Source: Manihot esculenta (Eukaryota > Streptophyta > Magnoliopsida > Malpighiales > Euphorbiaceae). From it: DNA of 64,000 nucleotides. The position numbers and the translations under genes are program-made. How positions within the stretch are numbered: position 1 is the first letter of the stretch; every line of letters starts with the position of its first letter. Under the pieces are notes generated by a model, which made no database searches, was not told the DNA's origin, and saw nothing but the letters and a program-made list of their open reading frames with translations. The stretch lies in contig NC_035167.2 in the NCBI RefSeq assembly GCF_001659605.2, positions 4,092,001 through 4,156,000 of the forward strand, in the 5' to 3' direction. Shown in pieces: positions 1-64,000 of this stretch.

Positions 1-2471
1 CTTCCAATTGCCAGAAAAGTAAGAGAAGAAGAAAGTGGAGAGGGGCAATGAACTAGAACTGCCATTTTATGTGCAATGAAGGAGAGGCACTACTACTAAG
101 CACTGTTGTTGTCAGAATCTTCCGATTCGAATCGATTTTCCAACAAATCAATTCAAATCTATGGGGTGAATCTTAAATGTACCTGAATCTTACAATTCTT
201 GATTTGAAGTTTACAATTTTTTATGTGATTCTACATCCTAGCGATTTAAATCTATAGAGTATATGAATTGTGACTAAATAAAAAAAAATGATAGTGAATA
301 AGGTGAATCAAAGAATTTTTCACCCAATATAATTAATTATTTAAAAAAGTTTGTTAGCCTTATATTTTCAAAATCTAAGATCTTATTCATTTTTGCTGTA
401 AGAAAATGTATATAAAACCTTCCCTTAGCTCTTTTTCTTCTGCCAACCATTCTTTTCTCTCTCCTTCTTTTTGTCTTTTTCTTTTCAATTAAGTTACTTA
501 ACTAATTATAGTTGTTAAATTATGACAGTTCATATTTATAATATTCTAATATGCTATCTTTTTTACTATTTAATTATTTTGATCAAATTTAAATGAGAAG
601 TTCAGTATATGTATAATGATAACTATAGTCGACAATACTAAAGTTCATAATCTATAACAAAAAACTATATAACATAATTTATACATATTATTCTATTATA
701 AAGAATATTTCTAATTAAATAAATAATAATTCTATATTTATCAAAATGTGTCATTATGATATATTTTTTTTACTTATTTCTAGAACATATATTGTTTGTA
801 ATTGATTTTTGAAAGTCTTAGTGAATCCTACGATTCGATTCGATTCTCGATTCATAAAATGAAGATATCAATTCTCGATTCGAATCTCGATTTGACAACT
901 ATGATCACCATACATAAAAGTCTGTAAAAGAAATGTTAAAAAAAATGCTAACTAAGACTCAAAGTAGATTTTAAAAAATACCATACTTAAAAGGGAATAC
1001 ACATTTGAGAAGATTATTATATTGAGATGCAATTGCATTATAGTTTTTCATGGACACTCAATGGTTGATAGTTAATTAATTCTCAAATAACAGTTTTCTG
1101 AAAGCTCCATGGTAAAACATGGATACTCAACAGTCATCATAGTCTTTAAGAATAAAAACATAGTGCTAAAAACCATGGCTTAAAGCTTTGCTCAGACTTG
1201 ACGACATGGCCACACTAGGTTTATCATTAAATAGAAATTTATATTATCACTAGGAATATGTAGAAAGTCTGCATAATATCCTATTTACTACCGTTTAGAA
1301 TTTTTCTGGTTTGGGTTTCAAGTCCCAGAAGTAGCAGCATTGGAACTTGGAAGCTTCCAAGTTCAAGCTAACTAGTCCTAGTAGGGGGACTAGTTATTAA
1401 ATCTCTATGAATACCTATGTAATTTAGTTATTTTCATAGGGTTTTAAATAACATAATTATAACTATTTGATTTGAAAGGCGTATTGCCTATTTTGTCTCT
1501 TCCTTTTATTTTCTTCTTGACATTTTTTTGCGCTGCTACATTATGGGTAATGTTCTTATCACAGCTTCAAGCAACAAGCAGTGTCTCTTCCTTTTCCCTT
1601 TATGGTCAGCTCTAGTTCAAACTATTAAACCTAGTTTCCATTCTTCCTTAAATGAGAACCATAAAATCAAAGATTGCTTCCAATTTACCCATCATAACTC
1701 ATTCATACTTTCATAGCCCAGTTAACCTGTACTCCATCTGATAACGTTTGATAAAGATGAAAATCTATGAACTGTGAGATACAGCTAACTGATTAGTGCT
1801 TAATTGGTTGTGAAATTTTGAAATGAATGATGTCATAAATTTATGTATATAATTTTTGAAAAAATTTGATAAAAAAGGTCATATAAGCACTAAGAAGTCC
1901 TGATAGAAATGGTGGTACTAGTGGTCATCCCCTTTGTCAACATTGGTACTGGCAGATAAATGACCATAATGATGATAGCAACATGAATTGAGAGAATTAT
2001 TGATAGCTTAAAATAATCAGTACATGTAGTTTGGCATAAGAAATTATTTTTTTCCAGCAAATTAACAACAGAAAAGTGAAAATAAAGATAAAACAAAACA
2101 GATAAAAAAAAAAGGTGTTCACAAACGTAATCAAACACTGCACTACCCTTTTTTTTTTCCATTTCTTAGCCAGAAACTTGCACGCTGGTCTGCTAGAAGC
2201 AGAATAAACAGGTGCCTAAAGTAGATATAACAACCAGCGACACATATAAACTGATTAACTCTTAACTCTATCAAGGCTTCCTAACAACTAGAGCATAAAT
2301 AACATGTCAAGATAGTCACCAGAAAGAATTGCATGTATGACGAAATCATAAAAATGAGCAATCCTGATCAAAGAATGTAACTTTCTTCAGTTGCATGCTT
2401 CAATAAATAACAAATCAATAAGCAAGAAGGTAATTTTCTGGAGTTGCATCAAACAACTGAAACAAACACAC
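1..2471 (-). other. Probable long TAF1 intron, no exon recognised
   Basis: This stretch follows the last TAF1 exon in the window, which ends in a good donor (CAG then gtgtgt). I looked on the minus strand for the next conserved TAF1 segment (an EP-MEVMSPG-like sequence) and did not see it. The DNA is AT-rich with short, stop-broken frames. Short runs of degenerate 'gattcgaatcgatt' motifs occur near 120-150 and 825-895. The simplest reading is an intron of more than 2.4 kb, with the 3' half of the gene beyond the window edge; a truncated gene cannot be excluded. Confidence 0.55.
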
Positions 2472-5400
2472 CTGTTGCCCAACTACAGCAATTCGGTCAA
2501 TGCGTCTTAGGGAAAGTTTTCCTTTTGCAGAGCGAACCAACAAAAAATCTGTGGTTGCTACCTTGTGAGGAAACACAGGAGCTTTATACATGTTTGTTTC
2601 AAGAGATGATTGGCTGCAACCGGCTTTTATATCTCCAACAAAAGGGGATTTATCAGTAGGCTCCAGTATCTTAACATTTCCCAAGCTGCTATTTCCACTG
2701 CGCAACATGATGCCAGTTTGATCACTGGGGCTTGATTTCTGATAGTATGTACACAGATTTGCACCCATGCCAAAATTGCTCAATAGTAAAGGTCTTTCCT
2801 CACAATACCTGTAGAAATGAGTACATGACCATTGTGAAATCTCATTTTCATGCATATGGAAATAGAAAATCCTAAATTAGGAATGAAAACTAGAATTAGT
2901 TACCAGAGCTTCAATGCACGATTTAGGTTTAGCAAAAAATAGCAAGAATGGAGATGAAGTTAAATCCATGCCCGTGCACAGCATGACAATGATCTCTGGA
3001 AAAGCATGCTAAGCATACTACAAGTGAACCTACTTTTGACCTCTATCATATGACAAGAACAAAAAAATGTGTAGAAGATTTATTCTTCTAGAGAAAATGG
3101 TAAAAGCTAAGCAAAAAGCAGTAATTGAATAAAACATTGCCAAGTATTCATTAAAAAGGCTAATAACTAAGGTCGGGCAGTTATAAACAAAAGAACAAAT
3201 AAGTCGCATGAAAACGCTTCTGTTAAAAAATTGAAAATAGCTACCTGTGTTATAGAAAAATAGGTTAGCAGATTAACAACTAGCTTTACCTTGCAGATAT
3301 TTTATAAAGCTTCTAAAAGTAACAGTGTGGAATGCTATTGACGAGGTGCTAAATAATAGAGAAAACTCTAACTAGTAGTCTGGTACTAAAGTTTTGTGGC
3401 CAACAACTTTCAGCTGTTAGGATGGAGAAGAACCAATTTACAATTAGATTTCCTATCCTACCTAATCAGTAGAAACTGCTCTTCATTATTCCCAAAAGAT
3501 AATCAGAAATTGAGAGTGATCCCAGCAAATGAATAAGGTGAATTTTGAGAATAACATTCTAAGAAACTTCAGCCTGAGTATTTTTCCACTTTTTTGGGAA
3601 TAAGAAAATGATGTATTTGAAATGGCAAAATGTCGGAGAAAGATAGAGAAAATATGTAGTTCGAGATAAGGCCAAAGAAGAAAAGTGAGATCCATCACTT
3701 GTAAATCGTAAATTACTGAGAAAAGAAAACTGAAGCATGGACACAAAGCAACGCAATCCGACACATAGTAGCTCTTGAAGACTCCATAAGCCACTTCCTC
3801 ATCATTACTTAAGATATATGATACAACAATTATACTTCTAGATATTCTCAATGATAAGATTGTTCTTTATGTGCGACTTCTAGATATTCTCAATGATAAG
3901 ATTGTTCTTATGTGCCCTAGAGGTCATGATTTGAATTGGGGAAAAACCACTTTGCAAAATGCAGAGAAAGGCTGTCTACTAGACATACCTCACAAAGCAA
4001 AGAGCTTATTCACTAGACATGCCCCTTAACAAATATGTCAACTAGAAGAACATTTAATTACCAATTTCTAAGCAGGGTAAATTGCAACTTTTGCTCCCTC
4101 AGGTTTTGTCAAAAACCACTAGTCCCTCTATTTCTAATGAATAACAGCATCCTTTAATTTTGCTAATAGCATGGTCTCTCTGTCCAAATTGGATACATTT
4201 CCATTAGTGAGAGGTTAAGTGACCAAAAAAACCTCAGTTTGTTATTTAAATAGAGGGATTATTTAGCCAACATAATGAAATTTGGGGGACATAATTGTTC
4301 TAAAACAAAATAGAAAGACTAACCTGTGATTTTTCACAAATGGAGGGCAAGTTGTAATTTCGCCTTTTTTTATGTCTCACCTTAACTAAGAGGGCTGCTT
4401 TGGTGTATGGTACAGTACACCATTTGTAACCTGAGATCATGGGTTCAAATCATGAAAACAGCCTCTCGGAAAAGCAGAGAAAAGGCTGGGCACATCAACC
4501 CTCCCCCAGAGCCCACAAATATGGGATTGCTTTATGCATTAGGTCACCCTTTTCTTGCTTTAACTAACAGAAAATTCATGGACTTCAATGAGAGGATTAT
4601 GTTGTTGATACAATCAGAACTGAAGGAGCAACGTTTGAAATTAAAAACATAGGGATTTAGTTGTGGTTTTTATCAAATCTCAGGGGTCAAATTGTAATGT
4701 ACCTTGTTTTCTAGCTCAACTTCAAACATGTCGAAGTAATGTAGCGCATAGCATCCATCTGTACTAATGTTTACATGTGTATTTTCCAATATAACAATTT
4801 GACTGGAAATGCTTGATATATACAATAACCATTTTACATGCAAAGAAATGCTTGATATATATAGTAGCCCTTTTAGATTCAAATTTATGAAACCATGAGT
4901 ACTAATAATACATGCCTTAAGCAAATTAATGAGCATGAACATTTCTCAAGAAGGAAAAAATAAAGCACTGGATAAATATTAAGACAATAATGGCCGAATT
5001 AAGTATATCTCCATGTTCTCCTCAGAGATTAGGCAAGATTTTTAGGGTACTTACTCCATAAGAAATACATGACCATCTTTTACAGAAAGGTCTGATTTCT
5101 TCTTAAATGCCCCTGGAGGGCGCAAAGACTTGTTCTCACCAGGAATCCTTTGCGCCCTTGGCAACAAATGGATTTTTGTACGAACAAGATGAAGCAAAGA
5201 GTTAGGTTGAACATTTTGGGCAGCAAGAGACTTATGATCTTCAAGCTCCTTTCCCAAATAAAATATCTTCACCATTTCCGAAGGCTTGAAATCTACACAA
5301 AAAAATGCACAGACACAAATACAAAGAGACATTTCCATATAAGCACTCATTCTTCTACAAAAGTTTAGAATAATACTATAGACAGCAGCAATACAAATTA

Positions 5401-8400
5401 CTAAGGATATAGATCATGTCTGCAACCAAAGAGGAAATGGATACAAACTAGGAAAATCAAATGCAGAAAACACATTTTGGTTTTTTGTTTATAAAAAGAA
5501 GATATAATTAATGAACAAAGAACACAAATACAAGTTGGTGGATAAACCAGAAAAAGAAAAACAATTTGGAAGTGTCTGATATAACAACAGTTTCCCAGCA
5601 TCTAAACATGATTATAACATCTATAATAGTAGAAGCAGTAGCAACAAAAACAATTATGTAGAAAGGACAAATCACATACAGAAGAGAGATTACCACCTAG
5701 CTTTTTTGAAGCCTTTGCTTTAACAGAAGAGACGGTTTCCTCAGCATCCACATGCAGCTTACTACCTTTACCTCCCAAGCTCTTTAATATAATTTTCATA
5801 GGTCCTTGAGTGGGCAGCTTTTTTTGTTCTTTGACAGCCACCTCATTGTCATGGGGATACCATAAAGCTTTTGGTCGATGAAAATGAGCTAAATCTTTAC
5901 TGCAAAAGAGCATGCCATAGCATAGAACTTAGAAAAAAGAAGAGCATAATATTGATAGGTAAAACCAACATCATTGAAAAATAATATGAATCACATGCAA
6001 TTTCAAGAAAAATGAAATAAAATCTTCAACTTCTTGGTGTCCGAGTGTGTCAGGGAGGGTGGGAAGCGCAATCCTCTTGTAACACTTGAAGAGCAACCAC
6101 AATTTGCAAAGACAATAGAATAACTACAACAAAATTTATTTCTTTTTAAGAAAGGGCAACAATGACGACCACTTGTACAGAGGCATTACTTCTGTTTTGG
6201 AACCAAGCAAAGTTCAATTACAGGACTTGAGATGAGACTTGTGGAAGGCATATTTACGTTTCAAAGGTCACCACCATTAATCATGTGAAGCTCAATTACT
6301 GGGCTTGAGACTTGTGGAAGGCATATTTAAGTTTCAAAGACAACCATCATTATTCAAGCTGCAACTGATGCCATCAGAGACTAATAATATGTTCAGGAGT
6401 TTTTATAGGATAAAAAAGGAAAAAATAATGTTTAATCCATGGGCTAGGAAAAGAAAAAAATGAGAGGTTAAGTAATTTCCCATGTTTGGAAGTTTCAAGG
6501 TATAAAAAATGATTTTAAGCATTGATGGTGAAATAGTAATATTCAAAACATATTTTTAATGTCTGAGAAAGGGATAGCTCATATTCCCACAATTTTGACA
6601 TGAAAACAAAGTGGGGTTTGAAGGGATAAAAAAAACCTCATGCCTTAACATCTTCATTATCCCTCCTTTCAAACAAGGTGTAAGAGACTTCCATCTAATT
6701 TCAATCCCCATCTTAAAAGCTTGAGAAGAAGGAGAGTTAATTCTTTAACAGAAAAACATAGCAACCCAAGTGTCCTTCCACACTTGCACTCCAAAGATTG
6801 ACCTTCTGCTCAGCAGTCTTAGAATAAGATATATATACTTGGAATAAGAAAAGAAATTTTATTGAGAAACAAATTTACAGGATAAGGTATCTGAAATTCT
6901 GTATAGTCCATAAAGATGATTCCAAATACCCCAAGCTACCTCACTGTAAAAACAAGAGAGGATGGAACTCTGTATGTTTGCAATGTAAGATGCACCAACC
7001 ATGTTGAGGCATTTTCCAACTTTAAGTCTTCGTTATGTTCTGATTAAGGATCTTTGAACATATTCACGAAAATTTAACTTTCTTAGAGTATGAGTGAAGG
7101 TAGTAGAGATGAACAGCTTGAGTCATGATTTTCCAGGACTTTTTTTTTCTTACCATCGTTGTTCTGTACTTCATTGATTATAGATGATTCTCTTCTCTTT
7201 GCAACCATATCTAAATAACTTCAGTGAAACACTTGCTGTGTATAATTTCGTTAGACAATTGTTTTTACTCCTAATACACAATCACTCCAGCATCAAATTC
7301 AACCATAATCCGCAGTTAAAGAAATCTATTCAGGTTCTTACTGTTTCATTCTCTTTCATAGTTCAATTTCAATAGCAATTGATGTGTTCACATATAACAT
7401 AAAACTGAAGATGGAGATTATCCAAATATTTTATTTTTAGATGGCATTTTAAGAATATTATATGCATGAGGAAAAAAAAAAAAGACTGCTTTACAAAAAA
7501 TAAAAAAACTCAGTCTTACTTGCTTAACTTCAATTTCATCATCTGCAGCTTAATTGCAGGAGCTGAATGATGAATCCTGGTACCATAAGCACTTCGTTTA
7601 CTAGAATTCGATGGCAACTGCTGAGAAATTTTCCTGTTCATATAGAACTTGTCATTGGCAATATTGAATTGCCAACCAGACTCGTATCCATGACCAGACA
7701 GCTCAGATGAAACCCTGGGTTTCTGGGGCCGAGTTATAATCATTGCCCCAGCATGAAGCTGAAGATGTTTGCTATCCTTGTTATCCAAAACTTCAAAAAG
7801 CATCTGCTCATCTTGAAGATCAAGAATTAGCTTAGGCTTCACACTAGTCTTATTGGGTTCCCATATTATGTCATCTAGCCAAGATCCTTCCATCATGTCT
7901 CTATTTTGCAGTGTGAGTTTGCTGAAACGCCTTACAGAATCACTTTGGAAAATCTCCATTGTATTACTCTCTTCTCTACCATCAACATCATGACACTTCT
8001 CTCCCTCTAACTGAGTTTCTAACCTCAAAAGTTGTGGATGACATCTGCCCTCTGATAATGGAATGTCTGAAGGTCCTGAAGAAAGTCCATAGCCAAATGA
8101 TTCCAGGAGAACAGGAGAGCTATGCAGGAAAAACTTATGATCTTTCTCATCTGGCTGCACAGCAAGCTCTGGATGAAAATTTTGTGGCTTGCTTACTCGT
8201 TCTGTTTCTTTAAGAAATGGATCTCCCAAGTCAGGTCCAGATAAGTCGCAACTCTCTACAGAATTGTCACTAACAGCAGGAGAGCTGTCCCATAGAATTT
8301 TGTCTTCCCAATCTTGCTGATCAAGAGGGTAGAAATTTGAACACAATGGCGATTGCTTTCCTGTGAAAAGATTTACTGATAAATCCTTGTTCATTGGTTC

Positions 8401-11400
8401 TGCACTAATACAAGAGCTCTGATGTTCCTCATTTTGAATTGACCCTTGCATAATACCAAAATTTCCTGATTCTGAGACACCGTCATTAAATACTGACATG
8501 TCATATTGTTTTACATGTGACTGCAACTGAAATACTTTACTAGAGCCCTTCAAAAAAGCTTCCTCATCTTCTTCAACAATATCAGAAACATTCATACATT
8601 TGTACTTCTCTGAAAATGAAGTAAAAGCCAGAAAATTAAAACAGTTAACAAGGAAAAGCATATCGTAAACATAGTAAATAGAGTCTATTTTCCCTCTTTT
8701 CACTGCAGAAGAAAGAGAACCAAAATGCCAAAACCTTAAGCAGATGCAAGATATTATTATTACTTTGTGCAAATGTCAACTTCCCCAAATATTCATTTTT
8801 GACAATTATATATGATGCTGACAGATAATGGGAATTTAAAGAAATCAAGTGCATATCAACTATCATGACAGACGCTCAGGAAAGAAGCTTTACCTTTGAA
8901 AATGGAATATCTATGGTCTCTTTTCTCTCCTTTCTTAAGGGGCTCATGAATACCAAATATTTCAGAGAACCGTAAAATCACCATGCCATCCTCTACGCAC
9001 AGAACAGGCAGAGGTGTGGAAGTTTGAACATCTGGAGGCCCCGTCAGAGCATCAGATTTCTCCTGTTTAAACACAATATGGAAATATAAAATTGTTGATA
9101 TGAGCTTGACACTCTAAACATACAGATAACAGAACTCACGATGCATCCAATTTCTATGTAAATTCTATATTAAAAGATTATGCATATTTACATCTTGCTA
9201 TCTTTAATCAATCATTCAACAAAGAAAGCATCAATGTGTAAGAAAAAGTGCAAACTTGGATTTACACCACTTGCATTTCAAAAGGAGCAAACTAAACCAC
9301 AAGATGATAGTATAAGTGTGATTTCTGCTCTCTTCTTCCCTCACTTCTCAACTTTCAAAAACTTCCATGAAGATAAGAAGTCCATTGCAGAATCAGCCAC
9401 ATGAAAAATTCAAAGATATTTTGCCTTCACAAAGTTCCTCTTTTCAAAGTTAGGACATAATAGCCTATCCCAAGCCTGGACAAAGTAAAGGTGCAGTATG
9501 TAACAACCAGAATAGAACTTTGAGAAGGTATGGACACATGCATCATAGTCTAGAAAATGCACCAATATAAAATGTTGAGTGCATTGAAGTGGTATGACAA
9601 GAGACAATGTGGAAGGAAATAGTGAGAATGGACTTAATAGCCCCAGATCTTTCTAACATAGCCCTAAACTAGGTGCAATAGAGACAGATTCACATAACAG
9701 CCCAAACTACTTTGTGATTAATCCTTAGTTGAGTCAAACATAAAATATTCTAAAAGCTAGTTGCAACTATCTCAGTATTTACAAGATGGATACAAATGAG
9801 ATTGAAAAGTAACTTCTCCAGATCAGCTGCGAAAAATAATTGGACACATAACTGAAGGGTATGAGGCCTATTCTATCCCTTGTTTACACAACAAATTAAT
9901 CAAAGAGAGCTAAAGATATTAAAGAATGTTTGCATAATTGTACCACACAAACTTATATATGTTCTAGAAAGAAATGGAGAAAAGAGAGTAACTTTTAGAA
10001 ATTGTCCTTAAGCTTGTATTGAATGTTAAGTATTTAATTCAATAATGTTATAATTCAGATTTGCAACAATAGTAGCCACAGATCATGCAAAATGACAACG
10101 AAAACCAAATAAAATAAAATATAAAAGCAAAGCAAGATTTAAAAATAAAAGAGGAGGATTGCTTGCAGACTTACCTCCTCCAAATCTGCATCCAGATTTT
10201 CAGTATCCATGGAATCAAGTTGTGTCCCATCATGTGGAGATCTTTCTTCACCTGGAATAACTAGAACATCCTGCTGAGCTGAGAGACACTAAGCAACATA
10301 AGACATGATATTGGAAACTTAGAGATAGAATGCTTCAATTACTATGAAACCATCAAAATGGGAACAATAACATCAAAGGGGATAAAAAGAGAAAATTCCA
10401 CCAGTATACCAAAAAACAAGGGTTGAAAAATGTTTTCCCAGTAAATCCAAGCTACTTATATTGAAAATGCATTTCCAAATTCACACAAACAAACAAAAGT
10501 TGACTTCAGGACTCAGATACAAGACAACTAACAGATAAAAATTAGTTCCTAAAGCTGGAGCATAGCTGTCATATCAAGAATCAAAATCCTATTTTCTTGA
10601 CTAAGAAGCGAATCGGATTGTAAGATCCAGCAAAACTTTAGAAAAATCAATTAGAAATAATACATTCACACACAGACACACACATTATTTACAATAGAAT
10701 ATTTAATATCTTTTAATAAAATTAATAGTAAACAATAAACATTAAATCAAAGGAACCTAATGACTTTGTTGTGACCAAGTTCAAAGTATCAACCTAGCAA
10801 GTTAAAATTTTAAAACAAAAATAATTAGAACTATTTTGGGCCATTTTCCCATTTTTCTTTCATTAATTGGTTGAACTTTTGGTTTTTTGTCTTTTCCCGT
10901 TTTCTGAATTTGGCCATTTGTTGCCCTTTTCTTTAAGAATCGACCAAATCATGACAATGCTCATGATTCACCTTCGATTCATGCGATTCTTTTCTGATTC
11001 TTGGCTATTTTTTATTCACCAATCAATTTGTATCATTAGGCTAGTGATTTGATATGAATCATATGCTTTGCAATGAGAATCGCATGATTCTAACAACATA
11101 ATTTAATGAAAAATCATTCTAAACTATTTTCTATCTTTTGTTGTTAGGCCCTCCATTAGCTCGTTTGTCAAAAGATCGAATTAAAACATCTGATCCTACT
11201 TCCAACTTAGATCTTCCTGTTGCTCTTCGCAAAAAATGTGTGCACTGTCCCATCTTTTCCTTTTGTGTCTATGATCATCTGTCTTCCATCTTGATTTTTA
11301 TTACTTCTCTAAGTATGTTTCTATACCTAAATATATATTGGAAGTTTCATATCATCCCGCTTGACGTGTTGCAATGCAAGAGGAAATGGTGGATTTAGAT

Positions 11401-14400
11401 ACTAATGAAAATTGGGAATTGGTGCCTCAACCCATAGACAAGAAACCTATTGGATGTAAATAGGTGTTTAAAGCAAAAGTGGACCCCGATGATTTTGTAG
11501 CTCAACTGAAATTTGCCTTGTCGCCAAGGGCTATGCTCAAACTTATAGAGTTAATTATTCTATTACCTTCTCACCCTGGCCAAACTTGTTTCTGTTCGCT
11601 TATATATTTCTTTGGCAGCAATACATAATTGACTTCCACACCAGTCACCAGCTTGATATTAAAAATGCATGGAGATTTTTAGGAAGAAGTATATATGGAG
11701 CAACTCCTAGTTTTGTTGCACAAGGAAAGTTGCATAAAGTCCATAGACTTTAGAAGTCTTTATATGGCTTGAAGCAAAGTCTTCAGACTTGGTTCAAGAG
11801 GTTTATTTGTCAAGAATTTAACATGAAAAAGAGTATTTGTGGTCTCAATGTTTTACAGAAATTCTGAGACAGACCTAATCTTATTGGTGCTATATGTAGT
11901 TGATATCTCTTAAATCCTTCCTTCACACCCAACTTCAATTGAAAATTTTGGGCATGTTAAAATATTTCTTAAATATTAAAGTTACAAGATGTGAGAAAAA
12001 TATCCTTTTGTCTCATAAAAAATATGTCCTTGTTCTATTGGCAAAATAAAAAATTAGGGGATAAACCTTGTATGCACCAATAACTCCTAACTTTAGCTCA
12101 CAACTGAGGATGGTGAGCTGTTTGAAGATCCAAAGACATACAAAAGATTGGTTGGCAAGTTAATTATTTTATAGTGACCCATTATATTGCATATTCTGTT
12201 AACATTGCAAGTCAATTTATGTTCTCCTTGACCGTTACCCACTAAGAAGCCTTGGGACAGATTCTATGTTACTTAAAAGAAGCCCTAGGATGTGGCTCTT
12301 ATATGCATAATTAACATCTATGGTCCTGCTTGAAGGGTGTTATTGTATTGAAATTTGTAGTAGAATAGGAAGCAAATTGATAAGGTTCTTATTAGCATAA
12401 TTATAGGAAGAGACATTGTACATCTTCCTAATTAGTTAGTATACTTCTAGAAAGAATTGTATAGAAATCTATAATCATTATTGATGACAAATATATTGAT
12501 TTTGTGATCCAATAACAGCATTAAGGGAAATTTCTTACATTTACACAAGTTCTATGACTATCCATGGAAGAACGTGTATTTATCATCAAAGTGTAGCAGA
12601 CTCATTTCAAATCCTATCTAAAACATGATCAAAATTATTTCGCTTTGGTTGAAAAATTGCAGCACAAAAAAAAAATCAAACATATTTAATTTATACCTGA
12701 GCAAAATACCAAAAGCTAAAATATTTTTCCCCACACCCAAAATACATCAACATGCTTACATATATAGGAACCAAGCTAAATGCCAGTACGTTATTCAAAA
12801 GAAACACTGAGCATTGATTTTACAGAGTGGTAAGATGATTAACACACTTGCATAGTCAAGTTCCCAAGTCATTTATCTTTTAAAAAATAACATAATACAG
12901 ATCTAAGTTTCAACATCAAATGTTTTACCCAAAAGTTGTTTAGGCAAGAGTATGCTCAAACCATTAAAATGTAAATTACAGGAGGGTGACAATGAATAAT
13001 TGAAGAATTAAAGAGAGAATTTGGGGAGAAAATGATGCAGAATGAGCTGCTTCCATGCCCAGTGAAACTTATAAAGAAATACCTTCAACTTCAAGGTCTT
13101 TATCAAGAACCACATGTTCCTTTTCAGTTTCCTCTTCCTCATCATAATTTTCATCATCAAACACAGAAGTTTCAGGCTCCAATGTGGCCAGAGGAACTTG
13201 AGAAGAAAAATACTCCTTTTTTGGCAACAAATAATCCTCCTCACTAGCAGCTTGAATCTCTGGTCCTTCATACTGCTCATCAAAATCTTCATAATCAACT
13301 GCATCTTCAGCCTTCTCATCATAATCTAGCAGCAGAAATTCACATTGAACACAATCAGAAAAATTAAGCCAGAGATTGATACCCAGATAAATTATGATAA
13401 AGAAACAATAGCACTACTCGCTCACGCATCCAACCAGGCATTTCTCAAGATTATGTCATTGTTGAATTTGGTTGTAAATGAAAATTGTTAAATCCTATAT
13501 TGTTTTGAGAGAGGGATAATGTGCCTTTGTAAGGCCTTGGCACCATTTCCTCCCCTCAAGCTAGTTTTCAGGAATAATTAAGCCAAGACCATTTTCTAAA
13601 GGTGATGTCAAAGCCTCCCCATCCAACATTGGGCCTCTCGTAAGTGTTTCATGCTAAAAGTATATGGTCATGGGCATGAGAAGGGCACATTAACTCCTAC
13701 ATCAGTTTGGGATAGAGATAGAGGTAATACGCCCCATTATAAGGCCTTGGGCACTCCTCCTCCCCCTTGACCTAGCTTTTATAGGTGAGATAGGCTTAAC
13801 CCTTTTTTAAGAAAATTATTCTAGAAATCTATAATTTGTGTGTTTCATTGTTTTGAATAATGAATAACTCAACAAGAATACCAATATATAATAATTATTG
13901 ATAGATTCGTCTCAAAAAAATATTACTGGAATATCCTTGTCATTTTGATTCCCAAGATGCAAACTTACCAAGAATTCAAGATACAGCTAAGCAAACACAA
14001 TAATGCAGAATTCCTATCACACATCTCATTAAGTAAACGCAACCTAAAGGCCATCTCTCAAACTCAGTGGCTACAAAATGCACTAAGCATGGTTTTTATC
14101 TGCAGCCATATTCACACAACAATTACCAAGCAGGGTGATCTCTTTCTTGTAGCTTGTATGAACATACTGGGATATTGTCCAATCCCAAATCTGCATGCAT
14201 AAGTCCAAAGTTTTACCTTGAAATTTATGCACTTTGCAGTGTGATCCCTGAACAATTATTTCATAGATGAAGTATCTGAACAATAAAGATTGTGACAACC
14301 TATATATTCCAGCCACCTACCTGATCTAATTTTTTGAGGAATTCCTCAGTAGCAGGAAACACAAGACAAGTTAGCTTCTTTTGTGATAAGTCCAAGTACC

Positions 14401-17400
14401 CAGAATTCTCTAGTTTCTAGAGAGAGACTCTTTTCTCTCTGTCTTAGGGCTTTCTTCCAGGAGGAAGGCTCCTTCTTGCCACCCGGAATGTGGGTTTCCT
14501 CTCCCATCTTCGGGTGGGTGTAAATATTTTTGTTGATGTTATTTTTTAGCAAATCCGACAGTTTTAATGAGAGGGTGTAGATCTACTCTGGTTTCTTTGT
14601 TTTTTCTTGTTTCTGTTGGTTCTCTTGTTGCTGGCGTGTTAGGTTTTTGTATGCAAGTATGGTTTCCCTCTCCTGGAAGATCTTCTTGGTCTATGTCAAA
14701 GCTTCGATGGTAGGAGGGTATCACACACGGACGTTCACGGAGATTTTCTGAAGCTCCTGGTCTGTTAATGCCTATAAGAGAGTGAGATGGCCAGAGCTTT
14801 GCCTCCTTCCCATCTCGGGTAGCCATGGCACTGCATGCATCCAATGATATGACTTGGTTCTGAAGTTTTCTATATGAGAACAGTGGCTCAAGTTTAGTTA
14901 TGCCTTTGATTTCCTTTGCAAGCCTGCATCAGTTTTCTTCTTGCTAATCTGATGCCTGGGTTTGATTGATAGAAGTGACAGCTCCTTTAGTGGTTCTTTT
15001 CTTGATTCCTTCCTCGATCATTCTCAGGTGACCTTCCTCTCGGGATGTGCACTGCTGCTATTTTAGAATTTTCGAGCTTTCTTGCTCGGGTCGAGAGATC
15101 CAGGTTGCTGTAATCTGTTAGGGTTTCTTTGTGGGCTTATCTCTTGGGCTGATTGTTCTATAGGGAGCTCCTTTCCTTTTTTTCTTTTAAGTTGTATTAT
15201 TGGACCCCTATTTCTGGGCTTATGCCTTTTCTTAATGAAATCTAATCATCTCTTGGCAAAAAAAAAGTTAGCTTCTTTTTCCTCTTTTCCTTCCTTTTGA
15301 CAATTCATTGTATATGTAAACTATATAGTTCCATCTCAAAGCCAACTAAGCACTGAAAAATAATTTGTATGATAGAAAGTACGACTTGACAATGGACACA
15401 AATTATATTGTTCAAGTACTTGATTATATCAAGTTATTGTTTAGAGACCACATTACAAAGTTTAAGGTAAGAACTTGGCCTTACCTTAAATATTGAATTC
15501 TCCCCTTAGTCATAAACTCCTGAGCTTCTAAATAACTTGAATAATGATTATCATATGCTCTCTTTCTCAATCAAGCCATACTCTTCAATTGATGTTTGCT
15601 TTTTAGAACCTAGCATGTCAAACTATTAACTACCCAACAAGGAATTTGATTGAAACTTTTCCTTATATAAGTTCCACTTAATATCAATCAAAATATGAAC
15701 TGAAGAAACACAAGTAGAGAAGAAATTAATCAGTTGAAGAAACAAAGATACTAACACAACATCAAAAACTGCATGAGATAGTATGTCCTGGCAGACAACA
15801 TCACCTTGTTCTGCAGCATCAGCAGATGACTGTGATGATTTAATCGACAACTGAAAGAAAAGCAACATGATTAGTGCCAAACCAGAAAAGAAAATTCAAC
15901 CGAAATCCACCATAAAAATCTGAGGATGTCACTTATAAACTAAGAGATCTCCTAAAGTAACAGTGAGAACCATAAAGCAAATACATGGTTAAGATTTCCA
16001 TACATTTATATCTGTCAATGATTGGCCCAATTTGTCAGCAAGTGCACCAAGATGCTCCTTCGCATCCTGAAAGTATGTATTTTAGCATAAAAATTAGAAT
16101 GTCAAACTGGAAAAATATATCATACTATCAAATAGAAAAGATGCTCCTGCCACAAGAAACCAGCAAAAATATTTAAAAAAAAAGCCAAGAGAGTTGACAC
16201 ATGAAAGGAGAAGAAGAAGAAGAAGAAGAAAGAAGAAGAAGAAGGAAAATAATAATAATAATAATCAAAAACTAAACAAGACGCCTGCCAAAGCAGCCAT
16301 CAGGAGAAAGTATTTCCTTACATATCAAGTAAATGATCTACGCAAGACAATATGCCAGTAAGGTAGCTCAATGAGGAATAATTGTTGTTTAGTCTTATTA
16401 TTAAGAAGTAGTTTAGCTTTTTTCTTTTTCCTATCCACCTATCCCCCATAAATCACCATCTCAAAAACACCTTACCAAATTATGTAATCTCAACTTGGAA
16501 CAAAGATGTCCATCACTTACATTTGCAATGTCTTATTTGTCTATGCAGATACTTATGATTGTTCATTTTTATATTAAGATAAGATTGGAAAATAGTATAT
16601 TTAACGTAAAACAGAATAAAGAAATATCACCTCGTCAAGGTAATCCACATCAAGATCACCAGAGTTGTCGACATTCCCAAACATAAATCCCAATAACCCA
16701 TTACCTCTGCCAACCTCCTCATATTCCTCCTCATCATCTGCAAAATAAGTCAGGGTACACACATAAGAATGGAACATGTGGTAGAAAATAAGGGGAAAGA
16801 AAAATCTGCTACTCTGTAATGCAAATAATTGAACATGTTATTCAGTTCAATGTACTAGAAATGCCAACTTTCAACAAGAAGCAAAAAGCAAATGTCTCAT
16901 CCATGTTTTGCTATAAATTAGAAAGAAATGCCTACTTTCAGTAATAGAAGAATTGTAATTCACTAAACCGAAAGGTAATTAAGCTATGGAGATCTTTTCT
17001 TATTATGAAACACCCTCCCTGCCCAAATTAAGGTAGGAGAGGTAGGAGTGGGACTTGGTAAAGTTTTGGAATATCTTCTTGCTATTTTTTTTTCAACTCA
17101 GCATTACTTGTTTAGTGACTATTATTTCTTTTCATTCTAGAAAAATCAAATTTCCTACATCAAATAATTTTTTGTGGTCAATTTCCAAAGAACTAATAGT
17201 ATTGAGATTTTGCAAATACAAAGATCTAAATTCCATAAGAAAAGCACGCATCATCCCCATATGTCTTCATTACACCAGCACCACTGATGCACAACTTACA
17301 AACAAAAAGGAAGAGAAACAAATTATCAATTGTATTAATTTCCATAATTAATAATTATTATAATAATAGTCTACTAAAATGCCTAGAGAACCTATGTATA

Positions 17401-17597
17401 TATAGTACAATTGTTAATCCTGCTATGAGTCTATGACAACGTGTACCTGGCTAAAAGTCTCAACCATCCACTTGTATATCAATATCCAATCAAATACCGA
17501 CGCTATTCACACGATATAACAACGCATTGTTGTGTTAAGCAGCCAACTTACCTTCATCACGGCCATCCAGGGAAGTACTACCTGATGCATATCCCAT
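2472..17597 (-). CDS. TAF1: TFIID subunit 1 (TAF1/HAF-like), 5' half, 11 coding exons
   Basis: This is the N-terminal half of the TFIID scaffold subunit, a nuclear protein of the RNA polymerase II pre-initiation complex. Coding exons, read 5' to 3' on the minus strand: 17597-17552, 16737-16631, 16066-16004, 15850-15805, 13325-13083, 10251-10175, 9062-8894, 8609-7520, 5899-5694, 5292-5055, 2808-2472. All junctions are GT/AG and every phase closes, giving 2622 nt or 874 codons. The start is MGYASGSTSLDGRDEDDEEY. Residues about 25-75 (GLLGFMFGNVDNSGDLDVDY) resemble the TBP-binding TAND segment. An acidic region follows, then a large exon with WEDKILWDSSP and GSWLDDIIW, as in plant TAF1. About residues 648-722 form the plant-specific ubiquitin-like domain (MKIILKSLGGKGSKLHV). 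The window ends in the start of the conserved central domain (GMGANLCTYYQK, LSLRRIDRIAVVGQQ). The zinc knuckle and bromodomain are not present here. No premature stop was seen, so I treat it as functional but partial. Confidence 0.93.
3834..3914. repeat. Short tandem duplication in a TAF1 intron
   Basis: Two adjacent copies of a roughly 40-bp unit containing 'ttctagatattctcaatgat' lie end to end and differ by one or two bases. The duplication is intronic and has no coding effect. Confidence 0.7.
4077..4703. repeat. Inverted-repeat element, possible MITE, in a TAF1 intron
   Basis: The left end (gtaaattgcaacttttgctc and following) is approximately the reverse complement of the right end near 4650-4703, over about 50 bp. 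Both ends carry the 'ccctcaggttt' and 'aaaaaccac' blocks typical of plant terminal-inverted-repeat elements. The interior contains the SINE at 4390-4559. I could not identify a clear target-site duplication, so the ends are approximate. Confidence 0.45.
4390..4559 (+). mobile_element. tRNA-derived SINE, Au-type
   Basis: A Pol III B-box-like GGTTCAAATC sits at about 4441. It is followed by the body 'aaacagcctctcggaaaagc', a 'ggctgggcacatcaaccctc' block and a 'gcattaggtcacccttttc' tail. This order matches my memory of the plant Au SINE family. Flanks carry an 8-bp direct repeat, TTAACTAA, at 4382-4389 and 4560-4567, as expected of target-primed insertion. It lies antisense to TAF1, inside an intron. 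Confidence 0.75.
11138..12330 (+). mobile_element. Ty1/copia polymerase remnant, antisense in TAF1 intron
   Basis: Conceptual translation in shifting plus-strand frames gives a recognisable copia series: PVALRK near 11218, then YDHLSS, EEMVDLDTNENWELVPQ near 11380-11435, KPIGCK followed by a stop and VFKAKVDPDD, then HQLDIKNA-like, LYGLKQS near 11760, and an active-site remnant LYVVDI near 11890 where copia elements have YVDD. Stops and frameshifts are numerous, and no LTRs are recognisable at the edges. It is an old dead insertion that splicing of TAF1 removes. Confidence 0.8.
13480..13815. repeat. Duplicated LTR-like repeat in TAF1 intron
   Basis: Two diverged copies of a block are visible. 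Each contains 'gggataatgtgcctttgtaa' or 'gataatacgcccattata'-like sequence, then 'aaggccttgg', a 'cctccccct'-type tract and 'agctagtttt' or 'agcttttata'. One begins 'tcctacatcagtttgggata', a start common in plant LTR and TRIM-like repeats. No coding sequence is present, and class assignment is tentative. Confidence 0.4.
14383..15264 (+). mobile_element. LINE-like retroposon with poly(A) and 15-bp target duplication
   Basis: An ~880-bp block of higher GC content than its surroundings ends in 'aatctaatcatctcttggc' plus an A run, the kind of 3' end seen on plant L1-clade LINEs. The 15-bp direct repeat AAGTTAGCTTCTTTT occurs immediately before it (14368-14382) and after its A tail (15265-15279). 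No reverse transcriptase is visible, so it is either 5'-truncated or internally deleted, or a non-autonomous derivative. It is intronic and antisense to TAF1. Confidence 0.75.
16210..16264. repeat. (GAA)n and (AAT)n microsatellite pair
   Basis: About eleven GAA-type triplets with one interruption are followed directly by about six AAT triplets. The tract is intronic in TAF1. Confidence 0.9.
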
Positions 17598-18600
17598 GTT
17601 TTAATGGCAGCAACCCTGCATATAATGACAAACAGAAATTAAAATCAAAGTACAAATAAACTTAACATAAAAAGAGCAACCAAAGGAGTAGCTACCTTCA
17701 ATTGCTCGCAACAGGAAGATAAATAATGCAAGAAAACAGAAAAAAAAAACAAATGAAATAGCAATTAAAGTGTCAAACTCTCAGCTCTTAAGCTGTATGT
17801 AAACTTGTAGAGAATGGTCAACTGAAATAAACACTTAAATTAGCTAAATTCAGTCATAATTTCAAGTTCCTTAAAATCAAAATTTTCAGTCTAATACCAG
17901 GAAAAAAAAATTCCATATAACAAAGAGAAAAAATTATTAAAAAAAGGAAAGAGAAGGTGCAACAAGATTTGGGAACCAAGAAAAACAAAAATGACCAGAA
18001 ATCAAACCCTAGCAAGAACATATCATATATTACCGTAATAAACTTTTTTAACACAAAATAAATAAAATGAAAAAGCTCAAACAATAAAAAAGTAATAAAA
18101 ATAAACAATATTAAAGCCTAAAAAATGCAAATTAACTCAACTGAACATAAGAAAAATCACAATATGAGCTAAAAATCCCAAAAAAGATATAAAAAGAATG
18201 GGGGGAGTCAATTCATTAAATTGGGTCGTGCTTATATATACTATACAACAAAAATATTGAATTGGAAATTTGAAAAATTCACAAAGACTCCAAGCAATGA
18301 AGGGAGGGAATGAAAAAGAAGAAATGATTTGGATTTCGAAGGACGACAATGAAAAGCAATAGAAGGAAAAGAGAAGTCAAGCTTCGAAGAGGAAGATAAT
18401 TGAACAGTACCGTTAAGTTATGGAGGTTCCTTCATCGAATCAAGAATAACATAGTCCTCGACTGGAATAGCGAGAACAAATATTTGGATTAGCGAACTCT
18501 GATGTCGGATTTCGTTGAAAGAACAGAGAGAGAGAGAGAGAGAGACAGAGAGAGGGTATAAATAAAGCGGGACTAACAGATTATTATTTGAGTCCGTCGG
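17598..18600 (-). promoter_or_regulatory. TAF1: TAF1 5' leader exons and promoter region
   Basis: The first coding exon extends upstream to an acceptor at 17616 (tgcag before GGTTG). A further noncoding exon ends at a donor at 18411/18410 (ACG then gtactg), so the leader is split by an intron of about 0.8 kb. On the minus strand the far 5' part is a CT-rich tract (complement of the (GA)n run at about 18523-18555), a common leader type in plant housekeeping genes. A weak TATA-like tttatttata lies just upstream at about 18557-18566. Transcription start is inferred, not seen. Confidence 0.6.
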
Positions 18601-20008
18601 GCCGGGCAGAGTGGGTTGGGCTAAATTTCTCTAATTGGTTTTCAATTTGGATCAACACTTTCAGAATTCAGACCCAAGTCCATCCTCTCCGTCTTCCGTC
18701 TGCATATCTATTATGGAAATTTTTATTATTACTTAATTTATTATAAAAATAATTCAAATTTTATAGAACTTGTGTATTTTTTATTATTGATCTATGTAAA
18801 ATAATATTATTTTTTAAAGTAAATATTTTATGGAAAATATGTCAAATTAAGAAAAACTGAATTTCCAAATATATAAACATATTTTTTATAAATTAATATA
18901 ATAAATTTATATTAAATTAAGAATATTATTGTTAAAAATAATGTTTTATTCTGTTATTTAGAAAAATATAGTTTATCTTTATATTTTAAATTATTATTTT
19001 TTATATTCTTGAAAATATCAGTTTTTTTGGTTAATTTAATAATTTTTATAAAAAATTACTTTACAGAAATAGATATCATTTTTAATAAATTTATAAAATA
19101 AAAAATATTATAGATTCTAAAAAAATTAAAATATATATATTAAGTTTATATTGTTCTGAATTATTATTTTTTTATAAAACATCTTATATTATTTGTAATA
19201 TAATTGATAATCAAAAATAAATTTGAAAATAGAAAAATAAATTTATTATTTATTTTTTTATACGAAAAAATTTATTAATTGACTTTTTATTTTTTAAAAA
19301 TATATTAATATATTCTTGAGATTTTAAAATATTTATTAAATTTATTAATTTTAATCTCTATTATTTAATTTTCATAAAAAATTTATTAGTTGATTTTTTA
19401 TTTTGTAAAAATATATACTAATTAATCATTCTATATTATGTTTATTTTAAATTTTTTTATACTATCTCCATTCCATAATTTTTATCTATTTTACTTTTTT
19501 ATTCACATTAAAAATATTATTTTTTATTAAATTTTCAATCATATCCATTTTAAATACATAAATTTTATTAAATTAAATATTAAGAGATATTTTAAAAGGT
19601 TTATTAAAAGTCAAATAAAATTAAATAAGATTATAATAGTGAATTTATATATTACTATAGTCTTAAAAGTGGATAATAATTTTATGATAATTAAAAAATA
19701 AAAAATGATAAAAATTATAAAAATTATGAGAGAGAGTAATGCAGCTAAAATTAATAAATGTATTAATTAATAATAATATTAAAAATTTTAAAAATTTTTT
19801 AATATATTTTTAAAAATAAAAAAGTTAATTAATAAATTTTCGTATATTATAATATACAGCTCAAGAGTTTTCAAAATAGACGCAACACATCATATAACTA
19901 AAAGGATTAGACTAAAAAAATACAAAGGTAAATTGGCCACATCCACTTTTTATTGGGAGATTAAGTAAGTAAACACAGTCTCAAGGCCTAGCCAGTGGGA
20001 AAATGAAT
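18601..20008. other. AT-rich intergenic DNA
   Basis: The region between the TAF1 promoter and the 3' end of the 20-kb proline-rich gene is strongly AT-rich with no credible ORF. Apart from a possible Stowaway-like MITE, it contains only degenerate internal repeats such as 'aaaatttattaattgacttt' occurring twice near 19270 and 19380. Confidence 0.6.
19462..19736. mobile_element. Stowaway-like MITE candidate
   Basis: The left end reads 'ctatctccattccataattt' and the right end, reverse complemented, reads 'ctctctcataatttttat'. The two share the CTCYxTYxxATAATTTTTAT pattern of Stowaway-type Tc1/mariner MITEs. TA dinucleotides flank both ends. The interior is AT-rich and noncoding. Confidence 0.5.
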
Positions 20009-20263
20009 TTAAGCAGCAGGTGGAGTGGGGAATGAGAAAGATGGCCTTGGCACATTGGGAAATCTAGGAGGAATCAGCGCAGGAGGCAATCTTACAATTG
20101 GTGCAACTGGAAAATTATTCGGGGTTTTAGGCAATGGAGGAAGCTTCAACGCAGGGACATTGCCAAATACTTGGTGCAGTCGACGACTTGCTGTTGCAAC
20201 TCCTATGCTTGAAAACGACAGTGTGATCAACAAACCAAAGATGAAGAAATGGGAAGAAGCCAT
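20009..20263 (-). CDS. Small secreted proline-rich protein, 84 aa
   Basis: A single-exon gene encodes a protein with a hydrophobic signal peptide (MASSHFFIFGLLITLSFSSI, cleavage probably near ATA-SRR at residue 25). A short region rich in P, L and I follows, with PPLPKTP, PPALIPPRFPNVP and SFPTPP. Such proteins are exported and usually associate with the cell wall. The layout 'MAS-signal-ASRRLHQ-proline repeats' parallels the AARNLLQ proteins at 29, 53 and 57 kb, so it may be a distant, shorter relative. A TATA box is present upstream. I know of no specific function. Confidence 0.7.
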   Translation of the reverse strand: MASSHFFIFGLLITLSFSSIGVATASRRLHQVFGNVPALKLPPLPKTPNNFPVAPIVRLPPALIPPRFPNVPRPSFSFPTPPAA

Positions 20264-20345
20264 TTAAAGAATTGTGTAAATGAAAAAAAAAAAATAAAGC
20301 TGAGTGAAGGGGGCGGTGAGGAGAAAATGATCTTCTCTTACTAGG

Positions 20346-20353
20346 TTTTTATA
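20346..20353 (-). promoter_or_regulatory. TATA box of the 84-aa proline-rich gene
   Basis: Minus-strand TATAAAAA lies about 85 nt upstream of the ATG, a normal spacing for a plant core promoter with a short leader. Confidence 0.65.
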
Positions 20354-20526
20354 GAAGTAAATGGTTGGAAATTGTAATAGATGGTGAGTCGACTTAATTT
20401 TATAAAAAATATTTTTTTAAATTAAATATAAAGTGTTATATTTTTCAATGTAAGGTTATATATATATATATTTAAAACGTTATCTTACTTATTAAAATTA
20501 AGGCTAGTCTTATGATAAGTGTTTTC

Positions 20527-21000
20527 AGGGGTGAGCATTCGGTCGGTTCGGTTTAAAATTGAACCGAACCGAATAAATTGAAAATCGAAATTTTAATGTT
20601 TATGAAAATCGAATCGAACTGATTTTGATCAGAAACCGAATCAAACCGAACCGATCTGATTCGGTTTAATTCAATTCGATTTGATCGGTTTCGATTTTTA
20701 ATAATTTTTTTATTTTTTACACTTTACTTTTAATATTTTAAAATTTAATTAAAATATTTTAATCTTTATATGATTTAATTTATCTATATTATTGAAAAAA
20801 CATATTATTATCACTAATCGGTTTGGTTCGGTTTTTTCAGTTTTTTTCTGATCAAAACCGAATCAAACCAAAATAATCGAAATTTCTAAAATTAAAAATC
20901 GAACCGAACCGAATCGAAATGTATAAAAAACCGAATTAAATTTTCAAATCGATTCGGTTTGGTCAATTTTTTCAGTTTGAATCGAATATTGCTCACTCCT
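20527..21000. mobile_element. GGTTCGGTT-type short transposon, copy 1
   Basis: Ends are AGGGGTGAGCATTCGG on the left and, reverse complemented, AGGAGTGAGCAATATTCG on the right. The subterminal DNA is packed with degenerate CGGTTCGGTTT/AAACCGAACCG motifs in inverted orientation. Flanks are AAGTGTTTTC (20517-20526) and AAGTGTTTC (21001-21009), a 9-bp-class target duplication differing by one T. There is no coding capacity. A Mutator-like or hAT-like non-autonomous element fits. Confidence 0.7.
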
Positions 21001-21009
21001 AAGTGTTTC

Positions 21010-22180
21010 TAAATAAATCTGAGAAGTATCAAATTCTACTCTCTTAATTTTTAATTTCAATTAAAAAAAAATAAAAATACACTAAAAATTAAGCACAAGT
21101 AATATGTGTATAATATTTTAATTCTGCAAATAAAATACATATTTAAACTGTAAATTACTTGAAGCGTGAAGTAATTAATGCAAGGTAGATCAGCCTACAG
21201 GTTTGGTGAGAATGGTGTACATAATACAAAAGATTTACATTAAGCGTCATTCCTCGCCATTTTGTAAATTGGTCGATCAGTGAAAAGAAATTCTTTAAAA
21301 CTTTTATGATTTTTTTTTTTAAAAAATATATATTTTTTTAATTTCTTCGTAAGTTGGTGGCGTAGTAATATCCAATGCGCACCGACACTGTCCTTTCTTT
21401 CTACAACACTCAACCAACTCAAATAAATAACTGTAATTCAAATAAATATCTCGTGCAATTTATGTCAATTAAAATTATATTTGTTTACGAAAAATAATTT
21501 ATATTTGAACTTATATTTAAAAAATATTCTTCATAAAAAATATTTTTTAAAAATGTATTTTTTATAAAAAAATATCTTTTACTGAGATAATTTATTTTTT
21601 ATTCTTTAATTTTAATTTAAAAAATAAAATTTATTTTTTATTCTTTAATTTTAATTTAAAAAATAAAATTTATTAATAAATTTATATATAAAGATTTTAA
21701 TAAAAATTTTAAAATATGGAAAAGACTCACTCTTTTTAAAAAAATAATTCTCCTTAAAATAATTTTTTTCTTTAATTAAAAAATATTTTTTATTAATTAA
21801 ATTTTTTTAGTGTTTTAAATATTAAAAAATATAAAATGAATTTTTTTAAAATTTTCCATAAAACAAACCAACCGTAAAAACTTAAAATTTTAAAGAGTAC
21901 TAGCTTCTATGAACGCATTTTAAATCTGACACTGTATATATTATAAAGTTTGGCATAAAATCTTTTGAAATTTGTAATTTGAAAATTGAAAAAAAAGTGT
22001 TTGAAAATATTATTGCAAATGGTATTAAAATAATAATTTAAAAATATATATCATTTTAAAGTTTTTATATTTAAAATATATTTAATGATTTTTTATTATT
22101 ATATAAAAAAATTATATTAAAAAATTAATAGCCGTATTAGATTCATTATGAAAGGTATAATTACGAAAAGAGGAAAAAAG
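21010..22180. other. AT-rich intergenic DNA, nothing recognised
   Basis: Long A/T runs are broken by short repeats. For example 'aaaataaaatttattttttattctttaat' type sequence occurs twice near 21615-21670. The only ORF, at 21240-21422 on the minus strand, has no supporting features. Confidence 0.5.
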
Positions 22181-22189
22181 GCGAGCTAA

Positions 22190-22860
22190 TAATTCGATTT
22201 AAAGAGAAAAAACATATAATTCAAAACAAAGTCGAGAGTCCACAATAAAAAAGCTCAATACTCTCAACATTGACCATTCAATAGGCATTTATTGATGATC
22301 GCTGGATTTCTTCACCCCGGTCTAAGGCCAGACCCATTAGGACAGCCCATAATCTGAAGGCTTCTAAGCCTCTCTAAGAGTCAGGTCCAGCCCACTCAGC
22401 TCAAAAACCAGGCTCCAGTCAGATTCTTCAATCAGACCGGCCCAACTCTTCTGACCCAATGAACAGATTCCCTCTGGACCTAGTCTTAATCTTATCTTCC
22501 GGCCCAACTCGAAACCAGAAATGAATTCAGCCCATTTGCATTGTGGGACCATTTACATGCGTGTTCGAGGAGAATCAGAGGTCGCTACGCATAGGGCAGC
22601 AATCTGATTTCCTCGTACGTCCATATCAACATGACAGGGACAGGTGGCCCAATGACATACATTCCGTTACACGTCACTAGCAGATAAGAGAAAACATATA
22701 TAAAAGGAGGAATACTCTCCTCTAGATCTAAGCTTTTTTCCAGTTTTACAAAACCCTTGTAAAACCCTATTTTTCTGGATTTCAGATCATCAAATACCAT
22801 TCCATGCAACTGAAATCGATATCGACACATCAAAAATAATATTGACGTATTAAAATCTAA
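22190..22860 (+). mobile_element. LTR-like, GC-richer retroelement fragment
   Basis: This block stands out from the AT-rich surroundings by base composition. It contains a promoter-like 'acatatataaaaggaggaat' at about 22693, followed by 'acaaaacccttgtaaaaccc' and 'gatttcagatcatcaaa'. A TATA box followed by a poly(A)-site-like region and an LTR-end-like tail is what a plant LTR looks like. I could not define both ends or a target duplication, and no polymerase lies adjacent. It may be a solo LTR or a broken one. Confidence 0.4.
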
Positions 22861-25039
22861 TGCAGAAACATTATGAAACCGAAATCGAGTAATGGCATAA
22901 AAAAATCAGATGAAATCAACTTTATACCAGCAACCCTTGCATAAAAAAATAAAAATAAGAACGGACCATAAAGATAATCGGTAAAGAAAACGAATTACTA
23001 GTATTGATGTTGCTTTTCGATGGATCACAAGCTAGTGTATCGCGAATCAAAGAATCATCTACACCGCTCACTAGACTAAAATAAGCCCATAATATATAGT
23101 TATGGAGCCGCCGTAATGAAATCAACCAGATCTCAGCATCAAATAGATTATCAGTCTTATTTTCATAATTATCGACGACTATCATCATTGCACAATTTCA
23201 AATTAAAATAAAAAATAAAAGTAAAAAAATAACAAAAACGAAAAAAAAAAATCAAACAAAATTGAACCATCAACTCGTTCTTCCAAAAGGAGAGGAGCTC
23301 GACAACTGGATCAATGCCAATCACTTATCTCAGTTTCTGGCTCTCGTTCGCTCTTCTTATTCTCTCTCTTCACTTCTTAATAATATATTTCCTCAACAAC
23401 ACCTTTTTTTAAAAAAAAAAATTAATTTATTCTTTTAATTTTTCGTAAAAAGTCACTTGACGGCATTTTTTATTTTCATTTTATTACCTTTTCAACTTTC
23501 GCTATAGTTTATTTTTTCTGATTTAACGAGTGAATATTATGTTTCTGTTAAAAAGTTAAATTATTTTACAATTTCAAAGTTAAAAAAAAAAAAGATGTTC
23601 GCCCATTATTTTATAAAATTTAAATTATTTTATAAATAAAATTAAAATATGATATATCCTTATTTTTATATTACGAGATATTAAATTATTTATAATTTAA
23701 AAGTTAAGAAATAAATAAAATGAAAATAAAATAATAATTTATATTTAGAAAATATTATTTTTTATAAAAATATTTTTTGATAAAAAATATTTTTTGATAA
23801 AATAATTTATAGAAAATACAATAAGCAGAGCCTGCAGCAAACATACTCATGAAAGTGTATCAATATTGTTTTGCGATGCTATTCTGTGCTTCTGTAATTC
23901 TCTAAGTTCTTTTCGCATAACATATATTATAAGCAGAGGCGGAGCCCGCGTGGAGCTAAGAGGCCTTATTATTTAAGGGTATTTAAGTAATTTTATATAT
24001 AACAAGACCAAATTATTATTAAATCTCTATATATATTTAAAAAATTTATTAATTAGTCTCTATCTTAAAATTACTTAATTAAAATATTTTATATTTTATA
24101 AAATTAATTTTTTAAATTTTTTTTTATCAAATAAAATTTTATTCGCTTTTAATACTATTTAATTTTAGTTGTTGATTTAATTTTAATTATTTATTTTATT
24201 TTGTTTCTTTCATTCTTTATTTTTTTATCCAAAAAATTTATTTTTTATTTTTAAAATTTTAATTTTAATACGTAAATTTTTTTATTTAAAGTTATTTATT
24301 TATTCCATAATTTAATTTTATACGCTACTTTTATTATTAAATAGTAATTATCTCAATTAATTAATTTTTAATCTATTTATATAATTAAAATTACTTATTA
24401 AATTACCTAAATTTAGAGAAATAAATTTTAAATTTTTATAAATGAAAGTTTTTTATAAGTAATATTTTATTAATTAATGAGTTTCATGTATTATTTAAAT
24501 TTAAAAAATAATTTAAATTTAATAGGTAATATGTTAATAATTTAAATTTAAAAATTTTTAAATATAAATCAAGTATTATTTTTATGAATAATAGGTTAAA
24601 ATATTTAAATTCAGAAAAAATAAATGAAAATGTTATTAATGGGTTAGATAATTTAATTAAAGAAAAATAATTTTTATAGTAAATTTTATATTAAAGTATT
24701 ATTCACTTTATTAGTATTATTTTTTTATGAATTTGCATGTTCACAATCATAATTAAAAGAATTTTTTATAATAAATATTATTAAAGATAAATTTTATAAT
24801 AAAATAAAAAATGAGCTATTTATTTATTAATTTATATTAAAAAATATATTTGTAAACATTAAAAATAAGTTATTATTAATATAATTTAATTAATAAAAAA
24901 TAGATAAATTATAATTTAATTATAATATTTTATTAATTTTTATAAATTTTTTAAATATATATTTATTTTATATATTTTATTTTCATTAACCATTCATTAA
25001 AATAAGCTCTGAACAAAATCTTTAGATCTGCCAGTCTAG
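22861..25039. other. Intergenic DNA without recognised genes
   Basis: A moderately complex stretch at 22861-23400 includes a minus-strand ORF at 22922-23188 that I do not recognise and do not call a gene. Very AT-rich DNA then runs to 25.0 kb. At 23937 'cagaggcggagcccgcg' resembles the end of some hAT elements, but no matching opposite end was found. The string 'catgaaagtgtatcaatatt' at 23848 recurs at 28619. Confidence 0.5.
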
Positions 25040-25105
25040 ATTGGAATTATTAGGACGTTCTGGTATATTTTTATTGGAATTATTAGGACGTTCTGGTATA
25101 TTTTT
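25040..25105. repeat. Perfect 33-bp tandem duplication
   Basis: The unit starting 'attggaattattaggacgtt' occurs twice in direct succession (25040-25072 and 25073-25105) without obvious differences, suggesting a recent duplication. Confidence 0.85.
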
Positions 25106-25127
25106 GTTGAATTTTGTTAATAATAAG

Positions 25128-25624
25128 TAGGGGTGAGCAGTATTCGGTTTAAATTGAAAAAATCAACTGAATCGAATTGATTTGAAAATTTAGTTCGGTT
25201 TTTTATGCATTTCGGTTTGATTTTTAATTTCAAAAATTTCGGTTATTTCAGTTCGGTTCGGTTTTGATCAGAAAAAAATCGAAAAAATCGAACCGAACCA
25301 ATTAATAATAATAATATATTTTTTCAATAATATAGAGAAATTAAATCATATTAAGATTAAAATATTTTAATTAAATTTTAAAATATTAAAAATAAAGTGT
25401 AAAAAATAAAAAAAAATAGTAAAAATCGAAACCGATCAAACCGAACTGAATCGAATCGAATCAAACCGGTTATGTTCGATTCATTTTCTGACCAAAATCG
25501 GTTCGATTCGATTCGGTTTCTGATTAAAATCAATTTGGTTCGATTTTTATAAATACTAAAATTTCAATTTTTAGTTTATTCAGTTTGGTTCGGTTTTAAA
25601 TCGAACCGACCGAATGCTCACCCT
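25128..25624. mobile_element. GGTTCGGTT-type short transposon, copy 2
   Basis: The left end is TAGGGGTGAGCAGTATTCGG; the right end, reverse complemented, is AGGGTGAGCATTCGG. The interior carries inverted arrays of CGGTTTGATT/AATCGAACCG-like motifs. Flanks are GTTAATAATAAG (25116-25127) and GTTAATAAG (25625-25633), that is a 9-bp target duplication with a 3-bp expansion on the left. It is noncoding, 497 bp, and the same family as copies at 20.5 and 27.7 kb. Confidence 0.7.
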
Positions 25625-25789
25625 GTTAATAAGATACGTAAAATGCCAATCAAAGTGTTTTAATTAATTTTTTTATAAAAGAAATGATATTTATTAAAAA
25701 ATAATAAATATTGTAATATTTTAGTAATTTTTTTAATTTTATTTTTAAAGGATGAATAACGACTCAAAACTTATAAATCTTACATAAAT

Positions 25790-25990
25790 TAATAAAAAAA
25801 ATAATAATAACCACATATTTTTTCCCTTGATGATATAATCTCTTGAATTTTATAAATGTCAATACAAGAAGATTACTAACTAGAGAATACCTTATAAGAT
25901 AAGCCTACCATTTTTGTATTCTCACTAATATAATTAAAATATTTATTTATTTTTTATATATAAAATTTGTAGTATGTGCCAAGTGTCCAT
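25790..25990. repeat. Paralogous noncoding block shared with 28640-28860
   Basis: The sequence around 'gattactaactaga-aatacc' followed by 'cctaccat-tttgtatt' and 'atataattaaaatattt' is repeated near 28670-28810 with modest divergence. Together with the shared string at 23848 and 28619, this indicates that a segment once lying as one block was duplicated. The left copy was later split by insertions, including the transposon at 25128. Confidence 0.6.
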
Positions 25991-26090
25991 TTATTAATGG
26001 TTAATCTCTTTCTTATATTTTTAATTAGTAAATTTGAGATTTTTGACTATTAATAAGTATATTTGAATTTCGTGGGAGCATAGTATTATT

Positions 26091-26162
26091 TAGGGGTGAG
26101 CAGTATTTGGTTTAAATCGAAAAAATTGACCGAATCGAATCGATTTGAAAATTTAGTTTGAC
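26091..26162. mobile_element. Truncated end of a GGTTCGGTT-type transposon
   Basis: TAGGGGTGAGCAGTATTTGG and about 50 further bases match the left end of the element at 25128, then the similarity stops abruptly at about 26162. No right end follows. Confidence 0.65.
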
Positions 26163-26479
26163 ATTTATAAAAAAAAATTATTTTTTTGTTAAGACAAATT
26201 ATTTTATTAATAAGTATAAAAAAAATAATTTTTCATATACCCAATATAAAATGAGACATGTAGGCGAAGAATACCGATCCAAAATCCAACCGTCTTCGAA
26301 CAACATTTATTTAGCACAAATCTAAGACCTGGATTACAATAGGACATCATTGAATTTATCATTTACAATAGAAAATCCATACAAATCAAAGCAAATACTA
26401 TGTATAATAATAACTGGACACTAGGAATTCTGTGGCTACTTAAAGATTTCAATTTCAACAACACAATGAAGAAAACAAC

Positions 26480-27202
26480 TTAAAAGAACCCATTTCGATT
26501 TGGAAATCCAAGATCATAAATCATGTTTGGGTCGATCACCTTGTTGTTTGGATCAAATGGAAGAGCTTCATGGACAGGAGCAAGATTTGGATTATTATAA
26601 AACTGAGTATGGTTTGTTGTTTGAATCAGAAGTTCTTCAACTCGCTTTGCCACATTTTCCCTCAGTATCTCTAAAGATGTTTTGAGTTGCTCAAGCTTCG
26701 GCAGATCTAATTCCTCTATGGGAGACTCCCACCAGTGCTGACCATCACCTGCTTTCCTGCCTTGATCAAGCTTCTCACCTCGCTTCTTCTCCTCATTCAA
26801 TTGGGTCGTAACCTAATTTACCATCATATATAAAAGTAAATGCTTATAGTAGTATATATCTATATTTTTGAAGGTTATTAGTACCTGGGTGAGCTGTAAA
26901 TTGAGATCCCGGACCCTGGCATTCCGGTGGGTTTGGACAAGCTGTAGAACTCCGGAAGTTTGGGTAGAGTTTCCATAGAGAAAACGATCAATGACAGTTT
27001 CAACAGAAGGGTGACCAAAGGAGAAGACTTTCATGGTAGGAGAGAAGACTATGATGGTTATTTCAGCACCACAAAGGATAGAAAGTTCGCTAGCTTTTTT
27101 GAAAACGCCATATCTGCGTTTGGAGAAGGTAACCAAAAGATTACTCTCTTTTGATATTTTCACTATCTCCAATTTTCTACGACCTTTGCTTTGTCTCCCC
27201 AT
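26480..27202 (-). CDS. Type I (M-alpha) MADS-box transcription factor, AGL62-like
   Basis: Two exons, 27202-26885 and 26812-26480, joined across a 72-bp GT/AG intron (CAG|gtacta ... aaattag|GTT), encode 216 aa. Residues 1-60 are a complete MADS DNA-binding and dimerisation domain: [16 protein letters not shown], then [20 protein letters not shown], then the beta-strand region [20 protein letters not shown]. The '[16 protein letters not shown]' extension is characteristic of M-alpha proteins of the AGL62 group, nuclear regulators often acting in the female gametophyte and endosperm. There is no keratin-like K domain. Residues about 100-165 are charged and helical ([20 protein letters not shown]), a possible coiled coil. 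The frame is open throughout and a TATA box lies upstream. AGL62-type genes are often intronless, so the small intron deserves transcript support. Target and exact paralogue cannot be told from sequence alone. Confidence 0.9.
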
Positions 27203-27275
27203 AGCTAACTAAAGTGAAAAGAGGTAGAAATGATTTCTAGGAATGGTGTGGATTGAGGGGAAATGAATAAGAATG

Positions 27276-27283
27276 TATTTATA
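27276..27283 (-). promoter_or_regulatory. TATA box of the MADS-box gene
   Basis: Minus-strand TATAAATA lies 74-81 nt upstream of the ATG at 27202. Confidence 0.7.
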
Positions 27284-27658
27284 CGCTAATAGCATCTTCT
27301 TGTTTTGGAGTTGACATGCAGGCAGCTGTTCATGCTTATCTGTGTTTTGGTGACCACTTCTTGAATTTATCAGTTTGCTAGTTTTAAGAATTCTAAAATC
27401 TTTGGAGGAAAAACATATTTGGTAGAAAAATAAATTTTAATAGATAAATAAGGCAGTTTAATTTGTTAAGCCATTCGCCAATTCATCCCTGTCGATGTGC
27501 ATGTTGGTAATCGCTAATTGTTGATTTGGCCTAAGGTGATGCATAGTTGTATATCCAAGTATAACCCAGGGTGGTTTAAATAATTTCGATGGTTACTGCT
27601 TATCACGTGCCCACGATTCTTACTCTTCGCACTTGCTATTTAGTAGTTTAATAATAAT

Positions 27659-28119
27659 TAAGGGTGAACTCGTTTCGGTTTCAAATCGAACTGAATCAGA
27701 TAAATTAAAAATTAAAATTTTAATATTTATGAAAATCGAACTAAATCGATTTTAGTTAAAAATTAAATCGAATTAAGTCAATCTGATTCAATTTGATTTG
27801 ATTCAATTCGATTGATTTGAATTTTAATAATTTTTTTATTTTTTACATTTTATTTTTAATATTTTAAAAATTAATTAAAATATTTTAATTTTAATATGAT
27901 CTAATCTCTTTATATTATTAAAAATAATATACTATTATCACTAATCGGTTCGATTTGATTTTTTTGATTTTTTTATTAAAATTGAATCGAATTGAAATAA
28001 CTAAAATTTTTAAAATTAAAAATTCAACCGAACCGAAATGAATAAAAAGCCGATTCGAATTTTAAAATCAATTCGATTCGATTAATTTTTTCTATTTGGA
28101 CCAAATACTGCTCGCTCTT
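27659..28119. mobile_element. GGTTCGGTT-type short transposon, copy 3 (diverged)
   Basis: The left end is TAAGGGTGAACTCGTTTCGG; the right end, reverse complemented, is AAGAGCGAGCAGTATTTGG. Inverted, degenerate CGAACTGAATC/GATTCGATT motifs fill the interior. A perfect 9-bp flank repeat, AATAATAAT, sits at 27650-27658 and 28120-28128; it is low in complexity, so taken alone it is weak support. Confidence 0.65.
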
Positions 28120-28129
28120 AATAATAATA

Positions 28130-29133
28130 CAATATAAATTAAAATAAAAATTTAATTATTTTTAAATAATATGAATAATATAAACTAATGTAAATAAAAT
28201 ATTCTCTAATTAATTTTGATTTATTATTAGTATTAAAGTAAGGGAATTAATAAACAAATAAATTAAGAGAAAATTTACAATATAATTATTATATATCCAA
28301 TAGTTTTATTATGACCACTAATTATTATAAATCTCATATAAATCGCTGATAATTAAAAATTAATATTTAACTATTATAAATATAATATTAATTCCATTGA
28401 ATAACTCATTATCATTTCATTAAGAATTTTATTTGGCCTATTAAAAAAATGCAAATTGGTTTTATCAAATGACTTACATATCTTTCTCTTTTCTTTATTT
28501 TATTTATTTATTTTTTTTTTATAAAAATAAATAAAATAAGACAATTTCTTTCTAGATGACTTCCACATAGTTATGTACAGTGATATCCTATATAGCTAAA
28601 CTTGCAGAAAGCATATTCATGAAAGTGTATCAATATTACATTAATCGATAATTTTATAAAAAAAAAAACACCAATCACATATTTTCTCCGTCGATAATAT
28701 AATTTTTTTAATTTTATAAATGTCAACAAAAGAGATTACTAACTAGATAATACCATATGAGGTAACCCTACCATCTTTGTATTTTTTCAAATATAATTAA
28801 AATATTTGTCAATTGCTTATTGGTTTCTTAATTTATTTCCAACTTAGAAGGGTTTTTCATCTAATTTTCTTGCTATATATATATTTCAATTGATTAAATT
28901 AGAGGTATTTTCTTATTATATATGCTACCTATGAGAATATAAACAAAAGATCTTGATAATATAATTACGTCATCTCAAATTCAGTACATCGATGAATAAT
29001 AATAAGATGAAAGTAGAAACTAAAAAGGGCGAAAAACAAGTGAAGGGCTAAAATAACTCTCCACACACGCATGCAGCTAAAAGGACGTAGACTTCTTCTA
29101 ATAAAGCAATGGGCAATTGCATAAAATGAAGGT
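28130..29133. other. Noncoding DNA downstream of the PELPK-like gene
   Basis: AT-rich sequence contains the second copy of the block described at 25790-25990 and, from about 28920, the 3' flank of the PELPK-like gene. That flank is conserved near 53470-53640 and 56840-57020. No ORF is supported. Confidence 0.5.
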
Positions 29134-29499
29134 TTAGTTTCCAGCTGGTGGTGGGGAAAGGAATGGGATTGAGGGAATTGTAGTTGGGACACTGGGGATT
29201 GAGGGTATGCTTGGCATTGGAGGCAGGGTGACCTTTGGGGCAGCAGGCATCGTGGGCAAGCTCGGAAGTGGAGGCAAAGTGGGGTTGGGCAGGGAAGGTT
29301 GAGTGGTTGGCAAGGTTGGTAAGGATGGTTGTGGGAGAGTTGGAATAGCAGGGATTGGTGGCACTGCAAGCTTTGGCAAATTTGGCACAGAAGGCAAAGG
29401 TGGAAATTGCAGAAGATTGCGAGCTGCTATGCTAACATCCATGCTTAAAAATGACAAAAAGACAAAGAAAGCAAGGATGAAGCAGTTGAAAGAGGCCAT
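29134..29499 (-). CDS. PELPK-like secreted proline-rich cell-wall protein, copy 1
   Basis: A single-exon gene of 121 aa. I chose the ATG at 29499 (MASFNCFILAFFVFLSFLSM) rather than the longer frame, because only this start gives a signal peptide directly and it is conserved in the sister copies. Cleavage is likely just before AARNLLQ. The mature part is a repeated array of P-L/I-P units (PPLPSVPNLPK, PPIPAIPTLPQP, PSLPTLPTTQ, PTLPPLPSLPTMP, PPMPSIPSIPSVP), ending in FLSPPPAGN. Such proteins are exported to the wall, and prolines may be hydroxylated; PELPK proteins of Arabidopsis have been linked to germination and growth. Near-identical copies lie at 53.6 and 57.0 kb. Exact function is unknown. 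Confidence 0.8.
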   Translation of the reverse strand: MASFNCFILAFFVFLSFLSMDVSIAARNLLQFPPLPSVPNLPKLAVPPIPAIPTLPQPSLPTLPTTQPSLPNPTLPPLPSLPTMPAAPKVTLPPMPSIPSIPSVPTTIPSIPFLSPPPAGN

Positions 29500-29578
29500 G
29501 GTAAGAAGATATTGCTGTAGTACAAGAGGAACAATTTGTTGCGGGTTTAGATAAGAAACAAGCTGCGGTATGGATGGA

Positions 29579-29586
29579 CTTATATA
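29579..29586 (-). promoter_or_regulatory. TATA box, PELPK-like copy 1
   Basis: Minus-strand TATATAAG lies about 80 nt upstream of the chosen ATG. The same box occurs at the same distance in the two intact sister genes, which supports the chosen start. Confidence 0.7.
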
Positions 29587-29649
29587 GTTGAAAACTATGA
29601 GGACAGTCATTAATGGAGGTGATGTGGCGAGGACCATAACTAACAAGGT

Positions 29650-30998
29650 AGCTCACCATCTCATGAGTCTTCCACTTATACGTTAGAAAGAGTAGTTGTG
29701 GGATGGATACGTTAGAAAGAGTAGTTGTGGGATATGATGATCGACAAAAGTATTGAGTAGGTGATGTTTTTGTGATCTAATTGGTGGGTTATCTACCAAA
29801 GAGTTTTCAAGGGTTGGATCGACAACTTACGCCCAATTTATCAATCTTCCACTCGAGTTTTCATAATACTTATGAAATTCAAAAATATCTTACATTAACT
29901 AAAAATTCAAATGATTCATAACTTAGAATCTACTAAATTAATATGATTAGACATCTTTTAAGCTACTAAATTACAATTCAAATTTATATTATGATATGTG
30001 ATCAGTAAGAGTTTTTATTGGAACTTAATTAGTTTAAATAAGTTAATTTAGATAAATAATAAATTTATCTAAATGGAATGTGAAGTCTGATCTAATTTTA
30101 TATAAGCCAAGTTTAAACGAGAAAAAAATTATATAGAATAAAAAAGAATTAAAAAATATATAAAAATAATTAGTTAAAATAAAAAAAAAATCAACTTTAA
30201 CATGTGAGGGAGTTGCAATTCAAAGAAATGTAAAGAGGAGATAGACTGTACTTGAAGAAAAATCAAATGAAAAATCTAATTATGTGAACATATGTACATC
30301 ACGTATTGAATTAGACGCTAATCGGTACTCAAAACACAAAATTAGATATTAAAATGGAAAAAATACAATATTTTTATCCGTTTTTTGATTTTGGGCGTTC
30401 GTTTACAAATGACATAATATTATAGTACTATTTAGATATAAAATTAAATCAAATTAAATAACAAATGCGGAATTGAAAAACCTTCTAAGTGAAACACTTA
30501 TAAAATCACAAGTTACATTTTTATATATTTTTTATTAAAATTAATTAAAATATATTAAGTTTGAACTGTTTATATGACTTATAGGATTATCTCTCTGCGG
30601 AGCTCTCAATTATACTTAGTTCTTATACCCTTTTGAATAAAAACAATGAACATTATACAACAATAACAATAATTATAAGAATTTGTTGATGCTACTATAT
30701 TTATACACATACACATTGCATTCAAAAATTATAATGGAAAGCAAACATTTTAAATTAGAAATTATAAATACAAAATAATTTATCATAATTTTATAAAATA
30801 TTAATTAAAAAAATATATAGTCCGATGAATGTCATAGTAATTATAAAAATTTAGATGAGCTCCAAATATAATATAAAAATAAATTTTAGAATATATAATA
30901 CCACATATAGCAATTACGACTTGGAGGGTGAATAAATAATTACGTAATTATGGTTTAACCTGTTATAAAATTTCAATTAATTACGAAATAACAATATG
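29650..30998. other. Duplicated spacer between PELPK-like gene and peptide gene
   Basis: The first ~180 bp upstream of the PELPK-like gene (including 'gggttatctaccaaagagtt') recur near 54235 and 57655. From about 29930 the DNA recurs at 34335-35400, 57835-59300 and 62695-63780, with landmarks 'taatttagataaatag-aaa', 'gggagttgcaattcaaagaa' and 'gaatttgttgatgctactat'. It is noncoding and AT-rich, and serves as the landmark for the tandem units. Confidence 0.7.
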
Positions 30999-31007
30999 AA
31001 TTTAAAT

Positions 31008-32063
31008 GAAAATTAATTTTTAATCCCTGAGGTATAGCGTAATTAACATATTCGTCCCTCTATTTTTAGAACCAATACTTTCATCCTGAGGTTTAATTCC
31101 GTCAAAATTAGAGGTCCATCCGTTGAAAATCCCGTCAGTGGCAGAAAAAATGACCGAACTACCATTTCTAGAACCCAACACTTTAGTCCCTGAAATTTAA
31201 TTCCTAAAAATTAATAGCTCCCTCTCTCAAAGAATTAAAGAAAAAAATACGTTTTCGCCCTAAAATATTACATAATTAACAGATTTATCTCTCTATTTTT
31301 CGAATTCAACAATTTAGTCCCTAAAGTTTAATTTCGTCAAAATTCAAGGAAGAAAATCTCAAACTCAATCTCCATAAACAAAGAAAGTTTTCAATAAATT
31401 TAAGAGTCAAATTCAGAAAAGATAATAAAAATCAAAATATATAAAATTTAAATTATTAAAAATAAAAAGTTAAAACTCAATAGAGATTGCTTTTGTGATG
31501 TCGTTCGCTGTCGATCACTGTTTGAAAAATTCATTAAAACGTCTTTGATATTTTAAAAAGTCTACTAGTTAATCTTTTTCGTTAATTTTGATCGTTAAGT
31601 ATTATATAAAAAAATCTAAAATACCCCTAATATGGAGGGACTAATTAGTAAACTTTTTAATAATTTGAGGGACCAACTAATAATTTTTTCTAAACTATAG
31701 GGACTAAATAGTAAAATATTTGATGATAAAATTAATAGAGAAACTAACTAATAGACTTTTTATAATGTCAAGGGACATTTAATATATTTTTTCAAAATTG
31801 AGGGACTAAGTAGCGAGTTTTCATACTATAGGGTTTAAATAGTAATTTTTTCATTTTATTATTGATAATGGTATTTTTGGGATTATATTTATTCTCTTTC
31901 CTTTGACCAAGTGGAAATCATTGACTTAACAGAAATTTTTTACGGAGAGATCTTGAATTTTGACGGAATTAAACCTCAAGCACGAAAGTGTTGGATTCTA
32001 AAGATAAAGGGACAAATCTATTAATTATGCTATATCTCAGGGACTAAAAAGTAATGTTTTCTA
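31008..32063. mobile_element. 1.06-kb inverted-repeat element (MULE-like MITE), copy in unit A
   Basis: The left end begins gaaaattaatttttaatccc; the right end, reverse complemented, begins gaaaacattactttttagtc. The terminal inverted repeat continues for roughly 100 bp, through 'gtccctctatttttagaa' and 'taattccgtcaaaat'. Flanks carry a 9-bp duplication, AATTTAAAT, at 30999-31007 and 32064-32072. The paralogous blocks at about 35400 and 46660 show the unfilled site 'tataaatttaaatatgttta' or its close variant. Long inverted repeats with a 9-bp duplication point to Mutator-like elements. No transposase is present. Confidence 0.85.
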
Positions 32064-32356
32064 AATTTAAATATGTTTAACTCTAAAAAAAAATTTGATG
32101 AGCACTGTAAAAATAAATTTTACAACAGTATAACTTGTTTTAAGGTTTTTTTAAGATAAAGATTAAGATTCTTTTACTTATTTGGAAATTCAACAATTAA
32201 CTTTCTTCTTAACTTAATTCTCGCTGAATGAAACGGTTACATAAAAGAATATTGTAAATATCAAAATTTTACTTATTTGAAGATCTACTAATTAAATCTT
32301 TCTTTAACTTATTTCTTGCCGCATACAGCGATTGCCTGGAAGAATCTTGAAAATAT

Positions 32357-32575
32357 TTATTTTTTCTTCTTTTTCTCGGCTTCTTTTCCGCTGGGAGCAG
32401 AGGCTTCTTTACCGCTGGGAGCAGAGGCTTCTCCACCGGGACCGGGAGCAGAGGCCTCTCCGCCGGGAGCAGAGGCCTCAGCTTCTTTCTCTTTCTCTTG
32501 AGCATTTGAAACAGAAAATAAGGAAAATATAATTAACAGTGAAATACAACAGATAAAAAGCTCAAATTTCTTCAT
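32357..32575 (-). CDS. Small secreted EASAP-repeat peptide, copy A (72 aa)
   Basis: A single-exon gene. Residues 1-25 are a clear signal peptide (MKKFELFICCISLLIIFSLF ending SVSNA, cleavage before QEKEK). The mature ~47 aa consist of an acidic/basic lead, then EASAPGG, EASAPGPGG, EASAPSGK and EASAPSGK, and an EAEKKKKK tail. Ala-Pro and Ser-Ala-Pro pairs are the kind of context glycosylated in arabinogalactan peptides, but the alternating charge and Lys tail are unusual. The family is not one I recognise. The repeats are GC-rich (gcctctgctcccggcgga-like) inside AT-rich DNA. A TATA box is present, and two further intact copies (46.95 and 60.67 kb) plus one dead copy (35.8 kb) support a real gene. 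Confidence 0.7.
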   Translation of the reverse strand: MKKFELFICCISLLIIFSLFSVSNAQEKEKEAEASAPGGEASAPGPGGEASAPSGKEASAPSGKEAEKKKKK

Positions 32576-32652
32576 CTTATAAACTCAACTATGGATTTTA
32601 CTTTTTTTTCCTTTTGTTTTATCTGTACGAATAAATATACAGAGCTTTGAAC

Positions 32653-32660
32653 CTTTTATA
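32653..32660 (-). promoter_or_regulatory. TATA box, peptide copy A
   Basis: Minus-strand TATAAAAG lies 78-85 nt upstream of the ATG. The surrounding 'gagaagtataaaagg' is conserved in all four peptide copies. Confidence 0.75.
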
Positions 32661-35600
32661 CTTCTCTTGATGTTAAGATTTGAAAGTTAAATTCCATAAT
32701 TTGAGGAGGCTCAATGAGCTAAACTAGGGAGAAAATCTTACTTATTTATTCTTCATATGACTCGGTATTTACTTTTAAAATCTTTACTAAAATTATCAAC
32801 AATGCATAATTCTAAAACACCTAGAGATTCACCCTTCAATGTAGTATTCTAGTTTTTTTTTTTTTTTTTTTTTAACTCATATGTGCTCTTTAAAATCCAT
32901 ATTTCTTAATAATGTAAATAATGTTCCTATTATAAAAATTTAAGTGGTTCATAATAATTTTTTGAGAAGAGTTGATATAAAAATTCTAGCTCATTATAAA
33001 CCAAACAGTTATATTATGAATAATATTTGAGTGTCATTTGTCCAACACAATAATATTGTTACGCTCAACAAATTATGTGCACTTTAATCTAGATAATATT
33101 TTGGATATTCAAGCATAGATAAAATTTATTTAAATATATTTCTCCATCATTTATCACGGTATTTGAAATATCTCATTCATATTATATATATCTATATATA
33201 TGCTTAAATTTAAAGTAAGAGTGCTATAATATTTCTTTCTTAACTATTTGTATAATATACTTTATCGGTTAATATTCTATATATAAAGTTGATTCACTTT
33301 AATTGTTTGATTTTGGGTATGATTGTAATCAACCTTATTAAATAATTTATAATCCAAAGCACTTTCACACAGAAGAATAAAGAGAATTACCAAACTTAAA
33401 AATAAACATTGTTGTTAATTAAAAAATTCATTATGTTTGTTATGTTTGATGTTATGAATTACTGAAATTAGACATTGTTGATGCTCTAACATTAAAAAAT
33501 TTATACATTTTATTCTCAAATCTATTTTTTCAAAACAATCATGAACCACCCATTTAATTAAAATTATAGATTAAATAAAATAAATATGGTTTAAGAAGAA
33601 GTATTTTTTTGTTTGAATATTCAAGTATTGTAGCCGTTGGCAACGAGGTAAATTTCAATTAATCAAACTCATTTTCAAAATATACATTCATTAAAATATC
33701 AATAAAATTATTCATTGGTATTGGAACAACTCCTAAATTTCACTATTATATTTGATAGTAAAATAAAAAAATAAATTATTTTTTTAAAATAAATTCATCC
33801 AAAAACTCTTTTAAAGATCAACAATCGTCATTGAATTCCACTATTCAGAATCAAATAAGATAGGAATCAAACTAGGAATGCCATCTAAGTATAGTTAGGA
33901 ATTAAATACGTCCAAGTATATGAGTTATAATTAAATTGAGTTTAGAGAGCAAAGACTAGTCTATTTGTTAATTTTTTATTTAATAAACTATAAATTCAAT
34001 GATGATGTAGCTGATATGTTAAATTAAATAATTTAAATTTAAATTATTGTTTTAATTTGTTAAGATTTAAATTAAAATTTATATTTATAATTTTATTTAG
34101 ATTATTCATCTCATATATAATTAATAAAATTATAGAACCATTTAATATCAATTACATTTTTTGTTTTTCTTTTTTCTCAAAAATTAACATAAATTCGTCA
34201 TAATTGTTTGTTCTTAATTACTCAAATTAAATATTAAATGAATTCCTCACAAAGACAAAAATCATTAAAGCATATGAAAATTAGAATTTCAAGACAGATT
34301 CAAATCGAAACGTTAGAAAATTTCAACTTGTTTAGAATCTGCTAAATTAATATGACTAGACATCTTCTCAACTACTAAATTACAATTCAGATTTATATTA
34401 TGATATGTGAAGAACAGTAGGAGCTTTTGTTGGAACTTAATTAGTTCAAACAAGTTAATTTAGATAAATAGTAAATTTATCTAAATAGAATATGAAGCCT
34501 AATCTAATTTTATATAAGCCAAGTTTAAGCGAGGAAAAAAATTATATAGAATAAAAAAGAATTAAAAAAAATTATATAACAACAATTAGTTAAAATTAAA
34601 AAAAAAAATCAACTTTAAGATGGGAGGGAGTTGCAATTCAAAGAAATGTAAAGAGGAGATGTGCTATTGAATTAGCATATGCTGCACTTGAAGAAAAATC
34701 AAATGAAAAATCTAATTATGTGAACACATGCACATCACGTATTGAATTAGGTGCTAATCAGTACTCAAGACACATGCACATCTCGTAAGGAAAAAATACA
34801 ATACTTTTATCGGTTTTTCACTTTGGGTATTTATTTACAAATGATATGATATTATAGTACTATTTAGATATAAAATTAAACCAAATTAAATCACAAACGC
34901 GGAATTGAAAAACCTTCAAGTAAAATACTAATAAAATCACAAGTTACACTTTTAAAATTTTTTTATTGAAATTATTTGAAATATATTAAGTTTGAGGTGC
35001 TTATACGACTTATAGGATTATCTCTCTATGGAACTCTTAATTATACTAAGCTTTTATACCTTTTGAATAAGAAAAAATAAATATTATATAACAATAACAA
35101 TAATTATAAGAATTTGTTGATGCTACTATATTTATACACATTATAATGGAAAGCAAAAGTTTTAAATTAGAAATTATAAATACAAAATAATTTATCATAA
35201 GTTTATAAAATATTAATTAAAAAAATATATAGTCGTATGAATGTTTTCGTACTTATAAAAATTTAGATGAGCTCCAAATATAATATTAAAATAAATTTTA
35301 GAATATATAATACTACATATACCAATTATGATTAGGAGGGTGAATAAATAATTACGTAATTATGGTTTCACCTGCTATAAAATTTCAATTAATTACGAAA
35401 TAACAATATAAATTTAAATATGTTTAATTCTAAAAAAATATATTTTAATGAGCATTGTAAAAATAAGTTTTATAACGCTATAACTTGTTTCAAGGTTTTT
35501 TACATAGAGATTAAAATTCTTTTACTTATTTGGAAGTCCAACAATTAACTTTCTTTTTAACTTAATTCTTGCTAAATGAAACAGCTACATATAAGAATAT

Positions 35601-35769
35601 TGTAAATATGAAAGTTTTACTTATTTGAAAATCTACTAATTAAATCTTACATATAAGAATATTGTAAATATGAAAGTTTTACTTATTTGAAAATCTACTA
35701 ATTAAATCTTTCTCGCCGTTTACAGCTATTGTATGTAAGAATCTTGCAAATATTTACTTTTTCAAATAT
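32661..35769. other. Duplicated noncoding spacer between peptide copies A and B
   Basis: 32680-34300 is homologous to 44370-46370 and 60985-62640. 34335-35760 is homologous to 29930-30998 plus 32080-32360. A 20-bp T run sits near 32853. The unit junction lies near 34310. No coding potential is supported. Confidence 0.65.
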
Positions 35770-36007
35770 CTACTTTTTCACTTTTTTCTCGGTTTCTTTT
35801 CCGCTAGGAGCAGAGACTTCTTTACTACCGGGAGCAGAGGCCTCTCCGCCGGGACCGGGAGCAGAGGTCTCTCCACCGGGAGCAGAGGCCTCTGCAGCCT
35901 CTTGTAACTCAGCTTATTTCTCTTTCTCTTGAGCATTTGAAACGGAAAATAAGGAAAAATATAATCAACAGTGAAATACAACAGATGAAAAGCCCAAATT
36001 TCTTCAT
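35770..36007 (-). pseudogene. EASAP-repeat peptide, copy B, frameshifted
   Basis: The start MKKFGLFICCISLLII is intact, but one extra base in the signal-peptide region (a longer T run near 35960 on the minus strand) shifts the frame to a stop. In the original frame an in-frame TAA follows the EKEK stretch. Downstream, AELQEAA, EASAPGG, ETSAPGPGG, EASAPGSK, EVSAPSGK and the tail ETEKKVKK are still readable. The AELQ-AA segment and KKVKK tail are shared with copy C, not A or D. The TATA box (36122-36129) survives. Confidence 0.85.
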
Positions 36008-36129
36008 CTTGTAAACTCAACTATGAATTTTGCTTTTTTTTTTCTTTTGTTTTATCTTTTTCAGGTTTTGAAAATATTTATTTTTTTGTTTGTTCTTGAA
36101 TTGATGAATAAACAAACTCTCCTTTTATA

Positions 36130-37540
36130 CTTCTCTTGATACTACGATTTGAAAGTTAATTTCACGATTTGAGGAGACTCAATAAGCTAAACTAGGGAGA
36201 AAATGTTTACTTCTATATTCTTCATATGACTCGGTTTTTGCTTTTAAAATCTTAACTAAAATTATCAACAACGCATAATTCTATAATATCTAGAGATTCA
36301 ACCTTGAATATAATAATAAGATTTGAACATTTAAGCTAATTTTATTTATTTTTTTAATTCATGTATGCTCTTTATGATCTATAATTTTTAATGACGTAAC
36401 TAATGTTCCTATTAAAAAAAATTTAAGTGATTCTTAATAATTTTTGCATCTCTCGTAGAAGAGTTGATATGAAAATTCTAACTAATTATAAACCAAACAG
36501 TTATATTATGATCTAATATTTTAGTATCATTTGTTCAACACAATAATATTTTTGACACTAAAAAAAATTATGTGCATTTTGATGTGGATAATATTTTTGT
36601 CCATATCAAGCGTGGATAAATTTTTTTTATATATATCATTTGTCACCGTTCTTCCAAACCATGTAAAGAGAAATGGAATAAAAATACTTATTTTTTAGTT
36701 TGCAGAGCAATGAAGATTTCATGTTCTCTTGTCATTGAATGGTTTAACTAACACTATCAGAGATAGAAAAAATTCTTAGATTTAATTTTTATGTATATTA
36801 ATATATATTTTACTAAATTATTTAGGAAAAAAATATATGTATATGAAGCTACTAATATTTGGTTTTGATTAAGATTAAAGTATTACAATTTATTATTATA
36901 AATATATTTTTCAATTAAAAAATAAATTCAATATATATGTTAGCTAAAAAATTCATAAAAATTAAAAATCTTAACTAATCTTATAAAAATTTATATTTTT
37001 AATTTATTATTTTTCATATTTTTTTTCGTTACATTGAATTTTTCTTTCTTTTATATTTATATATATATAAAGTTGAATTTAAGATTTAGTGGTTGGGTGT
37101 GACAAAATAGAAGTGGGAGATTAACTGCAAGTTATCAAATTATCTTATCAAATTTATTTAAATATTATTTTTTTAATCAAATAATTTTATTATAAATAAA
37201 TAACTCAATTTAATGTTTAAATGTCTCTCAAATAATTTTTGTATAACTTTTGCTCGTTAGTTACTGTCTCCAACGCACGAGATTTAATAGAAAATCAATA
37301 AAAATGAATTGAATAAAATATAGAGAAAATAAATGCGATAGCATTGTTAATTACATGAGAGTGAATTCGGAATATCTCATATTCAATTCTCTCCTATCTC
37401 CGGTAACTAAACGAATAATTTAGGTAAACTACTATCCATAATTTCTCATTAACCAAAATTAAAAAACCCAAAAACTTCCAATAATATTCATTATCCTCCA
37501 CCATTAATTAATTAATGGGAATTAAAAGAAAATATATTTT
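36130..37540. other. Noncoding spacer upstream of peptide copy B
   Basis: AT-rich DNA; 36130-37200 is homologous to 47330-47990. It continues into the 3' end of GDI pseudogene copy 1. Nothing else is recognised. Confidence 0.55.
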
Positions 37541-38436
37541 TGAGAAGAAACACTTGCAAACTCATGTCCAGAAAGATCAAGAAAATAGGTAGTAAACATA
37601 AATTTTCTGCAGCAAATCTTTTCTATAGATATCTATTAACTAATAGATTAGTTACATTAGTAATCAGAAAAATCTTTATCAAAAAGCTCACGTTTACCTT
37701 TCCAGTAATCTTACTATACATTTCAATCACATCTCTGCTGTGGTCTCTGCAAAACATAATTTCAAAACTATATATTAAAATGTCTAGTTTTCCAAAGTGT
37801 TCTATTTTAGCTAGTTTATCAGCCTACACAAACTCATACTGATTAGAACAACATCTTTAGATTTCGTTGTAACTTAATAGAGCATTTTCCAATTTTTGTA
37901 GAAATTTCTATGCAAGAAATAATAGTATCTCCAATGATCAAACTTTAATAGTTGCATATTCCCAACAAGAATAACTATCAAAAGATAAATGATAGTGCAA
38001 ATGTTGTGTCTATTTCTACTTATCGTATCTACTTACCGTAGATATGAAGCACTGATCGACTTCATAATGGTTCGTTGGTACACATCTATCATAAGTGTAG
38101 CAGAATATTTCATCTATAGGCCAAGCAAGTGAATTCCTGGCTTCAATTCTACTCAAGATTGTCAGTCTCCGCTTCAGTCGAAACGAAAGCATATATTTTT
38201 CTCCTTGGGACAACATCGTGGGAATAAGAACAACAAAAAAGATACTTGCAGAATGTCTCAAACTTACATTCTGTTCTTAAAAAACAATATGCATAGGAGA
38301 TACACATGCAAGAAAATGAATTGAAAATAGCAAGAAAAAGGGAAAGAGTAGTTTTCTTAGCCTATATCTCTAATTTCTTAAAAACCAATATGCATAGGGA
38401 TACACATGCAAGAAAATGAATTGAAGATACCGAGTT

Positions 38437-38552
38437 GCTTCTGTGTCAGAATAAGCTGGACTGAGTGAGAATCACTAGTGCTTGGAATAGGATGGCTTCT
38501 GTGTCAGAATAAGCTGGGCTGAGTGAGAATCACTAGTGTTTGGAATAGGATG
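38437..38552. repeat. 58-bp tandem duplication inside a GDI exon
   Basis: The segment beginning 'gcttctgtgtcagaataagc' is repeated head to tail (38437-38494, 38495-38552) with two differences. GDI copy 2 has a single copy near 49760. Because 58 is not divisible by three, this shifts the frame. Confidence 0.85.
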
Positions 38553-38637
38553 GCTCATTATACATATAGCGCGAGTGACTTTTCCAACCTTCTTGACTTG
38601 TTTTATGTGTTGAATGAAGGACAGATCGGGGAGAATT

Positions 38638-39078
38638 TGATGTAGGACTATTTAGACTCCGTCAGGAGTTTTAACCAATATCGTTTGGTTAAGACGAAAT
38701 AAGAGAAAAGATAGGCTGAAAGACTAAAAGTCTTATTAAAATTCCTAAAATATTGAAAAGTGAAAAGTGAGTTTCTAATAGCCAATGGAGGCTATTTATA
38801 ATAGAAATAAAATAATCCTAATCCTAATAGGAGTCTAAAATCCTAATAGCCAAGGGAGGTTATTTACAATAGAAATAAAATCCTAATATGCAAAAATAAT
38901 CCTAATCCTAATAGGAGTCTAAAATCCTAATAGCCAAGGGAGGCTATTTACAATAAAAATAAAACTCTAATATGCAAAATTATAAAAATATCCAAAATAT
39001 CCAAAATAATAATTAAAATATAAAAGTTAGCCCTGGTCCAAGTCTGCTATAAAATCCAAGGCTAGTTGTTCCGTGTCA
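38638..39078 (-). repeat. 3' LTR of the gypsy element (longer form)
   Basis: Boundaries TGATGTAGG and CCGTGTCA match the right LTR. It contains an internal tandem duplication of a block including 'aataggagtctaaaatccta' and about 212 bp absent from the other LTR. Confidence 0.9.
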
Positions 39079-40285
39079 TTCACTTCCACTTGTAAAGAAC
39101 TCGTCCTTGAGTTATCATCAGCAGGGTAGTACTGAAATAGATCTGCCACATTAAACGTCTTGGAAATTTTCATTTCATGTGGGAGGTCAAGAACATAGGC
39201 ATTGTCATTGATCTTCTGAATGATCCGGAATGGACCAATCTTCTTGGCGTCAAGCTTTTTCTGTCATCCACTACGCTCCTTGCGTAAATACACCATAACT
39301 TGGTCACCGACATTGAAGGACTTGAAATGCCTATATTTATCAGCTGTAGCTTTATATTTGTCATCGGCTTCTGTAAGGTATTGTTGTACCTGTTTGAAAA
39401 CATCCGCATGCTGCTTTGCCAAGTTGCTTGCTGCAATACTGTTGTAAGCAAATTCCACCTGGTCTTGGAGGATTTCACTCTCCTTTGGACCCATCTTGTA
39501 ATGAGGCAGATTCGGTAATTTTGATCCAGGAATGAGATCAATCTGATGTTGTATATCCCGCGGAGGTGGAAGCTTTAATGATTCTTCCACTATTTTAGGA
39601 AACTCCTTCAACAGCTTTTTGACGGGTGGTGGTAAAGGTGGTGCATCCTCCATTGTACCTTTTTCTCTCACCAATAAAGCCAGTGTGCCCCCAGATTTCT
39701 CAACTGCGCCTGATAGCTTCTGCACTCCCGTAGAAATAGCAACAACATTCTTCTCTTCCACTTTAGAATGTTTCGCAGAACCGGAAGGCAAGATAGTAAT
39801 CTTCTTTTGATTCCACGTGAACATGTATGAGTTCTCCCTCCCTTTATACAAAGCATCAACATCGAACTGCCAAGGGCGACCTAGCAAAATTCCACAGCAA
39901 TCCATATCCACAACATCACAATTAACAAGTTCAGTATAAGATTTACCGATCGAGATAGGCACGCTGCAAATTCTGTTGACCTCAATTGTCGGACCTTCCT
40001 TAATCCATCTGACTTTGTATGGCAAAGGATGCGGCTGTGTAGGCAACTGCAATTTCTCCATCAATTGCTTAGCTATCAGATTCTCACAACTGCAGCTATC
40101 TATAATTAGCCTGCAAATTGCCTCTCCTATTCGACACTTTGCCTGAAAAATCTTCCTCCTTTGCGTTTCATCCTCCTATTTTGTTGAACATAAGATTTTC
40201 TTCACCACATAGGTGACTTCAGGATTGGCGGCCACAGGATTGGCGGCCACATGGGGATGTGCGGCGGCGGCGGGTTGGTGGATTC
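39079..40285 (-). pseudogene. gypsy pol remnant: protease, RT start fused to integrase end
   Basis: The longest open part (40064-39264) begins in the aspartic protease. The expected Asp-Ser-Gly triad reads DSC just upstream, within LIIDSCSCENLIAKQL, so the active site looks altered. GILLGRPWQFDVDA follows. The polyprotein then runs into the start of reverse transcriptase (PPPRDIQHQIDLIPGSKLPN) and at about 39452-39462 jumps to the integrase C-terminal part (EFAYNSIAASN, then KSFNVGDQVMVYLRKER). The RT catalytic core, RNase H and most of integrase are missing. After one TGA near 39261 the frame continues through [20 protein letters not shown] to the 3' LTR. It cannot encode a working polymerase. 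Confidence 0.88.
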
Positions 40286-40468
40286 CCTGCTGCTAGGGCT
40301 GAGCAATTCTCGGTCTAAACCGAAAAACCGAACCGAACCGATTAAATTCGGTTTATCGGTTCGGTTAATCGGACAGATCGGTTTGGTTCGGTTAGTAGAT
40401 TTAAAATTATTCGGTTTTCGGTTCGGTTCGGTTTAAACATGTTAAATAACCGATCAAACCGAAAAACC

Positions 40469-40560
40469 GAACCCAACCCAACCCAGCCCAACCCAACCCA
40501 ACCCAACCCAACCCAACCCAACCCAACCCAACCCAACCCAACCCAACCCAACCCAACCCA
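40469..40560 (+). repeat. (AACCC)n microsatellite
   Basis: About 18 pentamer units are interrupted once by AGCCC. It lies directly between the CGGTT-rich end and the captured gene fragment of the hAT-like element. It is not the plant telomere unit (TTTAGGG). Confidence 0.95.
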
Positions 40561-40611
40561 GAGGGCCACCGGTTCAGTCGGCGGACGACGACGAGTTTCA
40601 CGAGTCGCCGG

Positions 40612-40911
40612 TTCTCCTTTCACCTACCAAAACCCCCCACACCCTTTCATGGATCACAGATTATATACAGCAAATGGGTTTCACGAGCATCACGTAATTC
40701 CATAGAGACCCGCATCTAGCAGTCAGAGCAGTACTGTGGAATCTTTCAGCGGTCCTAGGCCGCCGGCACAGCAAACAACAACGGCAACAAAAAAATCGAA
40801 GCTTCCGTTGGCGGCGACAGCCCCGAAGAAAAACCATCATCGGACCCCACCGATGGTACCGGAGGATTGTCATAGCGATTGTGATTCGTCGTCATCGGTG
40901 GTTGACGATAG
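40612..40911 (+). pseudogene. Captured fragment of a class II ERF repressor-type gene
   Basis: In one plus-strand frame the DNA reads SPFTYQNPPHPFMDH, HVIP, a TAG stop at 40703-40705, then SSSQSSTVESFSGPRPPAQQ, and RTPPMVPEDCHSDCDSSSSV ending VDD. The TVESFSGPRP and CHSDCDSSSSVVDD blocks are, to my knowledge, characteristic of the region between the AP2 domain and the C-terminal EAR motif of ERF3/ERF4-type repressors. Neither the AP2 domain nor the EAR motif is included. The fragment lies inside the hAT-like element and is GC-rich relative to the flanks. It is a gene piece, not a gene. Confidence 0.75.
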
Positions 40912-41246
40912 AATATTTATTAAATTATTTTATTGAAATTAGAAATAAAAAATTAAAAAAAAATACAGATTTCGGTTTGAATCGAACCGAACCGATTTTT
41001 ATCGGTTCGATTCGGTTCGGTTATACCTTTATAATCGGTTTTTTCGGTTTTATAAATTTTAACAAATCGGTTTTCGGTTTTATCGGTTCGGTTCGGTTCG
41101 GAACCGAACCGACCGATTGCACAGCCCTACCTGCTGCAGGGTCAGCTATCCGATCATCTCCCTCAATTCTGCCAAGGATGCCTCAATCGCAGCAAGTCGC
41201 GCCTCTTGGTTATCTGCCATGGTCGAACTTCGCTCTGATACCAATC

Positions 41247-41475
41247 TGATGTAGGACTATTTATAATAGAAATAAAATCCTAATATGCAAAAATAATCCT
41301 AATCCTAATAGGAGTCTAAAATCCTAATAGCCAAGGGAGGCTATTTACAATAGAAATAAAACTCTAATATGCAAAATTATAAAAATACCCAAAATATCCA
41401 AAATAATAATTAAAATATAAAAGTTAGCCCCGGTCCAAGTCTGCCATAAAATCCAAGACTAGTTGTTCCGTGTCA
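41247..41475 (-). repeat. 5' LTR of the gypsy element (shorter form)
   Basis: Same termini as the left LTR, adjacent to the primer-binding site at 41232-41243. About 212 bp near its 3' end (minus-strand sense) are missing relative to the left LTR. Confidence 0.9.
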
Positions 41476-44223
41476 GAATTTATATAAATTTATGTTGGTT
41501 TCAGCACATCAACTAGTGTAATAAAGTAATTTAAGGTTACCTTGTCAGGCAAATATGATAGATCACAAACAATTTTCTTGCATTTAGCGGTCTCTCCTTC
41601 TGAAGTCACACCAATGGCTTTCCCATCTCCATCAAACTCTACCTGTCATCCATAAAAAAGACACAAACATTAGTAGAAGCAAATATGACATAATTATGAA
41701 GACAATATTAGGGAAATTTATCTTTGTTAGGCTCATACAAGCTGTGATGTTCATCAGCTATTATCGATATAAATTATTTACAAATTTCCAGCACGTCCGT
41801 GATTGTATGAGTTCAAAATTTCAGCTTATGATTTTCCACATGAATAGAGAGCCATAAGCGTCAAACACTCAGCCAATACCATTCTAAATTTTTTCAATTA
41901 CCATCCGAAAAAGGTATAACTGTCTGGACACAACTGTTGTTTAGCAGGTAAGTTCCACCATATACTGCACTTAAGCGCGCAAATGCCTGCCAAAAATACC
42001 ATGTCAAAACAAGATAGTCTGCTACCTAAATCTAAAAATATCAACAAATAAATAAAATGTGCAGATGGTAGCAAACCTGTGGCAGTTCTCCAAGGCCATA
42101 CATTGGATAGATATAAGGTGATCCTCCTTGAAAACGCGCTAATGATTCTGCATAGAGCTTTATTTATAAAAACAAATAACAAATAATAGTTAGAAAATCA
42201 TTTATAACATCTACTTACCAAAGTTGTGTGATATCTTCGATTGAAAACCTTTTAAATGTTGTTTCATTCTTCAATAAATGCTATCTTAAATGTTGTTGCC
42301 GAACAGGACCATGGTTAGCTTAGTAACTTTATCAAGTGTTAAATCTTCATATTAAGAGAAGAACAATAATATTCAATATATATGAGAATGGTTAAAAGTT
42401 CAAATACACACCTTCATTCTTTATAATCATGAAGTGCCAAATTAATGCATGACCAATAAAGTCAATTGTATCATCTTTTAGCCCATTTTCTCTACATTCA
42501 AAGGATAATAGCAAACATCAATCACTACCCAATTGCAGACAAGTGACAGAGAGGTATGCAGATAAGGCTTGTACGAAATAATCTCCCTTGTTGTAACTTT
42601 TGTCAAGTCTCGGCCATTATAAGATTTTGGATTATTTTCTTCAGTCTCGGATATAAGTGAAGAAATTTCGAGCTCGAAACTTCTTAAAAAATCTCAGCAG
42701 GGATGAATTGAATGCTTCAACATCATTTGTTAGGACTTTATAGATCTGAAATTTATAATTATTTGTTGTAGAATCTTGATCAAATATGTTTCTTTTTGTA
42801 CCCTATAAATTAAAAGTGCATCATATTCATACCTTTCCTTTATTATACACAAAACTACCATCAAAAGCCTTCAAGTTAAGATATTTGGTAACATCAGTGT
42901 GGATAAGAACTCGAACCAAATTTCCATTGGCAATGATCAACTACCAAAGCAAAAGGGAGGAAACATTAGAAAAATTGTTTGAATTATTGGTGCATTTGTT
43001 TGAGAGTTTGAAGAGAGCATTAGTGATTGCATTGTTTCACTAGCATTGACGGATACAAAATTAGTATTTAGGAAAAGTATTCACTAATTATAATTATACT
43101 AAACTAATTCTAATTTAACTAAATTTTAACTTTTTTTTTAAGAATCTGAAAGATTAAATGTGACAACCTATTAAATACAAATTTATATTTGATATACTCT
43201 ATTAAAAATTAAAATTTGAGAGGGCGATGACCTCTGTCAGACTCGTCCCTATTCATTAATAAATTTACTTTGCAGACTAACTAAGATATAAATTTTGTGG
43301 TACCCTCTTATGTTCAGATTTCCAGTTTCAATAGGGAAAACAAATAGAAGCAAGGAAATATATCAACAATGCAATATCATATACTCAATGCATACCTTAG
43401 GTATCATATCAACATTATATTCCTTACTTATACCCAAGCTTTCTGGAGGCTTCCCATCACTTCCCCTAAATCGCTTCCAAAGCTTCAATTAGAAAGAAAG
43501 TTAGAAAAGGAAATAGAAAATCAAATAAATAAAAATAAAATGATAAGCATATAATAAATAAAAGAAATCCACATTAGGGTATGAGAGGAATCACCTGATT
43601 AAGATTAAGAGAGGTTGATTCTCCTCCATAATAGTCATTTTTATCCATATGCAACACCTATTTCAGATGAAGATTTGCTAAATACAGAATAATACTATAA
43701 TACTTTTTGGAAGATTTACTAAACACTGAATAATGTGGGTCCCATTATTATGGATGGAATAATTTCTATAAAATATGAGAAAGAATGGACTCTGCTTTCT
43801 TTTTGCATATGTCATACTGAAAATCTCATTCTGGGTACTAAGGCTCATGAGGAGTTGAAGAAAACAAAGTTTTATGCATGTAGATGAGGAAGTGCAATGA
43901 CAGCCTACTCTATAATAATTGAAACTTGGCAGATGGGAGAAATTACTTGGGACTGTCATGCTTCATGTCTAAAATTGTTTTCAATGCAAGGAAAGGACTT
44001 AAATAGTTTATATACAACGATAACTTAAATAAAATAAATTAATGATTTTTTTTAAGCATTAAAAAAATAATATACTTCAAAAACGCACCGCAGTCTGATT
44101 GTAAAATTAATAATTAACTATGAAAGGAAGATTTACCTTGAGTCCATCGACAGAGAGAAGGCCACTCAGAATGCATTCCTTGAGACCAGTACCAAGAACT
44201 ATCACATCATATTCTTTATCCAT

Positions 44224-46951
44224 GCTTGATTAATTTGCTATTAATCGAAACTCGAAAGAGAAAAATAAATTAAAAAAGATCTGCGTGTTTTTTTTCTTCT
44301 AAGGAAAAAGGAAACTGAAAGCCTGGGTTAATAAAGATCTCGAACTGTTGTTTAGTGGGAACCAACTATGCTAAGATTTAGAAGTTAAGTTTCATGATTT
44401 GAGAAGACTTAATAAGACTTAATAAGCTAAACAAAAGAGAAAATTTACTTATTTGTTCTTACTCAGATATTTACTTTACTACAATTATCAATAATATATA
44501 ATTTTACACCATTTAGAGATTCACCTTTTCATGTAGTATTTTAGTTTTATTTATTTATTTTAACCCATATGTGCTTTTTTTTTTTAACGAAAAATTGAGG
44601 ATTGGAGGAGTAGAATGAGACTCAGATTTACTCAAATTCACTTACCATCAGATTAAATCTGTGAGATAGTCCATAATCCTTAACGATGTAAATAATTTTT
44701 CTATTACAAAAATTTAAGTGGTTCCTAATATATGAAAATTCTAACTTATTATAAACCACATAGTTATTTATGAATAATATTTGAGTGTCATTTGTCCACC
44801 ACAGTAATATTATTTGATGCCCAAAAAATTATGTGCACTTTGATGTAGGTAATATTTTCATACATACAAAAATTTTAAATATATTTCTCGATCATTTATC
44901 ATGATATCTAAAATATCTGATTTATGCTTAAATTTAAAGTAACACAACTTTAATATTTCTTTTTCACTATTTGTATAATATACTTTATCGGTTTATATTT
45001 TATATATAAAGTTGATCCACTTTATTTGTTTGATTTTGAATATAATCGTAATCAACCTTATTAAATAGTTTATAATTCAAAGCAATTTCACATATAGGAA
45101 CAAAGAGAATTACCAATGTTCAAAATAAATATTATTGTTAATTAAAAAAATTATAATGTTTATAATGTTTGATGTTATAAATTACTGAAATTAGAAATTG
45201 TTGATGCTCTAAAGTTAAAAAATTTATATATTTTATTTTTAACCACCAATTTAATTAAAATTATAGATTAAATAAAATAAATTTAATTTAATTTACTTTT
45301 CATATTATGATAAAAAAAAAACCTTTTTCTCTATAATAACTATGAAGAAATTTTAGTAAGGGAGATTCTAATAATAGCATTAAGATTGTGAGAGAAAACT
45401 ATTAAAATTTTAATAATAGTATTAATATTTTTCTGAAAAATATTTTTCATATGGTTTGACATTTGAATTACTCATCAAAATTAGTCGAAGAAAATATTTT
45501 TCAATTAAAAATAAAAATAAGATTATTTTAAGGAGAATGACTTCCTCCTTTACTAAAACCTCTATATATAAATATGTATTTAGTCAAAGGAATTCATTTT
45601 ATGCATTTTGATAAACTTATTAAAACTTCTATATATAAATTGATTAATATATTTTATTTTTTAAATTAAAATTACACTATTGAAAATAAATTATTTTGTT
45701 GAAAAATATTATATAAATATAAATTATTTTTCATTTAAATTGATGAATAAAATAACATAATTTGATTGTTCTCTCTAATGATATCTTGTCCAATAGTTTT
45801 GTTTTATTAAACAATCTTGTCTAATAATTTAAATTTCAAAAACTAAGTTAACTCGATAACTATGGATCTTTTTTGGAAGAGAACAACAGACAAATAAGAA
45901 TGGATGAGCATGAAAGATCCAAGAAGTTTTTTTTTTTTTGTTTTAAATATTCAAGTGTTATAGTCTTTGGCAACAAGGTAAATTTCAATCAATCAGACTC
46001 ATTTTCATAATATACATTCATTAAAATACCAATAAAATTATCCACCGGTATCAGAACAACTCTCAAATTTTACTATTACATAGAGTAGGCATTCTCTTGA
46101 AAGAGTCACATTATAATAAAAAAATAATTTATTTCTTTTTATAAAAAATTTTATCAAAAAACTCTTTTAAATATCAACATTTATCATTGAGTCCCACCAT
46201 TCAGAATCAAATAAGATAGAGATCAAACTAGGAATGCCATCTAAATAAAGTCAAGAATCAAATATGTCCAAGTATATGAGCTATAATTAAATTGCGTTTA
46301 GTGTTTAAAGACTAGTCTATTTGTGTTGGCAATTGAACCACAGTATTATTTAACACTTTGATATTGTTAATTTTTTATTTAATAAACTACAAATTCAATA
46401 CTGGTATAGCTAATATGTTAAATTATAAATACAAAATAATTTATCATAATTTTATAAAATATTAATTTAAAAAAATATACTCGTATAAATGTCCAATAAT
46501 TATAAAAATATAGATGAGTTTCAAATATAATATAAAAATAAATTTTAAAATATATAAGACCACATATATCAATTATGATTAAGAGGGTGAATAAATAATT
46601 AGTAATTATGGTTTCACCATTTTAGTTATAAAATTTCAATTAATTATAAAATAATAATATAAATTTAAACATGTTTAATTTTAAAAAAATAATAAATTTT
46701 GATGAGTACTGTAAAAATAAATTTTATAACAGTATACAACCGTGAAGGTTTCTTTCTAGATAGAGATTAAGATTCTTTTAATGTGAAAGTCCAACAATTA
46801 ACTTCTTTACTTAATTCTCGCTGAATATAACATCTATATATATATATATATAAGAATATTGTAAATATGAAAATTTTATTTATTTGAAAATCTACTAATT
46901 AATTTTTTTTTAAATTTATTTTTCGACTGCATGTAAGAATCTTGCAAAAAT
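44224..46951. other. Unit remnant: peptide-gene upstream flank joined to GDI 5' flank
   Basis: From about 44365 the sequence ('gctaagatttagaagttaag', then 'aataagctaaac') matches DNA upstream of the peptide genes (32680, 36145, 60985). Homology continues to about 46370, and 46430-46950 then matches the 3' flank of a peptide gene. The peptide gene expected next to 44365 and its TATA box are absent, replaced by GDI. A SINE-like insertion is at 44574-44672. No ORF is supported. Confidence 0.65.
44574..44672 (-). mobile_element. SINE-like insertion with poly(A), minus strand
   Basis: Relative to the aligned paralogous block at 32890, about 100 bp are extra here. On the minus strand they read 'ttaatctgatggtaagtg' through 'gagtctcattctactcctcc' and end in an A run (the T run at 44575-44585). 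The tRNA-like layout is decayed. The class is inferred. Confidence 0.5.
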
Positions 46952-47239
46952 CTACTTCTTAACTTTTTTCTCGGTTTCTTTTCTGCTGGGAGCAGAGGCT
47001 TCTTTACCGCTGGGAGCAGAGGCCTCCCCGCCGGGAGCCGAAGCCTCTGCAGCGTCTTGTAACTCAGCTATTTTCTCGGTTTCAGGATCAGCTTCTACTT
47101 CGCCTTTTATCTCGTTAGCAGCAGCAAGTTTTTTCTCTTCCGTTTCTGCGCTCTCTTTCTTTTGAGCGTTTGAAACAGAAAGGAAGGAAAATATAATCAA
47201 CAATGAAATACAACCGATGAAAAACCCAAATTTCTTCAT
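46952..47239 (-). CDS. EASAP-repeat secreted peptide, copy C (95 aa, long form)
   Basis: The signal peptide MKKFGFFIGCISLLIIFSFL ends SVSNA. The mature part starts with a charged, mostly acidic segment absent from copies A and D (ESAETEEKKLAAANEIKGEV and EADPETEKIAELQDAA, about residues 29-65). It then has three repeats (EASAPGG, EASAPSGK, EASAPSRK) and an ETEKKVKK tail. It is open from start to stop with a TATA box at 47319-47326 (TATAAAAG, minus strand). It shares AELQ-AA and the KKVKK tail with pseudogene B. Predicted secreted or wall-associated; function unknown. Confidence 0.72.
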   Translation of the reverse strand: MKKFGFFIGCISLLIIFSFLSVSNAQKKESAETEEKKLAAANEIKGEVEADPETEKIAELQDAAEASAPGGEASAPSGKEASAPSRKETEKKVKK

Positions 47240-47326
47240 CTTGTAAACTCAACTATGGATTTTATTTTTTTTTCATTTTTTTTTTTGTCTGTATGAATAA
47301 ACATACGGAGCTCTAAACCTTTTATA

Positions 47327-48414
47327 CTTCTCTTGATGCTAAGATTTGGAAGTTAAATTCCATGATTTGAGGAGGCTCAATGAACTAAATTAGGAAGAAA
47401 ATTTCTACTTCTATATTTTTTACATGACTCAATATTTGCTTTTAAAATCTTAACTAAAATTATCAACAATACATAATTCTACTATATCTAGAGATTCAAC
47501 CTTCAATGTAATAATAAGATTTGAATGTTTAAACTAATTTTATTATTTTTTTAACCAATATATGCTTTTTGTGATTTATGATTCTTAATGACTTAAATAA
47601 TGTTTCTATTAAAAAAATTTAAATGGTTCCTAATAATTTTTTTGCATCTCTGAATGAAGAGTTATATAAAAATTCTAACTAATTATAAACCAAACAGTTA
47701 TATTATGAATAATATTTTAGTGTCATTTATTTAACACTATTTATTATTATAAATATATTTTTATATTAAAAAATAAATTCAATATATATGTTAGCTAAAA
47801 AAATTCATAAAAACTAAAAATCTTAACTAATCTTATAAAGATTTATATTTTTAATTTATTATTTTTCATCATTTTTTTCTATTAACTTAAGATTCAATGG
47901 TGGAGTGTGACAAAATAGAGGTTGGAGATAGAAGGCACAAGTTATCAAATATTTGAAGTTAAATAGAAAAATTTAATATCATATTATCTTATTAAATTTA
48001 CTTAAAATAGTATTTTTGTGATTGAAAGTTTTCCTCTTTGCAAATTTAAATGCAAGAGGTATTTTACAACTGTTTAAAACAATATTGCTAGGATTTATTG
48101 TCCTGAAAATGAATGATATTGTTTTGATTTTTTGTGGTGAAATCTTATCTAAAAAGCATGTGGTTAATACTTGTAGATATGCAGTTTCTTGCAAAATGAA
48201 ACTGAAAGACATAGAATTTTTAAATAATTAATTGAGGAAAATATTAAAATTAAAAATTAAACAAAATTAAAGTTCATGTATTTTATTTCTAAAAATTATA
48301 AAATATTTAAACAGTTACCTTTAAAAAATTTCTTTTAGTACATTTTAAATACTATTTTTTTTCTTCTAAAATGCACTATTATAGTATCCAAAACCACAAT
48401 CACTATTGCATTAA
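47327..48414. other. Noncoding spacer upstream of peptide copy C
   Basis: 47330-47990 is homologous to 36130-37200. A 69-codon plus-strand ORF at 48022-48231 has no start context, family match or paralogue, so I leave it unannotated. The sequence then runs into GDI copy 2. Confidence 0.55.
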
Positions 48415-51400
48415 CTAATGAGAATAAAAAGAAAATGAAAAAAAAAAAAAATTTTCATCAGCAAAAACACTTGCAGAACTCAGGTCCACGGACAGATCAA
48501 GAATCTGAAACATACAAGAAGGAAAATAGTTAGTAAACAGGAAATTTTCTGCAGCAAATCTTTTCTATAGATATCTATTGATTAAATGATTAGTTCCATC
48601 AGAAAAATCTTTATCAAAAAGCTTTAAAGTTTACCTTTCCAGTAATCTTAGTGTACATTTCAATCACATCATCTATAGTGGTCTCAAAATGGGTAGTTGC
48701 ATCATAACTCTGCAAAACATAATTTCAAAATTATATATTAAAATGTCTAAAAAAAAATAGTTTTTAGTTTTGCACAAGTGTTCCATTTTATTTTAGCTAG
48801 TTTATCAGCATACACAACACAACCCTGACTAGAACAACAAGTGATAGAACATCGTACGTTGTCAACCTAACTGGTTATTCCCATTCCAATTATATAAATT
48901 AATAGTTCTAGCTGGACTCAATAGAGCATTTCCCAATCTTCGTAGAAACTTCTATGCAAGAAATAATAGTATCTCCAATTATAGCTCCTTAGATTTATGG
49001 ACTTTGATTTGCATTACTATGGACTTAATACCTTATCCAATTTAAAATTCAATGGAGCATTTTCCAATCTTCGAAAAAATTTCTATGCAAGAAAGAATAG
49101 TATCTCCAATTATAGCTCCTTAGATTTATGCACTTTGATGTCCATTACTCATGGACTTAATACCATATCCAATTTAAAATTCAATAGAGCATATCCCAAT
49201 CTTCGTAGAAACTTCTATGCAAGAAATAATAGTATATCCAATTATAGCTGCTTAGATTTATGAGATTTGCATTACTCATGGACTTAATATCATATCCAAT
49301 TTAAAATTTTCAATCAATAGGTCTGTTTCCAATGTTCAAACTCTATCAAAAGGTAAATGATAGTGCAAATGTTGTGTCTGTCTATTTCTACTTACTGTAG
49401 AAATGAAGCAGTGATCGACTTCATAATGGTTCGTCGGCACATATCTATCATAAGTGCCATAGAATATTTCATCTACAGCGCCAAGCAAGTGAATTCCTGG
49501 CTTCAATTCTATGTCAGGATTGTCAGTCTCCGCTTCAGTTGAAACGAAGGCAATATATTTTCCCCTCGGAGCAACATTGTGGGAATAAGAACAACATAAA
49601 AGATACCTGCAGAATGTCTAGAATGTCTCAGACTTACCTTTTGTTTTTAAAAGGCCAATATGCATAGGAGATACACATGCAAGAAAATGAATTGAAGATA
49701 GCAAAAAAAAAAGAGAAAGAGTAGTTTTCTTCACATACATATCTGATTTACGACCAAGTTGCTTCTGTGGCAGAATAAGCTGGGCTGAGTGAGAATCACT
49801 AGTGTTTGGAATAGAATGGCTCATTATACATATAGCACGAGCGATCTTTCCAACCTTCTTAACCTGTTTTATGTGTTGAAGGAAGGACAGATCAAGAAAA
49901 TTTATATAAATTTATGTTGGTTTCAGCACATCAACTAGTGTAATAAAGCAGTTTAAGGTTTACCTTGTCAGGCAAATATGATGGATCACAAACAATTTTC
50001 TTGCATTTAGCAGTCTCTCCTTTTGAAGTCACACCAATGGCTTTCCCATCTGCATCAAACTCTACCCGTCATCCAGAAAAAAGACACAAACATTAGCATA
50101 AGCAAATATGACATAATTATGAAGACAATACTAGTGAAGTTTATCTCTATTAGGCTCATAGAGGCTGTGATGTTCATCAAGCTATTATCGATATAAATTA
50201 TTTACAAATTTTCAGCAGGTCGGTGATTGTATGAGTTCAAAATTCAACTTATGATTTTCCATATGAATAGAGAGCCCATTCAGTTCTAAATTTTTTCAAT
50301 TGCCATTCGAAAAAGGTATAACTTTCTGGACACAACTGTATTATGTAGATTTACCTTGCATTCTGGCTTGTTTAGCATGTAAGTTCCACCATATACTGCA
50401 CTTAAGCGCGCAAATGCCTACCAAAAATACCATGTCAAAACAAGATAGTCTTCTACCTAAATCTACTAAAATAAATAAATAAATAAAATATGCTGATGGT
50501 AACAAACCTGAGGCAGTTCTCCAAGGCCATACATTGGATAGATATAAGGTGATCCTCCTTGAAAACGGGATAACGATTCTGCATAGAGCTTCATTTATAA
50601 AAATGAATAACAAAGAATAGTTAGAAAATCATTTATAATATCTACTTACCAAAATTGTGTGATATCTTCTATTGAAAACCTTTTAAGAATCAATAGGAAA
50701 CGGAAGTTCATAGATAATGTTTCATTCTTCAATAAAAGCTATCTTACAAGTTGTTGCCGAACAGGACCATGGTTAGATTAGTAACTTTATCAATTGTTAA
50801 ATCTTCATATGAAGAGAAGAACAATAATATTCAATATATATGAGAATGGTTAAAAGTTCAAATACACACCTTAATTCTCTTCACAAAGTCCAGAGCCGGC
50901 TGATCCAAGTAACTATCATCTAGGTGAAGTGCCAATGCATGACCAATAAAGTCAAAAGATAATAGCAAACATCAATCACTACCCAATTGCAGACAAGTGA
51001 CAGAGAGGTATGCAAATAAGGCTAGTACGAAATAATCTCCCTGGCTGTAACTTTTGTCAAGTCTCGGCCATTATGAAATTTTGAATCATTTTCTTCATAG
51101 TCTCAGATATAAGTGAAGAAATTTCGAGCTCGAAACTTCTCAAAAAATCCGTGAATTGAATGCTTCAACATCATTTGCTGGGACTTTGTAGATCTGAAAT
51201 TTATAATTACTTGTTGTAGAATCTTGATCAAAAGAATATACATTTCTTTTTGTACCCTATAAATTAAAAGTGCATTATATTCATACCTTTCCTTTATTGT
51301 ACACAAAGCTACCATCAACAGCTTTTAAGTTAAGATATTTGGTAACATCAGTGTGGATAAGAACTCGAACTAAATTTCCATTGGCAATGATGAACTGCCA

Positions 51401-51880
51401 AAACAAAAGGGAGGAAACATTAGAAAAATTGTTTGAATTATTGGTGCATTTGTGAAAAGTATTCACTGATTATAATTATACTAAACTAATTCTAATTTAA
51501 CTAAAATTTAACTTTATTTTTTAAGAATATGGAAGATCAAATGTATCAACCTATTAAATATAAATTTATATCTGATGACGTACTCTATTAAAAATTAATA
51601 TTTGAGAGCGCTATGATTCTGTCGGACTCGTCGCTATTCATTAATAAATTTATTTTGCAGACTAACTAATATATAAATTTTGTGGTGTCTCCTATGTTCA
51701 GATTTCCAGTTTCAATAAGGAAAACAAACAGAAGCAAGGAAATGGGAGAGGTAAATATCACAAAAATGGCAATATCATGTACTCAATGCATACCTTGGGT
51801 ATCATATCAACATTATATTCCTTACTTATACCCAAGCTTTCTGGAGGCTTGCCATCACTTCCCCTAAATCGCTTCCAAAG
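48415..51880 (-). pseudogene. GDI: Rab GDP-dissociation inhibitor pseudogene, copy 2
   Basis: This copy starts at the third exon (51880, RFRGSDGKPPESLG); exons 1 and 2, including the start codon, are deleted, with upstream flank joined directly at about 51960. The exon carrying IIANGNLVRVLIHTDV is intact near 51390-51286. The next exon has an 8-base deletion after VEAFNS relative to copy 1, and a CGA-to-TGA change at TYI-DYEEN. The following exon keeps DFIGHALALHLDDSYLDQPA but lost its acceptor and first ~28 bases. [17 protein letters not shown] and AFARLSAVYGGTYMLNKPEC are intact. The VEFD exon has its AG acceptor changed to GG near 50072. Later exons (SHSIPNTSDSHS, APRGKYIAFVSTEAETDNPD, SYDATTHFETTIDDVIEMYT, ILDLSVDLSSASV) remain readable. 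It is non-functional. Confidence 0.92.
48922..49310. repeat. ~131-bp tandem repeat, about three units, in GDI copy 2 intron
   Basis: Units begin with 'agagcatttcccaatcttcg' or variants at 48922, 49053 and 49185. Each contains 'ctatgcaagaaataatagta' and 'ccaattatagctccttagat'. GDI copy 1 has only one partial unit near 37880, so the expansion is specific to copy 2. Confidence 0.9.
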
Positions 51881-52229
51881 CTTCGATTAGAAAGAAAGTT
51901 AGAAAAGGAAATAGAAAATCAAATAAATAAAAATAAAATCATAAGAATATAATAAATAAAGATCTTGAAGTGATGTTCAGCGGGAATAAGATATGATAAG
52001 AGAATGAATTTTACTACACTTAAACTACAGTTCGGTTGGTTTATTAGTTCAATTTTATTTATATTAAAATTTGAATATCATTATTAATAATTAAAATATA
52101 ATATTTATATAAAATAAAATAATAACATAAAAATAAAATTAAAAATATTTAAAACTATTATTCTAATTTTCAAAAAAAAATTGTGCTAATTTATGTTAAA
52201 AAATAAATTATTATCCTAAAATAAACTCG
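51881..52229. other. Deletion junction and AT-rich spacer
   Basis: At about 51960 the sequence passes from GDI intron 2 ('aataaataaa') directly into 'gatcttgaagtgatgttcag'. That matches the flank upstream of GDI exon 1 in copy 1 near 44333. The rest is AT-rich and noncoding. Confidence 0.6.
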
Positions 52230-52600
52230 CGTCTATCCTCCGTCAAGCCGCCGCTCCCTTTCTGCCAGAGAACGCCACTGCCTCCGCTGCTCAAGAAACG
52301 TGATCATCGTGCATGACAGACGCCGCTCAAGAAACACGGATACGACAGGCGCCGCTGGTTCATCCCGCGATAGCTCATCCCGTTGATCTGCAGCTCGCCT
52401 CCCTCTAGAGTCGTGCTCTGCTGCACATCCCGATCTAAACATATTTCTGCAGCTCGCCTCTCTCTAGTCTCGAGGTTGCAGAGATGGCGTCAATGGCTCC
52501 AGAAGGAAAGTGAGAATCGTCTGATCCACATTATCTAAGAGGAGGACCAGGTTCATAGCTAATTCATCACTTTATGTTAATCTGTCCGCCCTTCTTTTGG
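52230..52600 (+). other. GC-rich block, possible leader of a gene fragment
   Basis: A sharp GC-rich island contains 'ctgcagctcgcct' twice (near 52388 and 52447) and a short plus-strand start (MASMAPEGK then a stop) at about 52484. It lies 300-800 bp upstream of the calcyclin-binding-protein exon on the same strand, so it may be that gene's leader. The peptide does not match the family N-terminus as I know it, so its identity is open. Confidence 0.4.
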
Positions 52601-52892
52601 ATAAGCATTGGATTGCTTGTTAAATTTAGGTGTTTGAATAAATGCCAAAACCGAAGTCCTAATATCCTGAACATAATAAGTTCTTATTTGGTTTTCTAAA
52701 CCAAAATTTTAGGCCATAGTTATTGAATTTCACCTTAACTAGCTTGCAATTTTTTTTGCATGATTTAATATTATCATTTAGTTTTGCTGAAGACTAACCA
52801 ATTCTTGATTCATATTTGGCAATTTATATGACTTTGCATAGGAGGGCATTTGAAGATTAACTGATAAATGGCTATTTATTTCCCATTTTTAG

Positions 52893-53035
52893 TTGTTGAA
52901 GGTGCCTGTTTGCATGCCCGTGCATTCTTCAACTTCAACTCCTATTGCAACTGGAGTTAGGTGCCTTCTACCCCTGCTCTGAATTATGTGACGCTTGGAT
53001 CTTTCAGTTGGGATCAGGATAATGACAAAGTCAAG
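52893..53035 (+). pseudogene. Calcyclin-binding protein (CacyBP/SIP-like) exon fragment
   Basis: After an acceptor (cccatttttag) the exon reads KVPVCMPVHSSTSTPIATGV, loses one base, then continues in the shifted frame as VPSTPALNYVTLGSFSWDQD, NDKVK, and ends at a good donor (AAG|gtaatt). ALNYVTLGSFSWDQDN-KVK is the beginning of the CS domain of plant CacyBP proteins, which act as adaptors linked to SIAH-type ubiquitin ligases. Immediately after the donor, at about 53045, the DNA switches to the repeated cluster spacer, so the rest of the gene is cut off. The single-base loss and missing exons make it a dead fragment. Confidence 0.72.
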
Positions 53036-53648
53036 GTAATTATATTGTTGACACTTTGATGTATTCTATATATATAAAGTTAATTCATTTTATTTGTTTG
53101 ATTTTGTACATGATTGTAATCAATCTTATTAAATATAGTTTATAATTCAAAATATTTTCACACAGAGAACCAAACATTAAAAATAAACATTGTTGTTAAT
53201 TAAAAAATTATAATGTTTGATGTTATGAATTACTGAAATTAGACATGGTTGATGTTTTAAAATTAAAAAATTTATACATTTTATTCTCAAATCTAATTTT
53301 TCAAAACAATCCTAAACCATCCATTTAATTAAAATTATAGATTAAATAAAATAAATATGGTTTAATTTACTTTTTCATATTATGATAGAAAATTTTTTTT
53401 TCTCTATAATAACTACGAAGAAACAAACTATTAATTAATAAACAAAATAATTAATATGAAGCGTTAAAAATCATGATGACTCAGTACATCCATGAATAAA
53501 ACAGTCAACAGTAATAATAAGATGAAAGTAGAAACTAAAAAGGGCGAAAAACAAGTGAAGGGCTAAAATAACTCTCCACACACGCATGCAGCTAAAAGGA
53601 CGTAGACTTCTTGTAATAAAGCAATGGCCAAATGCATGAAATGAAGGT

Positions 53649-54014
53649 TTAGTTTCCAGCTGGTGGTGGGGAAAGGAATGGGATTGAGGGAATTGTAGTT
53701 GGGATACTGGGGATTGAGGGTATGCTTGGCATTGGAGGCAGGGTGACCTTTGGGGCAGCAGGCATCGTGGGCAAGCTCGGAAGTGGAGGCAAAGTGGGGT
53801 TGGGCAGGGAAGGTTGAGTGGTTGGCAAGGTTGGTATTGACGGCTGTGGGAGAGTTGGAATAGCAGGGATTGGTGGCATTGCAAGCTTTGGCAAATTTGG
53901 CACCGAAGGTAAAGGTGGCAATTGCAGAAGATTGCGAGCTGCTATGCTGACATCCATGCTTAAAAATGCCAAAGAGATGAAGAAAGCAAGAATGAAGCAG
54001 TTGAAAGAGGCCAT
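53649..54014 (-). CDS. PELPK-like secreted proline-rich protein, copy 2
   Basis: 121 aa, single exon, same start logic as the 29-kb copy (MASFNCFILAFFISLAFLSM, AARNLLQ). It differs from copy 1 at few residues (for example LQLPPLP for LQFPPLP, KLAMPPIP for KLAVPPIP, QPSIPTLP for QPSLPTLP). The P-L/I-P array and the C-terminal FLSPPPAGN are intact. TATATAAG lies at 54095-54102 on the minus strand. Predicted wall-associated; function not established. Confidence 0.8.
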   Translation of the reverse strand: MASFNCFILAFFISLAFLSMDVSIAARNLLQLPPLPSVPNLPKLAMPPIPAIPTLPQPSIPTLPTTQPSLPNPTLPPLPSLPTMPAAPKVTLPPMPSIPSIPSIPTTIPSIPFLSPPPAGN

Positions 54015-54094
54015 GGTTAAGAAGATGTTGCTGTAGTACAAGAGGAACAATTTGTTGTGGGTTTGGATGAGAAACAAGCTGCGTTATGGATGGG

Positions 54095-54102
54095 CTTATA
54101 TA
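54095..54102 (-). promoter_or_regulatory. TATA box, PELPK-like copy 2
   Basis: TATATAAG, at the same distance from the ATG as in copies 1 and 3. Confidence 0.7.
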
Positions 54103-54639
54103 GCTGAAGAATTATCATGATAGTCATTAATGGAGGTGATGTGCGAGGACCATAACTAACAAGGTAGCTCACCATCTCGTGAGTCTTCCACTTATAGGTT
54201 AGAAAGAGTGGTTGTGGATGCTCTTGTGATCTAATTGGTGGGTTATCTACCAAAGAGTTTTAAAGGCTGAATCAACGACCTAGTGTCATTGTGCAGCTTA
54301 TTTTTCTTGTTAACTTGCGAAAAAAATATTGAAAAAGTGTCTCTCCATATATGTTTTATTATTGAAAAAAAAAAATCTCATTTATTTATTGGATTATGGA
54401 ATTAAAAAAATTTAACATTAAGAATTCAGATTTAGATAAATGTAAATATTATGTTTTATTCGTTTATGGAACTTATATATTATATAAATCAATTGGAAAG
54501 AGAATAATTAACTTATTTAGAAAGTAAGCCAAAATTTCTTCGCAAGTGGCTGCGGAAATTGGAGCCAGGCATGTATGTGAGCTGCTGGCCAGATGAGATT
54601 ACGCTGGCTGGCCAATAATTTGCATCACCAAAATGCTGG

Positions 54640-54840
54640 CAAGCTGCTGGCAAGGTTGATAATGACGGCAGTGGGAGTTGGAATGGAAGGGATTGGTGGC
54701 ACTGCAGGCTTTGGCAAATTTTTGGCACAGAAGGCAAAAGTGGTAATTGTAGAAGATTTCGAGCTGCTAAGCTAACATCCATGCTTAAAAATGATAAAAG
54801 AGATAAAGGAAACAAGGATGAAGCTGTTGAAAGAGGCTAT
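54640..54840 (-). pseudogene. PELPK-like gene, truncated and start-less copy
   Basis: The region homologous to the signal-peptide exon starts ATA instead of ATG (54840-54838) and carries a one-base insertion before the KHGC/SMDV position that leads to a stop. A short stretch matching the LPPLPSVP and 'gccaccaatccc' region is still visible, and similarity fades near 54640 into 'ggcaag'-rich DNA. A degenerate copy of the gene's upstream flank lies at 55235-55390. Confidence 0.8.
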
Positions 54841-54849
54841 AGTTAAGAA

Positions 54850-56950
54850 GACATTGGATGCAATAAAAGAGGAATAATTTGTTGTCGGTTTGGATTCAGG
54901 AGAGTCATCGATGAAAGAAATTATACGGTGAAACCGTTGTATCACGTAAAAGTGTCTGCATACAATAAAAATAAAACAAATAAAGGAAAGGGCCAAAGGT
55001 TTACTAAAAATATTTTTGGTGAAAACTGGTCGATGTGTAAATTAGATTTGAAAATTTGATGATAAAAGTTTATCTCATAACAAAATTGCAGAGAAGAGAG
55101 AAGGAAAGGAAAAGGAAAGATTGTGATGAAAAAAAGAAAATTTTTTTTACCTTATTTAGCACTGGATATTTTTTGACATATTCTTTTAATGTATCGATAT
55201 TTTACTTACATTTATATTTTATTAAAAGTTATATAGTCACGACCATAACTAACAAGATAGTTCACCATCTCGTAAGTTTTCCGCTTATAGCTTAGCAAGC
55301 GAAGTTGTGGGGTGGATAGATATTACTGTAACTATCAAAGTTATATGATGATCAACAAAAGTATTAAGTGGGTTATCCACCAAAAAGTTTCAAGCCAACA
55401 AAATTAAATAGATATAAATAAACGTGTAAAATTAAATGAATATAAACGAATTAATAATGAGAAATATAATCCGTTTATAAGATTAAATAAATATAAATAA
55501 ATTTTTAAATAGACTTGTAACCCGTTTGTAAAATTAAATTAATACAAATGAATTTTAAATATGTTTTATAAAGAAAATATTTTTCTAACCTCTATTTATA
55601 AATTTATTACAATTACAAATGAATTTATATTTATATGTGAATTCTCTTTATAATTTGGTAAATTTTTATAGTGTCATTTTTTTTAAGGAGTAATTATAAA
55701 AAACTACATTGTGATTTAGCATATTTTCAAGTAGAGTCTTATACTTTAATTTATAATAAAAAGGATCATAGTATTTTTATCCCGTTAGCAAAATGAGATT
55801 TTTTTTTCTAATATCGTTAAATATACTGGTAAATTATGATTTACTTTCTGATATTTAATAAAAGTTATATTTTAGTCATTATATTTTTAAATTTAATATA
55901 TTAAATTTAATTTGTTGATTAATAAAATAATTACTTAATTTAAACTTAATATTTTTAATTAAAATTAATATCTATATTTTTATAGATTGATTTTAAATAT
56001 TATAATTATTAATAAATTTTTATATTTATAAATTAATCTCTCTGTTTATTGAATTTTAATATCATACTGGTTAAACACAATAAAATAAACATAAAATAAA
56101 AAAATCTGATATCTCCTTTTTATCCTAATTAATATAAAAAAATCATTGAGAAGGGAAATATTAGACTAGAAATAACTCTTTGAACTTAAATTTAGATGTA
56201 TATTGTGTTAAGGTTCTTGATTTAATTTTTATTTTATTAATTTATTTTAAAATATTAAATTTAATAAATATGTGAGGATAATTTAAAAAAGTATGTAAAT
56301 ACTTATTTATAAATAATTATAATATATAAGTACCAACATATAAGCATATTGGGATGAATTATAACTAAAGGAATTATTTTATGTTTATAAAACATAACTT
56401 TTTTTTTTGAAATAGAGGGTTGGGGGAGTCGAACCTTAGACCTTTCAAGGCTACAGGATGCACTTTCCACCAGGTTAAACCTTAGAATGCTTATAAAACA
56501 TAATTTTATAACTAAGTTTATAAATATATGAACTAAATTATATATTTTATAAGGATTTAAAATTAAAATATAATTTATCTTAATTAAAAATTATTTTTAA
56601 TTAATTGTTAAGTGACATAACAGCATTTATTAATGGTATTAAATATAAAAATCTTGCTTTGTTTATGTGAAATCAAGTGATTTTTTTTATTACAAATTAA
56701 ATTTTTCGTTAAAATTAAATTATTTAGAAAGTAAGTCATGTTAATTTCACCATGCTTATATATTGGAAGAAGATGGAAATTAAACAAACTATTAATTAAT
56801 AAACACAATAATTAATATGAAGCAACAAATCATGATAATATAATTATGTCATCACAAATTCAGTACATCCATGAATAAAACAGTCAACAATAATAATAAG
56901 ATGAAAGTAGAAACTAAAAGGGGCGAAAAACAAGTGAAGGGCTCAAATGA
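54850..56950. other. Intergenic DNA, no gene seen
   Basis: AT-rich sequence with a duplicated PELPK upstream flank at 55235-55390 and a SINE-like element at 56403-56490. From about 56770 it matches the 3' flank of the PELPK-like gene (as at 53400-53640). ORFs here (55056-55295, 56608-56808) are low-complexity and unsupported. Confidence 0.55.
56403..56490 (-). mobile_element. tRNA-related SINE-like remnant with poly(A)
   Basis: On the minus strand this reads 'ggtttaacctggtggaaagt', then a B-box-like 'ggttcgactcc' and an A run. The order A-box-like, B-box, poly(A) suggests a short tRNA-derived SINE. It is about 90 bp; ends are approximate. Confidence 0.5.
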
Positions 56951-57023
56951 CTTCACACACGCATGCAGCTAAAAGATGTAGACTCTTCTAATAAAGCAAT
57001 GGTCAAATGCATGAAATGAAGAT

Positions 57024-57389
57024 TTAGTTTCCAGATGGTGGCGGGGAAAGGAATGGGATTGAGGGAATTGTAGTTGGGATACTGGGGATTGAGGGGATGC
57101 TTGGCATTGGCGGCAGGGTGACCTTTGGGGCAGCAGGCATCGTGGGCAAGCTCGGAAGTGGAGGCAAAGTGGGGTTGGGCAGGGAAAGTTGAGTGGTTGG
57201 CAAGGTTGGTATTGACGGCTGTGGGAGAGTTGGAATAGCAGGGATTGGTGGCATTGCAAGCTTTGGCAAATTTGGCACCGAAGGCAAAGGTGGAAATTGC
57301 AGAAGATTGCGAGCTGCTATGCTGACATCCATGCTTAAAAATGACAAAAAGATAAAGAAAGCAAGGATGAAGCAGTTGAAAGAGGGCAT
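57024..57389 (-). CDS. PELPK-like secreted proline-rich protein, copy 3
   Basis: 121 aa, single exon. The second residue is Pro (MPSFNCFILAFF) where the other copies have Ala; the signal peptide and AARNLLQ are otherwise intact. Proline array and FLSPPPSGN end are present (PAGN in the others). TATATAAG is at 57469-57476 on the minus strand. Probably expressed as a wall protein like its sisters, although the MP start could change N-terminal processing before the signal peptide is removed. Confidence 0.78.
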   Translation of the reverse strand: MPSFNCFILAFFIFLSFLSMDVSIAARNLLQFPPLPSVPNLPKLAMPPIPAIPTLPQPSIPTLPTTQLSLPNPTLPPLPSLPTMPAAPKVTLPPMPSIPSIPSIPTTIPSIPFLSPPPSGN

Positions 57390-57468
57390 GGTAAGAAGAT
57401 ATTGCTGTAGTATAAGAGGAAGAATTTGTTGTGGGTTTAGATGAGAAACAAGCTGCGGTATGGATGGA

Positions 57469-57476
57469 CTTATATA
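57469..57476 (-). promoter_or_regulatory. TATA box, PELPK-like copy 3
   Basis: TATATAAG, conserved in position with the other two intact copies. Confidence 0.7.
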
Positions 57477-57539
57477 GCTGAAAATTATGAGGATAGTCAT
57501 TAATGGAGTGATGTGGCGAGGACCATAATTCCAAGGTAG

Positions 57540-59306
57540 CTCACCGTCTCATGAGTAGGTGATATTTTTGTGATGCATACTGCAACTGTCAAAGCCGTAG
57601 GATATGATGATCAACAAAAGTATTGAGTAGGTGATATTTTTGTGATCTAATTGGTGGGTTATCTACCAAAGAGTTTTCAAGGGTTGGATCGACAACTTAC
57701 GCCCAATTTATCAATCTTCCACTCGAGTTTTAATTTACATCAAATTAATTGAATCTTAAATGATTCATAATATTTATGAAATTCAAAAATATTTTACATT
57801 AACTAAAAATTCAAATGATTCATAATTTAAAATATGCTAATTAATATGATTAGACATCTTCTGAGTTATTAAATTATAATTTAGATTTATATTATGATAT
57901 GTGAAGAACACTAAGAGGTTTTGTTGGAACTTAATTAGTTCAAACAAGTTAATTTAGATAAATAGTAAATTTATCTAAATGGAATGTGAAGCCTAATCTA
58001 ATATTAAGAAAGTCAAATTTAAGCGAGGAAAAAAAATTATATAGAATAAAAAGTAATTTAAAAAAAAATTATATAAAAACAATTAGTTAAAATAAAAAAA
58101 AAATCAATTTTGAGACGGGAGGGAGTTGCAATTCAAAGAAATGTAAAGAACAGATGTGCTATTGAATTAGCATTGAATTAGACCCTAATCGGTACTCAAG
58201 ACACAAAACTAGATATTAAAATGAAAAAAATATAATACTTTTGTCAGCCTTTTGACTTTGGGTATTTGTTTACTAATGACATGATATTATAGTACTGTTT
58301 AGATATAAAATCAAATCAAATTAAATCACAAACGCGGAATTGAAAAACTTTTAAGTGAAACACTGATAAAATTACAAGTTGCATTTTTATATTTTTTATT
58401 AAAATTAATTAAAATATATTAAGTTTAAGCGAGGAAAAAAAATATAGAATAAAAAAGAATTAAAAAATTATATAAAAACAATTAGTTAAAATAAAAAAAA
58501 ATCAACTTTAAGATGGAAGGGAGTTGCAATTCAAAGAAATGTAAAGAGGAAATGTGCTATTGAATTAGCATCCGCTGTACTTGAAGAAAAATCAAATGAA
58601 AAATCTAATTATGTGAACATATGGATTGAATTAGGCCCTAATTGGTGCTCAAAACACAAAACTAGATATTAAAATGAAAAAAATACAATACTTTTATGAG
58701 CTTTTTGACTTTGGGTATTTGTTTACAAATGACTTGATATTATAGTACTATTTAGATATAAAATTAAATCACAAACGCGGTATTAAAAAACCTTCAAGTG
58801 AAACATTGATAAAATCACAAGTTACATTTTTATATTTTTTTTCTTAAAATTAATTAAAATATATTAAGTTTGAACTGCTTATACGACTTATAGGATTATC
58901 TATCTATGGAGCTCTCAATTATACTTAGCTCTTATACCCTTTTGAATAAAAAAATGAATATTATACAACAATAACAATAATTATAAGAATTTATTGATGC
59001 TACTATATTTATACACATACACATTGCATTCATAAATTATAATGGAAAGTAAAAGTTTTAAATTAGAAATTATAAATACAAAATAATTTATCATAATTTT
59101 ATAAAATATTAATTAAAAAAAAATATAGTCCTATGAATGTCATAGTAATTATAAAAATTTAGATGAGTTCCAAATATAATATAAAAATAAATTTTAAAAT
59201 ATATAATACAAGATATACCAATTATGATTATGAGGGTGAATAAATAATTACGTAATTATGGTTTCACCTGCTATAAAATTTCAATTAATTACGAAATAAC
59301 AATATA
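57540..59306. other. Duplicated spacer with an internal tandem copy
   Basis: Homologous to 29690-30998. Within it, about 58020-58400 is repeated in tandem at about 58425-58870; both contain 'gggagttgcaattcaaagaa' and 'aatcacaaacgcgg'. Noncoding. Confidence 0.7.
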
Positions 59307-59315
59307 AATTTAAGA

Positions 59316-60368
59316 GAAAATTATTTTTTAGTCTCTGAGGTATATTGTAATTAGCGAATTTGTCCCTCTATTTTTAGAACCCAACATTTTCGTCCTTGAG
59401 ATTTAATTCCATCAAAATTAAAAGTCTCTCCGTTAGTGATAGAAAAAATGATCGAACTATCATTTCTAGAACCCAACGCTTTAGTCTCTGAAATTTATTT
59501 TTTACAAATTTATAGGTCTCTCTCTCAAAGAATTGAAAGAAAAAAAAATATTTTCGTCCCTAAGATATTACATATTCAACAGATTTATCTCTCTATTATT
59601 TAAATTCAAAACTTTAGTTCTTAAAGATTAATTTCGTCAAAGATCAAGGAAGAAAATCTGAAACTCAAACCCCATAAACAAATAAAAATTTCAAAAAATT
59701 TAAGTTTCAAATTCAGTAAAGATAATAAAAATCAAAATATATAAAAATTAAATTATTAAAAATAAAAAGTTAAAACTCAATAGAAATTGCTTTTGTGATT
59801 TTGTTCGCTGTCGATCACTATTCGCCATTTGAAAAATTCATTAAAACATTTCTGACATTTTAAAAAGTCTACTAGTTAATCTTTCCATTAATTTTAGTCG
59901 TTAAGTATTATAAAAAAAATCTAAAAATACCCCTGATATAGATGGACTAATTAGTAAATTTTTTATTAATTTGAGGGACCAACTAATAATTTTTCTAAAC
60001 TATAGGGACTAAATAGTAAAATATTTGATGATAAAATTAATAGAGAAACTAACTAGTGGACTTTTTAAAATGTCAAAGATATTTTAATATATTTTTCAAA
60101 ATTGAGGGACTAAGTAGCGAGTTTTTTCATACTATAGGGTCTAAATAGTAATTTTTTCATTTTATTATTGATAAGGATATTTTTGGGATTATATTTATTC
60201 TATTTCCTTTGATTAAGTGTAAATCATTGACTTAATAGAAATTTTTTACGGAAACCTTGAATTTTGACGGAATTAAACCTCAAAGGACGAAAGTGTTGGA
60301 TTCTAAAAATAGAGGGACAAATCCGTTAATTATGATACACCTCAGGGACTTAAAAGTAATTTTTTAAC
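59316..60368. mobile_element. 1.06-kb inverted-repeat element, copy in unit D
   Basis: Same ends and same insertion point as the element at 31008-32063 (left flank near aatttaag, right flank AATTTAAAT at 60369-60377). It was therefore duplicated with the unit, not inserted independently. Noncoding. Confidence 0.85.
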
Positions 60369-60666
60369 AATTTAAATATGTTTAATTCTAAAAAAAATTA
60401 ATTTTGATGAGCACTCTAAAAATAAGTTTTATAACAGTATAACTTGTTTCAAGGTTTCTTTAAGATAGAGATTAAGATTCATTTACTTATTTGGAAGTCC
60501 AAGAATTAACTTTCTTCTTTAACTTAATTCTCGCTGAATGAAACGGTTACATAGGAGAATATTGTAAATATCAAAATTTTATTTATTTGAAAATCTAGTA
60601 ATTAAATCTTTCTTTAACTTATTTCTCGCAGCATACAACGATTGCATGCAAGAATCTTGAAAATAT

Positions 60667-60882
60667 CTACTTTTTCTTTTTTTTCTCAGCTTCTTTTCCG
60701 CTAGGAGCGGAGGCTTCTTTACCGCTGGGAGCAGAGGCTTCTCCGCCGGGACCGGGAGCAGAGGCCTCTCCGCCGGGAGCAGAGGCCTCTTCTTTCTCTT
60801 TCTCTTGAGCATTTGAAACGGAAAATAAGGAAAATATAATCAACAGTGAAATACAACATACGAAAAGCCCAAATTTCTTCAT
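60667..60882 (-). CDS. EASAP-repeat secreted peptide, copy D (71 aa)
   Basis: MKKFGLFVCCISLLIIFSLF plus SVSNA form the signal peptide. The mature part has QEKEKE, then EASAPGG, EASAPGPGG, EASAPSGK, EASAPSGK and an EAEKKKKK tail, almost identical to copy A. I chose the ATG at 60882 over an upstream in-frame Met because only this start puts the signal peptide at the N-terminus and it matches the other copies. A TATA box is at 60960-60967 (minus strand). Function unknown. Confidence 0.72.
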   Translation of the reverse strand: MKKFGLFVCCISLLIIFSLFSVSNAQEKEKEEASAPGGEASAPGPGGEASAPSGKEASAPSGKEAEKKKKK

Positions 60883-60969
60883 CTTGTAAACTGAACTATG
60901 AATTTTACTTTTTTTTCTTTTTGTTTTATGTGTATGAATAAACATACAAAACTCTCAACCTTTTATACT

Positions 60970-63780
60970 TCTCTTGATGTTAAGATTTAGAAGTTAAATT
61001 CCATGATTTGAGGAGGCTCAATGAGCTAAACTAAGGAGAAAATCTTACTTATTTATTTTTCATATGACTCGGTATTTACTTTTAAAATCATAACTAAAAT
61101 TATCAACAATGCATAATTCTAAAACACCTTGAGATTCACCCTTCAATGTAGTATTCTAGTTTTTTATTTTTTATTTTTTTAACTCATATGTGCTCTTTGT
61201 AATCCATATTTCTTAATGATGTAAACAATGTTCCTATTATAAAAATTTAAGTGGTTCATAATAATTTTTTGAGAAGAGTTGATATAAAAATTCTAACTCA
61301 TTATACACCAAACACTTATATTATGAATAATATTTGAGTGTCATTTGTCCAACACAATAATATTGTTAACGCTCGACAAATTATGTGTACTTTAATGTGG
61401 ACAATATTTTGGATATTCAAGCATAGATCTGTATATATGTATATATGTATATACTTTAATGTCGACAAATTATCTCATTCATATTATATATCTGTATATA
61501 TGCTTAAATTTAAAGTAAGAGTACAATAATCTTTCTTTCTTAACTATTTGTATAATTTACTTTATCGGTTAATATTCTATATATAAAGTTGATTTACTTT
61601 ATTTATTTATTTTTGGATATGATTGTAATAAACCTTATTAAATAGTTTATAATCCAAAGCACTTTCACACAGAAGAACAAAGAGAATTACCAAACTTAAA
61701 AATAAACGTTGTTGTTAATTAAAAAATTCATAATGTTTGTTATGTTTGATATTATGAATTACTGAAATTTGACAATGTTGATGCCCTAAAATTAAAAAAT
61801 TTATACATTTTATTCTCAAATCTATTTTTTCAAAACAAGCGTGATCCACCCATTTAATTAAAATTATAGATTAAATAAAATAAATATGGTTTGAGAAGAA
61901 GTATTTTTTTTTTATTTAAGTATTCAAGTGTTGTCGCCTTTGGCAACGAAGTAAATTTCCATTAATTAAACTCATTTTCAAAATATACATTCATTAAAAT
62001 ATCAATAAAAATATTTATTGGTATCCGAACAACTCTCAAATTTCACTATTACGGAGAACAATTATTTTTTTGCAACTATTGATAGTATAATAAAAAAATA
62101 AATTTTTTTTTTTTTAAATTTCATCCAAAAACACTTTTAAAGATCAACTCTCGTCATTGAATTCCACCATTCATAATCAAAAAAGGTAGGAATCAAACTA
62201 GAAATACCATCTAAGTAAAGCTAGGAATCAAATACGTCCAAGTATATGAGTTATAATTAAATTGAGTTTAGTGAGCAAAGACTAGTCTATTTGTGTTGGC
62301 AATTGAACTGCAGTATTTAGCACTTTGATATTGTTAATTTTTTATTTAATAAACTACAAATTCAATGATGGTGTAGCTGATATGTTAAATTAAATAATTT
62401 AAAGTTAAATTATTTTTTTAATTTGTTAAGATTTAAATTAAATTTTATATTTATAATTTTATTTAGATTGTTCACCTCATATATAATTAATAAATTTATA
62501 GAACCATTTAATATTGATTACATTTTTTGTTTTTCTTTTTTCTCAAAAATTAACATGAATTTGTCATTATGGTTTGTTCTTAATTAGTCAAATTAAATAT
62601 TAAAAGAATTCCTCGCAAACGTAAAAATAATTAAAGCATATAAAAATTAGAATTTACAGATTTTGTTCTAAATGTTAGAAACTTTTAGCTTGTTTAGAAT
62701 CTGCTAAATTAATATGATTAGACATATTATGAGCTACTGAATTACAATTCAGATTTATATTATGATATATAAAGAATAGTAGGAGATTTTGTTGGAACTT
62801 AATTAGTTCAAACAAGTTAATTTAGATAAATAGTAAATTTATCTAAATGGAATGTGAAGCCTAATCTAATTTTATATAAGCCAAGTTTAAGCGAGGAAAA
62901 AAATTATATAGAATAAAAAAGAATTAAAAAAATATATAAAAATAATTTGTAAAAATAAAAAAAAATCAACTTTAAGTAGATAATCGGTATTGAATTAGCA
63001 TCTGCTGTACTTAAAGAAAAATCAAATGAAAAATCTAATTTTGTCGAGACATACACTTCACATACTTAATCGGTAGTCAAGACACAAAACTAGATATTAA
63101 AAAGAAAAAAAATACAATACTTTTATTAGTTTTTCACTTTGGGTATTTGTTTACAAATAACATGATATTATAGTACTATTTAAATATAAAATTAAACCAA
63201 ATTAAATCACAAACGACGGAATTCAAAAACCTTTAAATAAAACACTCATATAATCACAAGTTACATTTTTATATTTTTTTAAGTGAAACACTGATACAAT
63301 CACAAGTTACATTTTTTTATTAAAATTAATAGAAATATATTAAGTTTGAACTGCTTATACGACTTATAGAATTATCTAGCTATAGAGCTCTCAATTATAC
63401 TAAGCTCTTACATTCTTTTGAATAAAAAAATAAACATTATACAACAATAACAATAATTATAAGAATTTGTTGATGCTACTATATTTATACACATACACAT
63501 TGCATTCAAAAATTATAATGGAATGTAAAAGTTTTAAATTAAAAATTAAAAATACAAAATAATTTATCATAATGTTATAAAATATTAATTAAAAAAATAT
63601 GTAGTCCTATGAATGTCATAGTAATTATAAAAATTTAGATAAGTTCCAAATATAATATAAAAATAAATTTTAAAATATATAATACCAGATATACCAATTA
63701 TGATTATGAGGGTGAATAAATAATTACGTAATTATGGTTTCACCTGTTATAAGATTTTAATTAATTACGAAATAGGAATA
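60970..63780. other. Duplicated spacer, right part of cluster
   Basis: 60985-62640 matches 32680-34300; 62695-63780 matches 29930-30998. The junction near 62660 marks the start of a further tandem unit that continues beyond the window. The minus-strand peptide gene expected next would lie past 64000. No gene is present in this stretch. Confidence 0.65.
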
Positions 63781-63791
63781 TAAATTTAAGA

Positions 63792-64000
63792 GAAAATTAT
63801 TTTTTAGTCTCTGAGGTATACCGTAATTAATGAATTCGCCCCTCTATTTTCAGAACCCAATACTTTCGTCCCTGAGATTTAATTCCATCAAAATTAGAAG
63901 TCCCTCCCTTAGTGACAGAAAAAATGACAGAACTACTCTTTCTAGAACCCAACACTTTAGTCCCTGAAATTTAATTCCTACAAGTTTATAGGTCGATCTC
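63792..64000. mobile_element. 1.06-kb inverted-repeat element, third copy, cut by window edge
   Basis: The left end 'gaaaattattttttagtctc' and about 200 bp of the element follow the same flank ('tataaatttaaga') as in the unit D copy. Confidence 0.8.

What the first reader, a model, noticed from the sequence alone, without database searches (positions are those of the whole stretch)
32357..60967. Unrecognised family of small secreted EASAP-repeat peptides in a tandem cluster
Four minus-strand copies (32357, 35770, 46952, 60667) share a signal peptide, repeated EASAP(G/S) motifs and a Lys-rich tail, and all four have the same TATA context. Three are open. The repeats are GC-rich in AT-rich DNA. 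Ala-Pro pairs suggest arabinogalactan-type glycosylation, but the charge pattern fits no family I can name. A young, expanding lineage-specific secreted peptide family is plausible.
Basis: partly seen in the sequence, partly recalled or inferred. Interest (0 to 1): 0.75.

Follow-up and report, generated by a model that had tools for sequence, protein, structure and literature searches.

The report
Tandem family of small secreted peptides
A stretch of plant DNA carries three working-looking copies and one broken copy of a gene for a small, probably secreted, repetitive peptide that resembles an unusual cell-wall peptide and has very few known relatives.

Summary
Four minus-strand copies share a promoter, a signal-type N-terminus, EASAP repeats and a Lys-rich tail. 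A (32357-32575), C (46952-47239) and D (60667-60882) are open; B (35770-36007) is broken. The 13-mer GAAGTATAAAAGG occurs four times in the window, always 89-126 bp before these ATGs.

The family looks selected. A and D differ by 10 synonymous and 2 amino-acid-changing substitutions (dN/dS 0.05; Fisher P 7e-6; random placement P 0.001), with no amino-acid substitution in the predicted mature part (one codon indel). Three searches of 5.8 billion proteins found the same three relatives, best matching C, D and A, on contigs of 549-791 bases, and nothing else. These could be transcripts; I could not prove it.

Best reading: a narrowly distributed, secreted, charge-balanced peptide family, AG-peptide-like at the margin. 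A and D just pass one published composition screen and sit at the edge of another; C fails both. There is no GPI-type tail, and only 1-2 prolines per peptide fit a published hydroxylation motif. It sits among PR-peptide genes, a class also clustered in poplar. Lineage-specific secreted repeat peptides in tandem arrays are a known kind; this is a variant I found no description of.

The parts
32357..32575 (-). EASAP copy A, open, 72 aa
   Evidence: (found by the C and D queries)
35770..36007 (-). EASAP copy B, broken: one extra T in the signal-peptide codons and an in-frame TAA
46952..47239 (-). EASAP copy C, open, 95 aa, with a longer acidic/Ala spacer before three EASAP units
60667..60882 (-). 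EASAP copy D, open, 71 aa
32652..32664 (-). TATA-type motif GAAGTATAAAAGG of copy A
36121..36133 (-). TATA-type motif GAAGTATAAAAGG of copy B
47318..47330 (-). TATA-type motif GAAGTATAAAAGG of copy C
60959..60971 (-). TATA-type motif GAAGTATAAAAGG of copy D
44368..45177 (-). remnant of a fifth unit: upstream region only, no coding part matched
   Evidence: nhmmer, (two pieces, E 4.4e-72 and 5.3e-31)
28936..34619 (.). duplicated block holding a PR-peptide gene and EASAP copy A; its pieces match 56814-62976 at 89.3-91.5%
   Evidence: self-BLAST
56814..62976 (.). duplicated block holding a PR-peptide gene and EASAP copy D
   Evidence: self-BLAST
29134..29499 (-). neighbouring PR-peptide (PPLP x2, C-terminal SPPP) gene, 121 aa from the MASF start
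53649..54014 (-). neighbouring PR-peptide gene, 121 aa
57024..57389 (-). neighbouring PR-peptide gene, 121 aa from the MPSF start

Best explanation
The four copies are one tandemly duplicated plant gene family. Each open copy runs from ATG to stop in one piece, with a TATA-type motif about 90 bp before the ATG. Its product has a signal peptide, probably cleaved after SVSNA, leaving a flexible apoplastic peptide of 46-70 residues that starts with Gln. The mature peptide has EASAP(GG/SGK) repeats and a Lys-rich tail; in A and D it carries 9 acidic and 9 basic residues. The likeliest job is that of an AG-peptide-like cell-wall peptide: a few prolines are hydroxylated and perhaps glycosylated, and the charged parts bind wall polymers such as pectin. 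Shown: the copies, the shared promoter motif, the open frames, the protein-level constraint between A and D, and the small set of relatives. Inferred: expression, lack of introns, secretion, cleavage, flexibility, hydroxylation, glycosylation and wall binding.
For: Four aligned copies with a shared promoter. A against D over 71 codons: 10 synonymous and 2 nonsynonymous changes, dN/dS 0.05, Fisher P 7e-6; mature part 6 and 0 over 46 codons. Placing the same kinds of substitution at random gives 2 or fewer amino-acid changes in 20 of 20,000 trials. Intact relatives best matching A, C and D (P0003, P0001, P0002) on contigs of 668, 549 and 791 bases. D and P0002 differ at 3 of 71 residues, all in the signal peptide. 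One GGEASAP..KEA unit is invariant in all six aligned proteins. Hydrophobic N-terminal core, hydrophilic C-terminus. AG-peptide composition: A 36.1% and D 35.2% PAST at 72 and 71 aa, against a published screen of 50-90 aa and at least 35%. APGGE and GPGGE fit the published five-residue hydroxylation motif.
Against: No SignalP run, transcript, proteomic or sugar data. C (95 aa, 33.7% PAST) fails the AG-peptide screen. In A and D the glycomodule index is 4/27 = 0.148, just under the published 0.15. Only 2 of 5 mature prolines in A and D, and 1 of 4 in C, fit the hydroxylation motif. P0001 keeps only one EASAP. No hydrophobic C-terminus for a GPI anchor. Against C, A and D show weaker constraint (dN/dS 0.4 over all, 0.43 in the poorly aligned mature part). 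The A-D coding part is hardly more alike overall (0.940) than the flanks (0.916-0.927), and synonymous divergence (10 of 48 sites) exceeds flanking divergence (125 of 1584; P 0.005); I do not explain this and it flatters dN/dS. Open frames alone are weak evidence: with the A-D substitution types a stop arises in only 8% of random placements. The low AlphaFold2 confidence rests on six close sequences and is weak evidence of disorder.
Confidence: 0.5

Rival explanations
1. A precursor of a signalling peptide: the repeats are cut into several small active peptides, or the Lys-rich C-terminus is the active part, and a receptor reads it.
For: Small size, signal-type N-terminus, tandem units, Lys-rich tail, Gln at the predicted mature N-terminus; no amino-acid substitution in the mature part between A and D.
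Against: No match above cut-off in Pfam. The repeats differ in number between C, P0001 and A/D, whereas known hormone domains are short and fixed (recalled).
Confidence: 0.2
2. A secreted disordered polyampholyte that acts without glycosylation, for example in water or ion holding in the wall or in stress protection.
For: Balanced charge in A and D (9 and 9), low predicted order (weak), few hydroxylation motifs.
Against: A and D fit the simplest AG-peptide screen and an Ala-Pro unit is invariant in all six proteins.
Confidence: 0.2
3. Non-functional duplicates: repeat-bearing open frames carried along in a tandem array, with no selected product.
For: One of four copies is broken, a fifth is reduced to flank, and the region is full of duplications; overall coding identity between A and D is close to that of the flanks.
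Against: 10 synonymous against 2 nonsynonymous changes between A and D, and intact best matches of all three open copies elsewhere.
Confidence: 0.07

Closest known systems
AG peptides (short arabinogalactan peptides)
   Same: Signal-type N-terminus, short length, Ala-Pro units spaced by fewer than 10 residues, PAST of at least 35% in A and D.
   Different: No GPI-type C-terminus; strong Glu/Lys content; Lys-rich tail; C fails the composition and length limits; few prolines fit the hydroxylation motif.
Lysine-rich classical AGPs
   Same: Lys-rich stretch together with Ala-Pro units.
   Different: Shorter (recalled), Lys at the very C-terminus, PAST 30-36% against a threshold of 50%.
Lineage-restricted secreted Pro-rich tandem-repeat proteins (for example PEHK of grape; PMC3149072)
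   Same: Secreted-type tandem repeats, tandem gene cluster, few relatives.
   Different: 5 Pro in 46-47 mature residues and 5 in the 27-residue repeat core of A and D, while that survey took repeats with at least 20% Pro, so the family probably falls under its limit; 'ASAP' has 0 occurrences in that paper's main text (its supplements were not seen).
PR peptides (PPLP/PELPK; poplar, PMC5073881)
   Same: Interleaved with them in the same duplicated blocks; both small, secreted-type and tandemly clustered.
   Different: Unrelated sequence; the three PR peptides here have 32-33 Pro per mature part.

Membership tests
AG peptides | 50-90 aa with at least 35% P+A+S+T (PMC5073881) | tested here: inconclusive
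   A 72 aa 36.1% and D 71 aa 35.2% pass; C 95 aa 33.7% fails; of the relatives P0002 and P0003 pass and P0001 fails (criterion)
AG peptides | 55-89 aa, at least 3 glycomodules no more than 10 residues apart, GlycoIndex at least 0.15, PASTP at least 60% (PMC5266747) | tested here: inconclusive
   A and D: 4 modules in 27 residues, 0.148, PASTP 63%; C is too long for this group, and in the group for longer AGPs with total PAST under 42% it misses the index of 0.20 (0.17) and the five modules (3)
AG peptides | N-terminal signal peptide | tested here: inconclusive
   MKK start, hydrophobic core (maximum 12-residue hydropathy 2.9-3.4), Asn-Ala before Gln; no SignalP available
AG peptides | hydrophobic C-terminal GPI signal (usual, recalled) | tested here: not met
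   last 20 residues mean hydropathy -1.2 to -1.9, ends in KKKKK or KKVKK
AG peptides | hydroxyproline-linked arabinogalactan | not testable with these tools
   only motif check: 2 of 5 Pro in A and D, 1 of 4 in C fit the hydroxylation motif
Lysine-rich classical AGPs | at least 50% PAST | tested here: not met
   30.4-36.1% over the six proteins (threshold)
PR peptides / PELPK | PPLP or PELPK repeats | tested here: not met
   no PPLP or PELPK in A, C or D, by reading the sequences
any Pfam family | score above the curated cut-off | tested here: not met
   A, C and D: 12.8-15.8 bits against cut-offs of 27.7-32.3

The most novel reading that the evidence does not exclude
A new class of lineage-restricted apoplastic peptide: a charge-balanced EASAP/Lys block peptide, neither AGP, extensin nor PRP, that duplicated together with PR-peptide genes as a paired wall-peptide locus under strong constraint on the mature peptide.
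Probability: 0.3. Interest if true: 0.6.

Novelty: new variant of a known kind. Interest (0 to 1): 0.4.

Why it matters
Plant wall peptides are known to include many family-specific repeat classes that composition screens catch only at the edge. This one is nearly invisible to those screens and matches no curated model in the libraries searched, yet two copies show protein-level constraint. It is a compact case for asking how short repetitive secreted peptides arise and are kept, and whether two unrelated wall-peptide families that duplicate as one block are used together.

Tried and rejected
Rejected: chance open frames (substitution pattern and intact relatives). Rejected: a family known to Pfam (A, C, D), NCBIfam (a prokaryote library; six members, best E 0.0077) or PDB sequences (D only, 0 matches at E up to 1). 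A scan of viral contigs found no relative (112 stretches matched a pattern, none confirmed). Searches of the paper library for EASAP with 'secreted peptide' and for three longer EASAP strings found 0 papers; this is the basis for saying I found no description, and most subscription journals are not in that library. A search for lineage-specific secreted peptides and PR peptides listed 3 papers, none on this by title, and one meant to help place the plant was uninformative. An ER-retrieval reading of the Lys tail was dropped: C and P0001 end in KKVKK, and MKK at the N-terminus would put the tail on the lumen side (reasoning, not a test). The species was not identified; the likeness of the neighbouring PR peptides to the description of those of poplar hints at a rosid such as Malpighiales, but that is a guess.

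In one search the query called A was translated one base out of frame; copy A was found there by the C and D queries, and later calls use the right start (32575). The arabinogalactosylation rule used was recalled and loose; under it 0 sites fitted in the six proteins. For hydroxylation I rely on the motif quoted in PMC7960765; the arabinogalactosylation rule itself I did not find in print here.
Full report
What is there. The window is AT-rich DNA (GC 0.29) that reads as plant. An ORF on the minus strand at the left matches DUF3591 (PF12157) well above the curated cut-off (123 bits against 25) and another just below it (20.8); from memory this is the TAF1 family, and ubiquitin-like ORFs nearby fit it by eye. 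A MADS-box ORF lies at 26.8 kb (SRF-TF, 79 bits). From about 28.9 kb to the right end the sequence is a patchwork of duplications. Within it lie the four EASAP copies and three PR-peptide genes of 121 aa, each with two PPLP units and one C-terminal SPPP. A shorter, diverged PR-type frame of 84 aa lies at 20.0-20.3 kb and a decayed one at 54.6-54.8 kb.

The four copies. A, C and D are open; B has an extra T within the signal-peptide codons and an in-frame TAA. All four share GAAGTATAAAAGG 89-126 bp before the ATG, and this 13-mer occurs nowhere else in the window. A and D sit in blocks of about 6 kb whose pieces match at 89.3-91.5% and also carry a PR-peptide gene (28936-34619 and 56814-62976). 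B and C share flanks at 84-87%, with a further series of matches reaching 43.6 and 52.0 kb. A fifth unit survives as upstream sequence at 44368-45177, and other pieces of flank are scattered about.

Is it a gene? Between A and D, 71 codons hold 10 synonymous and 2 nonsynonymous differences (dN/dS 0.05, Fisher P 7e-6). The predicted mature part has 6 and 0 over 46 codons, apart from a one-codon indel. Keeping the substitution types and placing them at random in A gives 2 or fewer amino-acid changes in 20 of 20,000 trials, against the observed 2. Against this stand three facts. The coding part as a whole is hardly more alike (0.940) than the flanks (0.916-0.927). Flanks differ at 125 of 1584 aligned sites but synonymous sites at 10 of 48 (P 0.005), an unexplained excess that makes the ratio look stronger. 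And against C the ratio is 0.4, with a poorly aligned mature part. Broken copy B shows 8 nonsynonymous changes against D with 6 synonymous, and 8 with 11 against A, in line with loosened constraint there.

Relatives. Three searches of 5.77 billion proteins, with C, with D and with an alignment of six sequences, each returned the same three proteins at E up to 10 (32, 193 and 7986 candidates scored, the last a capped list). The method reaches only relatives that share short exact words. P0001 is closest to C (81 identical of 100 aligned columns, 140 bits against 74 and 75). P0002 is closest to D (68 of 71, no gap; 68 of 72 with one gap against A). P0003 is closest to A (67 of 72, no gap; 66 of 72 with one gap against D). 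The pairing of P0002 and P0003 with D and A rests mainly on a one-codon indel. Their contigs are 549, 791 and 668 bases, the size of such mRNAs, but the tool does not say whether they are transcripts. D and P0002 differ at three residues, all in the signal peptide (chance 0.04 if placed at random); A and P0003 differ at five, three in the signal peptide and two in one SG/GS swap. So each open copy has an intact best match elsewhere, which argues against a very recent origin of the array.

What the peptide looks like. Signal-type N-terminus (MKK, hydrophobic core, Asn-Ala before Gln). In A and D the mature part has 9 acidic and 9 basic residues, no Cys and five Pro; C has 17 acidic and 13 basic. 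AlphaFold2 on the six-sequence alignment, predicting C, is confident only over the first 20 residues; later blocks of ten average 46-59, weak evidence of disorder given so shallow an alignment. A and D pass the AG-peptide screen of PMC5073881 (50-90 aa, at least 35% PAST; passages read), and C does not; that screen gave 194 poplar proteins of which 31 were kept as AG peptides, so passing it is weak evidence. With the Finding-AGP definition of PMC5266747 (passages and section 15 read), my script reproduces the paper's 21/82 for AtAGP1 and gives A and D 4/27 = 0.148 against a threshold of 0.15, with PASTP 63% against 60%. By the hydroxylation motif quoted in PMC7960765 (passages read), 2 of 5 mature Pro in A and D and 1 of 4 in C qualify. 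A recalled arabinogalactosylation rule, which I could not confirm in print, fitted no site in the six proteins. The C-terminus is hydrophilic, so a GPI anchor is not expected.

Comparison with what is known. PMC3149072 (passages read) reports that 81% of secreted Pro-rich repeat classes have very limited phylogenetic distributions, nearly half being restricted to single plant families, and that some, such as PEHK in grape and the PELPK genes, form clusters. PMC5073881 (passages) describes PR peptides with PPLP, most with a C-terminal SPPP, the 23 PPLP genes being clustered on poplar chromosome 17. The neighbours here fit that description. EASAP peptides fit the general kind but no described class that I could find.

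Verdict. A real, seemingly undescribed family of small secreted-type peptides with few relatives, under protein-level constraint between two copies. It is AG-peptide-like at the margin and embedded in a PR-peptide tandem array. Mechanism (wall binding, glycosylation) is inference.

Noticed in passing
29134-29499, 53649-54014, 57024-57389, with a diverged 84-aa frame near 20012-20263 and a decayed one at 54642-54782: Tandem PR-peptide genes (PPLP, C-terminal SPPP in the three full ones), interleaved with and duplicated together with the EASAP genes.
   Followed up: partly
32357-32575 against 60667-60882: Synonymous divergence between A and D (10 of 48 sites) exceeds flanking divergence (125 of 1584), P 0.005; cause unknown.
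   Followed up: partly
32400-32465, 35822-35896, 46998-47069 and 60704-60775, plus strand: The antisense of the repeats reads as a similar GAEASPP pattern, as the repeat DNA is partly palindromic; no sign that it is used.
   Followed up: no
38000-43600 and 49300-52000: Duplicated stretch that looks retroelement-like by eye, including an ORF at 39264-40061 without a Pfam match.
   Followed up: no
40465-40560: AACCC microsatellite of 19 units.
   Followed up: no
26813-27202: MADS-box (SRF-TF) ORF of 129 aa beside the peptide cluster.
   Followed up: no
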